Below, in pieces: positions 1 through 64,000 of a stretch of DNA of 64,000 nucleotides. Origin of the DNA: Prorocentrum cordatum (lineage: Eukaryota > Sar > Dinophyceae > Prorocentrales > Prorocentraceae); contig CAUYUJ010003016.1 of the NCBI GenBank assembly GCA_963575745.1, positions 19,003-83,002 on the forward strand, in the 5' to 3' direction. Position 1 is the first letter of the stretch, and each line of letters starts with the position of its first letter. The notes beneath the pieces were generated by a model. The model was not told the DNA's origin, did not search any database, and worked only from the letters and a program-made list of their open reading frames with translations. A program made the translations under genes and the position numbers.

Positions 1-1
1 G

Positions 2-1768
2 CGGCAGCAGCGCTACCTTCAGACCGCCCTCAACGACTCGATGCACGGGGTGCGCGGCGCCCCGGGCAAGGCTGGGGAGGTCAGAGGAGAAGGAGATGAG
101 CCAGCCACGGAGCCTCAGGAACAACGAGCTGGAGCCACCCCCAAGAAGAAGCCTAAGGCCAAGGCCCAGCCGAAAGCCAGCTCCGCACGGGCCGCGTACC
201 TTGCGGGCAAACGGCTGAACGCCCAGGAGATCAAGCTGTCTGTCCGGCACGCGCCCTGCGACAAGCAGGGCAAGCCGCTCTGCTGGGACAATTCGACCTG
301 GATAGGCTGCAAGAAGGGGGCCTCGGGGTGCTCACACTCGCACGAGCTCATCAAAGGACTGAAGGACGTGCACTGGACCGTGCAGTGCCAGCTCCTCAGG
401 CGGGGTGGGCTCCGCAACGCCGCCAAGATCGACCCAGCTTCGGTCAATGGGAGAATCGCACAGCTGAGGGCCCAGGCGAAGACCGAGGCGGACAGCAAAC
501 GGGCCGCAGGTGCTGGCGCAGCGGAGAGCCAACCCGCCAAGACAGGTTGGGCACCGCCTGACGAGTACGCCGAGGTCCAGTGCACCGAACTGGAGTCGGA
601 GCTTCGGGAAGCCGCTCAGGGGCCCGATGCGACCTGGCTCGAGGACCCGCGCGCCGACAGCCCGGCCCTGGTTGGGACGAGTGTCTGCGCAGATGAAGGA
701 GCCCTGGCCCAGCGGAAGCTGCTCGAGGCCGTCCAGGAGAGCGGGGCACTCGACCCCGTGAGCCATGCCAGTGACGACATGCGGTCGCATGTCTTGGCAC
801 GTCTTGCTTGCGCCCGCGGGCGCGAGGAGGAGCTTTCAGTTGAACAGGTGCTCCTCGAAGCAACGCGCCAAGGTGGGCCCACTCTGGCCGCCGAGGCTAG
901 CGAACTGCTGGACCGCCTCGGGGCGAAGGCTGGCAACCTGGGGGCTGACCCTGACGTCATCATGACGCCAGTGCGGTGGGACGCTGAGAAGTCGGTGGGT
1001 CAAGGCTCTGTCACAGTGCAAGGCCATACTTGGCGCTACCTCGACTACCAGGACCAGCTGCCCTTAGACGAGTGCGTCGCGAAGCGATTACAGGTGGCCG
1101 CCGGTGTTTCGGAGGAACGGCAGTGCCTCCCACTCCACCTGGCGGCCGCCAAGCTTTGGGTGCAGCTGGAGACTCCACCCGACGCCCAGCAGGTCAAGGA
1201 CCTGGCCCTTGAGATTCGCAGGGACCTCCTGGAGAAGGCTACCGACGCGGCCGCGGGCCTCGCCGATGCCCCGCCCTGGATATCCCCCAGGGAAGCTGAG
1301 GTCCGGATGCGCATCCATGACGCAGTGCATCGCGACCACGACAAATATTTCCGATGCGTCGCCCTCTTCCCGTGCGAAGCATTGGAGGAGGTGGTGCTTA
1401 GAGTATGGCGAGCGGATCACTGGGGTCACCTGGATATCGATACAGTCCTCCCCGTGGGAGAGCCCAAGCAGGAGTGCCACGTGATTATCCATCGCGGGCA
1501 TATGCGTGTCCTCCACCCTCCGCCTGGAGCAGACGGCCAGCGGGCAGCAGACGAGCTCATCCGCACTTGGGCCACGAGCGGAAAGGACCTCAAGGAGCTC
1601 CCCACCATGGGCTGGGAGACGTACCTCGCCTCGGAGGAGGATGGCAGTCCGGCGGTGGCCAGTAAGCCTCCCCCGTGCAGCATTGCAGAGCCCTTGCAGC
1701 ACAGCAGCAGCAGCGTGGGAGAGCCGCCGGCGGGGCAACCGCCGCAGTCGAGCTCCCCACCGAGGTAG
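2..1768 (+). CDS. DIRS-like ORF1, CCCH zinc-finger Gag-like protein (5' partial)
   Basis: The frame is open from the window edge (base 2) through the first ATG at 41 to TAG at 1768. The residues before that ATG look coding, so the true start is probably outside. Counting from the ATG, C81, C90, C97 and H101 form a C-X8-C-X6-C-X3-H finger, the classic RNA-binding CCCH spacing. It follows a Lys/Ala-rich basic tract, and the rest is acidic to neutral with no family I recognise. Position upstream of the pol-like ORF and a nucleic-acid-binding finger suggest a Gag role (inference). Its last ~100 nt overlap ORF2 in the -1 frame. Composition and frame integrity suggest a young copy. Confidence 0.6.
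   Translation, partial: RQQRYLQTALNDSMHGVRGAPGKAGEVRGEGDEPATEPQEQRAGATPKKKPKAKAQPKASSARAAYLAGKRLNAQEIKLSVRHAPCDKQGKPLCWDNSTWIGCKKGASGCSHSHELIKGLKDVHWTVQCQLLRRGGLRNAAKIDPASVNGRIAQLRAQAKTEADSKRAAGAGAAESQPAKTGWAPPDEYAEVQCTELESELREAAQGPDATWLEDPRADSPALVGTSVCADEGALAQRKLLEAVQESGALDPVSHASDDMRSHVLARLACARGREEELSVEQVLLEATRQGGPTLAAEASELLDRLGAKAGNLGADPDVIMTPVRWDAEKSVGQGSVTVQGHTWRYLDYQDQLPLDECVAKRLQVAAGVSEERQCLPLHLAAAKLWVQLETPPDAQQVKDLALEIRRDLLEKATDAAAGLADAPPWISPREAEVRMRIHDAVHRDHDKYFRCVALFPCEALEEVVLRVWRADHWGHLDIDTVLPVGEPKQECHVIIHRGHMRVLHPPPGADGQRAADELIRTWATSGKDLKELPTMGWETYLASEEDGSPAVASKPPPCSIAEPLQHSSSSVGEPPAGQPPQSSSPPR
1666..1768 (+). promoter_or_regulatory. ORF1/ORF2 overlap, candidate -1 frameshift region
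   Basis: The ORF2 frame opens after a TAA at 1663-1665 and runs beneath the end of ORF1. It is in the -1 frame relative to ORF1. ORF2 has no AUG before about residue 68, already inside its first domain; the only early start-like codon is GTG at 1675. Expression as an ORF1-ORF2 fusion by -1 slippage is therefore more economical than independent initiation. I found no canonical X-XXY-YYZ heptamer. The C-run around 1669-1675 is the most slippery stretch. Confidence 0.4.
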
Positions 1769-4700
1769 AGTGTCCAGACTTCGGGGACTTGGAGCCTCTG
1801 CGATTGAGGCCCGCGTTCGCGTGGGGACTCAGGACACGGGAGATTTTCGCCGGTACCGGGCGTTGGACGCAGGCCATGAAGGATGCGGGCATCGCCACCA
1901 GCGAGTCTGTCGAGTACTTCGGGCAGCCGTTGCTCGGCAAGGACCCCAGGCCGCAGTTCGACATACGCGACCCGCTGGTACGGGAGCGCCTGTACCAGGA
2001 GTTCAGCGCGCCTCCCGGCCCCGACGAAGCCAACGTGCTGCAGTTCGCCCCGCCCTGCGTGAGCCATTGCCCCTGGCAGCTGGCAGCAGGAGGGGCGCGG
2101 ACTTTCGAGTGCCCAGATGGAACGGGAGAGCGGCAAATCGAGATCGACGGCAACGTATTCGGGGAGTTCGCGTGCATAGGGGCGAAGCGGGGCTACGAGG
2201 CGGGACGAGAGTTCCTCATCGAGTCGTCAGCACGGGATGGGCGGTATCCTAAGCTGTGGGACCGCCCCTGCATGCGGGCCCTGATGCGCACGACTGGAGC
2301 CCGAGTTCTCGCCATAGACATGTGTGAGTGGGGGCTCGCACCACCGGGCGAGCCACAACATCGGTATCAGAAGCGGACCTGGTGGTTGGCATCACTCGGG
2401 CTCTACCCCTATGCCTTGATCTTGGCCAGGAGGTGCACAGGCCAGCACACGCATCGCACGTTGGAGGGCGGCCTACCGCATGATCTGACGGACGGCCAGG
2501 TGGAAGCCTACAACCTCGATGCGCGCACGCGGCTCAGCAAAGCCGAGGCCAGCGAATTTATCAACCTCAGCACCAAACTGGGCGAGGCCGGCGGGTGCCA
2601 CGGCCTCGACAGCGACGGGGCCACCGTCACGCTGCCCCCAGACGACAAGCTGATCCGCGTGAACCAGCTCATCGCGCGGGTCGCCCCAGACAATTTCCAC
2701 TGGGCGAGGATCGATTTCCGCACTAAGCAGCACTACTCCGCTTTGCCTGAGAACCAGTGGGCCCTCTACTTCGGGAAGACCCCCGAGGGCGAGCTCCGCT
2801 TCACCCTCGGCAAGCAGGCCCCGCCCAACCTGGAAGGTGGAGGACGCGTTCCCAGCGGTACTCCCCAGCTCAGCGCTGCGGTGAAAGGAGAGCTGGGAAG
2901 CGCAAGCTTCGGACTGGGACTACGGGGCATGCGGGGGACTCAGCACGCGGGGCAGTATGCACCGCGGCTGTGCGCTGCCTGGGCAGCCGTGCTCAAGGCA
3001 GCGGCTGCCGGCACCGCCCCAGAGAAGCTGGAACAACAAATCGCCGCTATGGACGCCGAGGCGCGGGCTTTGGAAGAGAAGTTGGAGAGCAAGGTGGCGC
3101 GGGCCGGGCGTTCTGACGCCCTGGAACAAGAACCCCCCCCCTCTTTTCAGCCTCCGGCCTGTGCGGGAGAGGGCGGCAGTACCGAAAATGGGGCCATCAA
3201 CGAGCGCAGCGTGAAATGCGGCAGCCTGAAGCAGAGCGCCGACACCTGCTGCCTGCCCCACTCGATATGGAGAAGCTCAATGGAGGTCGAATTCGACGGG
3301 GGCTCAAAGGGCCACCGGAGAGGTGGTCGTTCAAAGGGCGACTACCTGGAGAGGAACGCGGCGGAGGCGGACGGCAGGAGCCCAAAGGGCGAAGGCCGAG
3401 GTGAGGAGGAGGTGGAGGTGGAGACCGACGGCGAGCCGACCATAATCGCATGGGGTGGCGACGAGAAGCGAGGTGGCAAACGAGGTGGCAAGCGAGGAGG
3501 CTGGAAGCGCAACAAGGCGCGCAAGCGTGAAGCACGTGAAGCTGCTGCTCGCGGAGGTGGCGGATCTGGCGGAGGTGGTGATGACGATGGCGACGGGGAC
3601 GAGAGCCCCGAGGAGGAAGAGGAGGAGAACCGCCGCCAGAAGAAGGCGAGGGAGGCCGAGGACGAGGCGTCGCGGGCCAGCCCGGCGCGGGTTTTCGTCC
3701 CGCAGCAGGGAGACCAGTGGGTGCTGCTCAAGGGGGGCCCGTTCGAAGCTGGAGAGGTCAAGGCGAGGCTGAGGGTCTCTGAGACACTATCCGGGGGCTT
3801 CTTCGACGCCGACCAGCTGTACCTCTTCGAGTACACAGAGGATGACGATACTGCAGGAGCACATGGGCCACCCCTCGACGACGAAGAAGCGGTGCGCCCT
3901 GGCGAGAAGTTGCTGCTGTGGGCCACGCCGAAGCCGCCGAAGGAATGGACCAGTTGGAGCCCCCGGTGGAACCGATACCAGCAACCAGCACCTGGTGCTA
4001 CAGCCCAGGAGGGTCAGCGGAGAGTCACGGCCAGGATCGCCGACAGAGCAGCCGCAGCAGCAGCGGCAGCGGGAACGAGCGGGGCCGCAGCGAGCTCAGC
4101 AACCAGCAGTGGCCGCCAGCCAGCCCCAACGTTCAGCGAGGTGGCTGCAGCAGCGAGCGGCATCCGAGCGAGCTCAGTCCCTCCGTCCAGCGGGGGTACC
4201 TCGAGGAGCTCAGGTGCCCTAATGCGAGTCGAGGAACAGCTCGCCGAAGCTCAAGGGCAGCATGCTCGAGCAGCGAGCGAAGGCGGCGACCAGGAGCTGA
4301 GCGCTGCGCGCGTAGTAGGGCAGCTGGAGATCAGGCGCAACGAGGTCCAGGCCCGCCGCGCTGCCCGGCTCGAGCGCGAGGCGCGCCGGCGGGGGCGCGA
4401 GGACCAGAGGGCCACCAGCGCACCCCCAGAGCCCCACAGCCTGCAGGCGCCCCCGGAGGCCCCCCCTCCGCCCGAGGCGGAGGAAGACCCAGAGACCACC
4501 TCAGAGGAGATGGGGCGCCGGGTTGCCGAGGCGCACCCGGGCGTAGCCTGCCGTGGGGGGGTCCACAAGTGCAACGCTGCTCGGCGATTCGTCAAGAACT
4601 TCAACGACGTGCGGAGGGGTGGCAAGAGCTACGACCTGCAGCATGCGGATATCCTGTACCTGAACGGGATCGGGCAGATCAGCGACGTGCTGATGCAGGA

Positions 4701-7700
4701 ATATCCCGGGGCCGACCCGACCGACCCGTCCCTGCCGCCGGAGCCTCGCCAGCTCGGCGAGATCCTGGCGCGCTACGTGGAGGAGCACGAGACGTTGAAG
4801 GTCAAGATGAAGAGCCTCGGCATCCCGCGAGACGAGCAGGCCGGGGGTGGGGTCCTGGACCCCATCTACGTCGCGACCGAGAGGACTTACATCGAGGAGC
4901 ACGAGGGTCGAGACGTTCCTGGCGCCCGCAGCCGCAGCCGCAGGAGAAGTGGAGGAGCAGCCCCCTCCGGGGGAGCGAAGCCCTCCGGAGGCGCGCCTGG
5001 CGACTCGGAGTCATCCGCCTCCGAGACGATGGCCCCTGACACCCGAGGCCGGCTGCGGGCAAGGTCGCCCCCGGATGAGAACCGAGGGCGCAGCTCCGCC
5101 CCAGACCCGAGGGACCCAGGGCGCAGGTGCGGAGGCCCCGAGGTGCCGCCGGCGGACGCCCGCCAAGGCGCGCACCACAGGAGCCGTGCGGAGGCATGCC
5201 AGGACGAGCGTCGATCGCCGCCGGCAACGCCTCCTCCTGGCACCCCCGAGGCCAAGGAGTACTTGCGCTGGTGCCTGGAGCATGCTGAGTTTGCCCCTGA
5301 GCTGGTAAAAGAAGTGACGGGCCTGGGGAATCGCCTGCTCCTCGCCGCAGGGAGCGTGGAGGCTGCCGCAGCGAGGCTCCGCGAGGAACGGGAGCTCGTC
5401 CTCGGGAATCCTCTCGGGGGAGTACTCGATCCCAAGTTCGGCGAAGCTCTCGAGGAGGACCACCGGCGGTACCTCCAGGAGATGGCGAGCAGGGGCGTCC
5501 CCGTTCGGAGGCAGCAGCCCAGGCGTCGGACTATAGCCAAGCCCCACGCTTCCGCGAAGGACCATGCCCTGGAGATGTACGCCAAGGCCTGGAAGGACAC
5601 GTCCTACGGCGCCGTGCTCTGGGCCACCCCGGAGGCCGAGGCTGCCTTGTCCGCTTCCGAGCTCATCGAGAGCCCGTCGGGGCGAGTGCCTAAGATGCTG
5701 CCCGACCGCACGGTGAGCAGCGAAGGGCGCCCCATACATGATATGCGGGTTGCCAATGGGGACTCGCCCAAGGAGCTGCATCCGCCGGCGCCCCAGCCCA
5801 AGCACGAAGCCCTCGTGCGCCTGTCGCTCTGGTGGTCCGCGCGCCACCCAGGTGTGCCGCAGGTGATAGCCAAGCGGGGCGTGTCGCGGGCCTTCAAGTG
5901 GCACTGGGTGCGCGACGAGGACGTGGCCGAGTTCGGCACCTCCCTCCCGGGCGACGCTGCGGGCCTGACCACGCGCGTGATCATGATCCACTGCGTGATG
6001 GTCTTCGGGTGGTCGGGGTCGCCGGGCGAGTACATGGCGTTCGCCTGGAGTGCCAAGTGGGACCACGAGCGGCGCCGCCCACCGGACCCAGCGGTCAACG
6101 ACACGGTGCGCTGGTCGTCCAAGTGGCTGATGGACGACGGCGTCTTGGTCGAGCCACTGGTCGGCCTCAGGCCCTGGCTCAGCGCAGCCGACTGCGACGC
6201 GAGCATGCGGCGCGTCTGGGGCGGCGACGCGATCAACGTCGACAAGATGGCGGAAGAGGGCACCTTCCAGGCAGAACAGCTGGTCTGGGGCCTCTACCTG
6301 GACGTGGACAAGCAGCGCTCGAGGCTCCCAGAGCCCAAGTGCGTGAAGGCCGCCCACCTCCTGGCGATCGACGAGCTTCGCTACGGATGCCGCCGGGTCC
6401 CCATTAAAGTCGTCCAGGAGCTGAGGGGGTCGGCCCAGTTCTGGGTGGCCACGCAGCCGGCTATCAAGCCCGAGCTGCCGGTCATCGACCGCCTCCTCGG
6501 CGGTGGGCTCGGAGCGGCATGGGCGGAACCCCGAGGGAGCGCTGAAGAGATCGCCCTTGCCTGGGACGAGTGGGATCAGACCCTCGAGCTGCTGCGGGTG
6601 CTCTTCGACGCACCCGAGGCCTGGGCGTCCACCTTCGAGGCGAGCTTCATTTCCTGTCTAGGGCCGCGCGAGCGCCTGGCACTCCCAGGAGCCGCCGCCC
6701 GGACGAGATGGACTGGAGGCGACGCAACCACGACGACCATCGGCAGCATCGACTGGGGGCGAGCAGTGGCCGGCAGTAAAGCGATGCCACCTCACTACAT
6801 GGCCGTAGACGCCGCCCCGCTCCTCCGCCAGTTGGAGGACGTGCTGAGCCATCCAGGGGCCGAGAAGGACTGGGCGATAGCCATCGTGGAGCTGCTTGCA
6901 TTTGTGGCCCTAGCTGCCGCGAGGGGTAGCGAGTGGCAAGGCGAGCTGGTCTTCTACGTCACCGACAACATGAACGTGCGGTCGTGGATTTCCAAGAGGC
7001 GGCCCAAGCACCCGCTTGCACGGCATCTCATTCGCCTCGTTCAGCGCCTGGAGGCTTGCCATGGGTTCAGCACGACCGCGCTGTACATCCGCACTTACCA
7101 CAACGACATCGCGGACTGGCTGTCGCGAGAAGAGGCCAAGAAGGTCCACTCCGAGCTCCTGCGCAAAGGGTGGACCCGCATCGAGCCGCCCGAGGAGTGG
7201 GGGAAGATGCTGGCCGAGGCAAAGGAGCACCTCTTGCGGCTACCTGGAGAAGATGGGCCCATTGCGGAGTCAGCACTCCGGCATCGGGCGCTGAGGACCC
7301 CAGCAGCAGTGCCACGCAGCCTCGCCCTCGCAGGGCGCCGGGGCCTCGAGCTGGGGAGCCCACTGGGGACCTACGGGCGAGCCTGGGAGCAGCTCGGCGG
7401 TGAACTGACCACGGGCGACCCCACGGGGGTGGACTGGATCATGTGCACGCTGTCCCTGGACCCGAAGGGTTTTGAAGTCGAGAAGTTGGCATCCTCCATC
7501 ACTCGGGCGAGGCCACAGGTCGTCGTAGTCGATGCCCCGGGCAAGCTCGACCTGACCCGCGTTGTCAAAGTGCTGCGCAAGCTGGGGTACCGCACGTACG
7601 ACCTGGAGGTCGTCTGCACCCACTACGGCGACATGACAGCTCGAGCTCGGAGCTTGATCGTGGCAGGCCGAGGGCCAGCGGGCGCCAGCCTGGCGAGCAT

Positions 7701-10461
7701 GCGTATGCCGCCGGCGCGCCGCTGTCCCCATGGGGTGAAGCACGCGTTGAAGGAAAGGCTCAGCGAAGGCAGTCACCACTGGCTCGACGACGAGGGGAGC
7801 GTCACCTGGGACCCAGCAGCCCGCGGGGGCTCCGACCCTACACTGCCCAAGGGCATCGGCCACATCAAGCTCGCCGGTACTAGGCATCTGGTCTGCTCAG
7901 TCGACGGCCCGATCGGCACGGTTCGCTGGCCCGCTGAGGGCCCGGGCGGACCGGGAGGAACCCTGGTCCACGTCCCAGGACGCAGTGGCGGGCGCATCAG
8001 GGCGCTGTCACCGGAAGAGGTTTGGATCGTGCAGGGAGGCGATGAGGCGACATGGGTACAGCGGCGAGCCCGAGGCGACACCGAGAACACCATGATGCGG
8101 GAAGCAGCGAGGTCCCTGCCACCAGAGACGGCGAGGGCTGTGCTGGGCGCTGCCGCGGACGCGCTGTCGCAGACCACCCAGCGGGCGGGCGGCTGTCACG
8201 ATCCCGCGGAGTCGGCCGCCTGGGAGACAACCCGACGGTGGCTCAGGGCATGGGCGCGGAGCGAGCTTCAGGTGAAGGCCGACAGGACAGAGGACGACCA
8301 GCACGCTGGGGCACTGAGCGACGACGTCCACAAGGCGAGGCGTAAGAGCCAAGGCGTCCGCTTCAAGGCCATCGAGGAGGACCTCGTGCGGGGCCCCGAG
8401 CCCCCTCCCGACGCAGAGAAGGTGGACCTGAATGCAGTCGTCAACACTCCCAAGAAGCGGCGGAAGAGGAGCCCCAACCGGGGCAAGAAGGTGGATACCC
8501 AGGGTTTGGTCAAACCGGTCGCCCTGGGCCGCGCTCGTGCCTCCATCGCCCTGCCGGACCACCCGATGCTGGGAGGGGGCGACTACGGCAGGTGGATTGA
8601 AGAGCAGAAGCGCGAGGCGCTGATGCTGCGGCTGTCCGAGGGAACCCGCGCTGGATACGAGACCGGCTGGAAGCAGTGGCAGAGTTTCAGAGCAGCCCAA
8701 GGAGAGTCGCCCTGGCTGGAGGGGCGCGACCGCGAGGAGCGACACGCCAACGAGGAGGCACTGTTGGGCTTCGTCGTCGTGTCGGCTAAGGTGCTGAAGC
8801 GCACGGAAGGGACGGTCAAGCAGATGTTGTTCGCGGTGCGCTTCGCCCACCTCGTGGTCGGGTACCCAGACCCTCTGCTCCACCGGGGCCGTCTCTGGTC
8901 CACGCTCGCCGGCCTCCGGAGAAGCCAGGGGCCGAGCGGGAGGAAGCGGCCGGTGACGCCCCGCATGCTCCTGTGGCTCCAGGGCTTCTTGAAGGACCAG
9001 ACGGACCTCCCCGAGATGGACACCGCGGTCTTGTGGGCCGCCGTGGCGGTGGCCTTCTTCTTCATGCTGAGGGCGTCCGAGTACTTGATCCAGCCCGGGA
9101 AGACATGGAACCGAGAGCGCGTTGTGCGCGGAGTGGCCGTCACGGGCCGCGATGGCGACAACCAGCCCTGCACCTTCAAGGGCGCGGTGGAGGTGGTGCT
9201 CCACATCACCTCCTCGAAGACCGACCAGTACAACGTGGGGTGCGTAAGGAATCAGTACGAGACGGGCACGTCGTTGTGCCCCGTGGCAGCCCTCCGCCAG
9301 CTGGAGCGGCACTACCCGCAGAGGCTGCGAGGGAGCGAGGAGGAGCTCCCACTCTTCCGCTGGGCGAGCGGAGCACCTATCCGTCGCGAGGAGGTGCAGC
9401 ACTATCTGACGATCGCATGGCTTGCCGCCGGGCTGAGGAAGGAGGAGATCGGCTCGCACAGCCTCCGCATCGGGGGCGCGACGGCGATGCGCCACGCCGT
9501 GGACGACCTGCAGCGCGTCAAGCGCTTCGGGCGCTGGGCCCCCGACAGCTTTCACGGGTACCTGTGGGAGAGCCACGAGCCCATGCGCGGCATCTCGACC
9601 AACATGGCGACGGATGTGTCTGAGCTCACGGCGCCGCCGGCCCATGCGGCCGAAGGCGCGCGCCGCGCAGGCAGGAGCCCGACCCCGCTTCAGCTCAGAG
9701 CAGCGCTGGCCGCGACGACACTCGCCACCACAGCTGGCAGCGCAGACGGCTACGTGCTCAAGGTCAACCCGGTGGAGAGCCAGAACCAGATGATCCTCGC
9801 GCTCCCGGTCGGCTTGGGAGCTTGGGCGATGGCAGCGGGGGTACTAATGGCAGCCATGCTGCTGAGTGCTGCATGGAGGCGCGAGCAGCAGCGAAAGCGC
9901 GGAGGAGCGGCCGGCAGGCGCAGCAGCAGCCGCAGAGCCCACATCCCCTGCGCAGGCATGCTGTGTGCAGCGCTGGTGGTGACGGCGCTCACGACGGCAG
10001 CCGGGGAGACACCGGACCGAGAAGTGGCAACAGTTGACGGCAGGGCCCAAGGGGCCATGCTTCGCTGGGAGCCGCAGATGGGCACGGTGGCGATCGTTGT
10101 CCCGGTGGGGACGGCGATGAAGGTGGTGGCCACGATCACAGTGCTGCTTGCAGCAGGCATCGGGGTGGTTGGCAGCTGTTGCTGCGGGACGGCCAAAGAG
10201 AACGAGGGTAAGCAGGAGCCGACCGTGCAGCAGGCCGCCACGCAGCAGACGCCCACGGCGCATAAGCCTCCCAAGCAACCGCAGAGGACGTTTTGCGACG
10301 CAGGGGTGATGGGCCCGGTGCACTACAATGGTGTGAGGTACGTGCACGAGACCCAAGGCTTCCGCCGGGCCAACGAGGTGACGCGGGAGATGGCCCCATT
10401 GGGGCGCCGCGGGTCGCCAGGATGGCCCCGTGGAGGGGAGCAGAGGCCGCGCCGTGACTGA
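1666..10461 (+). CDS. DIRS-like ORF2 polyprotein: MTase-like, RT, RNase H, MTase-like, tyrosine recombinase, membrane tail
   Basis: One uninterrupted frame of about 2,930 codons (residues counted from GTG 1675). Order: methyltransferase-like domain (about 55-245); Gly/Glu/Arg-rich linker (520-1280); RT (about 1282-1620) with D1487-D1488; RNase H (1705-1820) with D1712, E1739, D1764, D1814; second methyltransferase-like domain (1888-2125); tyrosine recombinase (2295-2640) with R2466, K2515, H2595, R2598, W2621, Y2629; hydrophobic tail with three candidate membrane segments (2707-2733, 2757-2777, 2804-2837). This is the replication and integration machinery of the element. Such length without a stop argues for recent activity, but one RT motif A Asp appears to be Gly (residue 1402). 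Confidence 0.8.
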   Translation, partial: ASPVQHCRALAAQQQQRGRAAGGATAAVELPTEVECPDFGDLEPLRLRPAFAWGLRTREIFAGTGRWTQAMKDAGIATSESVEYFGQPLLGKDPRPQFDIRDPLVRERLYQEFSAPPGPDEANVLQFAPPCVSHCPWQLAAGGARTFECPDGTGERQIEIDGNVFGEFACIGAKRGYEAGREFLIESSARDGRYPKLWDRPCMRALMRTTGARVLAIDMCEWGLAPPGEPQHRYQKRTWWLASLGLYPYALILARRCTGQHTHRTLEGGLPHDLTDGQVEAYNLDARTRLSKAEASEFINLSTKLGEAGGCHGLDSDGATVTLPPDDKLIRVNQLIARVAPDNFHWARIDFRTKQHYSALPENQWALYFGKTPEGELRFTLGKQAPPNLEGGGRVPSGTPQLSAAVKGELGSASFGLGLRGMRGTQHAGQYAPRLCAAWAAVLKAAAAGTAPEKLEQQIAAMDAEARALEEKLESKVARAGRSDALEQEPPPSFQPPACAGEGGSTENGAINERSVKCGSLKQSADTCCLPHSIWRSSMEVEFDGGSKGHRRGGRSKGDYLERNAAEADGRSPKGEGRGEEEVEVETDGEPTIIAWGGDEKRGGKRGGKRGGWKRNKARKREAREAAARGGGGSGGGGDDDGDGDESPEEEEEENRRQKKAREAEDEASRASPARVFVPQQGDQWVLLKGGPFEAGEVKARLRVSETLSGGFFDADQLYLFEYTEDDDTAGAHGPPLDDEEAVRPGEKLLLWATPKPPKEWTSWSPRWNRYQQPAPGATAQEGQRRVTARIADRAAAAAAAAGTSGAAASSATSSGRQPAPTFSEVAAAASGIRASSVPPSSGGTSRSSGALMRVEEQLAEAQGQHARAASEGGDQELSAARVVGQLEIRRNEVQARRAARLEREARRRGREDQRATSAPPEPHSLQAPPEAPPPPEAEEDPETTSEEMGRRVAEAHPGVACRGGVHKCNAARRFVKNFNDVRRGGKSYDLQHADILYLNGIGQISDVLMQEYPGADPTDPSLPPEPRQLGEILARYVEEHETLKVKMKSLGIPRDEQAGGGVLDPIYVATERTYIEEHEGRDVPGARSRSRRRSGGAAPSGGAKPSGGAPGDSESSASETMAPDTRGRLRARSPPDENRGRSSAPDPRDPGRRCGGPEVPPADARQGAHHRSRAEACQDERRSPPATPPPGTPEAKEYLRWCLEHAEFAPELVKEVTGLGNRLLLAAGSVEAAAARLREERELVLGNPLGGVLDPKFGEALEEDHRRYLQEMASRGVPVRRQQPRRRTIAKPHASAKDHALEMYAKAWKDTSYGAVLWATPEAEAALSASELIESPSGRVPKMLPDRTVSSEGRPIHDMRVANGDSPKELHPPAPQPKHEALVRLSLWWSARHPGVPQVIAKRGVSRAFKWHWVRDEDVAEFGTSLPGDAAGLTTRVIMIHCVMVFGWSGSPGEYMAFAWSAKWDHERRRPPDPAVNDTVRWSSKWLMDDGVLVEPLVGLRPWLSAADCDASMRRVWGGDAINVDKMAEEGTFQAEQLVWGLYLDVDKQRSRLPEPKCVKAAHLLAIDELRYGCRRVPIKVVQELRGSAQFWVATQPAIKPELPVIDRLLGGGLGAAWAEPRGSAEEIALAWDEWDQTLELLRVLFDAPEAWASTFEASFISCLGPRERLALPGAAARTRWTGGDATTTTIGSIDWGRAVAGSKAMPPHYMAVDAAPLLRQLEDVLSHPGAEKDWAIAIVELLAFVALAAARGSEWQGELVFYVTDNMNVRSWISKRRPKHPLARHLIRLVQRLEACHGFSTTALYIRTYHNDIADWLSREEAKKVHSELLRKGWTRIEPPEEWGKMLAEAKEHLLRLPGEDGPIAESALRHRALRTPAAVPRSLALAGRRGLELGSPLGTYGRAWEQLGGELTTGDPTGVDWIMCTLSLDPKGFEVEKLASSITRARPQVVVVDAPGKLDLTRVVKVLRKLGYRTYDLEVVCTHYGDMTARARSLIVAGRGPAGASLASMRMPPARRCPHGVKHALKERLSEGSHHWLDDEGSVTWDPAARGGSDPTLPKGIGHIKLAGTRHLVCSVDGPIGTVRWPAEGPGGPGGTLVHVPGRSGGRIRALSPEEVWIVQGGDEATWVQRRARGDTENTMMREAARSLPPETARAVLGAAADALSQTTQRAGGCHDPAESAAWETTRRWLRAWARSELQVKADRTEDDQHAGALSDDVHKARRKSQGVRFKAIEEDLVRGPEPPPDAEKVDLNAVVNTPKKRRKRSPNRGKKVDTQGLVKPVALGRARASIALPDHPMLGGGDYGRWIEEQKREALMLRLSEGTRAGYETGWKQWQSFRAAQGESPWLEGRDREERHANEEALLGFVVVSAKVLKRTEGTVKQMLFAVRFAHLVVGYPDPLLHRGRLWSTLAGLRRSQGPSGRKRPVTPRMLLWLQGFLKDQTDLPEMDTAVLWAAVAVAFFFMLRASEYLIQPGKTWNRERVVRGVAVTGRDGDNQPCTFKGAVEVVLHITSSKTDQYNVGCVRNQYETGTSLCPVAALRQLERHYPQRLRGSEEELPLFRWASGAPIRREEVQHYLTIAWLAAGLRKEEIGSHSLRIGGATAMRHAVDDLQRVKRFGRWAPDSFHGYLWESHEPMRGISTNMATDVSELTAPPAHAAEGARRAGRSPTPLQLRAALAATTLATTAGSADGYVLKVNPVESQNQMILALPVGLGAWAMAAGVLMAAMLLSAAWRREQQRKRGGAAGRRSSSRRAHIPCAGMLCAALVVTALTTAAGETPDREVATVDGRAQGAMLRWEPQMGTVAIVVPVGTAMKVVATITVLLAAGIGVVGSCCCGTAKENEGKQEPTVQQAATQQTPTAHKPPKQPQRTFCDAGVMGPVHYNGVRYVHETQGFRRANEVTREMAPLGRRGSPGWPRGGEQRPRRD
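1820..2430 (+). other. N-terminal C5-methyltransferase-like domain of DIRS ORF2
   Basis: A FAGTG loop (residues ~57-61) fits the SAM-binding motif I. PPC at 126-128 fits motif IV, which holds the catalytic Cys. An RYQKRTWWLAS stretch near 232-242 sits where the QxRxR motif VIII would be. The spacing is short and no motif IX/X or recognition domain is clear. It may be a truncated or repurposed methyltransferase fold. Retroelement capture of cytosine methyltransferases has been reported in dinoflagellates; activity here is unproven. Confidence 0.5.
5520..6540 (+). other. Reverse transcriptase domain of DIRS ORF2
   Basis: RPIHDMR (about residue 1352) matches the template-gripping region before motif A. 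KRGVSRAFKW (from about 1400) matches motif A, with Gly 1402 where Asp is expected. FGWSGSPGEY corresponds to the motif B turn. LMDDGVLV (D1487, D1488) is motif C with Met replacing the usual Tyr/Phe-x. It copies element RNA to DNA. If the motif A alignment is right, this copy may be catalytically weak or dead. Confidence 0.65.
6780..7140 (+). other. RNase H domain of DIRS ORF2
   Basis: Catalytic acidic residues can be placed as D1712, E1739 (in VELLAF), D1764 (in VTDNMNVRSW) and D1814 (in HNDIADWLSR). The final H-N-x-x-A-D-x-L-S-R signature is typical of DIRS and Gypsy RNase H. It follows RT directly, as expected. Confidence 0.75.
7330..8065 (+). other. Second C5-methyltransferase-like domain of DIRS ORF2, motif IV lost
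   Basis: A glycine-rich motif I-like stretch starts near residue 1889. TARARSLIVAGR (1988 on) resembles the QxRxR motif VIII and following strand. RALSPEEVWIVQGG (2109 on) matches the R-x-L-T-x-x-E-x-x-x-L-Q-G motif IX/X of cytosine methyltransferases. The segment where PPC should lie reads TLSLDP, so the catalytic Cys is missing. It is likely a non-catalytic DNA-binding or structural derivative (inference). Confidence 0.5.
8555..9625 (+). other. Tyrosine recombinase domain of DIRS ORF2
   Basis: The catalytic set of tyrosine recombinases is complete by eye: R2466 in MLRASEYL, K2515 in SSKTD, H2595 and R2598 in SHSLRIGGAT, W2621, and nucleophile Y2629 in HGYL. An N-terminal helical SAM-like region precedes it. 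The HSLRIGGAT variant is typical of DIRS, Ngaro and Crypton recombinases. It would integrate circular element DNA by strand exchange. Confidence 0.8.
9660..10461 (+). other. Hydrophobic C-terminal tail of DIRS ORF2
   Basis: After the recombinase come three hydrophobic stretches separated by a basic Arg/Ser linker and by acidic segments, then a Pro/Gln linker and a terminal region with a Cys triplet. They look like membrane-spanning or signal-anchor segments. I know of no such tail as standard in DIRS elements. It could be an envelope-like or membrane-targeting addition, or a fused host fragment. Confidence 0.45.
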
Positions 10462-10479
10462 GGGCGCGGGCTGCCGCCG

Positions 10480-10980
10480 GCCAGCGGCCGAGCGAGCAGC
10501 AGCGGACCGCCGCCGGCAACCGCCGTGCGAGCGACCACGCGGCGCCGGCTGAGTTCAGCCTGGCGCTCGCATCAGCTTCGCGCATGCGAACGTGCCGGGC
10601 GCGCGCCGCGGCCGTGCTGCCCGTGGGCAGGCGCAGCGCCGGCCTGGCACCCGGCAGTGCCGCCCAGGGGGGCAGCAGTGGCGGCTTCGAGGGAGCGCCG
10701 GCGGCTAGCCCAGCCAGGGCTGCCGCGCGGGGCGCGTGGGGACCCCCGCCGCCGGCATGCGCCGCGCGAGCGGCAGCGCGGCGCCGGCTGAGAGCAGCCC
10801 GGCGCCCGCGCTCAACTCTGCGCTTGCGAGCAGCTGGGCGTGGCGCGGCGGCAGCTGGCGCCTGTGGGCAAGAGCGCCGCGCCGGCCCAGCAACCGGCAG
10901 TGCCGTCATGGGGGGCGGCGGCGGCGGCTACGTGGGGCGCCGGCGGCCAGCCCAGCCAGGGCTGCCGCCCAGAGCGCACG
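10480..10980 (+). repeat. Two imperfect 240-bp GC-rich units downstream of the DIRS ORF
   Basis: GCGGCGCCGGCTGAG recurs at 10539 and 10779, and AGCCCAGCCAGGGCTGCC recurs near 10708 and 10956. This defines about two copies of a 240-bp unit. The position just after the polyprotein fits a 3' non-coding or terminal-repeat region of the element. No coding signal is convincing here. Confidence 0.6.
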
Positions 10981-11155
10981 AAGAACCGCCGCGGGCGCCG
11001 GCGGCTTGCCGCCCTGCGCCTGCGGGCCTACCTTGCTGGGCAGACGTGGCAGCGTGCCGCGGATGCCAGGACTGTTGAGTTCCACGCCGAGAGCACAGCG
11101 GCTACGTGACTCACGGCAGCCAGCCCGACGTGGAGGTGCTTCATAGGAGGAAGTT

Positions 11156-11349
11156 GGCGGCGTGGCCCGCGACGCGTGGCCAAAGACAGGCGCCGGCGCA
11201 CCGTGCGCCGGGCGCCAGAGGAGCAGCACGGCTCCTTGGCAAAAAGTGCTGCGCTCATCGCCATCGTCGTCTGAGCGTCATTCCTCCTCTTGAGCCTCAC
11301 TCCTTAGGCTCAGGTGTTTTAGTTTACCAGTGCTGCTTGAGGGGATATC
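11156..11349 (+). repeat. 194-bp direct repeat, copy 1
   Basis: Nearly identical to 11593-11786, with three mismatches seen by eye, and ends in the same GGGGATATC. The 243 bp between the copies hold a pyrimidine-rich tract and no gene. The 437-bp spacing could reflect a tandem duplication or a small element with terminal direct repeats. Confidence 0.85.
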
Positions 11350-11592
11350 TAGGATGTTTGGCAAAACTGATGGATCTCCCCGTTTCCAGAACTGGCGCGG
11401 GCTTCCGCTTGTGTTCCCCTTGCTCCTGCCCTTGCCTCTTTGCTTTGCCCTTTCCCGCTTCTCTCCTCTTTCCGCCGCTCGGCGGCTCAAGCCTTTCAAA
11501 GGCCAAGCTGGCCCACCCTGGGGGCCTACAGGCCCCCTTCCCGCCCTGTTCTGGACTTTTTCGGCGCCGCCGAAGCGCCCGGGCTCTTCGGC

Positions 11593-11786
11593 GGCGGCGT
11601 GGCCCGCGACGCGTGGCCAAAGACAGGCGCCGGCGCACCGTGCGCCGGGCGCCGGAGGAGCAGCGCGGCTCCTTGGCAAAAAGTGCTGCGCTCATCGTCA
11701 TCGTCGTCTGAGCGTCATTCCTCCTCTTGAGCCTCACTCCTTAGGCTCAGGTGTTTTAGTTTACCAGTGCTGCTTGAGGGGATATC
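11593..11786 (+). repeat. 194-bp direct repeat, copy 2
   Basis: Second copy of the 11156 repeat. It abuts the 5'-truncated LINE remnant starting at about 11787, so it may mark the junction where the LINE fragment joined this locus. Confidence 0.85.
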
Positions 11787-11789
11787 CCA

Positions 11790-12872
11790 TTGCTCGCGCA
11801 ACGACTTCAAGAAATACGGTGCTTGCGTCGACGTGACCTCAGCGATCGCTTTAAGGTTATGGTCGGGGAGGCTTTCAGGTTGGGTTGGTTTTCACTAACT
11901 GGGGCCACGCGCATTGCCGTGACTTTCCGAGGTGCTCGTCCAGGGACGCCGTTCGGAGACGCACTGTTTCTTCTCATCATTGCTGAGGTCATGAATGGCG
12001 TGGCCAGGGAGCCCCAGGCGATGGGCATCGCGTTCACCCTAAACGCACCAGGGGCGAACATCTTTGAAGATGCTGCCGATGACTTGAAGGCTCCTTTTTC
12101 TGGTCAAGCTTGCGCGGGCGACTCCACGTTTGCGTTCCTGGCTTCTTTGGGTGCTTCTGAGCGGCACCTCGAAGATTTTTGCGGGATTGCACTCAACTCT
12201 CTTGCTGCTGCAGGTCTCGTTCCCCGCCTGAAGGTGGGCAAAACTGGGATCATGCTACATCTGCGTGGTCCTGGATCTGTTACGTTTCGGCGACGTGGTT
12301 TTTTTCATGCACTGGGTGCTCGCTTGCCTGCGCGCATGCACATATGTGGTGGCACTCGCATGCGCGCGCGCAGGTCCGTATATCTCGGTGCCGCGCTTGC
12401 GGACAGGGCAGCGCTTGGCCCTGAGCTCGTGCATAGAGAGGCAGAGGCACGCGTTCCACTTACTCACGCGAGCAGGGCGTTTAGAAGAGCACCTAGTAAT
12501 ACATGTCTGCCCAAACTGGTCTTTACATATTCGCCAGCGCTGAACCCAGCGCTGCGTGGAGCAGGAACACGGCATGATCTATATGGAAATGACGTCGTTA
12601 CTCCTAGAACTGCTCACGCCAAAATATATAGAAGGATACTACGTCTTCCCAGGTTTGAAGGGCGCGGACCCACGGATGAAGAAATCATGGCTATTGCTGT
12701 TCGCTTGCCTATCACAATATTGCTTCGATCATTTCGTCTCCGATTGTCTGGTCAGGTTTTGAAGCCGGCCCCAGGCCCGCTATTATCACTACTGCACTCA
12801 GAATCAAACAAGCACAGGGCTCTAAAAGGAAGTCTTGGTTGCAGCATGTTCAGGATGGCTTGCTGCGGTTGA
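11790..12872 (+). pseudogene. LINE C reverse transcriptase, C-terminal half
   Basis: RPGTPFGDALF (about 11942-11972) matches the RT motif B turn. CAGDSTFAF (about 12111-12137) sits where motif C (YADD) should be, with Gly for the first Asp. AGLVPRLKVGKTG follows as the usual post-palm helix. The frame starts abruptly beside the 194-bp repeat and has no proper start codon. It is non-functional as RT: fingers and motif A are missing and motif C is broken. Confidence 0.7.
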
Positions 12873-13578
12873 GGGCTAGCCACTACTCCCTTGTCCCATT
12901 TCCCACCCCAGTTGCGGACCCTCAGATGTGGGTGAGCGAGGTCAAGTCATCACCGCAGGCATGGAAACGCACCCTGGTTGAGGCACTCAACGCTTGCGTC
13001 GAAAAAGCCAGCAGGGATGTAGATGGAGCTCGATGGCAAAAAAGGGCGTTGTCGAATTTGCAGGGGGCGGGCCTTCCACCGGCCCGAGATGTTCAGGAGG
13101 GCCCGCAAGTTCCAGAAAGGAGGCGCCCATTTTGTGAGTTTACAGCACTATCCGTCCCGCCATTGGATGCGCTCGTTCGTTCTTTACACGTTGCGGTGAC
13201 AGGGCTGGCGAGACGGCGCGCGCCTGGACCGACATGCGCCGCTTGCCGCCGTACCCTCTCCTCGAGGTCTCTTCTTCTCAGACATGTCGCATCGTGGGGA
13301 ACTTCTCGGTTGGCTTCTATTCGATACACACGCCTGTCCTGTCAAGTGAAGAACAAAGAAGGTTGGCTCTGGAGGAACATCAAGTCAACCAGCAGGCACG
13401 TAGGGGGGGGTACTCCATCTCGCATGCAGATGCGCCGTCGCGCGTGCTTCCAGGTCTCCTCGATCCTGTCGCCCTGATGGTGCAGGACATGTACACACGT
13501 GAGCAGGCTCAGCTATATATACAGAGCACACTCCAGCATGTCACAGGATGGTCTAGGCAGTGGCCCCAGCAGTTTTGA
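12839..13578 (+). pseudogene. LINE C ORF2 C-terminal region with zinc-finger remnant
   Basis: Coding continues in another frame from about 12839. CAACRRTLSSRSLLLRH (around 13240) is a C-x2-C-x11-H finger of the type found at LINE ORF2 C-termini. The frame changes again near 13300 and ends at about 13578. Assignment rests on position after the RT remnant and on this finger. Confidence 0.5.
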
Positions 13579-13679
13579 GGTAGGACAGCCAGCTCCTGGA
13601 TCCATCCGTGGTCTTTTCTTGGGTTGGCCTTTCGGGCGTGAGGCCGACGCTGGATCCCTTGCAGACCCCACCCCACGTA

Positions 13680-14819
13680 GATTGAAACGTAAGACGATTT
13701 GCATTGCGAATCTCTTTTGCGGACAGCGGCGCCAGGGTGACATCCAGGCTGCTGCTGAGATAAGCATTGAAACTATTGTTCCGAATGTGGAACTCCGAGT
13801 TTTGTCTATTGATATCATCATAGGCAAAGAGGCAGGCGACATTGGCAAGCCCGCCACAATTAGTCTATGGAGTGGGCACATTAGGGCTGGTAGAGTTGCT
13901 GCAGCAGGAAAGGGGTTCTGTGTGAAACTTTCCCGGCAGCACGTTGGAAGGACGGAGGTCCCCCTCCGCTACGTTCCTGGGCTGCTCCATGGGGCATAGA
14001 GGCCATCACCCCTAGACAGCGGCTGCAGGTTCAGATTGCGAGTGTTCTATTCATGTCACACATCGAGCTGCTCTCAGTATGTGATGAAGTAGGAGGGTGT
14101 GGATGGGGAGCGCATCCTGCTTCCCCCACTTGGGAGCCTAGGGCTGTTCCTTCGTGGAATTTTAGGCCGGTCGAAGCTCACGCCAGTGCCACGTGTGCCT
14201 CATATACCGAGTTTGACATGTGCGAATTCGGACAGTCAGCGGGCAGGGCACCCACAGGTATCCTTGCTATACGTCTGGGGCCATTGCATGACATGCCGCT
14301 AAACACTCCTGGTGGGGGCAACTGTAGCCGCGGACCCAGAGCTCACAATGTTTTGCTCGGATGGGATCCTGACAGGAAGATTTTCAGAACGGCTCCCAAG
14401 AAGGTCTATCCTGAGGCTATGTGCAAGTCTTAGGTCAGGCGCTTGTAGATGCAATGTTACCTTCTGTAGAGAGCTGTGTTCAGAATTCAGACCACTCAAA
14501 GACTCTGGCTCTTCGTAAGTTTTTTGTTGAGTCTGTTCGGGGTCCCTCGGGAGTTCCTGAGATGGGTCCTGATTTAGCCGTGACTAGATCGACGAGAGAA
14601 GAGTCGACCATTGCACGCATTAGGAAGGCTCTCGACCTGAACACAGGTGACGAGCCGGCCAATGAGGATCAGGATTTGGACAACTCTCATTCGATTGCCA
14701 TCCTCTCTGCTGTGGAGGCTCGGCCAATTTTGCCATCCCAGGTCAGGCGAGATGAGTCCAGCTCGCCTGTTGTATCCCCCCCATCGACTTTCACCCTGTC
14801 TCTCGCAGTCAGTGCTTGA
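13680..14819 (+). pseudogene. LINE C methyltransferase-like domain, frameshifted
   Basis: NLFCGQRRQGD (about 13710-13742) fits a SAM-binding motif I variant common to dinoflagellate retroelement methyltransferase-like domains. The expected GPPC motif IV position (about 13905) reads GKGFC and has lost the motif. After a frameshift, HPASP, a GRAPTGILA stretch (about 14243) and TAPKKVYPEAMC (about 14390) match the conserved back half of this domain type. At least two frame changes occur between 13999 and 14433. The fold assignment is by motif recall, not alignment. Confidence 0.5.
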
Positions 14820-15563
14820 TAGAATAGCAGCAAATCGAACAGAAGCTCTCAGACGAAGAAGAAATCGAGAGTCTGATGCAAGACGGCTCCCTATTTATTC
14901 GATCAATATGTTCGGTGAGCGTCCTGGCACCACTAGTTCGACGAGCAGAGATTTAGTCCAGGCTGATTTGCATCAATGGTTTCGAGCTGCTACACGCACT
15001 TGACATGAGGAGATGGGGGGTACAGTATGTATTTATTGTGGGTTATTTGTATGTGTGGTTTCGTCTTGTGTTCGGCACAAGTTTGCCTTGCTAAGCTTGT
15101 GCAGCACGGAACTCGTCTGTGCGCCGTCGAGCAAGCATTTCTTGCACGTCTTTTTTTCCCGGAAAGGGCGTGGGCCCAGGGTTCTCTTTTAGTAGGTAAA
15201 CCTGTCCCCCGGTGCCAACTTGAGGGAGGCCGGCGAATTTTTTCCCTGATAAATAACGAGGTCGAAGGAGGCCGGCGAATTAAAATTTGAGGATGTCTCG
15301 AGCGAAACGCTTGTTTTTGAAATCCCGATCGATAAATCACAGGGTGCGGGCCACTTTTTCGTGTGTTGAGGATGTCTCGAGCGAAACGCTTGCTCCGCAG
15401 AGTTTGCCGAGGATGTCTCGAGCGAAACGCTTGTTTTGCAGAGCCGACCGCGACGCGGAAAAGCGCCCCGCGCGAAGGAATTTCGATGATGTTTCGACTA
15501 ATTTGTTTGTTTTTGTACGATTTCCTGGAATTTTGGCAGGATGTCTCGAGCGAAATGCACGAC

Positions 15564-15970
15564 CCCACCCTAGCACGACCATACCCCAGCACGACCACAC
15601 CCCAGCACGACCAGACCCCAGCACGACCCCACCCCAGCACGACCCCACCCCAGCACGACCATACCCCAGCACGACCACACCCCAGCACGACCCGACCCCA
15701 GCACGACCCTACCCCAGCAAGACCACACCCCAGCACGACCACACCCCAGCACGACCTCACCACAGCACGACCACGCCCCAGCACGACCACGCCCCAGCAC
15801 GACCACGCCCCAGCACGACCACGCCCCAGCACGACCACCCCCCAGCACGACCACCCCCCCAGCACGACCACCCCCCAGCACGACCACCCCCCAGCACGAC
15901 CACACCCCAGCACGACCACTCCCCAGCACGACCACACCCCAGCACGACCACACCCCAGCACGACCACACC
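15564..15970 (+). repeat. 16-bp minisatellite ACCACACCCCAGCACG
   Basis: About 25 tandem units with small variations (ACCAGACC, ACCATACC, ACCACGCC). The period of 16 is not a multiple of 3 and the unit lacks stops, so all three forward frames stay open and give spurious Thr/Pro/His-rich ORFs. Further blocks lie at 16132-16310 and 17246-17605. Confidence 0.95.
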
Positions 15971-15977
15971 CAGTCGC

Positions 15978-16130
15978 ACCCCCGTGGAATGTTTCGTGGC
16001 GTGTCTGGTTGAGTGGTTGCCTGTTCGTGGGGTGTCTCGTGGAATGTTTCAAAGGGTGTCTCGTGGAATGTTTCGTGAGGTGTCTCGTGGAATGTTTCGT
16101 GAGGTGTCTCGTGGGATGTTTCGCGGGGTG
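15978..16130 (+). repeat. 24-bp minisatellite GTGTCTCGTGGAATGTTTCGTGAG
   Basis: Tandem 24-bp units with variants. Equivalent blocks lie at about 16318-16490 and 17626-17800, each directly after a 16-bp array. The unit shares the core ATGTCTCG/GTGTCTCG with the GAGGATGTCTCGAG dispersed motif. Confidence 0.9.
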
Positions 16131-16838
16131 GCACGACCACGCCCCAGCACGACCACGCCCCAGCACGACCACCCCCCAGCACGACCACCCCCCCAGCACG
16201 ACCACCCCCCAGCACGACCACCCCCCAGCACGACCACACCCCAGCACGACCACTCCCCAGCACGACCACACCCCAGCACGACCACACCCCAGCACGACCA
16301 CACCCAGTCGCACCCCCGTGGAATGTTTCGTGGCGTGTCTGGTTGAGTGGTTGCCTGTTCGTGGGGTGTCTCGTGGAATGTTTCAAAGGGTGTCTCGTGG
16401 AATGTTTCGTGAGGTGTCTCGTGGAATGTTTCGTGAGGTGTCTCGTGGGATGTTTCGCGGGGTGTCTCGTGGGATGTTTCGTGAGATGTCGCCCAGTTGG
16501 GTATCGTGAAAACGTGACCATGCTGCACATGTCTTTATCCCTTTCCGGGTTCGTGGGTCCATCATGTTCTATGTGAATGAGAGCAGACTGTAGCAGCAGA
16601 AGCAGCAGCGTGCTCGTGCTTCACGTCTTGCTCTCTCTCCCCGTGCCATCCGTCCCGATGGGCGGGTCGGGAACACCAACTTCGGCGAGGCGCGCCGCAC
16701 CCGCCTGACGCCGCCGCCCATCTAAGGAAGAAGGTTGAGGTTTGGATGGGGGTGTTAGTTTACGTGATTGGGAGGTGGTGTTTTCTCTGGGCGTCCAGTG
16801 CCCTATGCAGTCTCGTCTCGGTCTTCAACAGTCGAGTG

Positions 16839-17874
16839 TCTTTTTTCCCGGAAAGGGCGGGGGCCCAGGGTTCTCTTTTACTATGTAAACATGTCCCCCG
16901 GTGCCAACTTGAAGGAGGCCGGCGGATTTTTTCCCTGATAAATATCGAGGTCGAAGGAGGCCGGCAGATTAAAATTTGAGGATGTCTCGAGCGAAACGCT
17001 TGTTTTTGAAATCCCGATCGATAAATCACAGAGCGGGCCACTTTTTCGTGTGTTGAGGATGTCTCGAGCGAAACGCTTGCTCCGCAGAGTTTGCCGAGGA
17101 TGTCTCGAGCGAAACGCTTGTTTTGCAGAGCCGACCGCGACGCGGAAAAGCGCCCCGCGCGAAGGAATTTCGATGATGTCTCGACTAATTCCTTTGTTTT
17201 TGTACGATTTCCTGGAATTTTGGCAGGATGTCTCGAGCGAAATGCACGACCCCACCCTAGCACGACCATACCCCAGCACGACCACACCCCAGCACGACCA
17301 GACCCCAGCACGACCCCACCCCAGCACGACCCCACCCCAGCACGACCATACCCCAGCACGACCACACCCCAGCACGACCCGACCCCAGCACGACCCTACC
17401 CCAGCAAGACCACACCCCAGCACGACCACACCCCAGCACGACCTCACCACAGCACGACCACACCCCAGCACGACCACGCCCCAGCACGACCACGCCCCAG
17501 CACGACCACGCCCCAGCACGACCACCCCCAGCACGACCACCCCCAGCACGACCACCCCCAGCACGACCACCCAGCACGACCACACCCCAGCACGACCACT
17601 CCCCACGACCACGTCGCACCCCCGTGGAATGTTTCGTGGCGTGTCTGGTTGAGTGGTTGCCTGTTCGTGGGGTGTCTCGTGGAATGTTTCACGGGGTGTC
17701 TCGTGGAATGTTTCGTGAGGTGTCTCGTGGAATGTTTCGTGAGGTGTCTCGTGGGATGTTTCGCGGGGTGTCTCGTGGGATGTTTCGTGAGATGTCGCCC
17801 AGTTGGGTATCGTGAAAACGTGACCATGCTGCACATGTCTTTATCCCTTTCCGGGTTCGTGGGTCCATCATGTT
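16839..17874 (+). repeat. Segmental duplication, copy 2
   Basis: Second copy of the 15149 unit, with near-identical flanks and shorter arrays. The 270 bp between copies (16569-16838) show no gene. The high identity outside the arrays suggests a recent duplication. Confidence 0.8.
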
Positions 17875-18026
17875 ACCCTCGGAGGGTCCCTCAAGATGGG
17901 CCGGTCGATCTTTCGGCCTGCATCGAGCAGGCCTGTGGCCTGTTGAAGCGCCTTCGGCTTCGACACGCCCCCGGCAGTAACTGACTGCAGCCCTTTCGCG
18001 GCTATCCGATCCTATCCGATCCTCCT

Positions 18027-18073
18027 TCTCCTCCTCCTCCTCCTCCTCCTCCTCCTCCTCCTCCTCCTCCTCC
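18027..18073 (+). repeat. (CTC)n microsatellite
   Basis: Uninterrupted CTC repeat. The flanks to about 18400 are pyrimidine-rich, with no supported gene. Confidence 0.95.
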
Positions 18074-18399
18074 GTCATGTTCCCTCTTCCTCCCCCTCCC
18101 TCCCCCAACCGCGTCGTCCCACTCACCCTCCTCACGTATTCTCCCATTCCCCCTAGGACAGCGCTTGCATTCCCCCCTTCTCCTCCTGCAGCGGCGGCGG
18201 GGCTCCAGGCCCCTTCAGGCGGCCCAACCAGCTCTTCAGCACGTCAAGCAGCTCAACGATGGAGGCGCAGCCAGACAGGGCGCGGCCCTCCTGGGAGGCC
18301 TCCTCCCCCATCCGTCTTCCTACGAATCGAACCACCCTCGTCCCACAACCAAGCGTGTCCGTTGGGTCGGCTGGGCATTTCGCCTGAGACCTCCACACC

Positions 18400-19380
18400 G
18401 TTTATGACGCTGAAGCTCGAAACTTCCAGACGGTAAAATAATGGAGCGCGGGCGTTTTTCACAATGTGGCTCTCCCGCGGGCGCAGTGTAAATTCGCCCC
18501 AAACGTTTCTAGCAACTGCACGGATGGGAACGGGCATGCTTCCCAAAGCCAATCTCGCCATAGCACCGTGCACATCAGCTCCAGCTTCCACATGTCTTGG
18601 ATATGCCGTTCTCGCCTCAGCACCTTACACATTCTATTCAACAGCTTCCAACCATCAAACGGACGAAGGGTGGGTGGTTCCCATAACGTCCATAACGTAG
18701 CTATGGCGGTCGCGCCGCCGGCTATCGTCGTAGCAGCTTCGAACAGCTACGAATATTAAGTGTGAATCCACTTCAAACTTGGGGTCTCGCTTGAGCCGCT
18801 CGTTGCAATGCCACGACATGTGCTACACTGCGCGTGTATACGCGGGTTGGGGTCGGCTCGCGCCCAAAAGTATGATCTCGCGTAGGACTCCCTCAAGCAT
18901 AAACACAGAAGCGCGAGTGCACACGTGCAACGGATGAACATATGGAAGAAAGTGCATCTTCGCTGGAAGCAAACCATCAATTGTTGTTCCTAACAGTTCG
19001 CAACCACTCTGACAAGAACCACGCACGGAATTCAAAGCGGAGCTTTCGCCCGAAGCATGCTCGTCGTTCACGGGGGCGCTTCACGAAGAGAGCAATGATG
19101 TTTGTGGACTTACGAGGGGGCTTGGGACGGGAGGGTGTATTGCAGCATCGGTGCTGCATCAAAGGCTTACTGCTCTAGCCCTCCTCCTGCCCATCCTCCA
19201 TGCTGCCTCCCCGCCCCCTCACGGCACAGGGTGGCGACTTTGAGTCTTGACCAGCCGAAGGGGACGAGGAGAGCCCTGTGCGGTTTCGTACTGTTCCTGG
19301 TGGCGTATCGAGCGTCTAGTGGCATGTGGGGGTACTGTGCTCTCCACACATCTATTCCAAGCCTCCTCGTTCCCCTCTTC
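18400..19380. other. Non-coding tract with diverged repeat fragments
   Basis: From 18440 to about 18640 the text resembles the ~80-bp repeat at 19670 (CACAATGTGGCTCTC, CTCGCCTCAGCACC). No ORF here has recognisable motifs. 19382-19462 is CT-rich and ends in a short (CTC)n run. Confidence 0.5.
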
Positions 19381-19669
19381 TCATTCATCCTTATCCTTCT
19401 CGTGTCCTTCCTCCTCTTCCTCCTCATCCTCCCCCTCCTCCTCCTCCTCCTCCTCCTCCGATCCCCTGTCATCCTGGCCACCAATGGAGACCCGCAGATC
19501 GCACTGACGACCCGTGCATCAAAGGAGTTTCTTTTCCTCCTCCTCCTCCGTTTCCTCTTCCTCTCCCCCCATATTTGCTCCTTATGAATAACTCCTTCCT
19601 GTCGCACCCCGAGGCTGGTAGAAAAGGGCAGGCATGGTGTTTCGCCTGGCACTGTCTCACCACGAATGG

Positions 19670-20100
19670 TCCTGAAGCTCAAAAACTGGCAGCAGCTTCG
19701 CAAATGGAGGGCGGGCGGTGCTCACAGTGCTGCTCTCGCCTTAGCGCCGTGCAAAGTCGTTTCAAACATGCAAAGCCTGAGCGGATTGAAGGCGGCCCGT
19801 TTTCAAAATGTGGCTCTCGCCTCACTGCCGCGCACATTCGTTTGACACATTTGCAAAAGCTTCACGGGTTGAGGGCTAGCCGTTTTCAAAATGCGGTTAT
19901 CGCCTCAACGCCGCGCTCATTTTTTAACATGTGCCGCAGCTTCCCAGATGGAAGGCGGGCCGTTTTCAAAATGTTGTTTTCGCCATTGCAAAAGCTTCGC
20001 GGGTTGAGGGTGGTGGCTCCATTCCAACATGTGGTCTTCGCCTCCGCGCCGCGCGCATTTGTTGAACATGTTCGCAACAGTTCGACGGAGTCCCATGGTT
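19670..20100 (+). repeat. Degenerate ~80-bp tandem repeat
   Basis: GTTTTCAAAATG recurs at about 19799, 19882 and 19961, spaced 83 and 79 bp. Each copy is followed by a TCTCGCCTCAGCGCCGCGC-like block and preceded by CAGCTTC...GGTTGAGGG. About five diverged units. The matching ORFs in all frames are repeat shadows. Confidence 0.75.
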
Positions 20101-22020
20101 GACGTCTCAGAAATTCTGTTCTGGAGCGACTCAGGGCTGCCAGGGCGCAACTGTTACGATGATGTGCGGTGTTGAAGTCCCAAGAACAGCTTTCCAGCAC
20201 GGTTCAGGGCCATCAAGACGCAACAGTCAGGTTGGTTCGTGGCAAGGGAGTTCAGATAATCGTGTTATGACACGCGTCAAAATCTTCAAACGGTTGTCTC
20301 CCGACGGCGCACTTCTGTCAGTGGAAATGAATCCTTGTATAGGGGCCTTTGAAGAGGAAGCCTGGAGGGAGGGTTTATTCTAACCTCGTTGAGGGATCTT
20401 GGGTTTACACTGGTTTTCTTCCTCGCACGTAGCCGCGGCGCCGCGCGTCTCCTCAACCGCGTTCGCGCGCCCGCCGCAACGCGGTTCGAGCCCGAGGCTC
20501 GAGCGCTCGAATTGTTGCGGCCCCGAGCGTGCCATGCGCCATGCGACTGAAACCGAGCACGAGCCATGCTGTGAAGGATGAAAACAAAGGAAGGCAAGTC
20601 AAGGACGCGCGGACGGGGGGGGACCAGCAAAGAAAACCGAAACTACATATGTGATCTCCAGGGGGACCATCGCCGACGAGAGACCGCCAGGAGCCATAAC
20701 AGGGACGGCACTCGCGGAAGCAACTCTTAAAACAATCGCGGCCACCACGCCCATGACTGCACTTGCAATCAGATCTCTACCTGCCTCTACTCATGTCCTG
20801 CATACGGGCACCCGTGAGCTAACATCCAGCGCCCCCCAAATCGCGTGACAGATGCGCGGAGGCACCCGGCGCATCAACTGTTGATGCTGGCCCCAGTGAA
20901 TTCTGCGAATCTGATCAACGCGCGCAGGCTATTCTTTCAAGTGGCGAACGCTAATCTGCACAGCAAGAGAAGACGGGTAAAGCGTCGCTCTGATCGCACC
21001 CGACATCGGCCCTTCGATTTTGACGCGGGGGAGAGGAGTACCAGCAGCAGCAACCGTCCTCCATGGAGCGAGAAGGTCACGGGCTCTCAGGAGGGCCGCG
21101 GATCCAGCATTCGAGCGCTTAGAACTCGAAGGGATTCCAGCCACAGCGACACTCCGGGGACCACCAAGGGCCCGCCGACCCCAGCTGCCCCGCCCCGCCG
21201 AACGCGCCGAGGGTTCGCGACACTGGCGGGGCGAATGCTTGTTTTCATGGCTGTTCAGTGGCGCGAGGGCCTAAGCATATCCGCGCCGTCGCGAAGGCGC
21301 GCCCGACACTTTCCAGTGGGGGTTCGGGCCTCGTTGGCGCCCCGTGCCCGTCAACGCGGGGCGCCGCTGTGGGCCTGCAGCGAGACCCGAGAGGGTCTGC
21401 GCAACGTATTGCGCATGGTCCGCGTCTTCGGCATAGGTCTCAACGCCCGCCCCCCGCGCGCGGAGGGGCCGTTCGGGCCGTCGTGACCCATCGATTGCCC
21501 GATGCCTGTTGCGCGGCGGCGTCGGGTGAATTGCGCAATGGCGGCGTGTTTTGCCGGGTGCCAGCGCGTGCGCGGATGGAACCGACGGCGGTGCATGACC
21601 TGGCGAACCCTGGGTTTCAGTGCAGGGCGGGCTCGCATCCAAGAGGCAGCCAGGGCTCATCCGCGCGATCTGCGCGTTCGATGGCGGGGGCTTTCCCGAG
21701 GCAGCTTGGGCCCCCGAAGCCAGCGGGGCCACCTCGCGTCAGCGCGCTCTGGTTCGGCGCTTGCCCCCATGGCCGTTCGCGCGTTGAGGGGTCTGCGCTG
21801 GGAACTCGCCCGATGAGTGCCGCGCGGTTTGCGGGGCCGCGGCCTCGTCGCGCGATCTCTCGTGTGATTTCAGCGCGACAGGCGCGCTGTGGCAGCGATC
21901 GGAGAATCGATATTTTGAAAGCGATTTGATTTCTCTATGTGCGTCGTAAGTGTTTGAAAAGTGTTTGGAAAGTGTTTTATGTTGGGATTGCGGCGTGCCC
22001 AGTTCCTACGGCTAACGAAC
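20101..22020. other. No gene recognised
   Basis: GC-rich sequence with several 60-220 codon open frames in opposing strands, none with domain motifs, biased composition or neighbours that support coding. I see no clear repeats here. Confidence 0.4.
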
Positions 22021-22023
22021 TTC

Positions 22024-23821
22024 TCAAAGCTTGCCCCGTTTAGCTCCCCAATTTGTCGACGCCCGGGCGGCCCTCTTCTCCGCCTCGCGAGCGCTGGCCG
22101 TGATTTCCTCCTCGGCGCGCGCTTCGATCAGTTGCATCTCTCCCCCGGCGCGTTGCACTTCGGCCGCGGAACGGACATTGCCCCCACTTGCGACGACTCG
22201 ATCCACTTCGGTCTGCTTGATTGCAGCGGCTGCCTCCGCGGCTAAACGCGCGTTGCGATTCTCTGCTGCTCGTGGCTCCTGGGCTGCTTGCGACATAGTC
22301 GCACGCTGAACTCCGCGGGCCCCCCGGACTGCGCGCCTCCCTTCTCCGGCGAGATGCTTCCCCTGCAGTTGCGCATTGCGCTCGGAAGCAACTGTCATCT
22401 CCAGCCAGATGGCGAGCTCCCGCATCTCCGCTGTCGCTGCAGCAGCCTTCTCGGCCGCCACCGCCTGCTGGCGCCCCTCCAGGAACAGCGCGGCACTCGT
22501 CATTGCCTTCCGGTCTCGCTCCAATGAAAGGGTAGCGACTGCTTGTCGCTGCAACTCCGAGTGTCTTAATTGCTCGCGCATCTCTGTTAGGCCTCCCCCC
22601 CTGGCCCCCACGCCCACAAACCGCTTCCTTTCGTCAGCTTCTCTCGCGCGTCAATCTGCGCAGCCATGCGCATATGGGGCGGCGCCAGCCAGGCTTGGGA
22701 AGTCCAAATTGCTGAGGCTGCATATATCCGATCAATCGTAACAGACTGGCCTCTTGCGCTGCCCCGAGGAACCACGACATCGGGATTCAGGAACCATGGC
22801 GCATCCCAGTCCGTAGTTGGCACACTTGGCATTGATGCGCATGCTGTTTCCGATCGACCTGCCCGACAGGTTGGACAGGTCGGGCGCCTCCGAACGCGGC
22901 CTTGGGCCCCTGGGTCTGCCCCTCTCGGTTCTCCTCTTGCGGGGAGGGCCAGCCCGTGGGTCAGGCGTCTCGGACATAGAAATTGACGGTCGATACATCG
23001 TCTGGCAAGGACGCTGCGGGAACCCGGGCGCATAGCTCCAGGGCCCCCTCCCCGGAACGGGTGCAGGGCCGCGCTCGGGGGGGCCGTCGGATTCACTCCG
23101 CTTGCCGAGCGGCGACACAACGGGAAAACAAAACGTCTCTCACTTCTTTGCTTGCTAGCTGCCAAGTCAGGGTCGCCCGCGGTTTCGTCTTCGATGATCT
23201 CCTCCAAGCCCCGTTCCAACGAATCATCAGGTCGAATCGCGGCATCGTCGCCATATGTGAGGGGCATCGGCGTAGGAAGCCGATAGTCGGCCGACGGGGC
23301 TGGGCATCTGCTGCCACGGGCCTCGCCCCCATCCTTCATGCGGCTGGCGAGCGTTGCGGTAAACGATTGGTCTCGGCGTCGATATGCGAGAAGTTCTCCT
23401 CCGACGAGATCGACTCCGCGTCGCGCTCGCCATCCAAGAGGTCGATGGGGGCGTCGGGCCGATCAGCGATCGGGACAGGATCTCGTTCACCGCCATCGTA
23501 CTGGTTGAGCTCCTTGTCGCCCTTGACCCTCGGAGTGTCCGGGCGGGGCTCGTCATCGACAGATCTGTTCCAGCTGATCTTGGAGTGGGGACGTTGACTC
23601 GGTTCTCCGACATAGTCGGCTGGATCTGCTCCAGGAGCGTTCACGCTCAAGCCGTGGCGTGGTTCGTCTTCTGGTCGCACATCAACCATCGCAGGTTGAA
23701 ACACAACTTCCTTATCTGATGGTGCCACTTTCACCGAAGATAGAAATTCCGGCTGATAACTAATAGGTTGCCATCTCTCCGTTCGGAGGTGAGCTTTCGT
23801 AGCCCACTTGATAGGCAACAT
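22024..23821 (-). pseudogene. Hypothetical coding-like tract in three frames, Ala/Glu/Arg coiled coil at its 3' end
   Basis: Three minus-strand frames follow each other: 23821-23336, 23339-22587 and 22617-22024. The first junction is an ATGA stop/start overlap; the second lies by a six-C run near 22594. The last segment (up to 197 codons) is rich in Ala, Glu, Arg and Gln with heptad-like spacing and should form a long coiled coil. The first is acidic and polar. The middle holds a tract around 22700-22800 that looks coding. I do not recognise the protein. It may be a decayed gene or Gag-like region broken by small indels, or chance open frames in GC-rich DNA. Confidence 0.3.
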
Positions 23822-24105
23822 GAGAACTTGCTCATCTTGATGTTATCCTTATTGTTCTTCCTGTAACAATCTCTTACTCAGGCTCGAGCTGCGAATTGGA
23901 GATGTACTTCGTGTAGCCATGGCGAGAAATGTGTTTATTTGCCGTGGGTTCGTAATTGTACATACCCAAAATACTAAGGGAGGAGGCCGGCCAGCCGAGG
24001 GACGGGCTGGCGCTCGCGCATTTCTCCCAACCGCAGCTAAGACAGCTGCGGGTATGTATCTGCTAGTGTCGCTGAGGCTACGCAAGGGGTTACTACTAAA
24101 TCAAG

Positions 24106-24108
24106 TGT

Positions 24109-24188
<80 letters not shown>

Positions 24189-24218
24189 TATCATCATCGT
24201 CATCATCATCATCACCAC
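24106..24218 (+). repeat. (CAT)n microsatellite
   Basis: About 37 near-perfect triplets with a few interruptions at the right end. It gives a spurious poly-His ORF on + and poly-Met on minus. Confidence 0.95.
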
Positions 24219-24444
24219 CAGGGTGAACAATGCCAGCATGCGGCGAGTGTCACCCTGACGCCTCTTGCTCGCAGTCCCGTCGCCATGAGCTGACATGGCG
24301 CGGCCTACGAGATGCGCGGCGAAGGAAGCAGACAAACCACAATGGTGTAAAAGTGAAACAGGGCCTTACCCGAATACACCCGCACCGGTCGACAGAGGGT
24401 GGCTTCGGGCAGTTGTCTCGAGCCAAAGCGGCTACGGAACACTG

Positions 24445-24586
24445 GTCCTCCTCCTCCTGCTCCTCCTCCTGCTCCTCCTCCTCATCCTCCTCCTGCTCCT
24501 CCTCCTCCTCCTCCGCCTGCTCCTCTTCCTCCTCCTCCTCCTCCTCCTCCTCCTCCTCCTCCTCCTCCTCCTCCTCCCCTCCCTAC
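24445..24586 (+). repeat. (CTC)n microsatellite, interrupted
   Basis: Runs of CTC broken by CTG and TTC triplets. Spurious poly-Ser, poly-Leu and poly-Pro frames result. Confidence 0.95.
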
Positions 24587-24889
24587 TCATCCCACCATTG
24601 CCCTAGCCTATGCCTCCCCCTTCATCAGTCTGCCCTTCCAACTAACTCCCTCACAATATCTGTCATCTCGCGCTGCTGCGTTGCGAATTGGGTCCGGCGG
24701 AGCAGGAAATCATATGTGATCCAAAGTGACCCCCCCAACGCATCTGGGATCGACCCCCCCCCCCACCCTGGATGGATACAACCGTGAGCCTCGCGAAGGC
24801 CTCGCGAATGGGATCGCTCCCCACCCCCTTCTGTGGTCGTGGCGTGGTGGTTGGTGCTGGTGCACCCCCCTACCCCTGTGGGCGTGGGT

Positions 24890-25185
24890 GGTTCGTCGTC
24901 TTCGTCGTCGTCCGTCGGCGTCGGCGGCGTCGGCGTCGTCCGTCTTCGTCGGCGTCGGCGGCACATGCGACGGCGTCGGTGTCTCCGTCGGCGATGGCAT
25001 CGACGTCTCCGTCGGCGGCGTCGTCGGCGTCGTTGTCGTCGTCGTGGCAATCGCCGTCGCCGTCGCCGTCGCGGTCGCCGTCGCCGTCGCCGCCGCCGCC
25101 GCCGTGGCCTTCGCCGTCGTCGTCGTCGTCATCATCGGCGTCGGGGTCGGCGTCGGCGTCAGCGTCGGCGTCGTCGTCCCCATCC
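24890..25185 (+). repeat. (GTC/GGC)n imperfect triplet repeat
   Basis: Alternating CGTCGTC and GGCGTCGG triplets over about 300 bp, keeping all six frames largely open. No gene. Confidence 0.9.
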
Positions 25186-25271
25186 CCTCTTCCATCTGGG
25201 GGGAGGGCCTGCGAAACCCTGGGACCCCTCCCATCTGGTAGGGGGGGCTTGTGAACCCTCGACCCATGATC

Positions 25272-25318
25272 ATATATATATATATATATAAGTATATATA
25301 TATATGTATATATATATA
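25272..25318 (+). repeat. (TA)n dinucleotide tract
   Basis: TATATA runs broken by AAG and TGT. It is the only clearly AT-rich tract nearby. 25320-26430 holds no gene I can support. Confidence 0.9.
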
Positions 25319-26439
25319 CTGCAAGCACTGCGGACTGCAGTGAATGACTGGACGCGTCATGCCTGGCATAACGCACCTGAGGGCACTAGCCATTTAGGAT
25401 CTGCGCGGCCCATCACAAGCGCATTCAAACGAGCGCGGCTCAAAGCTCGGTGAAGGTGACGGGAATACTCAGTGCTTCGATGCCTGCCAGAAGGTTTAGG
25501 GGAGCACGTGGATGCAGCAAACAGCTGTACGTCTACTGCTATTGTATATCCTTCTCCCCCTCCTCCCCCCATCCGACCTCACACCCGCCCGACCTCCTCC
25601 GTGCTCCTCCACCCTGGCGCCAACCTCCAAAAATACTTGTTCCTTCTCTCAGACGTCGCGACCAAACGGGGCAACAACAAGTTCTGCTACTACTCCCGCC
25701 GGCCCGAACACCAGGGCCGCTGGACTAGAGACCAGGCTCGGTCGAGTCCTCCTCGAAACGCTGCTGGATATTCAAGCCGCTGGGCCCAGCGACCGACCTC
25801 AGGATGCATTGCAGTAGAGGCATGGGCGTCCATCTCGTCCTCCTCCCTCCCGCCTTCCCTCCTTCACTTCTTTCTTCCCATCATCCGTCCAAACCTGACC
25901 TGACAAGAACGGGAAGCGAATGTTCGAACGTTCGTTGCAGGTGTGGCATCACATGGGGACGTCAAAGCTGGAACGCTTGTGCGAACAGGAGGGGGCTGCG
26001 CGTTGCCCAAGTCAAGGATCCCTCGAAAATATACGACGCTTGCGCTCCCGAGGCGCAGATCCCTCGTAAAGCACAAGCGATACGCGCCTCCGAGGCCACG
26101 ACCCATTGCAAAGTACTCTGGGTTCATGCCTCGGCGACCAGGACCCACAGAAGTGCAGCCAGATTCACGCCCTGGAACCGCTATTACTTGTACTGTGCGC
26201 AAGCGGTCAGTTACCACGCGGCCCCCGCGTCCACATTCAAAATCCCGAGCTATCCGCCGTCCCCTTGGGGTTCGGTCCGGCTGGCTTGCAGGGGGGGGGA
26301 TCCGGTTAAACGGACTAGATCCCTCACCCCTCCCAAGAATGCCCAGGATGCCTCCGACCGTCTCCGGCCACTCCAAGATGCTCCAAGACGGCCCATTATA
26401 TTTTGAATACGACTGGCGATAACCCCAAGACGGTCCAAG

Positions 26440-27115
26440 AGGCCTGTAACATGAAGCCCTCTTGGATCCCTCTGGCGCCGTTTCCGGGGCCTCTTGAGCT
26501 GTCTTGGGGCTGTGTAACCCGAATTCGGGATAAGGAGATGGAAAATCTAGTGACCTTCGGTCCATCCCGCCACCGTGCCCAGGCATTGAGAATGAGACGA
26601 AGTGAAAGTTCGTTGGGCTCTCTTGGGAGGCTTCTCGCGGGCCGTTTTGGGTCCTCTTGGGGCCTCTTTTGGGCCACTTGGGGGCCTTTTGGGGCGTCTT
26701 GGGGGCCTCTCGGGGGCCTCTTGGGACCTCTTGAGCGCCTCCTGGGGCCTCCTGGGGCCGTCTTTGGGCGGGATGCTCCGATTTTCGATTCGGGCTCTCC
26801 CTCTTGGGCCCCTCTTGGGGCCCTCGTGGGCCTTCTTGGGAGCCGCTTGGGCCGTCTTGGCGCCCTCTTCGGCCGTCTTGGGCGCCTCTTGAGAGTCTCT
26901 TGGGCCGTCGCGGGTCGGTCTTGTCTTGGACCGTCTTCGACGCCGCGAAGACGAGAAAATCGTATATACTAAAAGTATACGTTTTCACATGGGAATTTGA
27001 CGATCTTGGCCTCTTGGGCCCTCTTGGGGGTGCTCTTGGAGGCCCCTGGGGCCGTCATGCGGGCCCCCTGGAGCCGTCCTGTGGTCTTCTAGGGACCCTC
27101 TTGGGCGCTCCAAGA
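26440..27115 (-). repeat. Degenerate CCAAGAGGCC-family low-complexity tract
   Basis: Dozens of loosely periodic (about 9-12 bp) copies of GGCCTCTTGGGG and variants, i.e. CCAAGAGGCC on the minus strand. Related tracts lie at 28555-29150 (+), 30311-30443 (+) and 46764-47205 (+). Long open frames here are composition shadows. Confidence 0.8.
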
Positions 27116-27165
27116 GCGATCTGAACACAAAGGCGGCCTGGAGCCAACGCCAACTCCATTTTTTA

Positions 27166-28063
27166 GAGGATGTCCCGAGCAAAACGGCCAATTTAGAAAC
27201 CTATCTTGACATGAACGGGAAGCGCGTGAAATCGAAGAGCCTGGCAAGAACGTGCACCAACATTAATGTCGCATGTCGCCTAGGCGCTCTTCCCGACCGT
27301 CCACAAGGGGTACCAGGTGGAGTTCACTACCCGCGCAAGTTCAGACGTGGCCCTCACCCGAACTCCCAAAAATATGCCAGATAGGGTTCACTAGCCGCGC
27401 AAGTTGAGACGTGGCGCTCGCCCGAAACGGACGGAAAGAATAAGATTCTGCAAGGAAATATGAAAACGCGAAATACCGCGATATAAATGTACGTGCAAGG
27501 ATCTCTCCGATAGTACCGACTGAGACCGGATGAGCCGAACAGCTATAACATATGTGGACGGCGGGCGGGGGCTGATTCCCGCGGAGGATCAGGGCCAACA
27601 CCAGCTAGAGTTCACTCCTCGCCTGAGTTCAGCGACGCTACTAACTGACATGGGCAGCCAGCTCCACCTGGCACCCCGCGTTGAATCGGTGAGAGATGAA
27701 CTCGCGCGGAGAGTGAACTGAACCTGCTGTGGTGTAATCACCAGCGTAATGGTCTGCAGCCCCTGAAGCGATTCGGTCGAATGATGGCTCTGATTGGTGT
27801 CTGGCTCCTGTTCCTGATTCTGTGTTCCTCCGCGACATGCGACATCACTCTTCTGTGAATCCCATCTGGCAGGTCAACATCCTATTGTTTCGAGGATGTC
27901 TCAGGCGAGAGCCCCTTTTTTGCAGATCCGAAGATTCCGCGACCGATTTCAGTATCCCCATGTTGTGAAGATGTCTCAGGCGAAATCGTCATTTTTATAC
28001 AAAAAGCCTTAAACGATAGCCTCCAACATCTCCATTTTGTGAGGATGTCTCAGGCGAAATGGC
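27166..28063 (+). repeat. Dispersed GAGGATGTCTCRRGCGAAA motif, four copies
   Basis: Copies begin at about 27166, 27892, 27967 and 28041, each followed by unrelated sequence. Exact relatives occur at 15289, 15368, 15409 and 15538 and in the second segmental copy. Each copy is about 20-25 bp. No gene is supported from 27120 to 28550. Confidence 0.75.
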
Positions 28064-28554
28064 CATTCTGGGGAATCCGCCTGGGGCTGACGGAGGAGCA
28101 ACCCCGAGACCTTCCCCCCTCTGCACTCCCCCCAATTGATAAATATTTCCCTCCGGGTCTGCACCAACGTCCATCGCGCGACTCTTCGAGTCTAAGCGCG
28201 CTTCCCGTCATCCGCCAACGCCCGGCCAGGATGCGATCAGGAGCCCCATATAAAGGTTTTCCCTTAAGAAAAACGGTCCACGCTCCTCGTTCCTCGTTCG
28301 CGCTTCCCGTCATCCGCCGACCCTGTCGGCGTGTGTGAGGGGCTTGGCTGTTCAAGTCGTCGTCTCCGTCAGTCGTCGTCTCCGTCGTCCCCTTTCCCTG
28401 CGCCCTCCCCCTCAAGCTTGTCAGCGAGAGAAAATCTAGCAACATCGTAATCGAGTCGAAGGGAAACCCCTTCCCTTTGATCCCTTCCCCGCGCCGGGGG
28501 GCCGGGAGGTGGGTCCTGGGAGGTGGTCCCGGGGGCCCTGGGGCCTCAGAAAAT

Positions 28555-29150
28555 ACCAAGACAGGCCAAGAGTGTGCCAAGAGCCCGCCGAGACGGTCCA
28601 AGAGGGTCCCTAATCGCCAAATGATCGGTCCAAAACGCCTTCACGCTCTCCAGACTGCCCAGGAGGCCTCCAGGACGCCCCAAGACGCCTCCAAGAGCAC
28701 TTCCGAGAGGGCCCTAAGCGGCCAAATTCAATGACTTTCAAATTTGGGCGTTCTCGCCTGTTCCACTTCCCGCCGCTCCAAAACCGCGCCAGAGGCCCCC
28801 AAGATCTCCCAAAGACTGCCCAAGAGGCCTCCAAGAAGGCCCCCAAACAGCCCAAGAGGACCCCAAGGCAGCCCAAAACGCCTCCAAAACGGCCCCAGAT
28901 GCCCCCAAGACGGCTCCAAGAGCGCGACCAGACGGGGGACCCGAACTGACATTTCGAGCCAAGAGGCTCCGTAGGCCCCTAGAGGTTCCCCAGAGGCCCC
29001 AAGAATTAAGCCCACTAGAGGTTCCAGGGAAGCCCGAAGAGGCCCCCAAGAGGCTCCCAGGAGGCCCCAAAGAGGCTCCCAAGAGGCCCCAAATTCCTCC
29101 CCAGCGGCACCAGAGAGACTTCCGAAGAGACCCCAAGAACCATCCCTGAG
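28555..29150 (+). repeat. CCAAGAGGCC-family tract
   Basis: Same family as 26440-27115 but on the + strand: repeated CCCCAAGAGGCTCC and CCAAGACGGCTCC. No fixed period. Confidence 0.8.
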
Positions 29151-29165
29151 CACTCTGGCCCACGT

Positions 29166-29202
29166 CAGCGTCGTCGTCGTTGCCGCCGCCGCCGCCGCCG
29201 TT

Positions 29203-29259
<57 letters not shown>

Positions 29260-29262
29260 TCC
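29166..29262 (+). repeat. (GTC)n microsatellite
   Basis: Starts with GCC variants, then near-perfect GTC triplets. Gives a spurious poly-Asp frame on minus. Confidence 0.95.
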
Positions 29263-29344
29263 CTTCAGGGTCGGCGGCACCCAGGAAGGCCTTCGCAATA
29301 TAACACATTAGCCGTTTTGGGCCCCAAACAGTGTGCTAACGCAC

Positions 29345-29750
29345 TGTGGAGGTTGAAGACATGTTATGTAACTATGTAGGCTACGTAGTGCAAGCTATGG
29401 TGTGTACGCTTTGCGGTGTCAGCTATGTGGTGCAAGCTACGTTGTGCACGCTATGCGGTGTAAGTGATGTCGGGCCAAGTATGCGGTGCGGCATATGCGA
29501 TATTGGTTATGGTGTGTAAGCCATATGGTGCAAGCTATGTGGCGTACGATATGTGGGGGTGAGCTATATGGCGTGAGCTGTGTTGCGTAGTGTTGGTGGC
29601 GTGAGCTGCGTAGTGAATGTGGTGTAAGCTAACCATGTTGTGCAAGCTATGTGGTGTACGCAATATGGTGTGAGCTGTGCGGTGTGAGCAGTGTGGTGAA
29701 CGCTGTGCGGCTTCAGCTATGGTGTGCAAGCTATGTGGTGGAAGCGCACG
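29345..29750 (+). repeat. Degenerate GCTATGTGGTGCAA tandem tract
   Basis: Repeated CAAGCTATGTGGTG and CTATGCGGTGTAAG words at about 13-16 bp spacing. The same word family appears at 59390-59480 and 61615-61670. It leads directly into the 29755 tract. Confidence 0.8.
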
Positions 29751-29754
29751 GGGC

Positions 29755-30120
29755 ACCCAAGTGGCGCCAACCTGCGGGCACGGGTGCCAACGAGGCGAAA
29801 CCTCACCGAGCGGGCGCGGGCGCCAACGAGGCGAATGCACGGAACATCTACCCAGCGCAGGGGCGCCCACGTGCGGGCACGGGCGCCAGCGAGGCGAAAC
29901 CTCGGCAAACCCACCCAGCGCAAGGGGCGCCAACGAGGCGCTACCGAGCGGGCACGGGCGCCAACGCGGCGAACCCTCGGGAAATCCACCCAGCGCACGG
30001 TGCGCAAGGCGCCCACGTGCGGGCACGGGCACCGACGATGCGAAAACTCTGGAAACCCACCCAACGCACGGGACGCCCACGAACGGGTAATGGCGCCAAC
30101 GTGGCGAAAACCCGGGAACC
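29755..30120 (+). repeat. GGCGCCAACGAGGCGAAACCTCGG tandem tract
   Basis: About seven copies of a 50-65 bp unit with a core GCGCCAACGAGGCGAAACC and a CACCCAGCGCA block. The same tract type follows the CTATGTGGTG tract at 61680-61890, so the two are linked as one composite family. Confidence 0.8.
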
Positions 30121-30310
30121 GCATTAAGAAAGCCAAGTAAGAACCCCGAGGTGAAAGCACTGACCTGAAGGCCTCAACAGTTCCACGGGAGGGAGGCGGA
30201 CTATGTTCAAAACGCTGAACGTTACGTTCTGCTAGCGCCGCGCAAGTTTGCCTCAAACCCCCAACTGTTACATGGAAACCCCTCCTCCTGGACCTGGACG
30301 GGGGGGTCCG

Positions 30311-30443
30311 CGACGCGTTGGAGCGTCCAAGATGGCCCAAGACGGTTCCAAGAGCGCCTCCGAGAGCCCAAGTTGACCTCCAAGATGGCTTAAGACTCCT
30401 AGAGGCCGCAATAACGAATCAAGACGGCCACAGGTGGCCACAG
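30311..30443 (+). repeat. CCAAGAGGCC-family tract, left flank of the copia insertion
   Basis: Contains CCAAGATGGCCCAAGACGG and CCAAGAGCGCCTCC. It continues on the far side of the copia element at 46764-47205, so the element inserted into an older repeat tract of about 0.6 kb. Confidence 0.7.
30439..30443 (+). repeat. Target site duplication CACAG, left
   Basis: CACAG abuts the outer end of the left LTR and is matched by CACAG at 46759-46763 outside the right LTR. Five bp is the usual duplication for copia elements. Confidence 0.8.
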
Positions 30444-30728
30444 AGTCGAAAACAAGCTGGTAAGCTTAGGTATGTGTTACGCTTTAAGCGTTGCCATATC
30501 CCAGGCTTTGGCTCATATCGCATGAGCAAGAGAGCAAGACGAAGCATGGGATCTGGAGTAAAGGATAGGATGGGCATCGTCAATGGAAAAGGTATTTTCC
30601 GATCTCTGATGCAAGTCGTGCGCCTCGGTGAGGCACAATCACATATTTGGCCGGGCCCGGCTTGAGCCAGGCACGGCAGCGGTACATGCTCGATTTATAC
30701 CTCGCCTTTAACCTTCTCCGTTTAAAGT
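30444..30728 (-). repeat. 3' LTR of copia element
   Basis: 285 bp, identical to 46474-46758 except T/C at 30705. The termini are AGTC...AAGT on + (ACTT...GACT in sense), not the usual TG...CA. It contains a 12-bp palindrome GCCGGGCCCGGC at 30650-30661 and a TATAAAT word in sense near 30693-30699. Confidence 0.93.
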
Positions 30729-30832
30729 CGGAGGGGGAGGAGACGAGCAGGCACCGCACTTCTACATTATGCGGAAAAACAGTGCTAAGCAGCAGCGGCT
30801 GCCTACAAGGAAAGGGCGCGCGAGTAGCCTCG
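30729..30832 (-). other. 3' untranslated segment; purine run on the wrong strand for a PPT
   Basis: The 104 bp between the RNase H stop and the 3' LTR. The position where a sense polypurine tract is expected reads pyrimidine-rich in sense (purine-rich GGAGGGGGAGGAG on +). No sense-strand PPT is evident. A GCGAG-TAGC-CTCGC hairpin spans the stop codon region at 30820-30833. Confidence 0.55.
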
Positions 30833-31720
30833 CTACCGGCGAGTTTCCTCGCTATTAAAGCGCACCTGCCCGCGGGTTTCCCCGCTAGCTCGGGAGGCAG
30901 GGCCGTCCTGAGACGACCTGCCCGCCCTATACGGTGTATGTTTCTTCAGCTCGTGCTTGAAGGATTGCTGGCCGGCCATTACTTGTAGGAGCAACGCGCG
31001 GTCAATACTACCTTTGGTATGACCATCGGCAGTCATATCCCGCGTGTCACACCATTGAACGCTTTCAACGATTCCGCGCTCCATCATCTGGCGGATCCAG
31101 CTAATGTGCCCAAGCAGAGTACATTCTGTGGGCTTCTTCAGATCTTTGCTAGACAAAGACTTGAAGACAGACTCGGCATCAATAGTCAGAGTGACTTTGA
31201 TACATAGACCACCCATTTCCAATATGTTCTTTAACTGTGTGGGGGTCAATGGTCCCGAGTGTAGCTCGTGGAGCGTTACAATGGTCGGGTAGCAGTCTTC
31301 CAAGTTGTGGGCTGCTGCCAGTGTTTCCGCAGAGTAGCTCGAACGCACCTGCAGTCGATGAGACTTGCAGTATGCGTCCACCAGGTGCACGACGGGTTTC
31401 CCCGCTTGCGTGTGGCCACGCCTCAGCAGGTTAGCCCCGCGGATACCATAGCCTTTGACTTCGTCGTCTTCATCTCCGTTGAGACGACGATAGCCAGAAT
31501 CGCTATGCAGGTCGACTTCTCCTGTTGGGGTCATAGCTTGATACACGATCTTCTTCGGACCTGCCTGTAGTTTTCTGGTAACCGCGTTTAGTCGTCGTAC
31601 CTGGATGTTTGTCGGTTCCTGGATACGTTGTAGTGAGACAACATAGACCATCAACCATACCTGCGTGATCAACGCATAGGCTAGAGCGCCACGAAGACTG
31701 ACGAACATATCAGAAATCGT
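30833..31720 (-). CDS. Copia RT thumb/connection and RNase H segment (after in-frame UAG)
   Basis: Continues the RT frame directly after the UAG at 31721-31723. The first residues match the copia RT connection (LRGALAYALI, then a leucine-rich run). RNase H residues can be placed: D70 in HSDSGY (counting from the Met at 31708), Glu in YSAET, Asp in TIDAES, and the final Asp in MTADGHTKG, the copia D-x-L-T-K signature with one change. It degrades the RNA strand during cDNA synthesis. The tail holds two hairpin repeats. It can only be made by readthrough or internal initiation, or is lost in this copy. Confidence 0.75.
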   Translation of the reverse strand, partial: TISDMFVSLRGALAYALITQVWLMVYVVSLQRIQEPTNIQVRRLNAVTRKLQAGPKKIVYQAMTPTGEVDLHSDSGYRRLNGDEDDEVKGYGIRGANLLRRGHTQAGKPVVHLVDAYCKSHRLQVRSSYSAETLAAAHNLEDCYPTIVTLHELHSGPLTPTQLKNILEMGGLCIKVTLTIDAESVFKSLSSKDLKKPTECTLLGHISWIRQMMERGIVESVQWCDTRDMTADGHTKGSIDRALLLQVMAGQQSFKHELKKHTPYRAGRSSQDGPASRASGETRGQVRFNSEETRR

Positions 31721-31723
31721 CTA
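31718..31723 (-). promoter_or_regulatory. In-frame UAG between RT and RNase H
   Basis: TAG at 31723-31721 is followed in the same frame by ACG ATT TCT and then the RT connection domain without a break. It is either a nonsense mutation in this copy or a readthrough codon. The position inside a domain boundary normally fused in copia elements favours mutation. Confidence 0.6.
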
Positions 31724-32476
31724 TGTCGCTTTGCTCTCAGGATCAGCTCCTGTAAGTTCTGGATGTGTGATAGGACGAAGCTGTTTGATGTATTCGTCCT
31801 GATCAAGAGTGACGCTCCCATCATCGGTCTTGTTATACCGAACGGCACAATTTGTGTATGTGTGCTTGTTCAGTTTGCACTTCCCAAACGTATCTTCAAC
31901 ACACTTGACATACTTGTCAATAGCCTCTTCCTTCCCAGTCATATTGATGTCATCAACGTGCTTGGCTGTCAAGAGGTTTGGGCTCATCTCGAACTCTTCG
32001 TCGTATGAAGTAGGCTGTAGCCCAAAGCTCCTAGTGATGGACCTGAGCTTCAGCGAGAATGCCCTGGGAGCATCCTTCGTGCCCGTCCCCGGCTTCAGAC
32101 ACCGAAGACAATGCTTTGATTCGTCATATGACTCAAAGCCTGGCAGCGTGCGAAGGACAGCTGCTGACCCAGGTGGTAGTGCGAAGCACACCACGCGCTC
32201 TTTCTCGCCCGTTGCCGCGGCGAGCTCGCCATAGGTCAGTCCCTTCAAGAAAGCCATGTTGATGTCCAGGGAAGCGATGATCCAAGCTTTGTTGCATGCG
32301 GCAGAACTTGCGAGCAGTCTCTGGCTTGACCTCCTTGCCGTGCCAGAGAAGGTTTCGACATCAAAGGCTTCAAGGTCCATAAAGCCACGGAGTACCAAGC
32401 GCAACCTGATCGTCCTTTCCATTTCGCCCTTTTCGTTCTTGACAAACTTCCATTTGTATACGTAGCGTGACGTCAT
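31721..32476 (-). CDS. Copia reverse transcriptase palm segment
   Basis: Starts at an ATG overlapping the integrase-frame stop as ATGA. SRYVYKWKFV and RLRLVLRGF match the RVT_2 start, SLDINMAFLKG holds motif A (D71), GTKDAPRAF is the motif B region, and KHVDDIN (D175, D176) is motif C with His for the usual Tyr. The fingers' first part lies in the upstream frame, so the domain is split by a -1 frame change. Reaction: RNA- and DNA-templated cDNA synthesis. Confidence 0.85.
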   Translation of the reverse strand: MTSRYVYKWKFVKNEKGEMERTIRLRLVLRGFMDLEAFDVETFSGTARRSSQRLLASSAACNKAWIIASLDINMAFLKGLTYGELAAATGEKERVVCFALPPGSAAVLRTLPGFESYDESKHCLRCLKPGTGTKDAPRAFSLKLRSITRSFGLQPTSYDEEFEMSPNLLTAKHVDDINMTGKEEAIDKYVKCVEDTFGKCKLNKHTYTNCAVRYNKTDDGSVTLDQDEYIKQLRPITHPELTGADPESKAT

Positions 32477-32490
32477 GATGTTAGACGCTT
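32473..32490 (-). promoter_or_regulatory. Integrase/RT frame junction (ATGA overlap inside the RT domain)
   Basis: The upstream frame ends TCA-TGA and the RT frame begins ATG within it, a -1 change. The upstream frame already encodes the RT N-terminus (YTELKTWLDNKCF), so the junction cuts a domain. A one-base deletion between about 32480 and 32500, programmed shifting, or stop-coupled reinitiation are all possible. Confidence 0.6.
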
Positions 32491-35400
32491 GCTCAAGTCA
32501 GTCATCTGGAAGCATTTGTTGTCAAGCCAAGTCTTCAATTCTGTGTAAAGGGCTTTGGAAACTTTGACCGGATTTGCTTGGATGTCGGCCTTCGTGAGTA
32601 GATCGTCTTCCTTGACGACCACGGCACGTTTGGAAGCAGCACTAACGTATACTCGCATAGTTGTGACGCTGCTGTCATCCAACAATCGGTGTTGCTGCTC
32701 GGACAGGACGACTTTGGACATGTCTGCTGTGAAGCAGAGCTCGATGTACTTCCCGTGCTCATCGGAGTCCAGATCATATTTACTGTCCGGATCCGTGGAG
32801 CATAAGGGAACGTAGTAAGAAGTGTCCATGTCGTATCCTGGCGGGTGACCCCGCTCCGGCAAGTGGCCTTGCACATCTTCACAGGTCGTAGAGACTAACA
32901 CACACTGTGTGTCTGTCATGTATGTGGGAACTGTATGCATGACTTCCTCTGTGTCAGCTTCAAGGAGTGTTCTGTCATCCATCAGTTCAGCATACCACGA
33001 CTTCAAGACAAAAGCATCCAGATCTTCTTCTGTTTCCTCTATGATGGTCGGGAGCCGACCATCGTTATCCGTAGGAGGCTCCTCAGGAGCAGCTGCTGGA
33101 GGTGACTCGCTTGGTGGTGGACCATCAGCGAGTTCCTCAAACTTAGTGAGGTCTCGGTCAAATCCAGCAGACGACTTCCTGGATTTAAGACACTGGATGA
33201 TGCGTGAGTGTGTAGATCCTGTGATGTCATAGATGTTCAAGGCAGTGCCATCAGCTTCATAGTAATGAAAACCAGGGGTCACATCATTATCATAGTGCAC
33301 TAGTGTACAGCTGTCTGCATAGGGTGCAGCAGGCAACTTCGTCAGGCTCTTGGCAAGTCGTACAGCAACAACGTTTTCAATACGAAAGTAGTTGCGTATG
33401 AGGTACTGAAGAGCCAAGTGCACCTTAGGCGAAAGTCGGCTCGCAGCAGTCATCTGCAGCCGACCCTGTTTCGCTGGTAGATATCCGAAAGTCATGGCGG
33501 GTTTCCCCGCTGGCAGACCGGCAATAAAGGCCAATACTGTCCGAAGGGCCGTATTGTCCGATCCTATCTCGCGGACCATAAGTGCTTCGATGTACAGCGT
33601 GTGTCGTGTGTCAGGATACTGTACTCGCACCTCGCGACTGCCGACCTTCACGATGACCTGGCCTCGGTCAGGTTCGTTGCGGATGACCGGGTATGGACCA
33701 CTCCATCCACCCCAGTCGTCTTTCGTGGTGGTCGGGCGATGATAGTCCACGAGATCTCCCTCTTTGTAGTGAAATTCACCCGTAGCAGTAGTCTTCGTAC
33801 GGAGAGCCCTGTTCGTCTTGGCAACCGCAGTGGCCTGCGTGATTGCCTCCAGACTAACCCTCCTGATTGTTTCCTCCCTTGAGTGATCTGATGATTCAGC
33901 GGACTGATCATGATCCAAGACAGGGAAATCGGGAAGCATAGCTGGTTGTCTGCCATACAGCGCATTGTACGGAGACACTTCATTGTAGAAGGTAAATGCG
34001 TTGCTGGCAAACAAGGCTTCATGTAAGAGACGAGTGAAATTGAGAGGAATATTTAATCTATTCAATTCTTCTCCCATCACGTGTAAGAGGTGTCGCAGGA
34101 TGCCGTTCCTAGCTTCGATAGTTGTGGCGTGTTGGCCACGCGCTCGGATACGAAGCTCTGTTCCCTTAGCCTTAAGGATGGCCTTTGCTGTATCATTATT
34201 CAGTGCTCCTTCCCCATCGGAGTATAAGATTTTAGCAGGGCCATGTTGCATCCAAGTCGTATGATAGGCATCGAGAACAGTATGCATGGCTTTATCAGGA
34301 ATCTCTGTGCCAGCTGCCCAGCGAATACAACGGTCGATGATGTGAAAAACAATATGTTCCTGTTTGTAAAAGAAAAGATCACATTCGACTTCCTCGTTGA
34401 AACGTCCTGGCAGTGACACAGAAGGCATCACCGTGTTGCCTGGTTTGTCCCAGGCTCGACATTCTCTACACGAGTCACAAATGCCTTTGATCAGACTCAA
34501 ACGGGTTTCACCCAGACCAACCTTGGTTAGAATCATCCGCATTTTTGGCTCCTTGGCATGAAACCATCTCAAGTGGAGTTTGCGGAGTTCTCGCTGCACT
34601 ACAGCTGGGTCGAAGCTGCGCAGGTTTTGGAGGCTGAGCTGAACGTCGAAGCGAGTCCAATCAGGGAGCCTTGGCCTTGGCCTCGGCTCTGCTTGAGGCT
34701 GCGGCGGTGGTGGAGGATCTCCTCCCTCCATGCGTCCGCGCCTTGCTGCAACTTGTGGCAGTCTACGGTGATCGTCAGAGCTGCCAGCGCCAGTGTTGCC
34801 ACCATTAGCCCCTTCGGCTCTGGTGATGTCATGGCTGCTGGCGCCTGCGGTTGGATCGCCCTCACCAGGCCGTGGCGGCCTAGGCGCGCGTATGCGCGCT
34901 CTCGCGGCCGGCGCCGCTTTTGCGGCTGGCGCCGCTTCTGCGGCTGGAGCCGCTTCCGCGGCTGGCGCCGCAGGAGCGGCTTGCCCCGCCGGGCGCGGCT
35001 GGCCAAAGTTATCTGGCAGCTTCCATTTTTCGGCGAATCTGCATTGGCCAGATATCTTGGTGTGGTGAGGATTGCTCTTCTGATATTCCTTCTTACAGCT
35101 TGGACAGTCCCAGTAATACGGTTCAACATCATACCACCGACACATCTTCGGATCCCTGCTGTGCTTTGGTGATTGCTTGTAGTTGTTGTCCACACAGCCA
35201 GGGCACCCAAGACCGCCAGGTGGTGGTCGCCAGATTTCTCCGTTTGGGTGTCTCCGGATTGTTGGGTCGTCCAAGTCGTAGCCAGCACTGTTTGTTACGA
35301 ACGCATAGCTGCGTTCACGATTCGCGAATGGATCGCGACCGTAAGCAAACAGGTCTTTGGCGATTTGCACCGCATCAACGATCAGTGACTGCATTCTGTA

Positions 35401-37431
35401 GGTATACTGTGCCGCCCTTGCTAGTTCTTTGTTACAAGCATTGGCGTGCACATGATTACCTGGACAACGCTTGCCTCTGAAAGGTGCCAACAACTCTTCT
35501 TTGTTTGCCATCATCTGTGTTGGCTTGCGGATGTATTGTCCAAATGAATCTTTGAGACCAGTCGTGCACTGATCAATAATCGTTTGGCAAGTGACCTTGC
35601 GTTGTGCCAGTTCCTTCCATGGCTGGATCTCATCCACCCACGTGCCCATTGGTTGTTCCCTGAGAAAGAAACGTCTTAGGTCGTCTTGTAATAGAGCGAC
35701 TGTTCCACAGAACGTGATGTGAGGCAGGTCCTCTTTGTGGTGTTTAAGCCACGTATCATGATTGACCTGTGCATTGAAATAGGAAGGAAGTCCAGTAGTT
35801 CTGCAGCTTGGCTGCAGAATCGTGATCTTGACAAAGCAAGTCTTGAGGTAGTGGAGGACTGCTCTTTGTACTTCCGAGTTTCCAAGGTCAACCATAGATA
35901 TCTTGTCAAGGTTCCCGCCTGACGAGAGTCCCCTCTTGAAGGCTAATATGGATATACCACCCTTGCCCCCACATAATTCAAGCATGTCCACTTGATTGTT
36001 TCTGCCGTAGCATAATGACTGGACCATCGAGAAGACATCAGCATGTGAGTCAGCGGGTTGCCCCGCCGGTAACATCATGAAGATGTCCTCTGATTCGCTG
36101 TCCGAGTCCGAGTCGTCAAGAGGAACGTCGTTGAAATATGTGGAGCAGTCAAGCCCTTTGAGGTCCTCTCCACAGTCGTCGTTACCGTCTTCCACTTTCT
36201 TCGGGACTTTCTTCGGTTTGATGCCGGCCTCTTTGTCAGCTTTCTGCTTTTCTTTCTGTTTTATCCTGGCATCAGTGGGCAACGCAGTTTCCGCGGAGAG
36301 ATCCGCTGCGGAGGAATCCACTGTTAAGTCAGGAAATGGCGGAATTTCAGGAAGGTTGTTGGTGGGTCGCGTTTGGCAACGCTCAATCGAAGGGGGAGGA
36401 GATCGATCGTCGTCGACGATCGTCACACGCTTTGGGCGTGGCCTTCGCGACTCACCGTCGCCATGAAGAACTGGAGCCGGAGGCTCCCAGTATAGCCGAG
36501 TACTGATGTTTGTAACCCCATCAGGTAATGGAGCTACATAATTGTACCCAGTTGGCTGATCCTGAATTCTAATATCTTGAACGATCTTATTCGTGTCCAG
36601 GTCGGTCGTGACTCTACGAACAACATGGTCCCATTGAGGGCCCTTTTGTGGACATTGGACGTAGTGTCTGACCTTTTTGTCAACGCGAGTACACACGCTG
36701 AGGTGTACCGCACTCCGCTCATTCCTGATCATGTTGGCTTTATCGAGTTGATCAAGGAAGCGTGCAATAATGATAGCCAAAGTTTTATACCGAAACTCGG
36801 CACGTTGCTGATCTTGGCCATACCAATCCAAATCATGCTCCTTGTGTGAGCCACAAGTACATTTCCATAAGTTTATCGGTATATGAGGACAAGATGTAGC
36901 AACTTGTATATAAGAACCACTGGGATATTTACTGGATCGGTCAAACTTGATACCGAAATGACAGAGTCTCATTCGTATAATGCTTAGCTTCAAATCTTCG
37001 ATAACATCTTTGATCGGACCCTGTTTCCAGAAATACCCGGGTGGCCCCAGGATAACTATCTGCATTCTCAGAGCACGCGCTTTGATCAGGAGATTTTGTA
37101 TACGTTGATAATGTGGTCCCGCCCTCTTTCCTGGAGTACGAACGTACCAATCAGAGGGTGTGGCCACCCACAACATATTGTAGTCTCCTGCCAACAAATT
37201 TCCCAAATACTGTGTTCCAGTTGAAGTCATTACCTCATTATGGGTAATCCGGTCGCATATATATCCACGGGTTCGGAGTTCAGCGCAAGCTGTGCGAATA
37301 TCTTCGATGACAAGACATTTTGAATGATATTTTTCCTCTCGGGCCTCAGCGCGGCCAACGTATGTCGCGAGGAGGCCGGTATTCGGCTTCTCTTCGCAAG
37401 CGAGCGCCGCCGGCGCGCCCGCCTGCCCCCG
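32473..37431 (-). CDS. Copia methyltransferase-like region, integrase and RT N-terminus
   Basis: The frame continues from the codon after UGA 37432-37434; its first Met is at 37230 (residue 1 here). Residues ~417-424 (ELCGGKGG) resemble SAM motif I; LQPSCRTTG (~472) sits where PPC would be; IRKPTQMMAN (~565) matches the K-P-T signature of dinoflagellate retroelement methyltransferase-like domains. Integrase: HHCC region (~880-935) with CDSCREC, then D951, D1005 and E1039 (DD33E), and a C-terminal domain with WSGPYPV. It ends with the first part of RT. Two linkers carry hairpin repeats encoding Ala-rich text. It inserts cDNA with 5-bp staggered cuts. Confidence 0.8.
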   Translation of the reverse strand, partial: RGQAGAPAALACEEKPNTGLLATYVGRAEAREEKYHSKCLVIEDIRTACAELRTRGYICDRITHNEVMTSTGTQYLGNLLAGDYNMLWVATPSDWYVRTPGKRAGPHYQRIQNLLIKARALRMQIVILGPPGYFWKQGPIKDVIEDLKLSIIRMRLCHFGIKFDRSSKYPSGSYIQVATSCPHIPINLWKCTCGSHKEHDLDWYGQDQQRAEFRYKTLAIIIARFLDQLDKANMIRNERSAVHLSVCTRVDKKVRHYVQCPQKGPQWDHVVRRVTTDLDTNKIVQDIRIQDQPTGYNYVAPLPDGVTNISTRLYWEPPAPVLHGDGESRRPRPKRVTIVDDDRSPPPSIERCQTRPTNNLPEIPPFPDLTVDSSAADLSAETALPTDARIKQKEKQKADKEAGIKPKKVPKKVEDGNDDCGEDLKGLDCSTYFNDVPLDDSDSDSESEDIFMMLPAGQPADSHADVFSMVQSLCYGRNNQVDMLELCGGKGGISILAFKRGLSSGGNLDKISMVDLGNSEVQRAVLHYLKTCFVKITILQPSCRTTGLPSYFNAQVNHDTWLKHHKEDLPHITFCGTVALLQDDLRRFFLREQPMGTWVDEIQPWKELAQRKVTCQTIIDQCTTGLKDSFGQYIRKPTQMMANKEELLAPFRGKRCPGNHVHANACNKELARAAQYTYRMQSLIVDAVQIAKDLFAYGRDPFANRERSYAFVTNSAGYDLDDPTIRRHPNGEIWRPPPGGLGCPGCVDNNYKQSPKHSRDPKMCRWYDVEPYYWDCPSCKKEYQKSNPHHTKISGQCRFAEKWKLPDNFGQPRPAGQAAPAAPAAEAAPAAEAAPAAKAAPAARARIRAPRPPRPGEGDPTAGASSHDITRAEGANGGNTGAGSSDDHRRLPQVAARRGRMEGGDPPPPPQPQAEPRPRPRLPDWTRFDVQLSLQNLRSFDPAVVQRELRKLHLRWFHAKEPKMRMILTKVGLGETRLSLIKGICDSCRECRAWDKPGNTVMPSVSLPGRFNEEVECDLFFYKQEHIVFHIIDRCIRWAAGTEIPDKAMHTVLDAYHTTWMQHGPAKILYSDGEGALNNDTAKAILKAKGTELRIRARGQHATTIEARNGILRHLLHVMGEELNRLNIPLNFTRLLHEALFASNAFTFYNEVSPYNALYGRQPAMLPDFPVLDHDQSAESSDHSREETIRRVSLEAITQATAVAKTNRALRTKTTATGEFHYKEGDLVDYHRPTTTKDDWGGWSGPYPVIRNEPDRGQVIVKVGSREVRVQYPDTRHTLYIEALMVREIGSDNTALRTVLAFIAGLPAGKPAMTFGYLPAKQGRLQMTAASRLSPKVHLALQYLIRNYFRIENVVAVRLAKSLTKLPAAPYADSCTLVHYDNDVTPGFHYYEADGTALNIYDITGSTHSRIIQCLKSRKSSAGFDRDLTKFEELADGPPPSESPPAAAPEEPPTDNDGRLPTIIEETEEDLDAFVLKSWYAELMDDRTLLEADTEEVMHTVPTYMTDTQCVLVSTTCEDVQGHLPERGHPPGYDMDTSYYVPLCSTDPDSKYDLDSDEHGKYIELCFTADMSKVVLSEQQHRLLDDSSVTTMRVYVSAASKRAVVVKEDDLLTKADIQANPVKVSKALYTELKTWLDNKCFQMTDLSKRLTS
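34904..34971. repeat. Hairpin array, four units at exact 18-nt period
   Basis: GCGGC-CGGC-GCCGC, GCGGC-TGGC-GCCGC, GCGGC-TGGA-GCCGC and GCGGC-TGGC-GCCGC at 34904, 34922, 34940 and 34958. A decayed fifth (GCGGC-TTGC-CCCGC) lies at 34977. They encode an Ala/Pro linker between the methyltransferase-like region and integrase. Confidence 0.9.
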
Positions 37432-37434
37432 TCA
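37426..37434 (-). promoter_or_regulatory. UGA-CGG readthrough-type stop between protease and integrase frames
   Basis: The protease ORF stops at TGA (37434-37432), followed by CGG. The same frame is then open for another ~4.95 kb, with coding-like text from the very next codon. UGA followed by CGG or CUA is a well-known leaky context in plant and animal RNA viruses. GC-rich sequence follows (37381-37431) that could fold. The nearest Met is 200 nt away. Confidence 0.6.
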
Positions 37435-40209
37435 GCGGCGGTCGTGTGACCACGTTGCCGTCTGACTCGGGGGCATGCTGTTAGCGGATGGCTCCGCAGG
37501 AGTCGCTGGTGCGGCTACGCTCACGATCTCCACGCGGGTTGGCCCCGCAGAGTCCGACGAGCCTCCGCCCGTGTAGCTTGGTGGTGGTGGCGGTGTCGCG
37601 GGTGGCCCCGCTTGGTTCTCAGGCGTCCATTTATTCACCGCCTCCTGGACTGCCCAGAATATCTTAGACTTCAGGGCATCCTTCATATGTGGCCAGGTCC
37701 CCTCGGGACACTGTTGGCCCTCCCACCAGCTGTTCAGCGTCCTGTCCACGATCAAACGGGTCGTGTCTTCCAGGAGCTGCTTGTCGAGATACGGCTCGAC
37801 AATGTACGTATCAGTCGTGACGGTCATGGACTGTCCCGTCGCGGGTTGCCCCGCTGTGGTCTCGGCGGGTGGCCCCGCACTTACTCCGGCGGGTGGCCCC
37901 GCACTGACGGGGTCCTCTTCGTTCTCCGTCTCGGTGTAGCCATCTCGACTGCTGCGGATTGTGAAGGTGTTCGTGACCGTCTGGCTTTTAGCCCCGTCAT
38001 ACAAACCGCAGGGAATCGCGAGATGTCCCGAGGGAGTTTTCTTCGCCCTCAGGACCTTGGCACCCCTTCCCAGCTTCAGGGTGTAGTCACCGCTGGGGAA
38101 GATAACCTTCTGGTAGCCTGGCTTCAGCACGATGATCGTGTCACGTGCTTCCATGGCTCCTAGGCCCCAGATGGCCGGGAGATTGGCACCCGAGCCTTCT
38201 GCGATGTTGGAGGCATACTCCTCGATACGGGGGCTTGCCTCATTGGCGTATTGCACCCCGATCTTGAAGTTGCCCATCTTCCGACATATCGCAGCACCCT
38301 CACCGACACCGTTGATGTAGAGGGTCTTGCTCAGGGTGCATATGGCAGGTCTGTGATTGTACCTGGCCATAATCTCCTGGAAGGTTCGCGCCGTATTGGC
38401 TCCAATGATGTTCACGTTGGAGCCAATGTCTAGCATGAACGAGATGCAGGGCATACCGTCTTCGTCAGGAAAGAATGTCCCATTTCGCGCTGCCAGAGCC
38501 ATTGTACCATGGTCATCGGTGTGGTACGTAATCTGTGAACCGAGTGTGCCTTTCAACAGGCGTTGTTCAAGCACCCATTGACTCATGGTTAACTCGGTGC
38601 ACCACATCTGCTCATATTGGCGGCGCTCCTCCACGGTAATTGGTTCCTGTTCGAGAACCCAATAATTCGCAGAGAGTGTGGACATCCATTCACCTCCTGG
38701 CGGCAGCGTGTCCGTGTCGTCACGTGCATAGGTCAGCCCCTCTGTATCGATCATGAATGTGGTGTGGAACTGGGCTGCCTCCGCGCTCTCAGCGCTTGCC
38801 CGGCTCCTAGCGCTGACCGGGCTTGCCACACGTGAGGTCCTGGATGATCCAGTTGGCCTTCGAGTCCCGCCTCCGCTCCTGCCACTCCGCCTGATGTTGG
38901 CCTCCATTGCCCTCAGGAAACCTGGATTTGGAGGCCCATTTGCGGGTGGCCCCGCTTTGGCGGCGGGAGCCGCTTCAGCGGGTGGCCCCGCAGCTGGGGG
39001 CTCCTGTGCTCGAAGCGTAGGCAGGATTGGCATCTGGATGCCTTGCTCTGGCGCTGGCCAGGGGTATGCCTGTGCAGCTGGGGCACGTGCGGATGGCTCC
39101 GCCGATTGTGCGGCTCGAGCCTCTAGTGCCTCCACTGCTTCCCGTAGCCGACGCATTTCCCGGGCATCTGCCACGTACCTCTCCTGCTGGCGCGCTTGTT
39201 CTGACTCAGCGTCGCGCTGTCCAGCATATGGGAAATGTGCTATAACTATGCCCGGCCCACGACATACAGCGCAGGGGGCCTCGTTCGGCGCACCTGGCCG
39301 CTGATTGCGGACGTGCTGCTGTGCAACACGATCCCAGCATATATCGTGGAAGAAGTGCCCACACGCCAGTCTCCACACTATGGTGCCCATCTCGTAGGTG
39401 TCCATACAGATTGGGCACTGTGTGAAGTTGTAGTCTGAAATAACTGGAGCAGGCACGTCTGGGCGAGTCCGAGCTTGGCGCTCGAAAGTGGTTTCGCCCT
39501 CCCGATATGGCGTCGGTGGCGGTCGTCTATCTGTCCGTTCAGCGGGTGGCCCCGCGTCTGCGGGTGTCCCCGCTTGGGTCTCACGCTCGATCCTTCTCTG
39601 GATCGCGCGTTGTTGGCGCAGCCTGGCGTTGTCCCGAGCCTGCTGCCTAGATGCCAGTATCGCTTGCTGCGTGTTGTGCACGTCGCGGATGTAGTCTGGC
39701 ATGCTGCCCATAGCGGCTGGCACCGCGAGACCAGCTGGCTGAACTACGGTCTCGGGGTCCGTCGGCGTGGGCATGTAGGCGTAGTGCGGCATAGACTGCG
39801 CATCGACCGCTCGTGTAAACTGCAAACGAAACATCTCATTGGCAAGATTCCGAGTGTATTCGTTCGCAGGTGGCCCCGCAATCATAGGAGTGTTATTCAT
39901 CTGCGCGTAGTACTCCGGGTACATCGGCGCGTCCATGGCCTGTGCCTCTGCTGGTCCATGATTGTCCCATCCATATATTGGGTGTGATGCTATTCCTGGA
40001 ATAAACACCTGTCGATATGGATTCGTGGGATCAGCATTTGGAGCATCTTCAGAAGTCCAGCTCCAGAGAGGCCGAAAGTCGCCATGATTCGTAACATCTA
40101 TGTTGCGGTTCCGCAACAGGCTGGGCACTCTATCAGCTTGTTGCTGCAGAAAGGTAGCCTGTGCTCTTAAGTTGGCTGCCCGACGTTCATAGTCTGACCT
40201 TGCTGTCCG
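37432..40209 (-). CDS. Copia RING-H2 finger and aspartic protease ORF
   Basis: Open from 40209 in the -1 frame relative to Gag; the only early start is GTG at 40128 (residue 1). A complete RING-H2 is visible: C238, C241, C256, H258, H261, C264, C286, C289. RING-H2 proteins usually act as ubiquitin E3 ligases. D567-I-G-S in FMLDIGSNVNIIG is the retropepsin active site with Ile for Thr/Ser, followed by a downstream beta-rich region to ~750. Coiled-coil Arg/Gln text precedes the RING. Many AGPPA-type hexapeptides mark hairpin repeats. Protease cleaves the polyproteins; the RING's role is unknown. Confidence 0.75.
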   Translation of the reverse strand, partial: RTARSDYERRAANLRAQATFLQQQADRVPSLLRNRNIDVTNHGDFRPLWSWTSEDAPNADPTNPYRQVFIPGIASHPIYGWDNHGPAEAQAMDAPMYPEYYAQMNNTPMIAGPPANEYTRNLANEMFRLQFTRAVDAQSMPHYAYMPTPTDPETVVQPAGLAVPAAMGSMPDYIRDVHNTQQAILASRQQARDNARLRQQRAIQRRIERETQAGTPADAGPPAERTDRRPPPTPYREGETTFERQARTRPDVPAPVISDYNFTQCPICMDTYEMGTIVWRLACGHFFHDICWDRVAQQHVRNQRPGAPNEAPCAVCRGPGIVIAHFPYAGQRDAESEQARQQERYVADAREMRRLREAVEALEARAAQSAEPSARAPAAQAYPWPAPEQGIQMPILPTLRAQEPPAAGPPAEAAPAAKAGPPANGPPNPGFLRAMEANIRRSGRSGGGTRRPTGSSRTSRVASPVSARSRASAESAEAAQFHTTFMIDTEGLTYARDDTDTLPPGGEWMSTLSANYWVLEQEPITVEERRQYEQMWCTELTMSQWVLEQRLLKGTLGSQITYHTDDHGTMALAARNGTFFPDEDGMPCISFMLDIGSNVNIIGANTARTFQEIMARYNHRPAICTLSKTLYINGVGEGAAICRKMGNFKIGVQYANEASPRIEEYASNIAEGSGANLPAIWGLGAMEARDTIIVLKPGYQKVIFPSGDYTLKLGRGAKVLRAKKTPSGHLAIPCGLYDGAKSQTVTNTFTIRSSRDGYTETENEEDPVSAGPPAGVSAGPPAETTAGQPATGQSMTVTTDTYIVEPYLDKQLLEDTTRLIVDRTLNSWWEGQQCPEGTWPHMKDALKSKIFWAVQEAVNKWTPENQAGPPATPPPPPSYTGGGSSDSAGPTRVEIVSVAAPATPAEPSANSMPPSQTATWSHDRR
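38942..38991. repeat. Hairpin array, three units at 18-nt period
   Basis: GCGGG-TGGC-CCCGC, GCGGC-GGGA-GCCGC, GCGGG-TGGC-CCCGC. The middle unit changes both sides of stem position 5 together. Confidence 0.9.
40167..40209 (-). promoter_or_regulatory. Gag/protease -1 overlap
   Basis: The protease frame opens after a TGA at 40210-40212 and Gag ends at TAA 40167-40169, leaving a 43-nt overlap in the -1 frame. The overlapped text in the new frame (SDYERRAANL) is coding-like and continues into a Gln-rich helix. No canonical slippery heptamer is visible. It may be a programmed shift or an indel. Confidence 0.5.
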
Positions 40210-43200
40210 TCAGCGGGTGGCCCCGCGTGTGCGGGTGACTCCGCAGGCGTTCGCTCGGCGGGTGTCCCCGCAGCCACTCCTCCTTCACTACCCCTCGGAG
40301 TGCCAAAGGGAGTGGTCGCCTGGAGTGCTGCTGCGAGCGCCGGATTCCCGCGAATCGCCTGGAGTCTTTGCCACAAGCTGTTCTCGCTCGTTTCAGACGG
40401 CGGAGTCCGAAACGGCGAGCCACCATCTGAACCGCCCATAGGGACAAACCTCGCACCTCCAGCTTGCTGCGGAGGGCGTTGTGGTTGTGGTCCTAGGACG
40501 CCTGGTGGCCCCGCAGGAGTGCGCAGGTTCCTCTGCTGTGCGTCTTGGATACCTGTATGCACTGCCCACGGGTCAGCACGATATAGCTGATCGGTCAGTC
40601 CAGAGACGTCGGCTGGTGTCAAATAGCTGTTGAGGGCCTGGACCCATGTCTGCTGGTCCGGCCTCAAAGGAGATGCTACCGTTGCTACTGGTGTGACCAC
40701 TTGTTGCCATGAACCGTCCGAGGTGTCTACCGCGGGTGTCCCCGCACCTGCGGGTGGCCCCGCTTCAGGCATGACCTCGTCCTCCTGGGCATTCATCATG
40801 AGGACTGTCTGTGTGTCGTACGGTCGTGGAGCAACATCTTGCTCGGTCATGACCAAATTGAATGGGCGACCGTCCGTCTTAGTCCAGCCCTTTAGGTACA
40901 TGGCGTGATCTTCCATTACACCCAGAGTTCTGTCACACATTTTAAGTGGCAGGTAGTCATCGGTGCGAATCCTGTCCGCGGGTTGGCCCCGCCTCCGCGA
41001 CTTGTCATAAGCCAGCGGATTGCTCCAGGCTTCGCCGACCCGATATTTCGCAATGCTCACAATCTGGAGGATATGATCGGGCGGTATACGTCCGTCGTGG
41101 CCCCGTGTCATGACTATGTCATTTGCTGATCTCCATAGGGAGAAGCCACTGGACAGCATCTTGTTGATGCTGCAGAATATGAGCACCTCCGAGTCAGGAC
41201 GGATGCCCGATTGAATCCTCGGGTCGCCCGGGAGGTAGGGGCAGCCGTGCACAAATTGGCGCCCCCCCTTCCTTTTAGGGTTGTCCTGTGCGAGGCATGA
41301 AAGGCCATTAGCAAGGATGTCCTTGACATACTCCCACTGTGTCCCGTGGATGAAATATACTGGGTCGTCTGGTTCTTTCATCCATGTTGTGATCGGCTTA
41401 TAAAGCGACTCGGGACAGTGGATGCCTGGACTGCTGTGGCCGTTCGTGGCTCTGATGAAGTACTGTGGCCTGCGTGCCTTTGGTCGAAACCTGGGAGGCA
41501 GCAGCATGCTGTCCTCAACGCACTTCATCTGGAGCCTGCCCTTCTGCATGCCGTGATGGTCAATCATCTCACAGCAGTTTAGCAGCACCCAATACACGTA
41601 TGACGTGTGGGGCCTGCCCTTGATCAGCACCTCGTGCATTTCACGATAGCCTTTCCACTGATCATTTTCAGTCCAGTTTGTCAGCAGATCGTCAACAACA
41701 ACCCAGCCATCGTATGGATCGAAAGTGCTGATCTTTTCGAAGTGTCGGCTGAATCCGTCCTTCCAATATGGACTATGGCGTAGGGCTGTAGAGAACCATA
41801 TTGACACCTTGGTCATTTGCCCTTCGCGCGGCAAAGTCGGATCCATGCCGAACCTCTCCATGACCTTCAGGAGCTCTGCTTTATGCTGCGCAACGCGTAG
41901 TGGCGGCCTGTCTCGCAACATATTTCCCACGGTTTGTTGTTCACGTTCCCAGTCGTTGCGGCACTCGAAGTTACGACGATCAGGGCAATTAATGACCTCG
42001 TATCGGTCCGTATCGTCTCGAGTGACTCGTGGGTTTATGGTGCGCTTCGGGCCTTTGCCTTCAATGCCTTGCCAGTATTCGATGGCTCCCAGAGGGATGT
42101 TCCTAAGAACAGACATTACTGGCTGCCCGCGCGCGGGTGGCCCCGCTAATGCAGCTGGCGGCGCTTTAACGGGTGGCCCAGCAGAGCCTGCGGCTGACGA
42201 GGCAGCTCCAGCGGATGACTCCGCGCCAGGGTTCGGGTGACCTTGGTCAGCAACTGCATCATCGGTTAGTTTCTGTCGGTCGCCAAATTCTTTGAGGACT
42301 CTGAAGCGTTCTTCTCTTGAGAGAGTGCCTTCTGCGGGTGTCCCCGCTGCTGCAGCTGGCGCCGCTTTAGCGGGTGGCCCCGCAGAGCCCTTGTCCTCCT
42401 TAGCCTTGGCGGCCGCTTCTGCCCGCACCGACCTCATCCCAGCTTCGGGCTTCGGCTGTGCTTTCATTCGTGCCGAACCTGGTCGTGGTGCAAGGCGCGG
42501 CTGATGCAGAGTTGGAGTCCAGTCACCTCGGAAGGCTGCCTTAGGCTGATTGCGAGCTTCATCCTTGACATCGCCTTGGGTCGCCGGTGGCATCGGGGTC
42601 GATGGTCCAGCAAAAGCCTTCCTCCTCTCCGTCACGGACAGACCGGGAGGATCTACCGGCTCAGGGTCGTCCGTCTTGGCGATCCCTCTGGCCTTCGCCC
42701 GCCCCTGTGTGCCTTCGGGGCTCTTGGACGGGTGCCTTTTCGCAGGAGTCGGTGAAGACGAGGAGTCGGCTTCAGGTCTTGGAGGTGGTCTGCTGCCCTT
42801 GCCCGGTTGTGGACCAGGAGGGTCTCTAGGAGGGCCTTCTGGCTGGCCATGATCATGGATGACCTGCCTCATCTGGTCGATGTCGGCAGTGCCTTTTATG
42901 GCCAGCTTGTACTTGCCATTTTCATGGCGGTGAATTACCCTCGTGCAAAACCACTTCTGCGCCGAAGAGCTGTAGTACCAGCAGGCGCATCCATCAGGGA
43001 ATGGATTCTCTGAGCCGTCTTCCGCCGCCCATTCTTCATTCAGTTCGGTGTGGTCAGTGCCGGCGGCGGACCCAGCAGCAGATGCAACAGCTATCCAATC
43101 GTCGTCCGCGGACCCAGCGGCTGGCGCCGCGTCTGCGGGTGACCCCGCTTCTTTGCTGGATCCTGCGGGTGACCCCGCCTCTTTATGGAATCGGCGGTTC

Positions 43201-46200
43201 CATTCCTTGAGGCGATGGTCATTGGGAAGCTGTACCCAATTTTCCCTGACGATGTTGGCCACCTCTTCGGTCATAGGGACGCGATCGGCTTCGGTGATGC
43301 GCTTTCCTCCTCCAGGGACCTCCTTGTTAGGATCATGGACGTTGCCAGCGTCATCTCCATGAGACCAATTCCACGGGGTCTCACCGTGATGAGGACTCCT
43401 GGAGGGGCGGTCCATCGGACAACTGCGCATGTGACCTTTGAAGGGCTCGCACTGACATACTTGTTTCCTGTATGTCTTGCGATCGTTGATGATCTCCTGT
43501 TTCTTAGCCCTTTTGTCCCAAGCCTCTGGCGTTTTGGTCTTGCCACCCTTGGTACGTATTATCACGCCAGTTTCGTCCCTTTTGGTGCAGTACTCCTTAG
43601 AGTACCAGTGGCGGATCACGTCCATCGAATAGCCGGGGTACCAGTTGATGTACCAATCCGGCACATGCTGAGCGGATACTCCAACGGAGTGCTCAGTACT
43701 GTATGGATAGCCCGATGCATCATGTGTAGGGCGTCTGGGAGCTGAACGGCTCCTCCTGCGGGCTGGCCCCGCTGACGCACTACCACGTTCCATTGGCCTT
43801 TGATCGTCATGCTCTGAGTCTCGGGGAGGCGACGGTCGTCTGTCCCTCTTGGCGTAGCGCATGTCCTCCGAGTCCTCTGAGCTGTCCTGGACCATGAACA
43901 CGTGTTGATACGGGCTTCGGAAGTACCCGATGTCGTTTAACTGCTCCATCGTGAGGTCGTTAAGGTCTATTTGATCACAACCTTGCATAAATACATCCAT
44001 AGACCAAGCGGGTGGCCCCGCTGTTGCGGCTGGCGTCACTTCGGCGGGTGACCCCGCTAGAGCCTGGAGTGCTGTCAGCATCTGAGGTGCCGACATGTCC
44101 GAATCCAGGTATGGACGCAGCCGTGCAGCCCCTGGGCGCGACAGCAGGTCGTTCATGGTTATCTGCTGATGTGCTGGCGCACTCAGGAGTCGGATTGCTT
44201 CAGCGACCTGCTCTTGGAGCATGTCCTTATAGTCATCTTCCGCCTCTTCGGAGTCAGAGTACGCGGGATGGCCCCGCATTTCGTCATCAGCGTCTCCCGC
44301 CTCCGAACCAGCTCGCGAAAGGTCTGGCAGCAACGGCGTGCCAATCACCTGCGGTGCCAGCGCGGCGGTGAGCTCTTCCTCGGTCGCCGGGACGGTCTCA
44401 GCTTCGGAGACCTCGTCGCCGGCGGGTGGCCCCGCTGGAAGACCGAACCAAGCATTGAACGCGACCTCGTCGACCTCGTCCCAGCCGTGGAACTCGTCGA
44501 AGAGGGTCACTGCGTAGTCTTCCAGGGCTACGGTTGCTTCAGCGTAGCGGGCCATCACGTAATACGTGGAGGAGCCCGCAGCGGGAGCCGCTTCTGGATT
44601 GACGTAAAACTCGTAGTCAATGTAGTCTATGTCATCCATAAAAGAATTTTGAGCCAAATGCACGGATCCCTTTCCTTTCCCCTTCGGGCATTGATCGCGC
44701 AAATGCTCTGTGCTACCGCATGTATGACACTTCATAGTATTGCCAGAAGCGTCCCTAGGGTTGCCCCTCCGCCCTTTTCCCTTACCGGAGGTCCGCCTGT
44801 GACCCCGACCTTTGCCTCCGATAAGAACTTCTTCAAAGGCTATATCAGTTAAGGACGTGAGGAAAGCAGTAATACCCCTACCATGCATACGGCGTCTGCG
44901 ACCCCCTTTGCCACGACCCTTTCCATATCGTTTGAAATGTCGGCGTACTGCACGTCTCACTTTTCTGACTGGTTTCTTCATAAAGCGCCTCCAACGGCGT
45001 TTTGATTTGCGATAGGCCATAAAAGCGGCTTCCGCTCTTTGTTGTTCAGAAAGGTGAGTGTCATCCGCTGGATAGTCATTACCAGCAGAGACTATGCCAT
45101 TGTGCTCATCGTCAGATGAGGTGTCTGTGTCAGTGCCAGATTCAAACGGTGAGGGTGGCTGAGACCCTTGAGCGGATGACTCCGCTTGGCCCCAGAGGGT
45201 TGTGCCCGAGGGCGGGCTTGCAGTGTAGGCGGCGCCTGGCGAGTAGTTCGACCAGGCGTTCGCCTCAGCTGCCTCTGCCGATGCCTGGCCAGTCTGCCCT
45301 AAAAGGGCAGTGGCCTCGTTGGGCATATCGGCTGGGTCAGCCCAAGGATTTGGCTCGCCAGGACCAGCGGGTGACCCCGCAGTCGTGGCGTAGACACCTG
45401 CATGCGAGTGGTGCCCTGTGAAGATACCCGCTATGTTGCCAGGAGAGCGCTCGGCGACATGTCCGTAGTTCCTCATCCTGGTCAGCAGCCTGTCATAGTC
45501 TGCTTGTGTTCGGGGCATCTGATGATTAAAGGGCTCCAGCAGGTGTTGGGCTCGTGACGCGCCAACGCCTAACGCTCTGAAGAGAATCAGCGTTAGGATC
45601 TGAAAGTTGGGGATGACAAATCCAACAGAGTTAGCCTCGTCACGGGCCATCTCGAACCGAGCTAACACTGAGTCGATTCGCTCGCCCCTTTCGACGCGAA
45701 AGTCGATAAGGGCAGTGCCAGAGTTGAGCTGGCGCTCATCTTCCAGATTTTCAAATTTGGTGCTCAGTAAGTACAGTATATATGTTACTGCATCCGTTGG
45801 CTGTCCATTGACAGTTACACCATAATTGATGATCTGGGAGGGGACCTGCATGGCGATACGACGAGCAAGACCTTGAAGGCCTCGTTGTAGTGCTGCAGCT
45901 TGTTGTGGTGGTGTCATATTGCCGCTCGTTACGTTTAACCATGCATGTACTTCGCGAACATATTCGCGAAAAGGCGTAGTACCGGCAGGGTCCCATGAAG
46001 GGCCAGTAGTACGCGTGTCGTCCATCCCCTGCCGCATGTATCCCACAGCACATCCCATTATTACCCACAGAATGCCGAAGATAGTTATCTTAATCCAGTG
46101 CATGTGCATTTCGGCTTCGGTGATTGGTTTAGGCTGTGGTTTGTCAGGCTCTGGCGTAGTAGCCGTGAGGCGCCTGACTGGCACGGGATGCAGGTGGCCC

Positions 46201-46607
46201 CGCTGCGGGTAGCCCCGCAGGGTGACCACGTTCTCGATCGAGTTGCCGATTGGCATCTGGTGGAAGTCGGGAGTGAAGTGGCGCAGTGAAGTAGGAGAGA
46301 GCGTCTCGAGTTCGCGGGTTGCCCCGCTAGCTCGATCGCGGACTGGCTCCGCTCCTCGCAGAGCCGGCGCAACATGGTATTCCACCGTAGTAGTAGTCCA
46401 CCAAGTTGTGCCGTGGATTACAGGAATCAGAGCGAGAGCCAGCCACACGAGAGTGTAGCCAGCTCCGCTACCAAGTCGAAAACAAGCTGGTAAGCTTAGG
46501 TATGTGTTACGCTTTAAGCGTTGCCATATCCCAGGCTTTGGCTCATATCGCATGAGCAAGAGAGCAAGACGAAGCATGGGATCTGGAGTAAAGGATAGGA
46601 TGGGCAT
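40167..46607 (-). CDS. Giant Gag polyprotein with zinc knuckle and Tpt1-like domain
   Basis: About 2,146 codons from ATG 46607, which lies inside the 5' LTR (numbering below uses the TTG at 46613 as residue 1). Two hydrophobic segments (~52-67 and ~172-193) bracket a soluble loop. A capsid-like helical region (~205-420) starts after a TTPFREYV stretch. A basic Arg/Lys tract precedes a perfect zinc knuckle C629-x2-C632-x4-H637-x4-C642. Acidic and Pro/Ala-rich linkers full of hairpin repeats follow. A Tpt1/KptA-like domain occupies ~1605-1865. The tail is low complexity. Gag packages RNA into particles; the membrane segments and Tpt1 domain are not standard parts. Confidence 0.8.
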   Translation of the reverse strand: MPILSFTPDPMLRLALLLMRYEPKPGIWQRLKRNTYLSLPACFRLGSGAGYTLVWLALALIPVIHGTTWWTTTTVEYHVAPALRGAEPVRDRASGATRELETLSPTSLRHFTPDFHQMPIGNSIENVVTLRGYPQRGHLHPVPVRRLTATTPEPDKPQPKPITEAEMHMHWIKITIFGILWVIMGCAVGYMRQGMDDTRTTGPSWDPAGTTPFREYVREVHAWLNVTSGNMTPPQQAAALQRGLQGLARRIAMQVPSQIINYGVTVNGQPTDAVTYILYLLSTKFENLEDERQLNSGTALIDFRVERGERIDSVLARFEMARDEANSVGFVIPNFQILTLILFRALGVGASRAQHLLEPFNHQMPRTQADYDRLLTRMRNYGHVAERSPGNIAGIFTGHHSHAGVYATTAGSPAGPGEPNPWADPADMPNEATALLGQTGQASAEAAEANAWSNYSPGAAYTASPPSGTTLWGQAESSAQGSQPPSPFESGTDTDTSSDDEHNGIVSAGNDYPADDTHLSEQQRAEAAFMAYRKSKRRWRRFMKKPVRKVRRAVRRHFKRYGKGRGKGGRRRRMHGRGITAFLTSLTDIAFEEVLIGGKGRGHRRTSGKGKGRRGNPRDASGNTMKCHTCGSTEHLRDQCPKGKGKGSVHLAQNSFMDDIDYIDYEFYVNPEAAPAAGSSTYYVMARYAEATVALEDYAVTLFDEFHGWDEVDEVAFNAWFGLPAGPPAGDEVSEAETVPATEEELTAALAPQVIGTPLLPDLSRAGSEAGDADDEMRGHPAYSDSEEAEDDYKDMLQEQVAEAIRLLSAPAHQQITMNDLLSRPGAARLRPYLDSDMSAPQMLTALQALAGSPAEVTPAATAGPPAWSMDVFMQGCDQIDLNDLTMEQLNDIGYFRSPYQHVFMVQDSSEDSEDMRYAKRDRRPSPPRDSEHDDQRPMERGSASAGPARRRSRSAPRRPTHDASGYPYSTEHSVGVSAQHVPDWYINWYPGYSMDVIRHWYSKEYCTKRDETGVIIRTKGGKTKTPEAWDKRAKKQEIINDRKTYRKQVCQCEPFKGHMRSCPMDRPSRSPHHGETPWNWSHGDDAGNVHDPNKEVPGGGKRITEADRVPMTEEVANIVRENWVQLPNDHRLKEWNRRFHKEAGSPAGSSKEAGSPADAAPAAGSADDDWIAVASAAGSAAGTDHTELNEEWAAEDGSENPFPDGCACWYYSSSAQKWFCTRVIHRHENGKYKLAIKGTADIDQMRQVIHDHGQPEGPPRDPPGPQPGKGSRPPPRPEADSSSSPTPAKRHPSKSPEGTQGRAKARGIAKTDDPEPVDPPGLSVTERRKAFAGPSTPMPPATQGDVKDEARNQPKAAFRGDWTPTLHQPRLAPRPGSARMKAQPKPEAGMRSVRAEAAAKAKEDKGSAGPPAKAAPAAAAGTPAEGTLSREERFRVLKEFGDRQKLTDDAVADQGHPNPGAESSAGAASSAAGSAGPPVKAPPAALAGPPARGQPVMSVLRNIPLGAIEYWQGIEGKGPKRTINPRVTRDDTDRYEVINCPDRRNFECRNDWEREQQTVGNMLRDRPPLRVAQHKAELLKVMERFGMDPTLPREGQMTKVSIWFSTALRHSPYWKDGFSRHFEKISTFDPYDGWVVVDDLLTNWTENDQWKGYREMHEVLIKGRPHTSYVYWVLLNCCEMIDHHGMQKGRLQMKCVEDSMLLPPRFRPKARRPQYFIRATNGHSSPGIHCPESLYKPITTWMKEPDDPVYFIHGTQWEYVKDILANGLSCLAQDNPKRKGGRQFVHGCPYLPGDPRIQSGIRPDSEVLIFCSINKMLSSGFSLWRSANDIVMTRGHDGRIPPDHILQIVSIAKYRVGEAWSNPLAYDKSRRRGQPADRIRTDDYLPLKMCDRTLGVMEDHAMYLKGWTKTDGRPFNLVMTEQDVAPRPYDTQTVLMMNAQEDEVMPEAGPPAGAGTPAVDTSDGSWQQVVTPVATVASPLRPDQQTWVQALNSYLTPADVSGLTDQLYRADPWAVHTGIQDAQQRNLRTPAGPPGVLGPQPQRPPQQAGGARFVPMGGSDGGSPFRTPPSETSENSLWQRLQAIRGNPALAAALQATTPFGTPRGSEGGVAAGTPAERTPAESPAHAGPPADGQQGQTMNVGQPT
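41020..41801 (-). other. Tpt1/KptA-like RNA 2'-phosphotransferase domain within Gag
   Basis: R1612-H1613 (STALRHSP), R1721 (FIRATNGHSS), H1756-G-T (YFIHGTQW) and R1805 (SGIRPDSEV) match the Arg-His-Arg-Arg active-site set and the IRA-x-x-GHS and HGT motifs of Tpt1. They are followed by LIFCSINKMLSSGF, RSANDIVMTRG and G-x-IPP, as in the family C-lobe. Tpt1 uses NAD+ to remove internal 2'-phosphates left at tRNA splice junctions, and some members ADP-ribosylate RNA or DNA ends. The gap between R1613 and R1721 is larger than usual, implying an insertion. All signature residues being kept suggests selection for activity (inference). Confidence 0.8.
42133..42182. repeat. Hairpin array with decayed members
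   Basis: An intact unit at 42133 is followed at +18 and +36 by GCAGC-TGGC-GGCGC and ACGGG-TGGC-CCAGC, which have lost pairing. It shows the 18-nt phasing outliving the sequence. A similar triplet is at 42334, 42352 (decayed) and 42370. Confidence 0.8.
43117..43178. repeat. Hairpin array, three units
   Basis: Units at 43117 (GCGGC-TGGC-GCCGC), 43135 and 43165 (both GCGGG-TGAC-CCCGC). Spacing 18 and 30 nt. They lie in a Ser/Asp/Ala-rich Gag linker. Confidence 0.85.
44687..44731 (-). other. CCHC zinc knuckle of Gag
   Basis: C629, C632, H637, C642 in exact C-x2-C-x4-H-x4-C spacing, preceded by Arg/Gly/Lys-rich text (44740-45000). This is the nucleocapsid RNA-binding signature of retroviral and copia Gag. 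Confidence 0.9.
46459..46473 (-). other. Primer binding site of copia element
   Basis: Directly inside the 5' LTR the sense strand reads TGGTAGCGGAGCTGG. TGG pairs with a tRNA CCA end, and TGGTA-x-C-x-GAGC resembles PBSs that pair with initiator Met tRNA. The match to a dinoflagellate tRNA cannot be checked here. Confidence 0.65.
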
Positions 46608-46758
46608 CGTCAATGGAAAAGGTATTTTCCGATCTCTGATGCAAGTCGTGCGCCTCGGTGAGGCACAATCACATATTTGGCCGGGCCCGGCTTGAGCCAG
46701 GCACGGCAGCGGTACATGCTCGATTTATACCTCGCTTTTAACCTTCTCCGTTTAAAGT
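46474..46758 (-). repeat. 5' LTR of copia element
   Basis: Matches 30444-30728 over 285 bp with one difference. Gag's first ATG (46605-46607) lies inside it and the frame runs through the LTR end and PBS. Confidence 0.93.
46721..46731 (-). promoter_or_regulatory. TATA-like box in 5' LTR
   Basis: Sense strand GGTATAAATCG about 30 nt from the LTR's outer end. A start site about 30 nt further would place the Gag ATG some 90 nt into the transcript. Dinoflagellate genes rarely use TATA, so this may be element-specific. U3 would be unusually short. Confidence 0.4.
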
Positions 46759-46763
46759 CACAG
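46759..46763 (+). repeat. Target site duplication CACAG, right
   Basis: Partner of 30439-30443. Confidence 0.8.
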
Positions 46764-47205
46764 AGCCTCCCCACGAGGCCGCCGAGAGTCCCAAATCCTT
46801 CCAACACCTAAGGACAATCAATGTTTGTTTGCCTTCTCGCAGTTTTGCATTCGATGACCTTCCGAGGCCTCAAGATGGCTCCAAGAGAGGCCCAAGAGAG
46901 CCCCAATACGCCCCCAAGAGAGCTCCAAGTGGGGTCCAAGAGGCGATTTGTGGGGCTCCCGAGGGGGGAACGTAATCAGAGCTCCCCCCCCTTTTTGAAC
47001 GATCTCCTCCAAGATAGCCCCGAGGGCGCTCCCAAGGCTCCCAAGAGCGCCTCAAGGGGGCCCCAAGAGGCGCCCAGGAAGCCCCAAGAGGCGCCCAAAG
47101 GCCTCCAAGCGGCTGCCAAGAGACCCCCAAGAGGCTCCCTGAGGCACCCAAGACGATCCAAGAGGCCCCCAGGACCGCCAAGAGGCCCCCGAGAGCGAGG
47201 GACCC
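46764..47205 (+). repeat. CCAAGAGGCC-family tract, right flank of the copia insertion
   Basis: Continuation of the left-flank tract, with CCCCAAGAGGCGCCC-type words. No gene. Confidence 0.75.
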
Positions 47206-48470
47206 TGCCTCCGCGTGCTGCCCACTCCCCTGATCGAGGCAACTCGTCTGGGCATCGTCTCTGGATGGGCTGGTGGGGTCACTCGAAGCGTCTGGAATTC
47301 CTAGATTCCCAATCGCTAACAGGACTGGACGGACTGGATGTGGCTGGCAGTCTGGCGTGACGGCCGCCCCTGGACAGAGGCACCGAGGTGGATTTGAAAG
47401 TTGGAGGGGGGCTCTTAGGAGCCCGTTTGAAACTATGTGGGGATGATTTGGACGCCCTCCTGGGGCCTCTCCTGGAGCGCTGTTGGGGTGCTGTTGGGGC
47501 TTGTTAGGGTCGGGCGAGCCTTCCTGGGGCCGCCTCGTGACCAGCGTGGCGACCAGAGGCCAGTCTGATGGGGACTGCTGTGGACCAGCCGCTCGGTGCG
47601 TTTTGATTGCTCTCGCCGTGTGGCGCCGCGACAGCAGCACAGAGAGCGGCGCGGCAACTGTGCCAGTGCGCCCTCGGCGACAGGTCCAGCACGAAATTAA
47701 CTGGCCCGCCAGGCACCCCTTTTGGTGCGCTAGCGCGCTAAGCACCTGGCGAAGGCCAAAGCGGTAGGCGCCATTCGGAAGCGGCGTGCACCGGGCGCAC
47801 TCAGCACATCTATGTATCAATATGCCGCATAACGTAGCCCTGATCTGTACATGTGAAAAACTGCGAGCCGCCAGGTATCCAGCATCCAACACCAAATGTG
47901 GCTATCGCGGGCTGCCATTCGCCCTTCGCTCCTTGGCCGCCCGCTCTGGTGCCCACAACGCTGCTGAAGCGGGGGCATGAACCAGAACAGCCTGAAGCCA
48001 AATGCCTCGACAACAACGAACAAATCATAGAAGGCACCTTCAGGACAAGAACCTCCCGTTCCCTGCGAGAAATTTGGGGCGATCCCGTTACTATGTCAAG
48101 GAACGGTCGTGAAAGACAAGATCCCAGCCCCCTCAGAGGACCCTCAACGGGGCGAAACTGTCAGAAAACATTCTGGGGTCCATGTGATCGAAAGCCTCCG
48201 AGGACCGCATGTCAGGGGGCAGAGAGGGTCAGCGATAAGGGCGAGGACGAGGAGCACAGGGGAGGAAGGGCTCAGGCTCCAGAGATTTGGTCAAAGAAAG
48301 TCAAAGCAGTAAGCAAAGAAAGGGCATGGTTCGTCGGAGAGGAGAGATTTGCACATGTACGGAGGGCGCCAGATCCACAGGTAGCTGGCGACAGAGCACA
48401 CACACCAAAAGAGAACAAGGCGTACCCAGTCAGAGCACTCCTGTGCCAATATCATGGCGCTCCAATTACG
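47206..48470. other. No gene recognised
   Basis: Mixed-composition sequence with overlapping medium ORFs on both strands, none with motifs. No repeat family identified. Confidence 0.4.
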
Positions 48471-48472
48471 CG

Positions 48473-48560
48473 GGAGGAGGAGGAGCAGCAGCAGCAGCAG
48501 CAGGATGAGGGCAAAAGCGGAGAAGGAGGAGGAGGAGGAGGAGGACAAGGAGTGGGAGGT
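48473..48560 (+). repeat. (GGA/GCA)n purine-rich triplet tract
   Basis: GGAGGAGGAGCAGCAGCAG then GGAGGAGGAGG. A CT-rich tract follows at 48730-48812. 48836-49070 is open but not recognisable. Confidence 0.85.
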
Positions 48561-49076
48561 GGATGGGGAAGAGAAGGATACCGACAGGGGGGGGCGTCGA
48601 GTCAGGAGGCGCTAGCGCTCTGCCCAAGTCCCGGGCTCGTCGCCGTCGGGGTCCAGCGCCCCGGCGAGCCCGGAGAAGCCCTCTATGAGAGAGTCCTCTG
48701 CTGCCTCGAGGGCCGCATTCGCCTGGCGCGTGCACGCCCTCCCTCCCCTCTCTCATCCCCTCTCTCCTCCCTCTCCCTCCTCCCTCTCCCTTCTCCCTTT
48801 CAAGCGAACCAGCGAGCGCCCGAGAAGAGCGGCCATGGCGGCGCCGCCTCCAGCGCAAGGCCTCCGCAGGTGCGTGGCCGTCAGGCCCCCCCCCGTCCCG
48901 TGCGCCATCGACGGCAAGGGTAAGCCAGTCGTGAAGATCGCTGAGGCCCGATCGGTTGCACGGTCTGCTCCGTCGATCCTCGCCCCTCCTCCCTAGGAGG
49001 GTCCTCCGCTTGGCCCTCCCACCTCTTACATGTTACATCCCGCATTCTTCTATACCACCTTTCGATTTCCCACATC

Positions 49077-49394
49077 TTGCGATGGCTAGTACGAGCGCGC
49101 AGGTGGCAGGGACACCAGTTCGAGGAGTGCTGGATCGCGACGTTCGCCAACGTCTGTTCAGCCCGCAACGTGACGTGGACGATCTGCCCACAGGTACGGA
49201 GGTTCATCATTGCACCGGCGGGCGCTCGCCCACCAGCGCGCCATGAGATCGCGAAGCTGCTTAGGGGGGAGGTGCAGCCACTGCGGACGGCAATGACCAA
49301 CCTCGAGAACCAAGTCACGCATCTGAGCGGGGCGCTTGGGACGAGGATACGCTCAGCTGAAAAGCGGATCGGGAATGCGGAGGACAAAATGGAG
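49077..49394 (+). pseudogene. LINE A ORF1, N-terminal part (interrupted)
   Basis: An open frame with a Cys/Trp/Asn pattern at the start that may be a worn RanBP2-type finger (CSARN then CPQ). Then comes a coiled coil (LRTAMTNLENQVTHLSGALG and onward). It is cut at AEDKME and resumes at 53129 in the same frame after LINE B. ORF1 of LINEs binds RNA as a coiled-coil multimer. The start is uncertain: the listed frame begins with TTG. Confidence 0.5.
49379..49394 (+). repeat. LINE B target site duplication, left
   Basis: GGAGGACAAAATGGAG, matching 53129-53144 at 15 of 16 bases. Confidence 0.75.
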
Positions 49395-49537
49395 CACGCG
49401 TCACCTGGGGAGGCGCGATCCGTTACATATGGAGGGCAACACGCGCGGCGCCGCGGGCCTGGTGCAACTGGGAATCGGTAGCGACAACCGCTGAGCCCAG
49501 GCGGGGCCGAAACTTGTGGTAAACGTGAAAAATCAAA

Positions 49538-50458
49538 CTAGGGCCAGATGAGCCCGGTGCCATCCGACTTCCCCGTCCGCGAAGTCCCGAGGATCCCCCA
49601 ACCCCAAACGCATGAGAGGCTCTGGAGGAGGAGGGGGTCCGAGCAGGTCGGTGGCGGCCCAGAGCCTCGGGCACAAGGGGTAGCGCGGAAAGGCGCCAGG
49701 GCGATCAACGCATCCGAACTTGCGCGCGCTCTGGGGGAGGGGGGTATCTTAACTCTCCCGCTGGTGATCCACGCGCCAGCCAACGATATGATGTGAGGCC
49801 AGGCGTGAGACGGCGGAACTCTGCTGTGATGGGCCTTGAGACGCTGCCATCGGCGAAAGAAGATGGGGGCAGAAGGGCAGGGGCCCCCGCGAAAGTAGGA
49901 GCGGAATCGTCGACCGAGGAGCGCAGGCATGCCACCAGGTAGCATTTGGGAGCGAAGAAAAGCAGAGAAGAGAGCTTGCCACGCAACCGGCTTGCGACGA
50001 CGTCTCCTTTCCTGCGCACGAGCCAGCGCGAACGCATGAGCTCGCCTGATGACCGGGAAAGCGAGAAAGAGCAGGGGGGGCGATCGGACAGGAGGAGCGG
50101 CAACTTCAGCCGAGAGGGGGCTAAGAAAGAGGGAGGACTCAGGGGCAGGATCGAAGAGCGAAGCATATCGCTGTGCAGTGCTGAATCGCGCGCGCCAGCG
50201 CGGAGCGCACCGGCGGCCTCGGAACGCCTGAACTGCGGGCGCCTCCGCGAAGGCTCTAGCGCGAAGCTCCGACCAACAACCCCCCCACCCTCTGAACGTC
50301 CGACCCGCCGCCCTCCAAATCGCAGCGATACTCATGGCTCGCAGTGGCTCGGGCACGCGGAGCCACCGGAGAGACAACAGCTCCGCGAGAGAGAAACTAG
50401 ATGGCGGCAGACGCAAGAGTTTGCGCAGCGTGAGCAGTTCTCTCTGGAGAAGGGTCAA
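49538..50458 (-). pseudogene. LINE B ORF2 C-terminal region
   Basis: An Arg/Ala/Leu-rich frame following the RT palm on the same strand, with no finger I can identify. Assigned by position and a continuous open frame of 306 codons. Low information content. Confidence 0.4.
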
Positions 50459-50581
50459 AGGGAGAAAGAAGAACGGGCAGAAGTAGGAAAAACACGGGAT
50501 AATGAGGATGCTATAGAGCCGCAGGCACTCCCCCGCAGGCGCGCGGGTCGCCGCTACCGCGCGGCCGCGTGACCACCATTT

Positions 50582-51037
50582 CTAGCCACTCGCAAGGGGT
50601 TGATCTCCACCTGTGGCGCCTGGGCCGAGCATGAAACCAAGGTGTCGACAAGAGCTGCAGATAGTGAGCTCCGCCCACATGGGCAGGCGCGAACGAATCG
50701 TTTCACGAGGGACTTCGATCTCCCCTGGGTCCAAAATCGCCCACGTGGGAACCAGGCAGCATTTCTTTGGCTGAAGCCCATGCATCGCCAATTCCGCCGC
50801 TGCCCGAAAGGGCAGTTCGATGAGGGGAAGGAGCGAGAGAGAGGGAAGAGAGACGCCGACGTCGTCAGCACGCGCACCAGCAGCGGCGGTGAGAGCAGGA
50901 GAGGGGAACACCTGGCTAACGCGCTGGCCTGTCGATCCCCGGGGGGGCGCAGCCGGGGCCATCACCTCCGAGGCAGCCTCGCGCGATTGCGCTAGGTGGC
51001 GGACCAGCGGGCCCGCCCCCAAAGCCCACAAAGTCAC
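50582..51037 (-). pseudogene. LINE B RT palm, motif C part
   Basis: RADDVGVSL at 50861-50866 (the two Asp codons) is motif C with Arg for Tyr. AELAMHGLQPKKCCLVP follows as the post-palm helix and CRHLGFMLGPG as the thumb strand. It lies in a different frame from motif A. Confidence 0.7.
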
Positions 51038-51053
51038 AGACAGAGGGCATCCC

Positions 51054-51326
51054 TCAGAGGCGCCGCGGGAAATCCCAAAAAAGACGGACCCGCTGTGAAC
51101 CCACGCTTAAATGCCCGACCGATCCCTCGGACAGAGCTCCCGGCGCATTGAAGTAGCCTCGGGGGAGTCCGAACCTACGAAGCACCGCGCGGAGCCATTG
51201 TTGAGACATGCTCGGGAAAGCAGCTCGGAAATCAAAGGAAACGAAACGCGGCCGCCGTTCACTGGCATCGTCGCCAAAACTGGTCAGCCTAGCTTCAGCG
51301 TCAAAATCTATAATGTGATTCCCCAA
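51054..51326 (-). pseudogene. LINE B RT palm, motif A part
   Basis: RFVSFDFRAAFPSMSQQWL contains motif A; its first Asp codon is at 51231-51233 and FRAAFPS matches the D-x4-F pattern. The frame ends at 51054 before motif B, which lies in another frame or is lost. Confidence 0.75.
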
Positions 51327-51561
51327 ATTGCGACCTCCAATGAAGCCTTGCTGGGCCCTATGGACACGTGCTCTGGCTACTGCGCCCAGGTGTACGTTGA
51401 CGGTTTGGGCAAGAGCTTTACTGTCGGGGTTCTTTTAAAGTTAACGGCCTGAGCGAGGCCGCATCGCGGATGCAGTCAATGAGATCTCGTCAATCTTCAC
51501 CTTTCGGGATGAAAACAAAATTCGACTGATTCAAACCTTCGACAAGGCCCCCGCCTGAAAA

Positions 51562-52680
51562 TCACCGCAACAACACATCGTAGAGGATCTCAGCTGCCAC
51601 TGGCACGGCTTTCCACGCGGCGCACGGCAAACGATCGGGGCCAGGGGAGGAGGCCCGTCCTCGGCGCAGAGCTCGGGCAAGGTCCTCGGGAGTGAGGAAA
51701 GGAATGTCAAGTGGTGAAAAAGAAGGGAGGCGCTGGTCAAGATATTCAGCAATGGCCTGGTCGCTGCCAGAGGCAGCTGCGAAGACGGGCTCCCAATGCT
51801 CGCGGATCGCATTGGCCATGCCGGCTAGGCTCCTGATGATCGCGCCGTCTGCCGGCTGATCGTGCTTGAAGCCATTCAAGACGAGCCTTGGCCATCTCAG
51901 GAACGCCAGCTGGGGAGTCATCACCTTGTGATTGCTGTCGGCGACGGCGTCCAGCGCGAACTGCGCGCTGTCCGATCGCGTCGAAGCAGCGCTGGTTGCA
52001 GTCCATCGCACGGTTCCTGAAGGCACCCCATCAGCGATGCAGATGACGCCGCTGTCCGTGAAGGCCAAATAGAGACGAGCGACAGCAGAGGAGCCATGAA
52101 GACGATGGGCAAGCCGCGCGTCTTGGCGCCAGACAGCTCGAGCTGCCAAGCGAAGCGCCAACCGCTCCGTCTCGAGCTGGTCCACATCGGTCTGGGTAAG
52201 AGAAAAGGAAAATCTGGATTTGGGAAATGCGTTTCGCTTCCCCTTTCCGCGCGCGCCACGAGCAGGTTGAGCGCCGTCAGGTGGAAGACCCCGTTGCAGT
52301 TGCCCTCTGGTGAGGCCAGCCGCCACGCGCATCAGAACCTTGATATTCTGCCGCCGCTGCTGCGCATCAAGGTCATCCAAGCCAGCGCAGTCAATGCGCG
52401 TCTGAAAAATCCCCTTAGACCTCACATTGCGAAACAAGCAGGCCGGGATACTCCGAAGCTCAGGTGGCGGGGGGCGCCGGGGCTGAAGATGAAGAACGAC
52501 GGTGGCGTGATCCGAAAGCGCGAAGTCACTCAGCTTGTCGGCCTCCTGCAGGATGTTAATCGAGATGTCGCAATCCGTCGCGCAGTGCGTGCTCAGCGGG
52601 ATGAAGAAGCGATCGATGGTGTTAAGCGCGTGCGAGGATCTGTCGAAGTGGGTCGGCAGGGGGCTCTCGATCTCCAGCAT
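51562..52680 (-). pseudogene. LINE B endonuclease C-terminus and RT fingers
   Basis: IDRFFIPLS then LSDHATVVLHL (SDH codons near 52507-52515) matches the end of an AP-type endonuclease. About 330 residues later, LTPEDLARALRRGRASSPGPDRLP matches the LINE RT entry motif (K-x-P-G-P-D). A linker with a basic tract lies between. This is the longest intact stretch of LINE B. Confidence 0.75.
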
Positions 52681-52773
52681 GCCACCACCGAAGAGACATT
52701 TCCAGAACGGCTCTGACTGAGTGACCCTGCCACCTTGTGAACGCCGCGCTTGCCGTTGATGAAGGAGAATGAG

Positions 52774-53085
52774 TTATTGATTCGTGTAGTTGCTCACGTT
52801 GAAGTCGCCAGCATGGATCGCCAGCCTGGCCAGCTCGTTCTGTCGTGCCCAATCAAGATTCCGCATCCAAGCCTGACGGATCGCCGCCCGAGCAGTCAAG
52901 TCGATGCCGTACTTGTGGTGGTTGATGACCCTGATCGCGTGGCCATCGCAGTTGGTGATCTCGACCATGTGAATCCGTCCAAGGACGAGAACAGTGTGCG
53001 ATAACTGTGGCTGAAGGTGAGCAGGGAGCTGTCGTACATGAGAAGGGGCATGCCACGGCGCGATGATAGCAACTCCACCAGTGCG
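52774..53085 (-). pseudogene. LINE B endonuclease N-terminal half
   Basis: GGVAII-type text near 53070, then MVEITNCDGHAIRVINHHKYG and HAGDFNV match the exo-endo-phosphatase fold (the N-x-H and G-D-F-N motifs). The frame breaks at 52774 before joining the 52680 segment. Confidence 0.7.
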
Positions 53086-53128
53086 GTGATCAACTTCATC
53101 CGAGGCAGGCTCGCCGTCAGCCTGCGCA

Positions 53129-53144
53129 GGAGGACAAACTGGAG
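53129..53144 (+). repeat. LINE B target site duplication, right
   Basis: GGAGGACAAACTGGAG, partner of 49379-49394. Confidence 0.75.
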
Positions 53145-53880
53145 GAGGTGGAGATGCGCCTCACGAATCTCGGGAGCTCCTTGGACATGACCGAAACACC
53201 CCGTTCCAACCACAGCGCCAGCAACGGCCTGATGAACAATATCCAAAAGCTGGAGGAGCAGCTGTCCATGTTGAAGGTCGCCGCCCGTAGCACCACGGAC
53301 TCCGAGGAGAAGGACAAGACCATGGTGCTCGGGGGGTTGCAATCGCTCGTGGACCTACAGACGGCGAAGAGGTGTGTAAACGACACGGCGTGGGAGATGT
53401 ATGCCCCCAAAGCCGGAAGAAATGTACGCCAAGGGGGAGCTTCAAGGGATCATGTTCGCGAAATCCGGTCCCATCGGAGACCGTGACGCAACAGTGAAGG
53501 CCTTCCAGGAAAGAGGGTATTAAAGAATGGGGGAGATGCAATCTGGGCAAAATAAGACCAACCGTTACAACAGCGTGTCATTACCTCCCTGGTCCTCGGA
53601 ATGAAGCGATTACTCCTAACATGGGGTTATGTTGGCAACGACGTGTGGGCCGACCCGAAAGAAGGTAAAGTGTGGGTCGGTGAAAAAATTGTCGTTGAAG
53701 TTTCTATCGACAATGGCATGCATGCTGAAGGTGGTCTACGGGACGGATTGGGAAACATTGTTTTCAGACGAGAAATGCCCCGACCTCCCCAACCTCATCG
53801 CTGAGATGAACGGCGAACTCGACAACGCTCCGTCCAACGGAACAGGAAAGTCCGGGTCCAAGGCAAGCGGAAGATGAAGG
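53129..53880 (+). pseudogene. LINE A ORF1, C-terminal part, frameshifted
   Basis: Resumes the coiled coil (EDKLEEVEMRLTNLGSS), then KTMVLGGLQSL and, in a second frame from 53422, MYAKGELQGIMFAKSG and DRDATVKAF, which look like the RRM-like core of dinoflagellate LINE ORF1. A later frame gives GYVGNDVWADPKEGKVWVGE, then WETLFSDEKCPDLPNLIAEMN. At least two frameshifts. It would bind LINE RNA when intact. Confidence 0.6.
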
Positions 53881-54149
53881 GTAAAGGTGGGAAGGATGGA
53901 AAATGACGGGACCAGCGGTGCGAGAGCAGAGACGTTTCACACGAGTGCCGCAGGGAGCAGACGTCGAAGCGCGACGATCCCATACAGAGCCCTCGAACTG
54001 CACCAAGCAAAAACCCTAATGGCGACAAAACCGCACAACCGCTACCTGCTGTCCAGGGACGCCGTTTACGACCCACCAGAGAAAAATCCGTTATCGCGTC
54101 ATGGAGCATCGCAGGTTACACTGAGTCGACACATATTGAATTCGAAGCT

Positions 54150-54790
54150 GCTATGAAGAAAGCTGGCGTACTTCGACTATACATTCAAGAAACGTGGATA
54201 CATACCTAAACCAGTCACGTTTAGCAAAGACACGGGCTTCCTTGTGATCGTGTCGGGCGGCAGCGAGGTCACGGAGGAGGAGGAGGACAGGGCAGGAGTT
54301 GGATGCATCGTCGACCCCAGCCTCAGGCAGTCAATCGTTGGATTTTGTCAAGCTTCAGACCGGATGGTGTCTTTGAAATTGCGAGTGTTGGGTGGGAAGG
54401 CGGGTGGTGTTCTCTGCTTATGCTCCTCATTCTGGGCACGACTTTCCAAAGCGGCAAGGCCTCCACCATGACCTGGGGGAATTCGTCACTTCCTGTTCTT
54501 ACGGCCCCAAGATGATTTTTGGCGATTGCAACGCATAGCTTTACGACACGTTCGATGATGAAGGCCTCATTGTTGGCCGTCACTTCTTCAGGCACCTGGG
54601 CCACAACTGCAAGGAAAATGCCAGCAGGTACTTGCTCGTTGAAGTGTGCTCACAATTAACAATTGTCGATGTGCCTCGCCAGCACCCTTTTCCAGTCGTC
54701 ACAGGAGCAGTTGGCCACGAGCTACAACGTGGGCTGCCGGGCAGGGAACAGCGTGGACTGGTGCATGCAATCCTAGATAGATTACCTATA
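54150..54790 (+). pseudogene. LINE A endonuclease remnant
   Basis: IVSGGSEV, then GVGCIVDPSLRQSIVGF, then in a shifted frame SAYAPHSGHDF and GPKMIFGDCNA (about 54505-54535) match an AP-like endonuclease with the GDFNA motif altered to GDCNA. An in-frame TAG follows immediately. The domain stops at about 54790, where simple repeats begin. Confidence 0.65.
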
Positions 54791-54839
54791 CGACCACCCT
54801 TCGGGTGATAATGGAGGTTCGGGGGGGGGAACCAACGTC

Positions 54840-55085
54840 CCACTCGATCGGTCTCACTATCGATCTCACTAACGATCTCACTATCGGTCTCGCTCGATCG
54901 ATCTCACTCGATCGATCTCACTCGATCTATTTCATTCGATCGATATCACAATCGATCAGACTATCGATTTCACAATCGATCTCACCATCGATCTCACGAT
55001 CGATCTCACAATCGATCTCACATTCGGTCTCACTATCGATTTTCACTATCGATATTACAATCGATATCACAATCAACGTCATCAT
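54840..55085 (+). repeat. (TCGATCTCACTA)n-type minisatellite
   Basis: Imperfect 10-12 bp units of ATCGATCTCAC, rich in ATCGAT palindromes. Confidence 0.9.
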
Positions 55086-55957
55086 CATCAGCAGCAGACA
55101 TCATCGTCATCAACGTCAGTTACATCATCATCATCATCATGTGGGCACCATCATCATCACCACCTCATCAACATTTTCATCAATATCATCATCATTACAT
55201 CATCATCATCGGGACACCATCATCGTCACCATCATCATCATCGTCGGGACACCGTCGTCATGATCATCATCGAAACACAACCATCATTGTCATCATATCA
55301 TCATCACGAACAACATCAGCAACATCACCATCATCATCGACACACCATGATCATCAGCACCATCATCATCATCAGCATCATCACCATCGGGACACCATCA
55401 TCATCGTCATAAGCATCATCACCACCATCATCATCATCGGGACACCATTATCATCAACATCATCACCATCATCGGGCCACCATCAGCAAAATCATCATCA
55501 CCATGTCATCATCATCCTCATCATCAGCATCATCAGCATCATCATCATCGAGACACCATCATCGTTATCAACGTCATCATCAACACCATCATCATCGGGA
55601 CACCATCGTCACCATCACCATCATCATCAGCACCTCATCATCAACCTCATCATCATCATCAGCGGGACATCATTATCATCACCTTCAACATCATCATCTC
55701 ATCATCATCTCATCATCATCAACATCATCATGATCATCAACGTCATCAACATCAGGACACCATCATCATCAGCAACATCATCATCATTATCATCACCATC
55801 ATCATCGGGACACCATCATCATCACCACAATCACCATCATCATAAACATCGTCAACGTCATCATCATCATCATCGGGACACCATCGTCATCACAATCATC
55901 ACCATCATCATCATCACTATCAACATCATCGACATCATCATTCTCATCGTCATTATC

Positions 55958-55989
<32 letters not shown>

Positions 55990-55995
55990 CATCAT

Positions 55996-56071
<76 letters not shown>

Positions 56072-56075
56072 GGGA
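55085..56075 (+). repeat. 1-kb (CAT)n tract punctuated by GGGACACC
   Basis: CATCATCATC runs interrupted about every 45-70 bp by CATCGGGACACCATC. The last 100 bp are near-pure CAT. It then passes into CGGGACACCGG units (56070-56120). Spurious poly-His/Ile and poly-Asp/Met frames result. Confidence 0.95.
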
Positions 56076-56329
56076 CACCGACGGGACACCGGCGGGACAC
56101 CGGCAGGACACCGCAGGCGACCGGCCCCAGGAAAAAAAACACTTGGTCTGGCCGCGCCTCAGCCGGAGGCGGGACACCGGCGGGACACCGCGGGCCACCG
56201 GCCCCCAGAAAGGAATCATTTGGTCCAGCCGCGCCTCAGCCGGAGGAGACTTTCTTCTCGCCCGCCCACGCAGCTTCGCCTCGCCCGCACGCACGGCACG
56301 CACGAACACGAAACCGAAACCGATTTCCC

Positions 56330-57281
56330 GGTAGGGGGGCTCTCCGTGCCACTTCGATCTCACCCCCTCACCTCCGACGTGGTCTGCGAGCAGTCATGGG
56401 CTCATAATGTTGCTCGTGTGTCTGTGTTAGCGGACGCCCCCTTGTCCTCGCACCATTTCTTGTTGAAGGCCAGCGTCCACATGAAAAAGGACAAAGTTGT
56501 GGAGGACAAGCCCAAACACCAGCCTGATGTGACTCAACTCTGGGACTCCGCTTCGAAGCAACATTTCGTTGACGCGCTCGTTGACTCTTTGGACAACTTC
56601 AAAGACACGGTGCCCAACAATGATGATGTGAATTTGGCATGGTGCCAAATTGTCGATGGTTTCTGGAATGCGTCTGCCGTTGCTTTGCCAACGCAACCTA
56701 CAATACCACGGAAACCGTGGATTCGACCTCGCACGCTCGAGCTCATCGAGCGGTGCTTTACGGCAAGGAGGCAAGGGAGAACAGAAGAGGAACGAGTCCT
56801 TGCGAAACAGATCGAATCAGCCGTGGCGCAGGATCGGGCGGCCTGGTTGGATGAATTGACAGACAGCGGTGACTGGGCCCAAATACGGAAGCTCCAGAAA
56901 GGCTCCTGCCGCCAGCAGGGGAGGCTCAGAAATTCCAGAGGGGACATGGTGGACAGCGATTGCTGGGCCGACCCTCTCGCTGAGCATTCAGAGCGGGTGC
57001 AATGGGCAGTGCGGCCGACGAGCGCAATGCCGACGGACGGCCTCCACGAGACATTATATTAGCCGCAGACCTTGGCGCCATCACGGAAGACGACGTACAT
57101 CGTGCAGCCCGCGCCCTCAAGCAAGGAAAAGCTGGGGGGGCTCGACGATGTGCCGCCTGAGTTTTGGAAGACAGGCACGGAGGATGGAGCTACTGCGCTT
57201 TCGCGGGTTACGCATTTTTGCAACATACATGGGAGGGTGGGCAAGTGCCCGATGATTGGCACAGGTCGCGAATGCGCATGA
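56330..57281 (+). pseudogene. LINE A ORF2, endonuclease end to RT fingers
   Basis: LSSHHFLLKASVHM fits the end of the endonuclease (D/S-H-H). WIRPRTLELIERC and DWAQIRKLQKGSC, then VQWAVRP are the usual linker to RT. In another frame from about 57072, LGGLDDVPPEFWKTG matches the RT entry motif. It follows the simple-repeat block and appears continuous with the 54.15 kb endonuclease. Confidence 0.65.
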
Positions 57282-57345
57282 TTTATGTAATAGGGTGACC
57301 CTGCAGAATGTGATAATTCAAAACCCATCAGTTTGCTAACCATTT

Positions 57346-58062
57346 GTGTTGCTGCGGGGGCTGAAGCACGCGGGGGCCGAAGATAGAATCTGGCAAACGA
57401 AATTTGGCTTTCGATTCAAACGTGGCACGGCGGACGCAGTCTGCCTAGCCCGCAGGATCTTTGAGGACGCATGGAGCACCCGAGACGGCAAAATTTACTT
57501 TCTGGCGCTGGATTGGGCGAAAACTTTCGATTCGGTGTCGCCCGCTGCTTTGGCACTCTCTTTGCGCAGATTCGGCTGCCCGAACCGTTTCGTGGAGATG
57601 GTTTCCGCAATTTACGACGCGCGGGTGTTTATCGTGGCTGATGTTGGGTCCGATTCTCGAGAGCGACCGCAACACTATGGAAAATGTCAGGGATGCCCTC
57701 TATCACCGTTTCTGTTCACCATCGTGCTGACGACGCTACTGGCTGACGCCCATGCGGAGCTCCACCAGCGCATCGGCCCGCATGCAGCATCTCACTTAGT
57801 ACGGGACTTGGTATATGCGAACGACACCCTCTTGATCGACAGCGATCCCTCGGCGGTGCAGGAGCTAATGAGGCGAATCGAGGGCAGCGGGTCGCAATGC
57901 GGTCCGAGCTTGAACTGGGGCAAACTCGAACTCTACACAAACGACTACATCTACAACAATGAGAAGTCAGAGCAAACGACGACATCTACAACAATGCTGG
58001 GGTGCCGATCGCTGCGTTCGATTTGGTCACATGCGAGAATGAGCAGGCGTCGTAAAATATAG
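57346..58062 (+). pseudogene. LINE A reverse transcriptase palm
   Basis: FGFRFKRGTADAV, then FLALDWAKTFDSVSP (motif A, Asp at 57511-57513), QGCPLSPFLF (motif B) and LVYANDTLLI (motif C). Asn at 57820-57822 replaces the first catalytic Asp, a single G-to-A change. SLNWGKLEL follows. The palm is otherwise complete, so this is a late inactivating change or part of general decay. Confidence 0.8.
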
Positions 58063-58335
58063 GTTTTCAACGCGTGCGTTGTTTCTAAGCTACTGTACTC
58101 GCTGTTTGCTGCATGCTTGAATAAGGTGGAACAACAAACGCTGGAGGCCTTCCAGAACCGCTGTCTCCGGAGAATACACTGGATTCCCCATGTGTATTAT
58201 AATAGTGTTTCCAACGCAACTGTGCTCAACGCTGCTGGGCAAGACAAACTCAGCACTCAATTTGCTAGAAGACAATTGGTGTTCATGGGCAGCTGGCGAG
58301 GCGACCCGGCAGCGATCCAGTTCGGCGCTCGGTGA
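58063..58335 (+). pseudogene. LINE A ORF2 C-terminal region
   Basis: LLYSLFAACLNKVEQQTLEAF, then RCLRRIHWIP and SVSNATVLNAAG match the conserved LINE C-terminal region after RT (L-x-x-F-Q-x-R-C-L-R-x-I). The frame continues from the RT after a stop at 58060. Confidence 0.7.
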
Positions 58336-58639
58336 TTGAACCGGGAGCCCTGGACTTGAGCCCTGGATCGGAAAGCCTGCCGGAGCGAGGAGGTGAGGTA
58401 GGCCTCGCCAAACGTGGGGGGCTACTAGTATGGAAGAATGCACTGGAAGTTGCGGGCTCCCCCTTGCGCGACTCGCTATCTACTTCCGCCAAGACGGCGG
58501 TGCAGCTCGCGAGGGGAGCGCGCAGTGAAAGCTTGGCCACATTGCTAAAGGCACGTTGGCGTCTTAATTCTCCTCTCTGCTCACGCACCGTCTGGTGCAA
58601 GGCTTGTACACTTACACTTGTGGACAGACGCTGAGATCG

Positions 58640-59340
58640 CCTCCCCTCACCTCTTCCTCCTTGTTTTCCTCCTCGTCCTGCTCGTGGTCATCCTCCTCCG
58701 CCTCGTCATCCTCTTTCATCCCGCCACTTCCTCCTCCCCTCTTCCTCTACCCATGTTCACGTTCTGTCCATCTCTCCGGATCCCTCTCCCACCACTCCAC
58801 TCCATCTCCGTTTCCTTCCCCTCGCACACCTCTTTTCACACGCAGCATCGTTCCGGGAAGACTCCACCACAGGGGCCGTGCGCTCATGGACACGTCGGAT
58901 ATGTTTGGACACCTTGACCCAGAAACAGGCCAGATTGGTGACTCGCAGGATCGATCGACGTTTCTACTTCCACATCGTGCTACAGACATTTCATTCGCAC
59001 TTTGCTGTGCGTGCGTATGCAATTGTCATACAACCTATCTATGATGTCATCATCCTTCACATCCTTATTCTTATCCATAATCCTGTCGCAACTTTGTTAT
59101 CCTCCCACTGCACTCACTGAGTGCACCTCGGCCTCATCCACTCCCCCGCAACCAGGAGAACTGCAGCCTGCGTTGCGAGGGTCTGTGCGGAAGTCTTCAA
59201 CGTCCGCCCGAACCTCGGTGGAGCCGTGAGCGGCAATAGTTATCGTCATCCCTTTCTTGACCGCCTGGCACAACTTGTACTGCATCATCGCACGATATTC
59301 CCCACGCCAGGACGCCACATAATCAAACAGACTCGCTCCA
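58640..59340. other. Pyrimidine-rich tract, no gene
   Basis: CT-rich from 58640 to 58830, then mixed sequence. A CTATGCGGTGCAAG word cluster (shared with 29345 and 61615) lies at 59388-59480. Confidence 0.5.
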
Positions 59341-59574
59341 AGCCGCTGCCATCACACATCTACAACCAGATTAACATGCGCAGAACCTACGCTATGCGGT
59401 GCAAGTTATGTGGTGGAGTAGATGTTGCGCAAGGTTTGTAGTGTAAGGCAAAATCGGTGGTGCAAACTAATTATGTGGTGCAAATCACTTGCCGAACTTG
59501 AAATTATCCCGGCAAAGCAACCTAACAGCGATGTGTAGAAGCATATCTGAAAGCATTCCCCTTAAGATTCAGAT

Positions 59575-60150
59575 GAACTCCTCCTCCTCTTCCTCCTGCT
59601 CGTCCTCGTTCTCGTCCTCCTCGTCTTGCTCGTCCTCCTCCCTCCTGGTGCTCTCTCCTCCTCCTCCTCCTCCTCCTCCTCCCCTGGTCCTCCCTCATCC
59701 CTCCTCCTCCTCCTCCTCCTCTCTCCCCCCCCCTCTCCCTCCTCCCCTCCCTCCTCTTCCTGGTCGTCTCGTTCTCGTCCTCGTTTTTGCCTCCTCCTTC
59801 CTGTGTTCTCTTCCTCCTCCTCCTCCTCCTCCTCTCCTCGCTCTCTCCTCCTGGCCTCTCACCCCCCCCCTCCTCCTCCTCGTCCTCCTCCCTCCTCCTC
59901 CTCCTCCTCCCCTCCTCTTCCTCCTCCTCCTCCTCCTCCTCCTCCTGGTAGTCCTCCCCCTCCCCTCCTCCTCCTCCTCCTCCTCCTCTTCCTGGTCGTC
60001 CTCCTCCTCCTGGTCGTCCTCCTCCTCCTGCTCGTCCTCCTCCTCCTCCTGCTCGTCCTTCTTCTCCTGCTCCTCCTGCTCCTCGTCCTGCTCCTGCTCG
60101 TCCTCGTCCTCCTGGTCTTGCTCGTCCTCCTCCTCGTCGTGCTCTTGCCC
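59575..60150 (+). repeat. (CTC)n tract, about 570 bp
   Basis: CTCCTC runs with GGTCGT and TGCTCGT interruptions at its right part. All frames are open, giving spurious poly-Ser, poly-Leu, poly-Pro and, on minus, poly-Glu/Arg ORFs. Confidence 0.95.
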
Positions 60151-60156
60151 CTGCTG

Positions 60157-60590
60157 AAAATGTGGCCCAGGAATGGGAGTTCTGGGAAGTCGAAGAGCAC
60201 GAAGTTGCCTACAGTTGGCTACGGGCATTCAAAATGTGGCCCGGAATGGAGTTCTGGGAACTCGAAGAGCACGAAGTGGCCTACAGTTGGCTCCGGGCAT
60301 TCAAAATGTGGCCCGGGAATGGAGTTCTGGGAACTCGAAGAGCACGAAGTGGCCTACAGTTGGCTCCGGGCATTCAAAATGTGGCCCGGGAATGGAGTTC
60401 TGGGAACTCGAAGAGCACGAAGTGGCCTACAGTTGGCTCCGGGCATTCAAAATGTGGCCCGGGAATGGAGTTCTGGGAAGTCGAAGAGCACGAAGTGGCC
60501 TACAGTTGGCTCCGGGCATTCAGAATGTGGCCCGGGAATGGAGTTCTGGGAGGTCGAAGAGCACGAAGTGTGTGACTGTTGGCTTAAAAC
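60157..60590 (+). repeat. 73-bp tandem repeat, six units
   Basis: CATTCAAAATGTGGCCCGG recurs at 60226, 60298, 60371, 60444 and 60517 (spacing 72, 73, 73, 73). The period is not a multiple of three, so each unit is read in a new frame. It directly abuts the (CTC)n tract. Confidence 0.95.
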
Positions 60591-60599
60591 GACTTCTGC

Positions 60600-61610
60600 G
60601 GCACCCTGTCCGGCGCCCGCCCAGACCCCCCTGTGGAGTGATCTGTGAGCTCTTTTGAGTCAACTAGAAACCTATCAGTCTTCGCTGTTAAGTAATTGTC
60701 AACTCCACGGCTCGCGCAATCATCCCACCCACCCACCCGCAACTTGTTTTGCAAAACCCATGCGGGGGCGATTGCGATGAGTGCTGGGTGCTGGCTGGTG
60801 CAACTCTGCGGCCGCGCTAGCCCGCGCATGCTCGCGCGCGCGCAGCGGCCAGCTAGTTTGGCGCGACCGACGCGAATGCGGTGGCGCTGACCGCTCGGCA
60901 CAGCCCAGCGGGCACTTCAGTGCGAGCTGGGCGGGCGCAGTATCATGGCAACGTCGACAACGGTAGACACGATGATGATAATAGCGATGCTGGCGACGAT
61001 GCTGACAGCGACGACGGGGCAGCCAGTGACGGCGCCGATGCTGATCGCGCCGACGACGATGACGGCGTCTTCGCGTCGATGATGAACGTTTGGGAAGGAA
61101 TTCCAAATGCGTGCGCGGCAAAAGCGAGAAAGTGGCTCGCATGGTGTTATTTGAAACGAATCGTGCCACCCGAGCACGCGCGCAAGGGCGTTCGAACGAC
61201 TTCGAATTCGCAAGAACGCGCGCGCACCCTTTTGGTGAACATCCGCGTTGCGAAATCCTGTATGTTTATATGTGTATTTGGACACTAGATTTTGAAATCG
61301 TTCCGAAACCAAGCGTGTTTTAGAGATTTCGGCATGCGCGCGCGACGATGCGCGCGTGCGCACTTCGTCCCATGTTTTGCAATGTATTATTGAAAACTTG
61401 TGACTTTTGATAAACGAGTGCGCGCGCATAGCATTTTTTGCAAAGGAACCGAGGGGGGGACCGATACTGGCCTGGCTGGGATAATAGGAATTCACAAAGA
61501 AGATGGACATCGGGTCATAACCATGTGTTTTGCATAGGTTTTCGGGGTATCGATAATTCCGGCGGGGGAGGGTGGTAGAACCTATCTCGTTTTTAGAAAG
61601 GAAAATATAC
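60600..61610. other. No gene recognised
   Basis: Contains GATGATAATAGC-type triplet-like text near 60970-61080 and CGCGCG-rich words around 61340. No coding motif or repeat family is supported. Confidence 0.4.
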
Positions 61611-61611
61611 G

Positions 61612-61900
61612 AAGTGCAAGCTATGTGGTGTAAGCTATGTGATGCCTATGTCGTGCAAGCTTTGTGCCTAAGATGGCATGCGCCCACGAGGCACCCACAA
61701 CTGGCCACGGGCGGCAATGTGGCAAAACCTCGGCACACCCATACGGCACACGAAGCGCCCATGAGGCGACCACGAGCGAGAACTTGGCGAAACCTCGGCA
61801 CATCCATCCAGCATTCTATTCAACACACGAGACGCCCACGATGCGCCCACGGGCGGCAACGCGGCGAAACCTCGGCACACCAATCGAAATCCCTTTAGAA
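61612..61900 (+). repeat. Composite CTATGTGGTG / GCGAAACCTCGGCAC tract, second locus
   Basis: A short CTATGTGGTGTAAG tract (61615-61670) is followed by about four units containing GGCAACGCGGCGAAACCTCGGCAC. It has the same order and orientation as 29345-30120. Confidence 0.75.
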
Positions 61901-63240
61901 CGTCAAATAACCATGACAAGCACCGTTTGGGGAATGGCCTGAGAGAGCTTCAGTGTCCCAGGATGCGCAAGGTGGGAAGGAGGAGAAACTGCAAGGCAAC
62001 TGAAAACGGACGGCTCTGCTCCACAGGGCAAGCACGGAGACGCTGCTACGCATCGAAAGTGACAGGGCAAGCCCGCTCCTGCATTTGGTAATGCTTGACG
62101 TGGGGATCAGTCACGGTCTTCTTCAGGCTCTTGCTTGTAGCATGCAGTGCGTGGAGGTAGTACGTACGTTGGAATGTGGTCTCGAGTGGGTCAGTTGCTT
62201 CGCCGTAGCTTCTGCCGAGGCTTCGCGTAGATCCTGGTTCCCCAGCTCATTTCTCCGATTCCGATGACGCGGACCCCACCCACTCCAAGTCGAGGGATGC
62301 TAAACAAAAGTCAAGCAAATCTGTCAAAACCGATGACAACACACAAACTACACCAGCGGGCACACGGCGCCTAACCCACAAACTTCTGGACGGTCTCGTG
62401 CTCGGCCTGAACGCCAAGGCGGCGACCGCGCACCAGGGCGATCTGGCTGACCTGGTTCCCGACAACAGGGGACGTGGGGCCACCGGCCAGAAACATAACC
62501 AGGGTTCTGTCCATTGCCGGGGCTCCCAAAATCACAAGGTTCAGATAAGAATTGCCAAGACCTATGCGAGGACCTCCTCTGCTAGAGCCGCCGGGTGCAT
62601 GAGAACAGCCTGGGATCTAGCCGCAACCGCCACAACAATCAACTTCGAAAACGCCTAATACAGACAACAACCATAATAAGAACAACAAAAACACACTACG
62701 TGTTTGCCACTAGACCGTGGCAAAACCACATCGCCAGAATATGGAGCAGAATCGCGAGCCTCCCGAACACGTCCCGACCGAAATGCACCCAGTCCTTCCA
62801 CCGTGTTGTCGGAAGTCACCATAATCTGGTCATCGGCTATAGGGCTGGGGCAAAGTCACGACCTGCCATGCGGAAGCAGGTGGGTGGCCGTGAATGACGT
62901 CGGGGCAGAAGCGAGAGTCGCATCCTTGCCAAACTACCATGCTTTGTACCAACCACACCCTGGATGATTTGAGAAGAACGTCGCGCTGGCAAAATGCACT
63001 GGGCAAGCCTGGAAACACGCGATGGCCAATCTGGAACAGGCAAGCCAACACGCGAAAACTTAGCATGCGCAATAAAACCAGAGTGCGCGTCCGCCCCCAT
63101 TACCGTGGCCGACAAACATGCCCCGAATTCCAAGAATTGATGGTCATCCCTGGCCTCTGTATTGCGAAACGGATCGGCGATATTGCAAGCGTTCTGTGAT
63201 GCACCGCGTCAACATGCGCGCCATTGACGGCCCGAAAGAA
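61901..63240. other. No gene recognised
   Basis: Several 60-100 codon frames without motifs. No repeats noted. Confidence 0.4.
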
Positions 63241-63261
63241 GGAAGAGGATGCTCCTGTTTC

Positions 63262-63378
63262 TCCAAAGGGCCAGGAACATTCTCGCAGTGGTGCAGTACT
63301 TGGCGCGCAGAAGACGATTCTGCACCATCCGAACTCACAAAAGGGGGAGCCAGGTCACGTTGAAATCTCTCCTGCTCA
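63262..63378 (+). repeat. ~117-bp direct repeat, copy 1
   Basis: GGGCCAGGAACATTCTCGCA through CTCACAAAAGG to TCTCTCCTGC, matching 63541-63658 with scattered differences. Spacing 279 bp. Confidence 0.8.
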
Positions 63379-63540
63379 CTAATGAGGCACGCAGTGGGCT
63401 GGCATTGGGCAAAAGAGCGACCGCTCGAGCCGCGACAGTAGCGGCCAGGCGACGACAAATGAGCATTGCACGCTTCACTCCACTAGCTACACTCTGCTCC
63501 GACCGTTCCGCGGCGCTGCCTCACGCTCCTATTTCTCCAT

Positions 63541-63658
63541 TAAAAGGGCCAGGAACGTTCTCGCAATGGTGCAGCATTCGGCGCGCAGAAGACGATTCGG
63601 TACCATGCGAACTCACAAAAGGATGGAGCCAGCTCACCTTGAATTCTCTCCTGCCACC
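63541..63658 (+). repeat. ~117-bp direct repeat, copy 2
   Basis: Partner of 63262-63378. The stretch from 63660 to 63950 holds nothing recognisable. Confidence 0.8.
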
Positions 63659-63952
63659 AACCGCCATTAACTGCGAACTGGCTTTGAGGCGGCTTCTACT
63701 TCACAAACTCTACACCAGCTCTGCTTCGATCTAGACACAGCGACCAAAGGGAGAGGCGGCGGGGAGGGTAGGGTTCAGCAACTTGGGTCCACAGCTTGCC
63801 TCCCGGGGCTTGTCCTCTAGGACTTGGTGCTGTCTGCCGGAGAAAATATTATCTCAGCGCGACCCTACCTAGGAGTTGGAGCCTCTAGGACAGCAACATT
63901 AGTAGGAGCGGTAAACGCCGTCCTCCTCCGTTCGTAGTTGTAGCAGTAGCGA

Positions 63953-64000
<48 letters not shown>
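63953..64000 (+). repeat. (GTA)n microsatellite, runs off the window
   Basis: Perfect TAG triplets to the last base; total length unknown. Confidence 0.95.

Follow-up and report, generated by a model that had tools for sequence, protein, structure and literature searches.

Why should the coding sequence of one retrotransposon be filled with dozens of nearly identical hairpins, each only 14 nt long? An earlier note on a 64-kb stretch of Prorocentrum cordatum DNA (the window) had described about 45 such copies in a copia element, and we analyzed their host, their structure and their possible origin. The host, a young 16.3-kb LTR element of Ty1/copia type, lies on the minus strand, as do all genes and hairpins listed below, and was assigned by paired LTRs, a target-site duplication and an RVT_2 reverse transcriptase (E 1.1e-11). 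In self-BLAST, the 286-bp 5′ LTR (46474..46759) was 99.65% identical to the 3′ LTR (30444..30729), with a single difference across the 286 bp plus flanks. The sequence ACAGAG lies on both outer sides of the element and overlaps the LTR end by at most two bases; thus, the target-site duplication is 4-6 bp. Directly after the 5′ LTR is the PBS-like sequence TGGTAGCGGAGC, which we take to resemble an initiator-tRNA PBS.

The coding region comprises five parts. ORF1, on the Gag side (40167..46724, with its frame open from within the LTR), contains a zinc knuckle, CHTCGSTEHLRDQC (44688-44729), read directly as a motif with a Pfam score under the cut-off, and a match to the KptA/Tpt1 domain (about 41100-41711). 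ORF2 (37432..40209) carries a RING finger and the stretch MLDIGSNVNIIG, presumably protease-like by its motif. ORF3 (32473..37431) includes the N-terminal Pol and an integrase-like region; the region upstream of the reverse transcriptase aligned with 25 relatives, and PF00665 is present in one of these (P0022), but no integrase Pfam match was found in the window's own frames. The RVT_2 piece (31721..32497) is followed by a C-terminal Pol piece on the RNase H side (30833..31720), assigned by position and by alignment to relatives. The element as read here carries frame breaks, so the present hairpin copies need not all be under selection.

Perfect hairpins with a 5-bp stem and a 4-nt loop numbered 88 in the element, whereas each of the remaining loop lengths between 2 and 10 gave 15-36, and the flanks showed no loop-4 peak (62 such hairpins in the 30.4 kb on the left and 18 in the 17.2 kb on the right). 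Of the 54 sites in the element with the frame GCG-N8-CGC, 44 were fully palindromic, versus 3 of 52 in the other 47.7 kb of the window. The earlier note gave the antisense-strand sequence, and its description lacked the loop GNNA that appears on the sense strand. Read on this sense (minus) strand, the loop is GNNA in 46 perfect hairpins, and 38 of these have a GCG stem, the commonest form being GCGGG-GCCA-CCCGC; six of the 44 perfect GCG stems have other loops (TATG, TCCC, TCTC, TCCA, GCCG and CATA). In 300 synonymous-codon shuffles of the ORFs, the 45 ORF-internal GNNA hairpins fell to 2.1 (sd 1.5, maximum 8) and the 37 with a GCG stem to 0.2 (maximum 3), so the count first described held up and codon or composition bias does not account for it. 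Nor is the density matched elsewhere in the window: both strands of the remaining 47.7 kb together held 11 GNNA hairpins, of which a single one had a GCG stem. The flanks are partly GC-richer than the element. The LTRs have no GNNA hairpin, as had been claimed, but each has two hairpins with the loop TACC. Rfam covariance models gave no match to 30400-46800 up to E 1.

The hairpins are spread through four of the five coding parts at 2.4-4.5 per kb. Twenty lie in ORF1 (40167-46473). GCGGG-GCCA-CCCGC, encoding AGPPA at 44422..44435, recurs at 44008..44021, 42370..42383, 42133..42146, 40750..40763 and 40213..40226; GCGGG-GTCA-CCCGC, encoding AGSPA at 45367..45380, recurs at 44044..44057, 43165..43178 and 43135..43148; and GCGGG-GACA-CCCGC, encoding AGTPA at 42334..42347, recurs at 40732..40745 and 40258..40271. 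The fifth stem pair is A:T in GCGGA-GTCA-TCCGC (45172..45185, encoding AESSA, and 42211..42224) and C:G in GCGGC-GCCA-GCCGC (43117..43130, encoding AAPAA). The remaining ORF1 copies are GCGGG-GCAA-CCCGC in phase 1 (46314..46327), GCGGG-GCTA-CCCGC in phase 2 (46205..46218), with an imperfect GCGGG-GCCA-CCTGC one base downstream (46190-46203), and the non-GCG stems TGAGC-GCCA-GCTCA (45725..45738) and GCCAT-GAAA-ATGGC (42915..42928). The ten hairpins of ORF2 (37432-40166) are GCGGG-GACA-CCCGC (39560..39573), GCGGG-GCCA-CCCGC (39542..39555, 38978..38991, 38942..38955, 37889..37902, 37865..37878 and 37598..37611), GCGGA-GCCA-TCCGC (39089..39102, encoding AEPSA, and 37484..37497) and GCGGG-GCAA-CCCGC (37841..37854, encoding AGQPA).

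ORF3 holds 12 hairpins, including GCGTT-GCCA-AACGC in phase 2 (36369..36382), GCGGG-GCAA-CCCGC (36053..36066, encoding AGQPA where relatives have a different peptide about one residue shorter) and the non-GCG stems GGGTG-GCCA-CACCC (37156..37169), GCAAG-GTCA-CTTGC (35587..35600) and ACGCA-GCTA-TGCGT (35301..35314, extendable to 7 bp). Two copies of GCGGC-GCCA-GCCGC (34958..34971 and 34922..34935) are inside a tandem array with an 18-nt period, and GCCGC-GGAA-GCGGC between two units (34949..34962) is a by-product of this array. Further downstream, CGCAG-GCCA-CTGCG (33826..33839) falls within the conserved peptide ITQATAV, GCGGG-GAAA-CCCGC (33497..33510) encodes AGKPA at a conserved peptide, AGKPA being also present there in P0001 and P0018, and the non-GCG GCAAG-GCCA-CTTGC (32859..32872) lies 4 nt ahead of GCGGG-GTCA-CCCGC (32841..32854), which encodes RGHP in phase 2. 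No GNNA hairpin was found in the 0.75-kb reverse-transcriptase piece (31721-32472). The C-terminal piece has four: GCGTG-GCCA-CACGC (31408..31421, encoding RGHT in phase 2), with an imperfect neighbour GCGGG-GAAA-CCCGT (31392-31405); GCGGG-GAAA-CCCGC (30872..30885, encoding SGETR in phase 1); GCGAG-GAAA-CTCGC (30839..30852, phase 1); and GCGAG-GCTA-CTCGC (30820..30833), which starts at the third base of the stop codon, where the earlier note had placed one. Its statement that catalytic cores are avoided holds in part, since 33497-33510, 33826-33839 and 31408-31421 lie in conserved Pol peptides.

The two stem arms change together, as first described. Among 42 sites picked solely by the outer GCG/CGC and the loop G..A, pair 5 was Watson-Crick in 39, compared with a mean of 23.9 and a maximum of 33 in 5000 permutations. 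Covariation was weaker at pair 4, with 41 of 42 against a mean of 33.7, a value that at least one of the 5000 permutations also gave. All three reading phases are used (31, 7 and 7 copies, plus one partly outside the ORF), and GCG stems with GNNA loops are oriented 38 to 2 in favor of the sense strand. In the 24 AG[P/S/T/Q/K]PA peptides, chosen by peptide alone and with wobble matches counted by hand, the four wobble bases fit GCG-GGG-NNA-CCC in 95 of 96 cases; the middle residue is variable, and usage of Ala, Gly and Pro codons is mixed overall. GNNA hairpins with stems outside the GCG family numbered 8 against 1.97 expected, a count reached in none of 1000 shuffles (maximum 7), although one of the 8 is the tandem-array by-product. 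Six imperfect members keep at least 8 of the 10 consensus stem bases and have one defect each; in four of them, the defect is a G.U pair on the sense RNA. A point against an RNA structure is that, when the sites were folded as RNA in a 134-nt context, the intended hairpin was dominant at only 24 of 46, with a mean pair probability of 0.54; we would attribute this incomplete dominance to competition among neighboring copies.

A hairpin-like motif may also occur in the relatives. The AGPPA array is lacking in those aligned, but another repeated motif, HG[ND]V, is carried by ten of 25 relatives (23 occurrences in 10 of 27 proteins, compared with 0.6 in shuffles), and its codons could spell CACG-GNRA-CGTG; as read from protein sequences, it might instead be a peptide repeat. 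In the relatives' variable regions, residues flanking XG[ND]Y were reverse-complement-compatible in 28 of 70 cases versus 15.3 (maximum 27 of 3000), and other XGzY motifs showed no enrichment there (45 of 209 versus 40.2). Without H..V, the signal was not significant (13 of 55 versus 10.9, p 0.26). With conserved positions still included, XGTY (z 7.5) exceeded XGDY (z 5.7), and XGNY by itself did not reach significance (z 0.9); among the variable positions, XGTY was at expectation (2 of 11 versus 1.8) and XGNY had z 1.7. At the site homologous to 32841-32854, XG[ND]Y is present in 15 of the 18 relatives shown, and the flanking residues, read by eye from the alignment, could be encoded by reverse-complementary codons in 10 of 15 relatives versus 4.1 (p 0.0013). 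Three observations, namely the GNNA loop on the sense strand, the almost uniform orientation and this motif in relatives, point to a structure of the sense RNA rather than a strand-neutral DNA palindrome.

We therefore tentatively propose, at somewhat less than even confidence, that the 14-nt units form hairpins in the sense transcript and that selection maintains many GNNA-loop copies on exchangeable stems, with Gag as the likely reader. Each of the roughly 46 units would display a GNNA tetraloop on a 5-bp, mostly GC stem. The loop would be the recognized part and the stem a mere scaffold, so its sequence may drift as long as pairing is kept. The most likely reader is the element's own Gag, putatively through its zinc knuckle, and many weak sites would together aid the selection of the 16-kb genomic RNA, its compaction and its packing into particles.

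The main rival, which we consider unlikely but serious, is that the units are selfish mini-palindromes, without function for the element, that multiply inside it through duplication and through template switches made while it is reverse-transcribed. In hairpin-templated (quasipalindrome) correction, one arm serves as template for the other, and it is proposed that the palindromes stay perfect because one arm is copied onto the other in this way. Paralogous segments of 36-56 nt carry hairpin pairs; in two of the six segment pairs aligned, the stems differ by whole pair swaps only (two swaps in 34973/38993; one swap plus a single other difference in 36 nt in 39575/43150). These swaps favor the sense-RNA reading, and double G:C to C:G changes are also compatible with templated correction. 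Against the sense-RNA reading, stem changes without a matching partner occur in three of the segment pairs, and one pair has a change to G.U. The tandem array (34899-34989) is missing from the relatives aligned there, as the selfish model would have it, but the other sites compared, including 31408-31421, show no insertion, and target-site-like repeats flanked none of 38 hairpins at k=4. Thus, the copies probably arose partly by short segmental or tandem duplication and partly by substitution in place. Analogous palindromic repeats are reported to fill Volvox organelle DNA (PMC2670323). Mobile palindromes should also occur outside their host; no such spread shows within the window, where 3 of the 52 GCG-N8-CGC sites in the other 47.7 kb are palindromic. 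The model alone neither fixes the loop ends G and A, nor predicts the single orientation of the off-phase copies, nor explains the GNNA hairpins on other stems, although the biases in loop and orientation could partly reflect common descent of the copies.

Another RNA-level role, whether in pausing the reverse transcriptase, in controlling translation or frameshifting, in RNA stability or as the binding site of an RNA enzyme that the element encodes (e.g., KptA/Tpt1), draws on identical structural evidence and on the presence of the KptA/Tpt1 domain in ORF1, but appears improbable: nothing links this domain to the hairpins, and a local role would not need so wide a spread. That an AGPPA linker repeat is palindromic in DNA by accident is very improbable, because, although one phase holds 31 of the 46 copies and several sit in variable linkers, the hairpins vanish under synonymous shuffles, off-phase copies encode RGHP, SGETR and RGYP, wobble positions are near-fixed despite the varying residue, and the inner stem pairs covary. 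The earlier note was thus right to hold a protein repeat insufficient and to call for an RNA-level or self-spreading element. Our analyses demonstrated a hairpin excess independent of codon choice, covarying inner pairs, and sense-strand loops that begin with G and end with A in every phase. These hairpins are real, and neither chance, codon usage nor a protein repeat explains them.

For the proposed sense-RNA hairpins read by Gag, the closest parallels are the dispersed packaging signals of RNA viruses, which are degenerate and still debated. According to the accounts cited, STNV carries some 30 AXXA stem-loops within 1.2 kb (PMC3593212), the dispersed-signal concept extends to MS2 with the loop motif xxYA (PMC6281560), and HBV has the motif RGAG (PMC7612645). 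As in those descriptions, short stem-loops with a common loop motif are numerous along coding sequence here (46 GNNA hairpins), and within this one element the loop is conserved on exchangeable stems, judging by the covariation and the eight non-GCG stems. Unlike them, the host is an LTR retrotransposon, the stems are near-identical rather than degenerate, and the protein-binding role is putative. The palindromic repeats of V. carteri organelles, with loops often TAAA/TTTA, and the Allomyces double-hairpin elements cited in the same source (PMC2670323) are likewise short hairpins that share a recurrent loop and have multiplied within one genome; as described there, they average 50 nt and occupy intergenic DNA and non-ORF intron parts of organelles, whereas our units are 14 nt, lie in the coding sequence of one mobile element and nearly all share one orientation. 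The Conserved Hairpin Site of fungal GalEa elements is another copia hairpin for which a role has been proposed, but it is described as one hairpin with a poorly conserved loop that replaces the primer binding site right after the 5′ LTR (PMC5445492), in contrast to about 46 hairpins with a conserved loop across ORFs and a PBS-like sequence here. In Ty1, of the same Ty1/copia type, Gag prefers structured Ty1 RNA; the site discussed in PMC8396678 is a 5′ pseudoknot, with no dispersed hairpin repeat described there, and Ty1 Gag lacks the zinc finger, whereas this element has a zinc knuckle. The spreading introns of Amoebophrya, as presented in PMC11453091, show short inverted repeats (8-20 nt) with TE-like spread in the dinoflagellate lineage; these are intronic and accompanied by 3-5-nt direct repeats, unlike the tight ORF-internal hairpins here, which lack target-site repeats.

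Taken together with the relatives, it is possible, though doubtful, that a protist copia lineage carries a distributed assembly code, in which GNNA/GNRA hairpins throughout the polyprotein genes would be read by Gag, with stem and phase specific to each sub-lineage (GCGGG..CCCGC here and CACG..CGTG in relatives). Since the hairpins overlap codons in all phases, the effects of loop, stem and protein are separable by synonymous change. If the packaging reading is true, the logic of dispersed signals would operate in an LTR retrotransposon, in copies that are near-identical, countable and covarying. If the units are selfish instead, mini-palindromes would be multiplying within the protein-coding part of a nuclear mobile element, and its paralogous copies would display templated correction.

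On the sense (minus) strand of the 16.3-kb Ty1/copia-type LTR retrotransposon at 30437-46759, we observed a dispersed unit, 5'-GCGGG-GNNA-CCCGC-3', together with its variants. This single element copy, on which the census rests, contains 88 perfect hairpins with a 5-bp stem and a 4-nt loop, of which 46 have the loop GNNA and 38 of these 46 a stem starting with GCG; the enrichment of perfect 5-bp stems was restricted to loop length 4. Among the 38, the first inner loop base was C in 24, T in 7, and A in 7, and the second was C in 30, A in 6, and T in 2, with G absent from both. The "about 45" copies of the earlier note correspond to the 44 perfect GCG-stem copies with any loop, six of which are not GNNA. 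The eight GNNA hairpins with stems outside the GCG family compare with 1.97 expected (1000 shuffles, maximum 7, none reaching 8), one of them (34949-34962) being a by-product of a tandem array. The 47.7 kb outside the element held 11 GNNA hairpins when both strands were counted, and a single one of these had a GCG stem. A sense-strand count over the parts of the element found no GNNA hairpins in the LTRs; each LTR carries two 5-bp hairpins (46484-46497 and 46616-46629; 30454-30467 and 30586-30599) with the loop TACC in sense and GGTA in antisense, that is, GNNA-type in reverse orientation.

The arms of the stem changed together, as the earlier note had claimed. At 42 sites selected solely by the outer GCG/CGC and the loop G..A, the fifth pair was G:C in 30, A:T in 4, C:G in 3, T:A in 2, and mispaired in 3, so that 39 of 42 were Watson-Crick compared with 23.9 expected (permutation maximum 33, n=5000); the fourth pair, Watson-Crick in 41 of 42 compared with a permutation mean of 33.7, is weaker evidence because permutations likewise attained 41. 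Six pairs of paralogous segments were also aligned. In segments 39575 and 43150, the only differences across 36 nt were a loop base and a complete pair swap, and 34973 and 38993 differed by two complete pair swaps and four loop or linker changes; unpaired stem changes were observed in 42188/42389, 39573/40244, and 38991/44057, and one change to G.U in 38993/42385.

The chief rival to a function of the hairpins is selfish multiplication with templated correction. When G.U pairs were allowed (59 GNNA hairpins), seven consecutive spacings were exactly 18 nt and others 15, 16, and 19 nt; some neighbours have unlike stems, such as GCAAG at 32872 and GCGGG at 32854, and thus duplication alone does not account for the spacing. 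Flanks of the hairpins showed weak conservation and gave no sign of insertion units with target-site repeats: of 38 copies, 0, 2, and 5 had such a repeat at k=4, k=3, and k=2, respectively. Compared with 19 of 25 relatives of the element's Pol protein, aligned piecewise, the array at 34899-34989 was absent from those with sequence at that place, the copy at 36066 replaced another peptide with a gain of about one residue, and the copies at 31421 and 33510 lay within aligned peptides without insertion.

A strand-neutral DNA palindrome is disfavoured by orientation, since GCG-stem GNNA hairpins numbered 38 in sense and 2 in antisense. Six members that keep 8 or more of the 10 consensus stem bases had a single defect, and four of these (46203, 39879, 39726, and 31405) form G.U in sense RNA, the others being 40244 and 34989; two defects were found at 42182 and 40514. 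The commonest unit folded at -9.3 kcal/mol in sense versus -7.8 in antisense (ViennaRNA). Within a 134-nt context, the hairpin was predicted to dominate at 24 of 46 sites in sense and 19 of 46 in antisense, and competing pairing is therefore to be expected.

The earlier note had also held that a protein repeat is an insufficient explanation, the copies occurring in three phases; a protein repeat is here rejected on three grounds, namely codon shuffling, the near-constancy of the wobble bases, and the copies out of phase. Synonymous codons of the five frames were permuted 300 times, leaving all residues and the overall codon pool unchanged; the ORFs held 45 GNNA hairpins compared with 2.1 after shuffling, and 37 of the GCG class compared with 0.2. 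AGxPA peptides selected by peptide alone were perfect palindromes in 23 of 26 cases, and their four wobble bases were hairpin-like in 95 of 96 by a hand count that excluded AGAPA and AGLPA (2 of 26), though x was P, S, T, Q, or K. Fixed synonymous bases with variable replacement bases are the reverse of protein selection. The 46 GNNA hairpins fell into phases of 31, 7, and 7, plus one not fully within an ORF, and off-phase copies encode SGETR, RGYP, and RGHP with the GNNA loop retained. Counts of codable hairpins in the element's own proteins gave z of 5.9 in phase 0, 1.6 in phase 1, and 0.1 in phase 2. Codon or composition bias is rejected by the same shuffles and by the frame GCG-N8-CGC, palindromic at 44 of 54 sites in the element versus 3 of 52 in the other 47.7 kb.

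The 25 Pol relatives (identity 38-67%; sources ena 20, jgi 4, lgn 1) are taken to be metagenomic. AGxPA, present 26 times in the element, occurred in four of them (three in P0010, one each in P0001, P0018, and P0020). Searches with ORF2 (37432-40209) gave no match for the whole query and three for its protease-like part; the ORF2 relatives P0027 and P0028 carry two and one AGxPA, and two and three repeated AANAA linker peptides, perhaps another hairpin class. There were 23 occurrences of HG[ND]V, spread over 10 of 27 proteins, versus 0.6 in local shuffles (n=60), some of them being one site counted repeatedly since the proteins are related. These relatives are known here from proteins alone, and CAC-GGN-RAC-GTG, which reads CACG-GNRA-CGTG, is a possible spelling of the motif. 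For XG[ND]Y in variable regions, X and Y were reverse-complement-compatible in 28 of 70 cases versus 15.3 expected (3000 permutations, maximum 27); other XGzY there showed no excess (45 of 209 vs 40.2), and XG[ND]Y without H..V no significant excess (13 of 55 vs 10.9, p 0.26). Among 28 compatible cases, 16 had a next residue encodable by a C-first codon, compared with 14 of 42 incompatible ones and 70 of 213 controls (p 0.019 against the controls); this enrichment fits a fifth stem pair. An initial test with conserved positions kept gave z of 7.5 for XGTY, 5.7 for XGDY, and 0.9 for XGNY; the XGTY score was put down to conserved peptides because its variable subset was at expectation (2 of 11 vs 1.8). 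Of 18 relatives displayed at the site homologous to the hairpin at 32841-32854, 15 have XG[ND]Y (first per row taken), and 10 of 15, read by eye from the alignment, were compatible (L/E, H/V, R/T, R/S, T/G) versus 4.1, with a p of 0.0013 that is too small given shared ancestry. In 27 relatives, codable hairpins were in excess only in phase 2 (z 3.9), with z of -1.0 in phase 0 and -3.6 in phase 1.

Five stop-to-stop frames span the element. Its 286-bp LTRs differ at one place, and ACAGAG stands on both outer flanks, overlapping the LTR end by at most 2 bases; the insertion is thus young. ORF1, on the Gag side (40167-46724), has a zinc knuckle, read directly from the motif with a Pfam score below cut-off, and a KptA/Tpt1 RNA 2'-phosphotransferase domain (PF01885, E 1.5e-15; 41100-41711, minus), whose two solved relatives found are both tRNA 2'-phosphotransferase 1. 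ORF2 carries a RING finger (PF13639, PF13923; 39259-39420, minus) ahead of the protease-like region. ORF3 (32473-37431) aligns with Pol of the relatives and is followed by an RVT_2 reverse transcriptase (31721-32497; Pfam and alignment), the edges of which are marked by a shift of frame and by a stop, at places where the relative P0001 stays open. The ORF3 stretch at about 35340-36000 (minus; DMLELCGGKGG ... QPSCRT ... REQP) presumably resembles the C5-methyltransferase fold; Pfam searches of the element frames gave no such match. The Prorocentrum cordatum protein P0026 matched the element at 98% over two stretches, 126 and 109 residues long; its gene model comprises two long exon-like retrotransposon pieces and part of a third, and one source names it protein-tyrosine-phosphatase. 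The GC content of the window, 59.0%, fits the value of 59.7% for P. cordatum in the part of a review consulted (PMC11453091), and with the protein match it makes this species the most likely source of the window. Elsewhere in the window, a GC-rich open frame of 2931 codons at 1666-10461 (plus) had no Pfam match at E 0.001, and 60157-60570 and 29763-30146 hold tandem arrays of about 73 bp as well as 75-nt repeats that have diverged and lie 36-75 nt apart, GGCGCC-like blocks being present in most.

No match to a known RNA family was found in an Rfam covariance-model search of 30400-46800 (up to E 1), and no lead in viral contigs (queried with the RT piece, the relatives' alignment, and a tandem-hairpin pattern) or in genome contigs queried with the alignment. 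The pattern matched 39 prokaryotic records among genome contigs; in a rumen MAG, uncultured Ruminococcus RUG11824, the four contigs examined (L002, L005, L015, and L017) carry tandem GCGGG-TGMC-CCCGC palindromes at spacings of 17 to 43 nt. At the level of titles and abstract openings, the literature described no LTR element or dinoflagellate with dispersed hairpins, and the accessible part of a copia paper rich in "hairpin" mentions describes a single one (PMC5445492).

The closest working analogy is STNV, for which the part of the source consulted describes about 30 AXXA stem-loops that trigger capsid assembly, with a preference indifferent to stem sequence (PMC3593212). Hairpins, pairing, and loop, the structural steps of our proposal, are observed in the element. 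From these we infer a reader and a function: what is recognised in the genomic RNA would be the GNNA loop, carried by any short stem that is stable, and the loops may be read by Gag. Such selection would be compatible with selfish multiplication, in that copies may arise by duplication while loop and pairing would be kept by selection.
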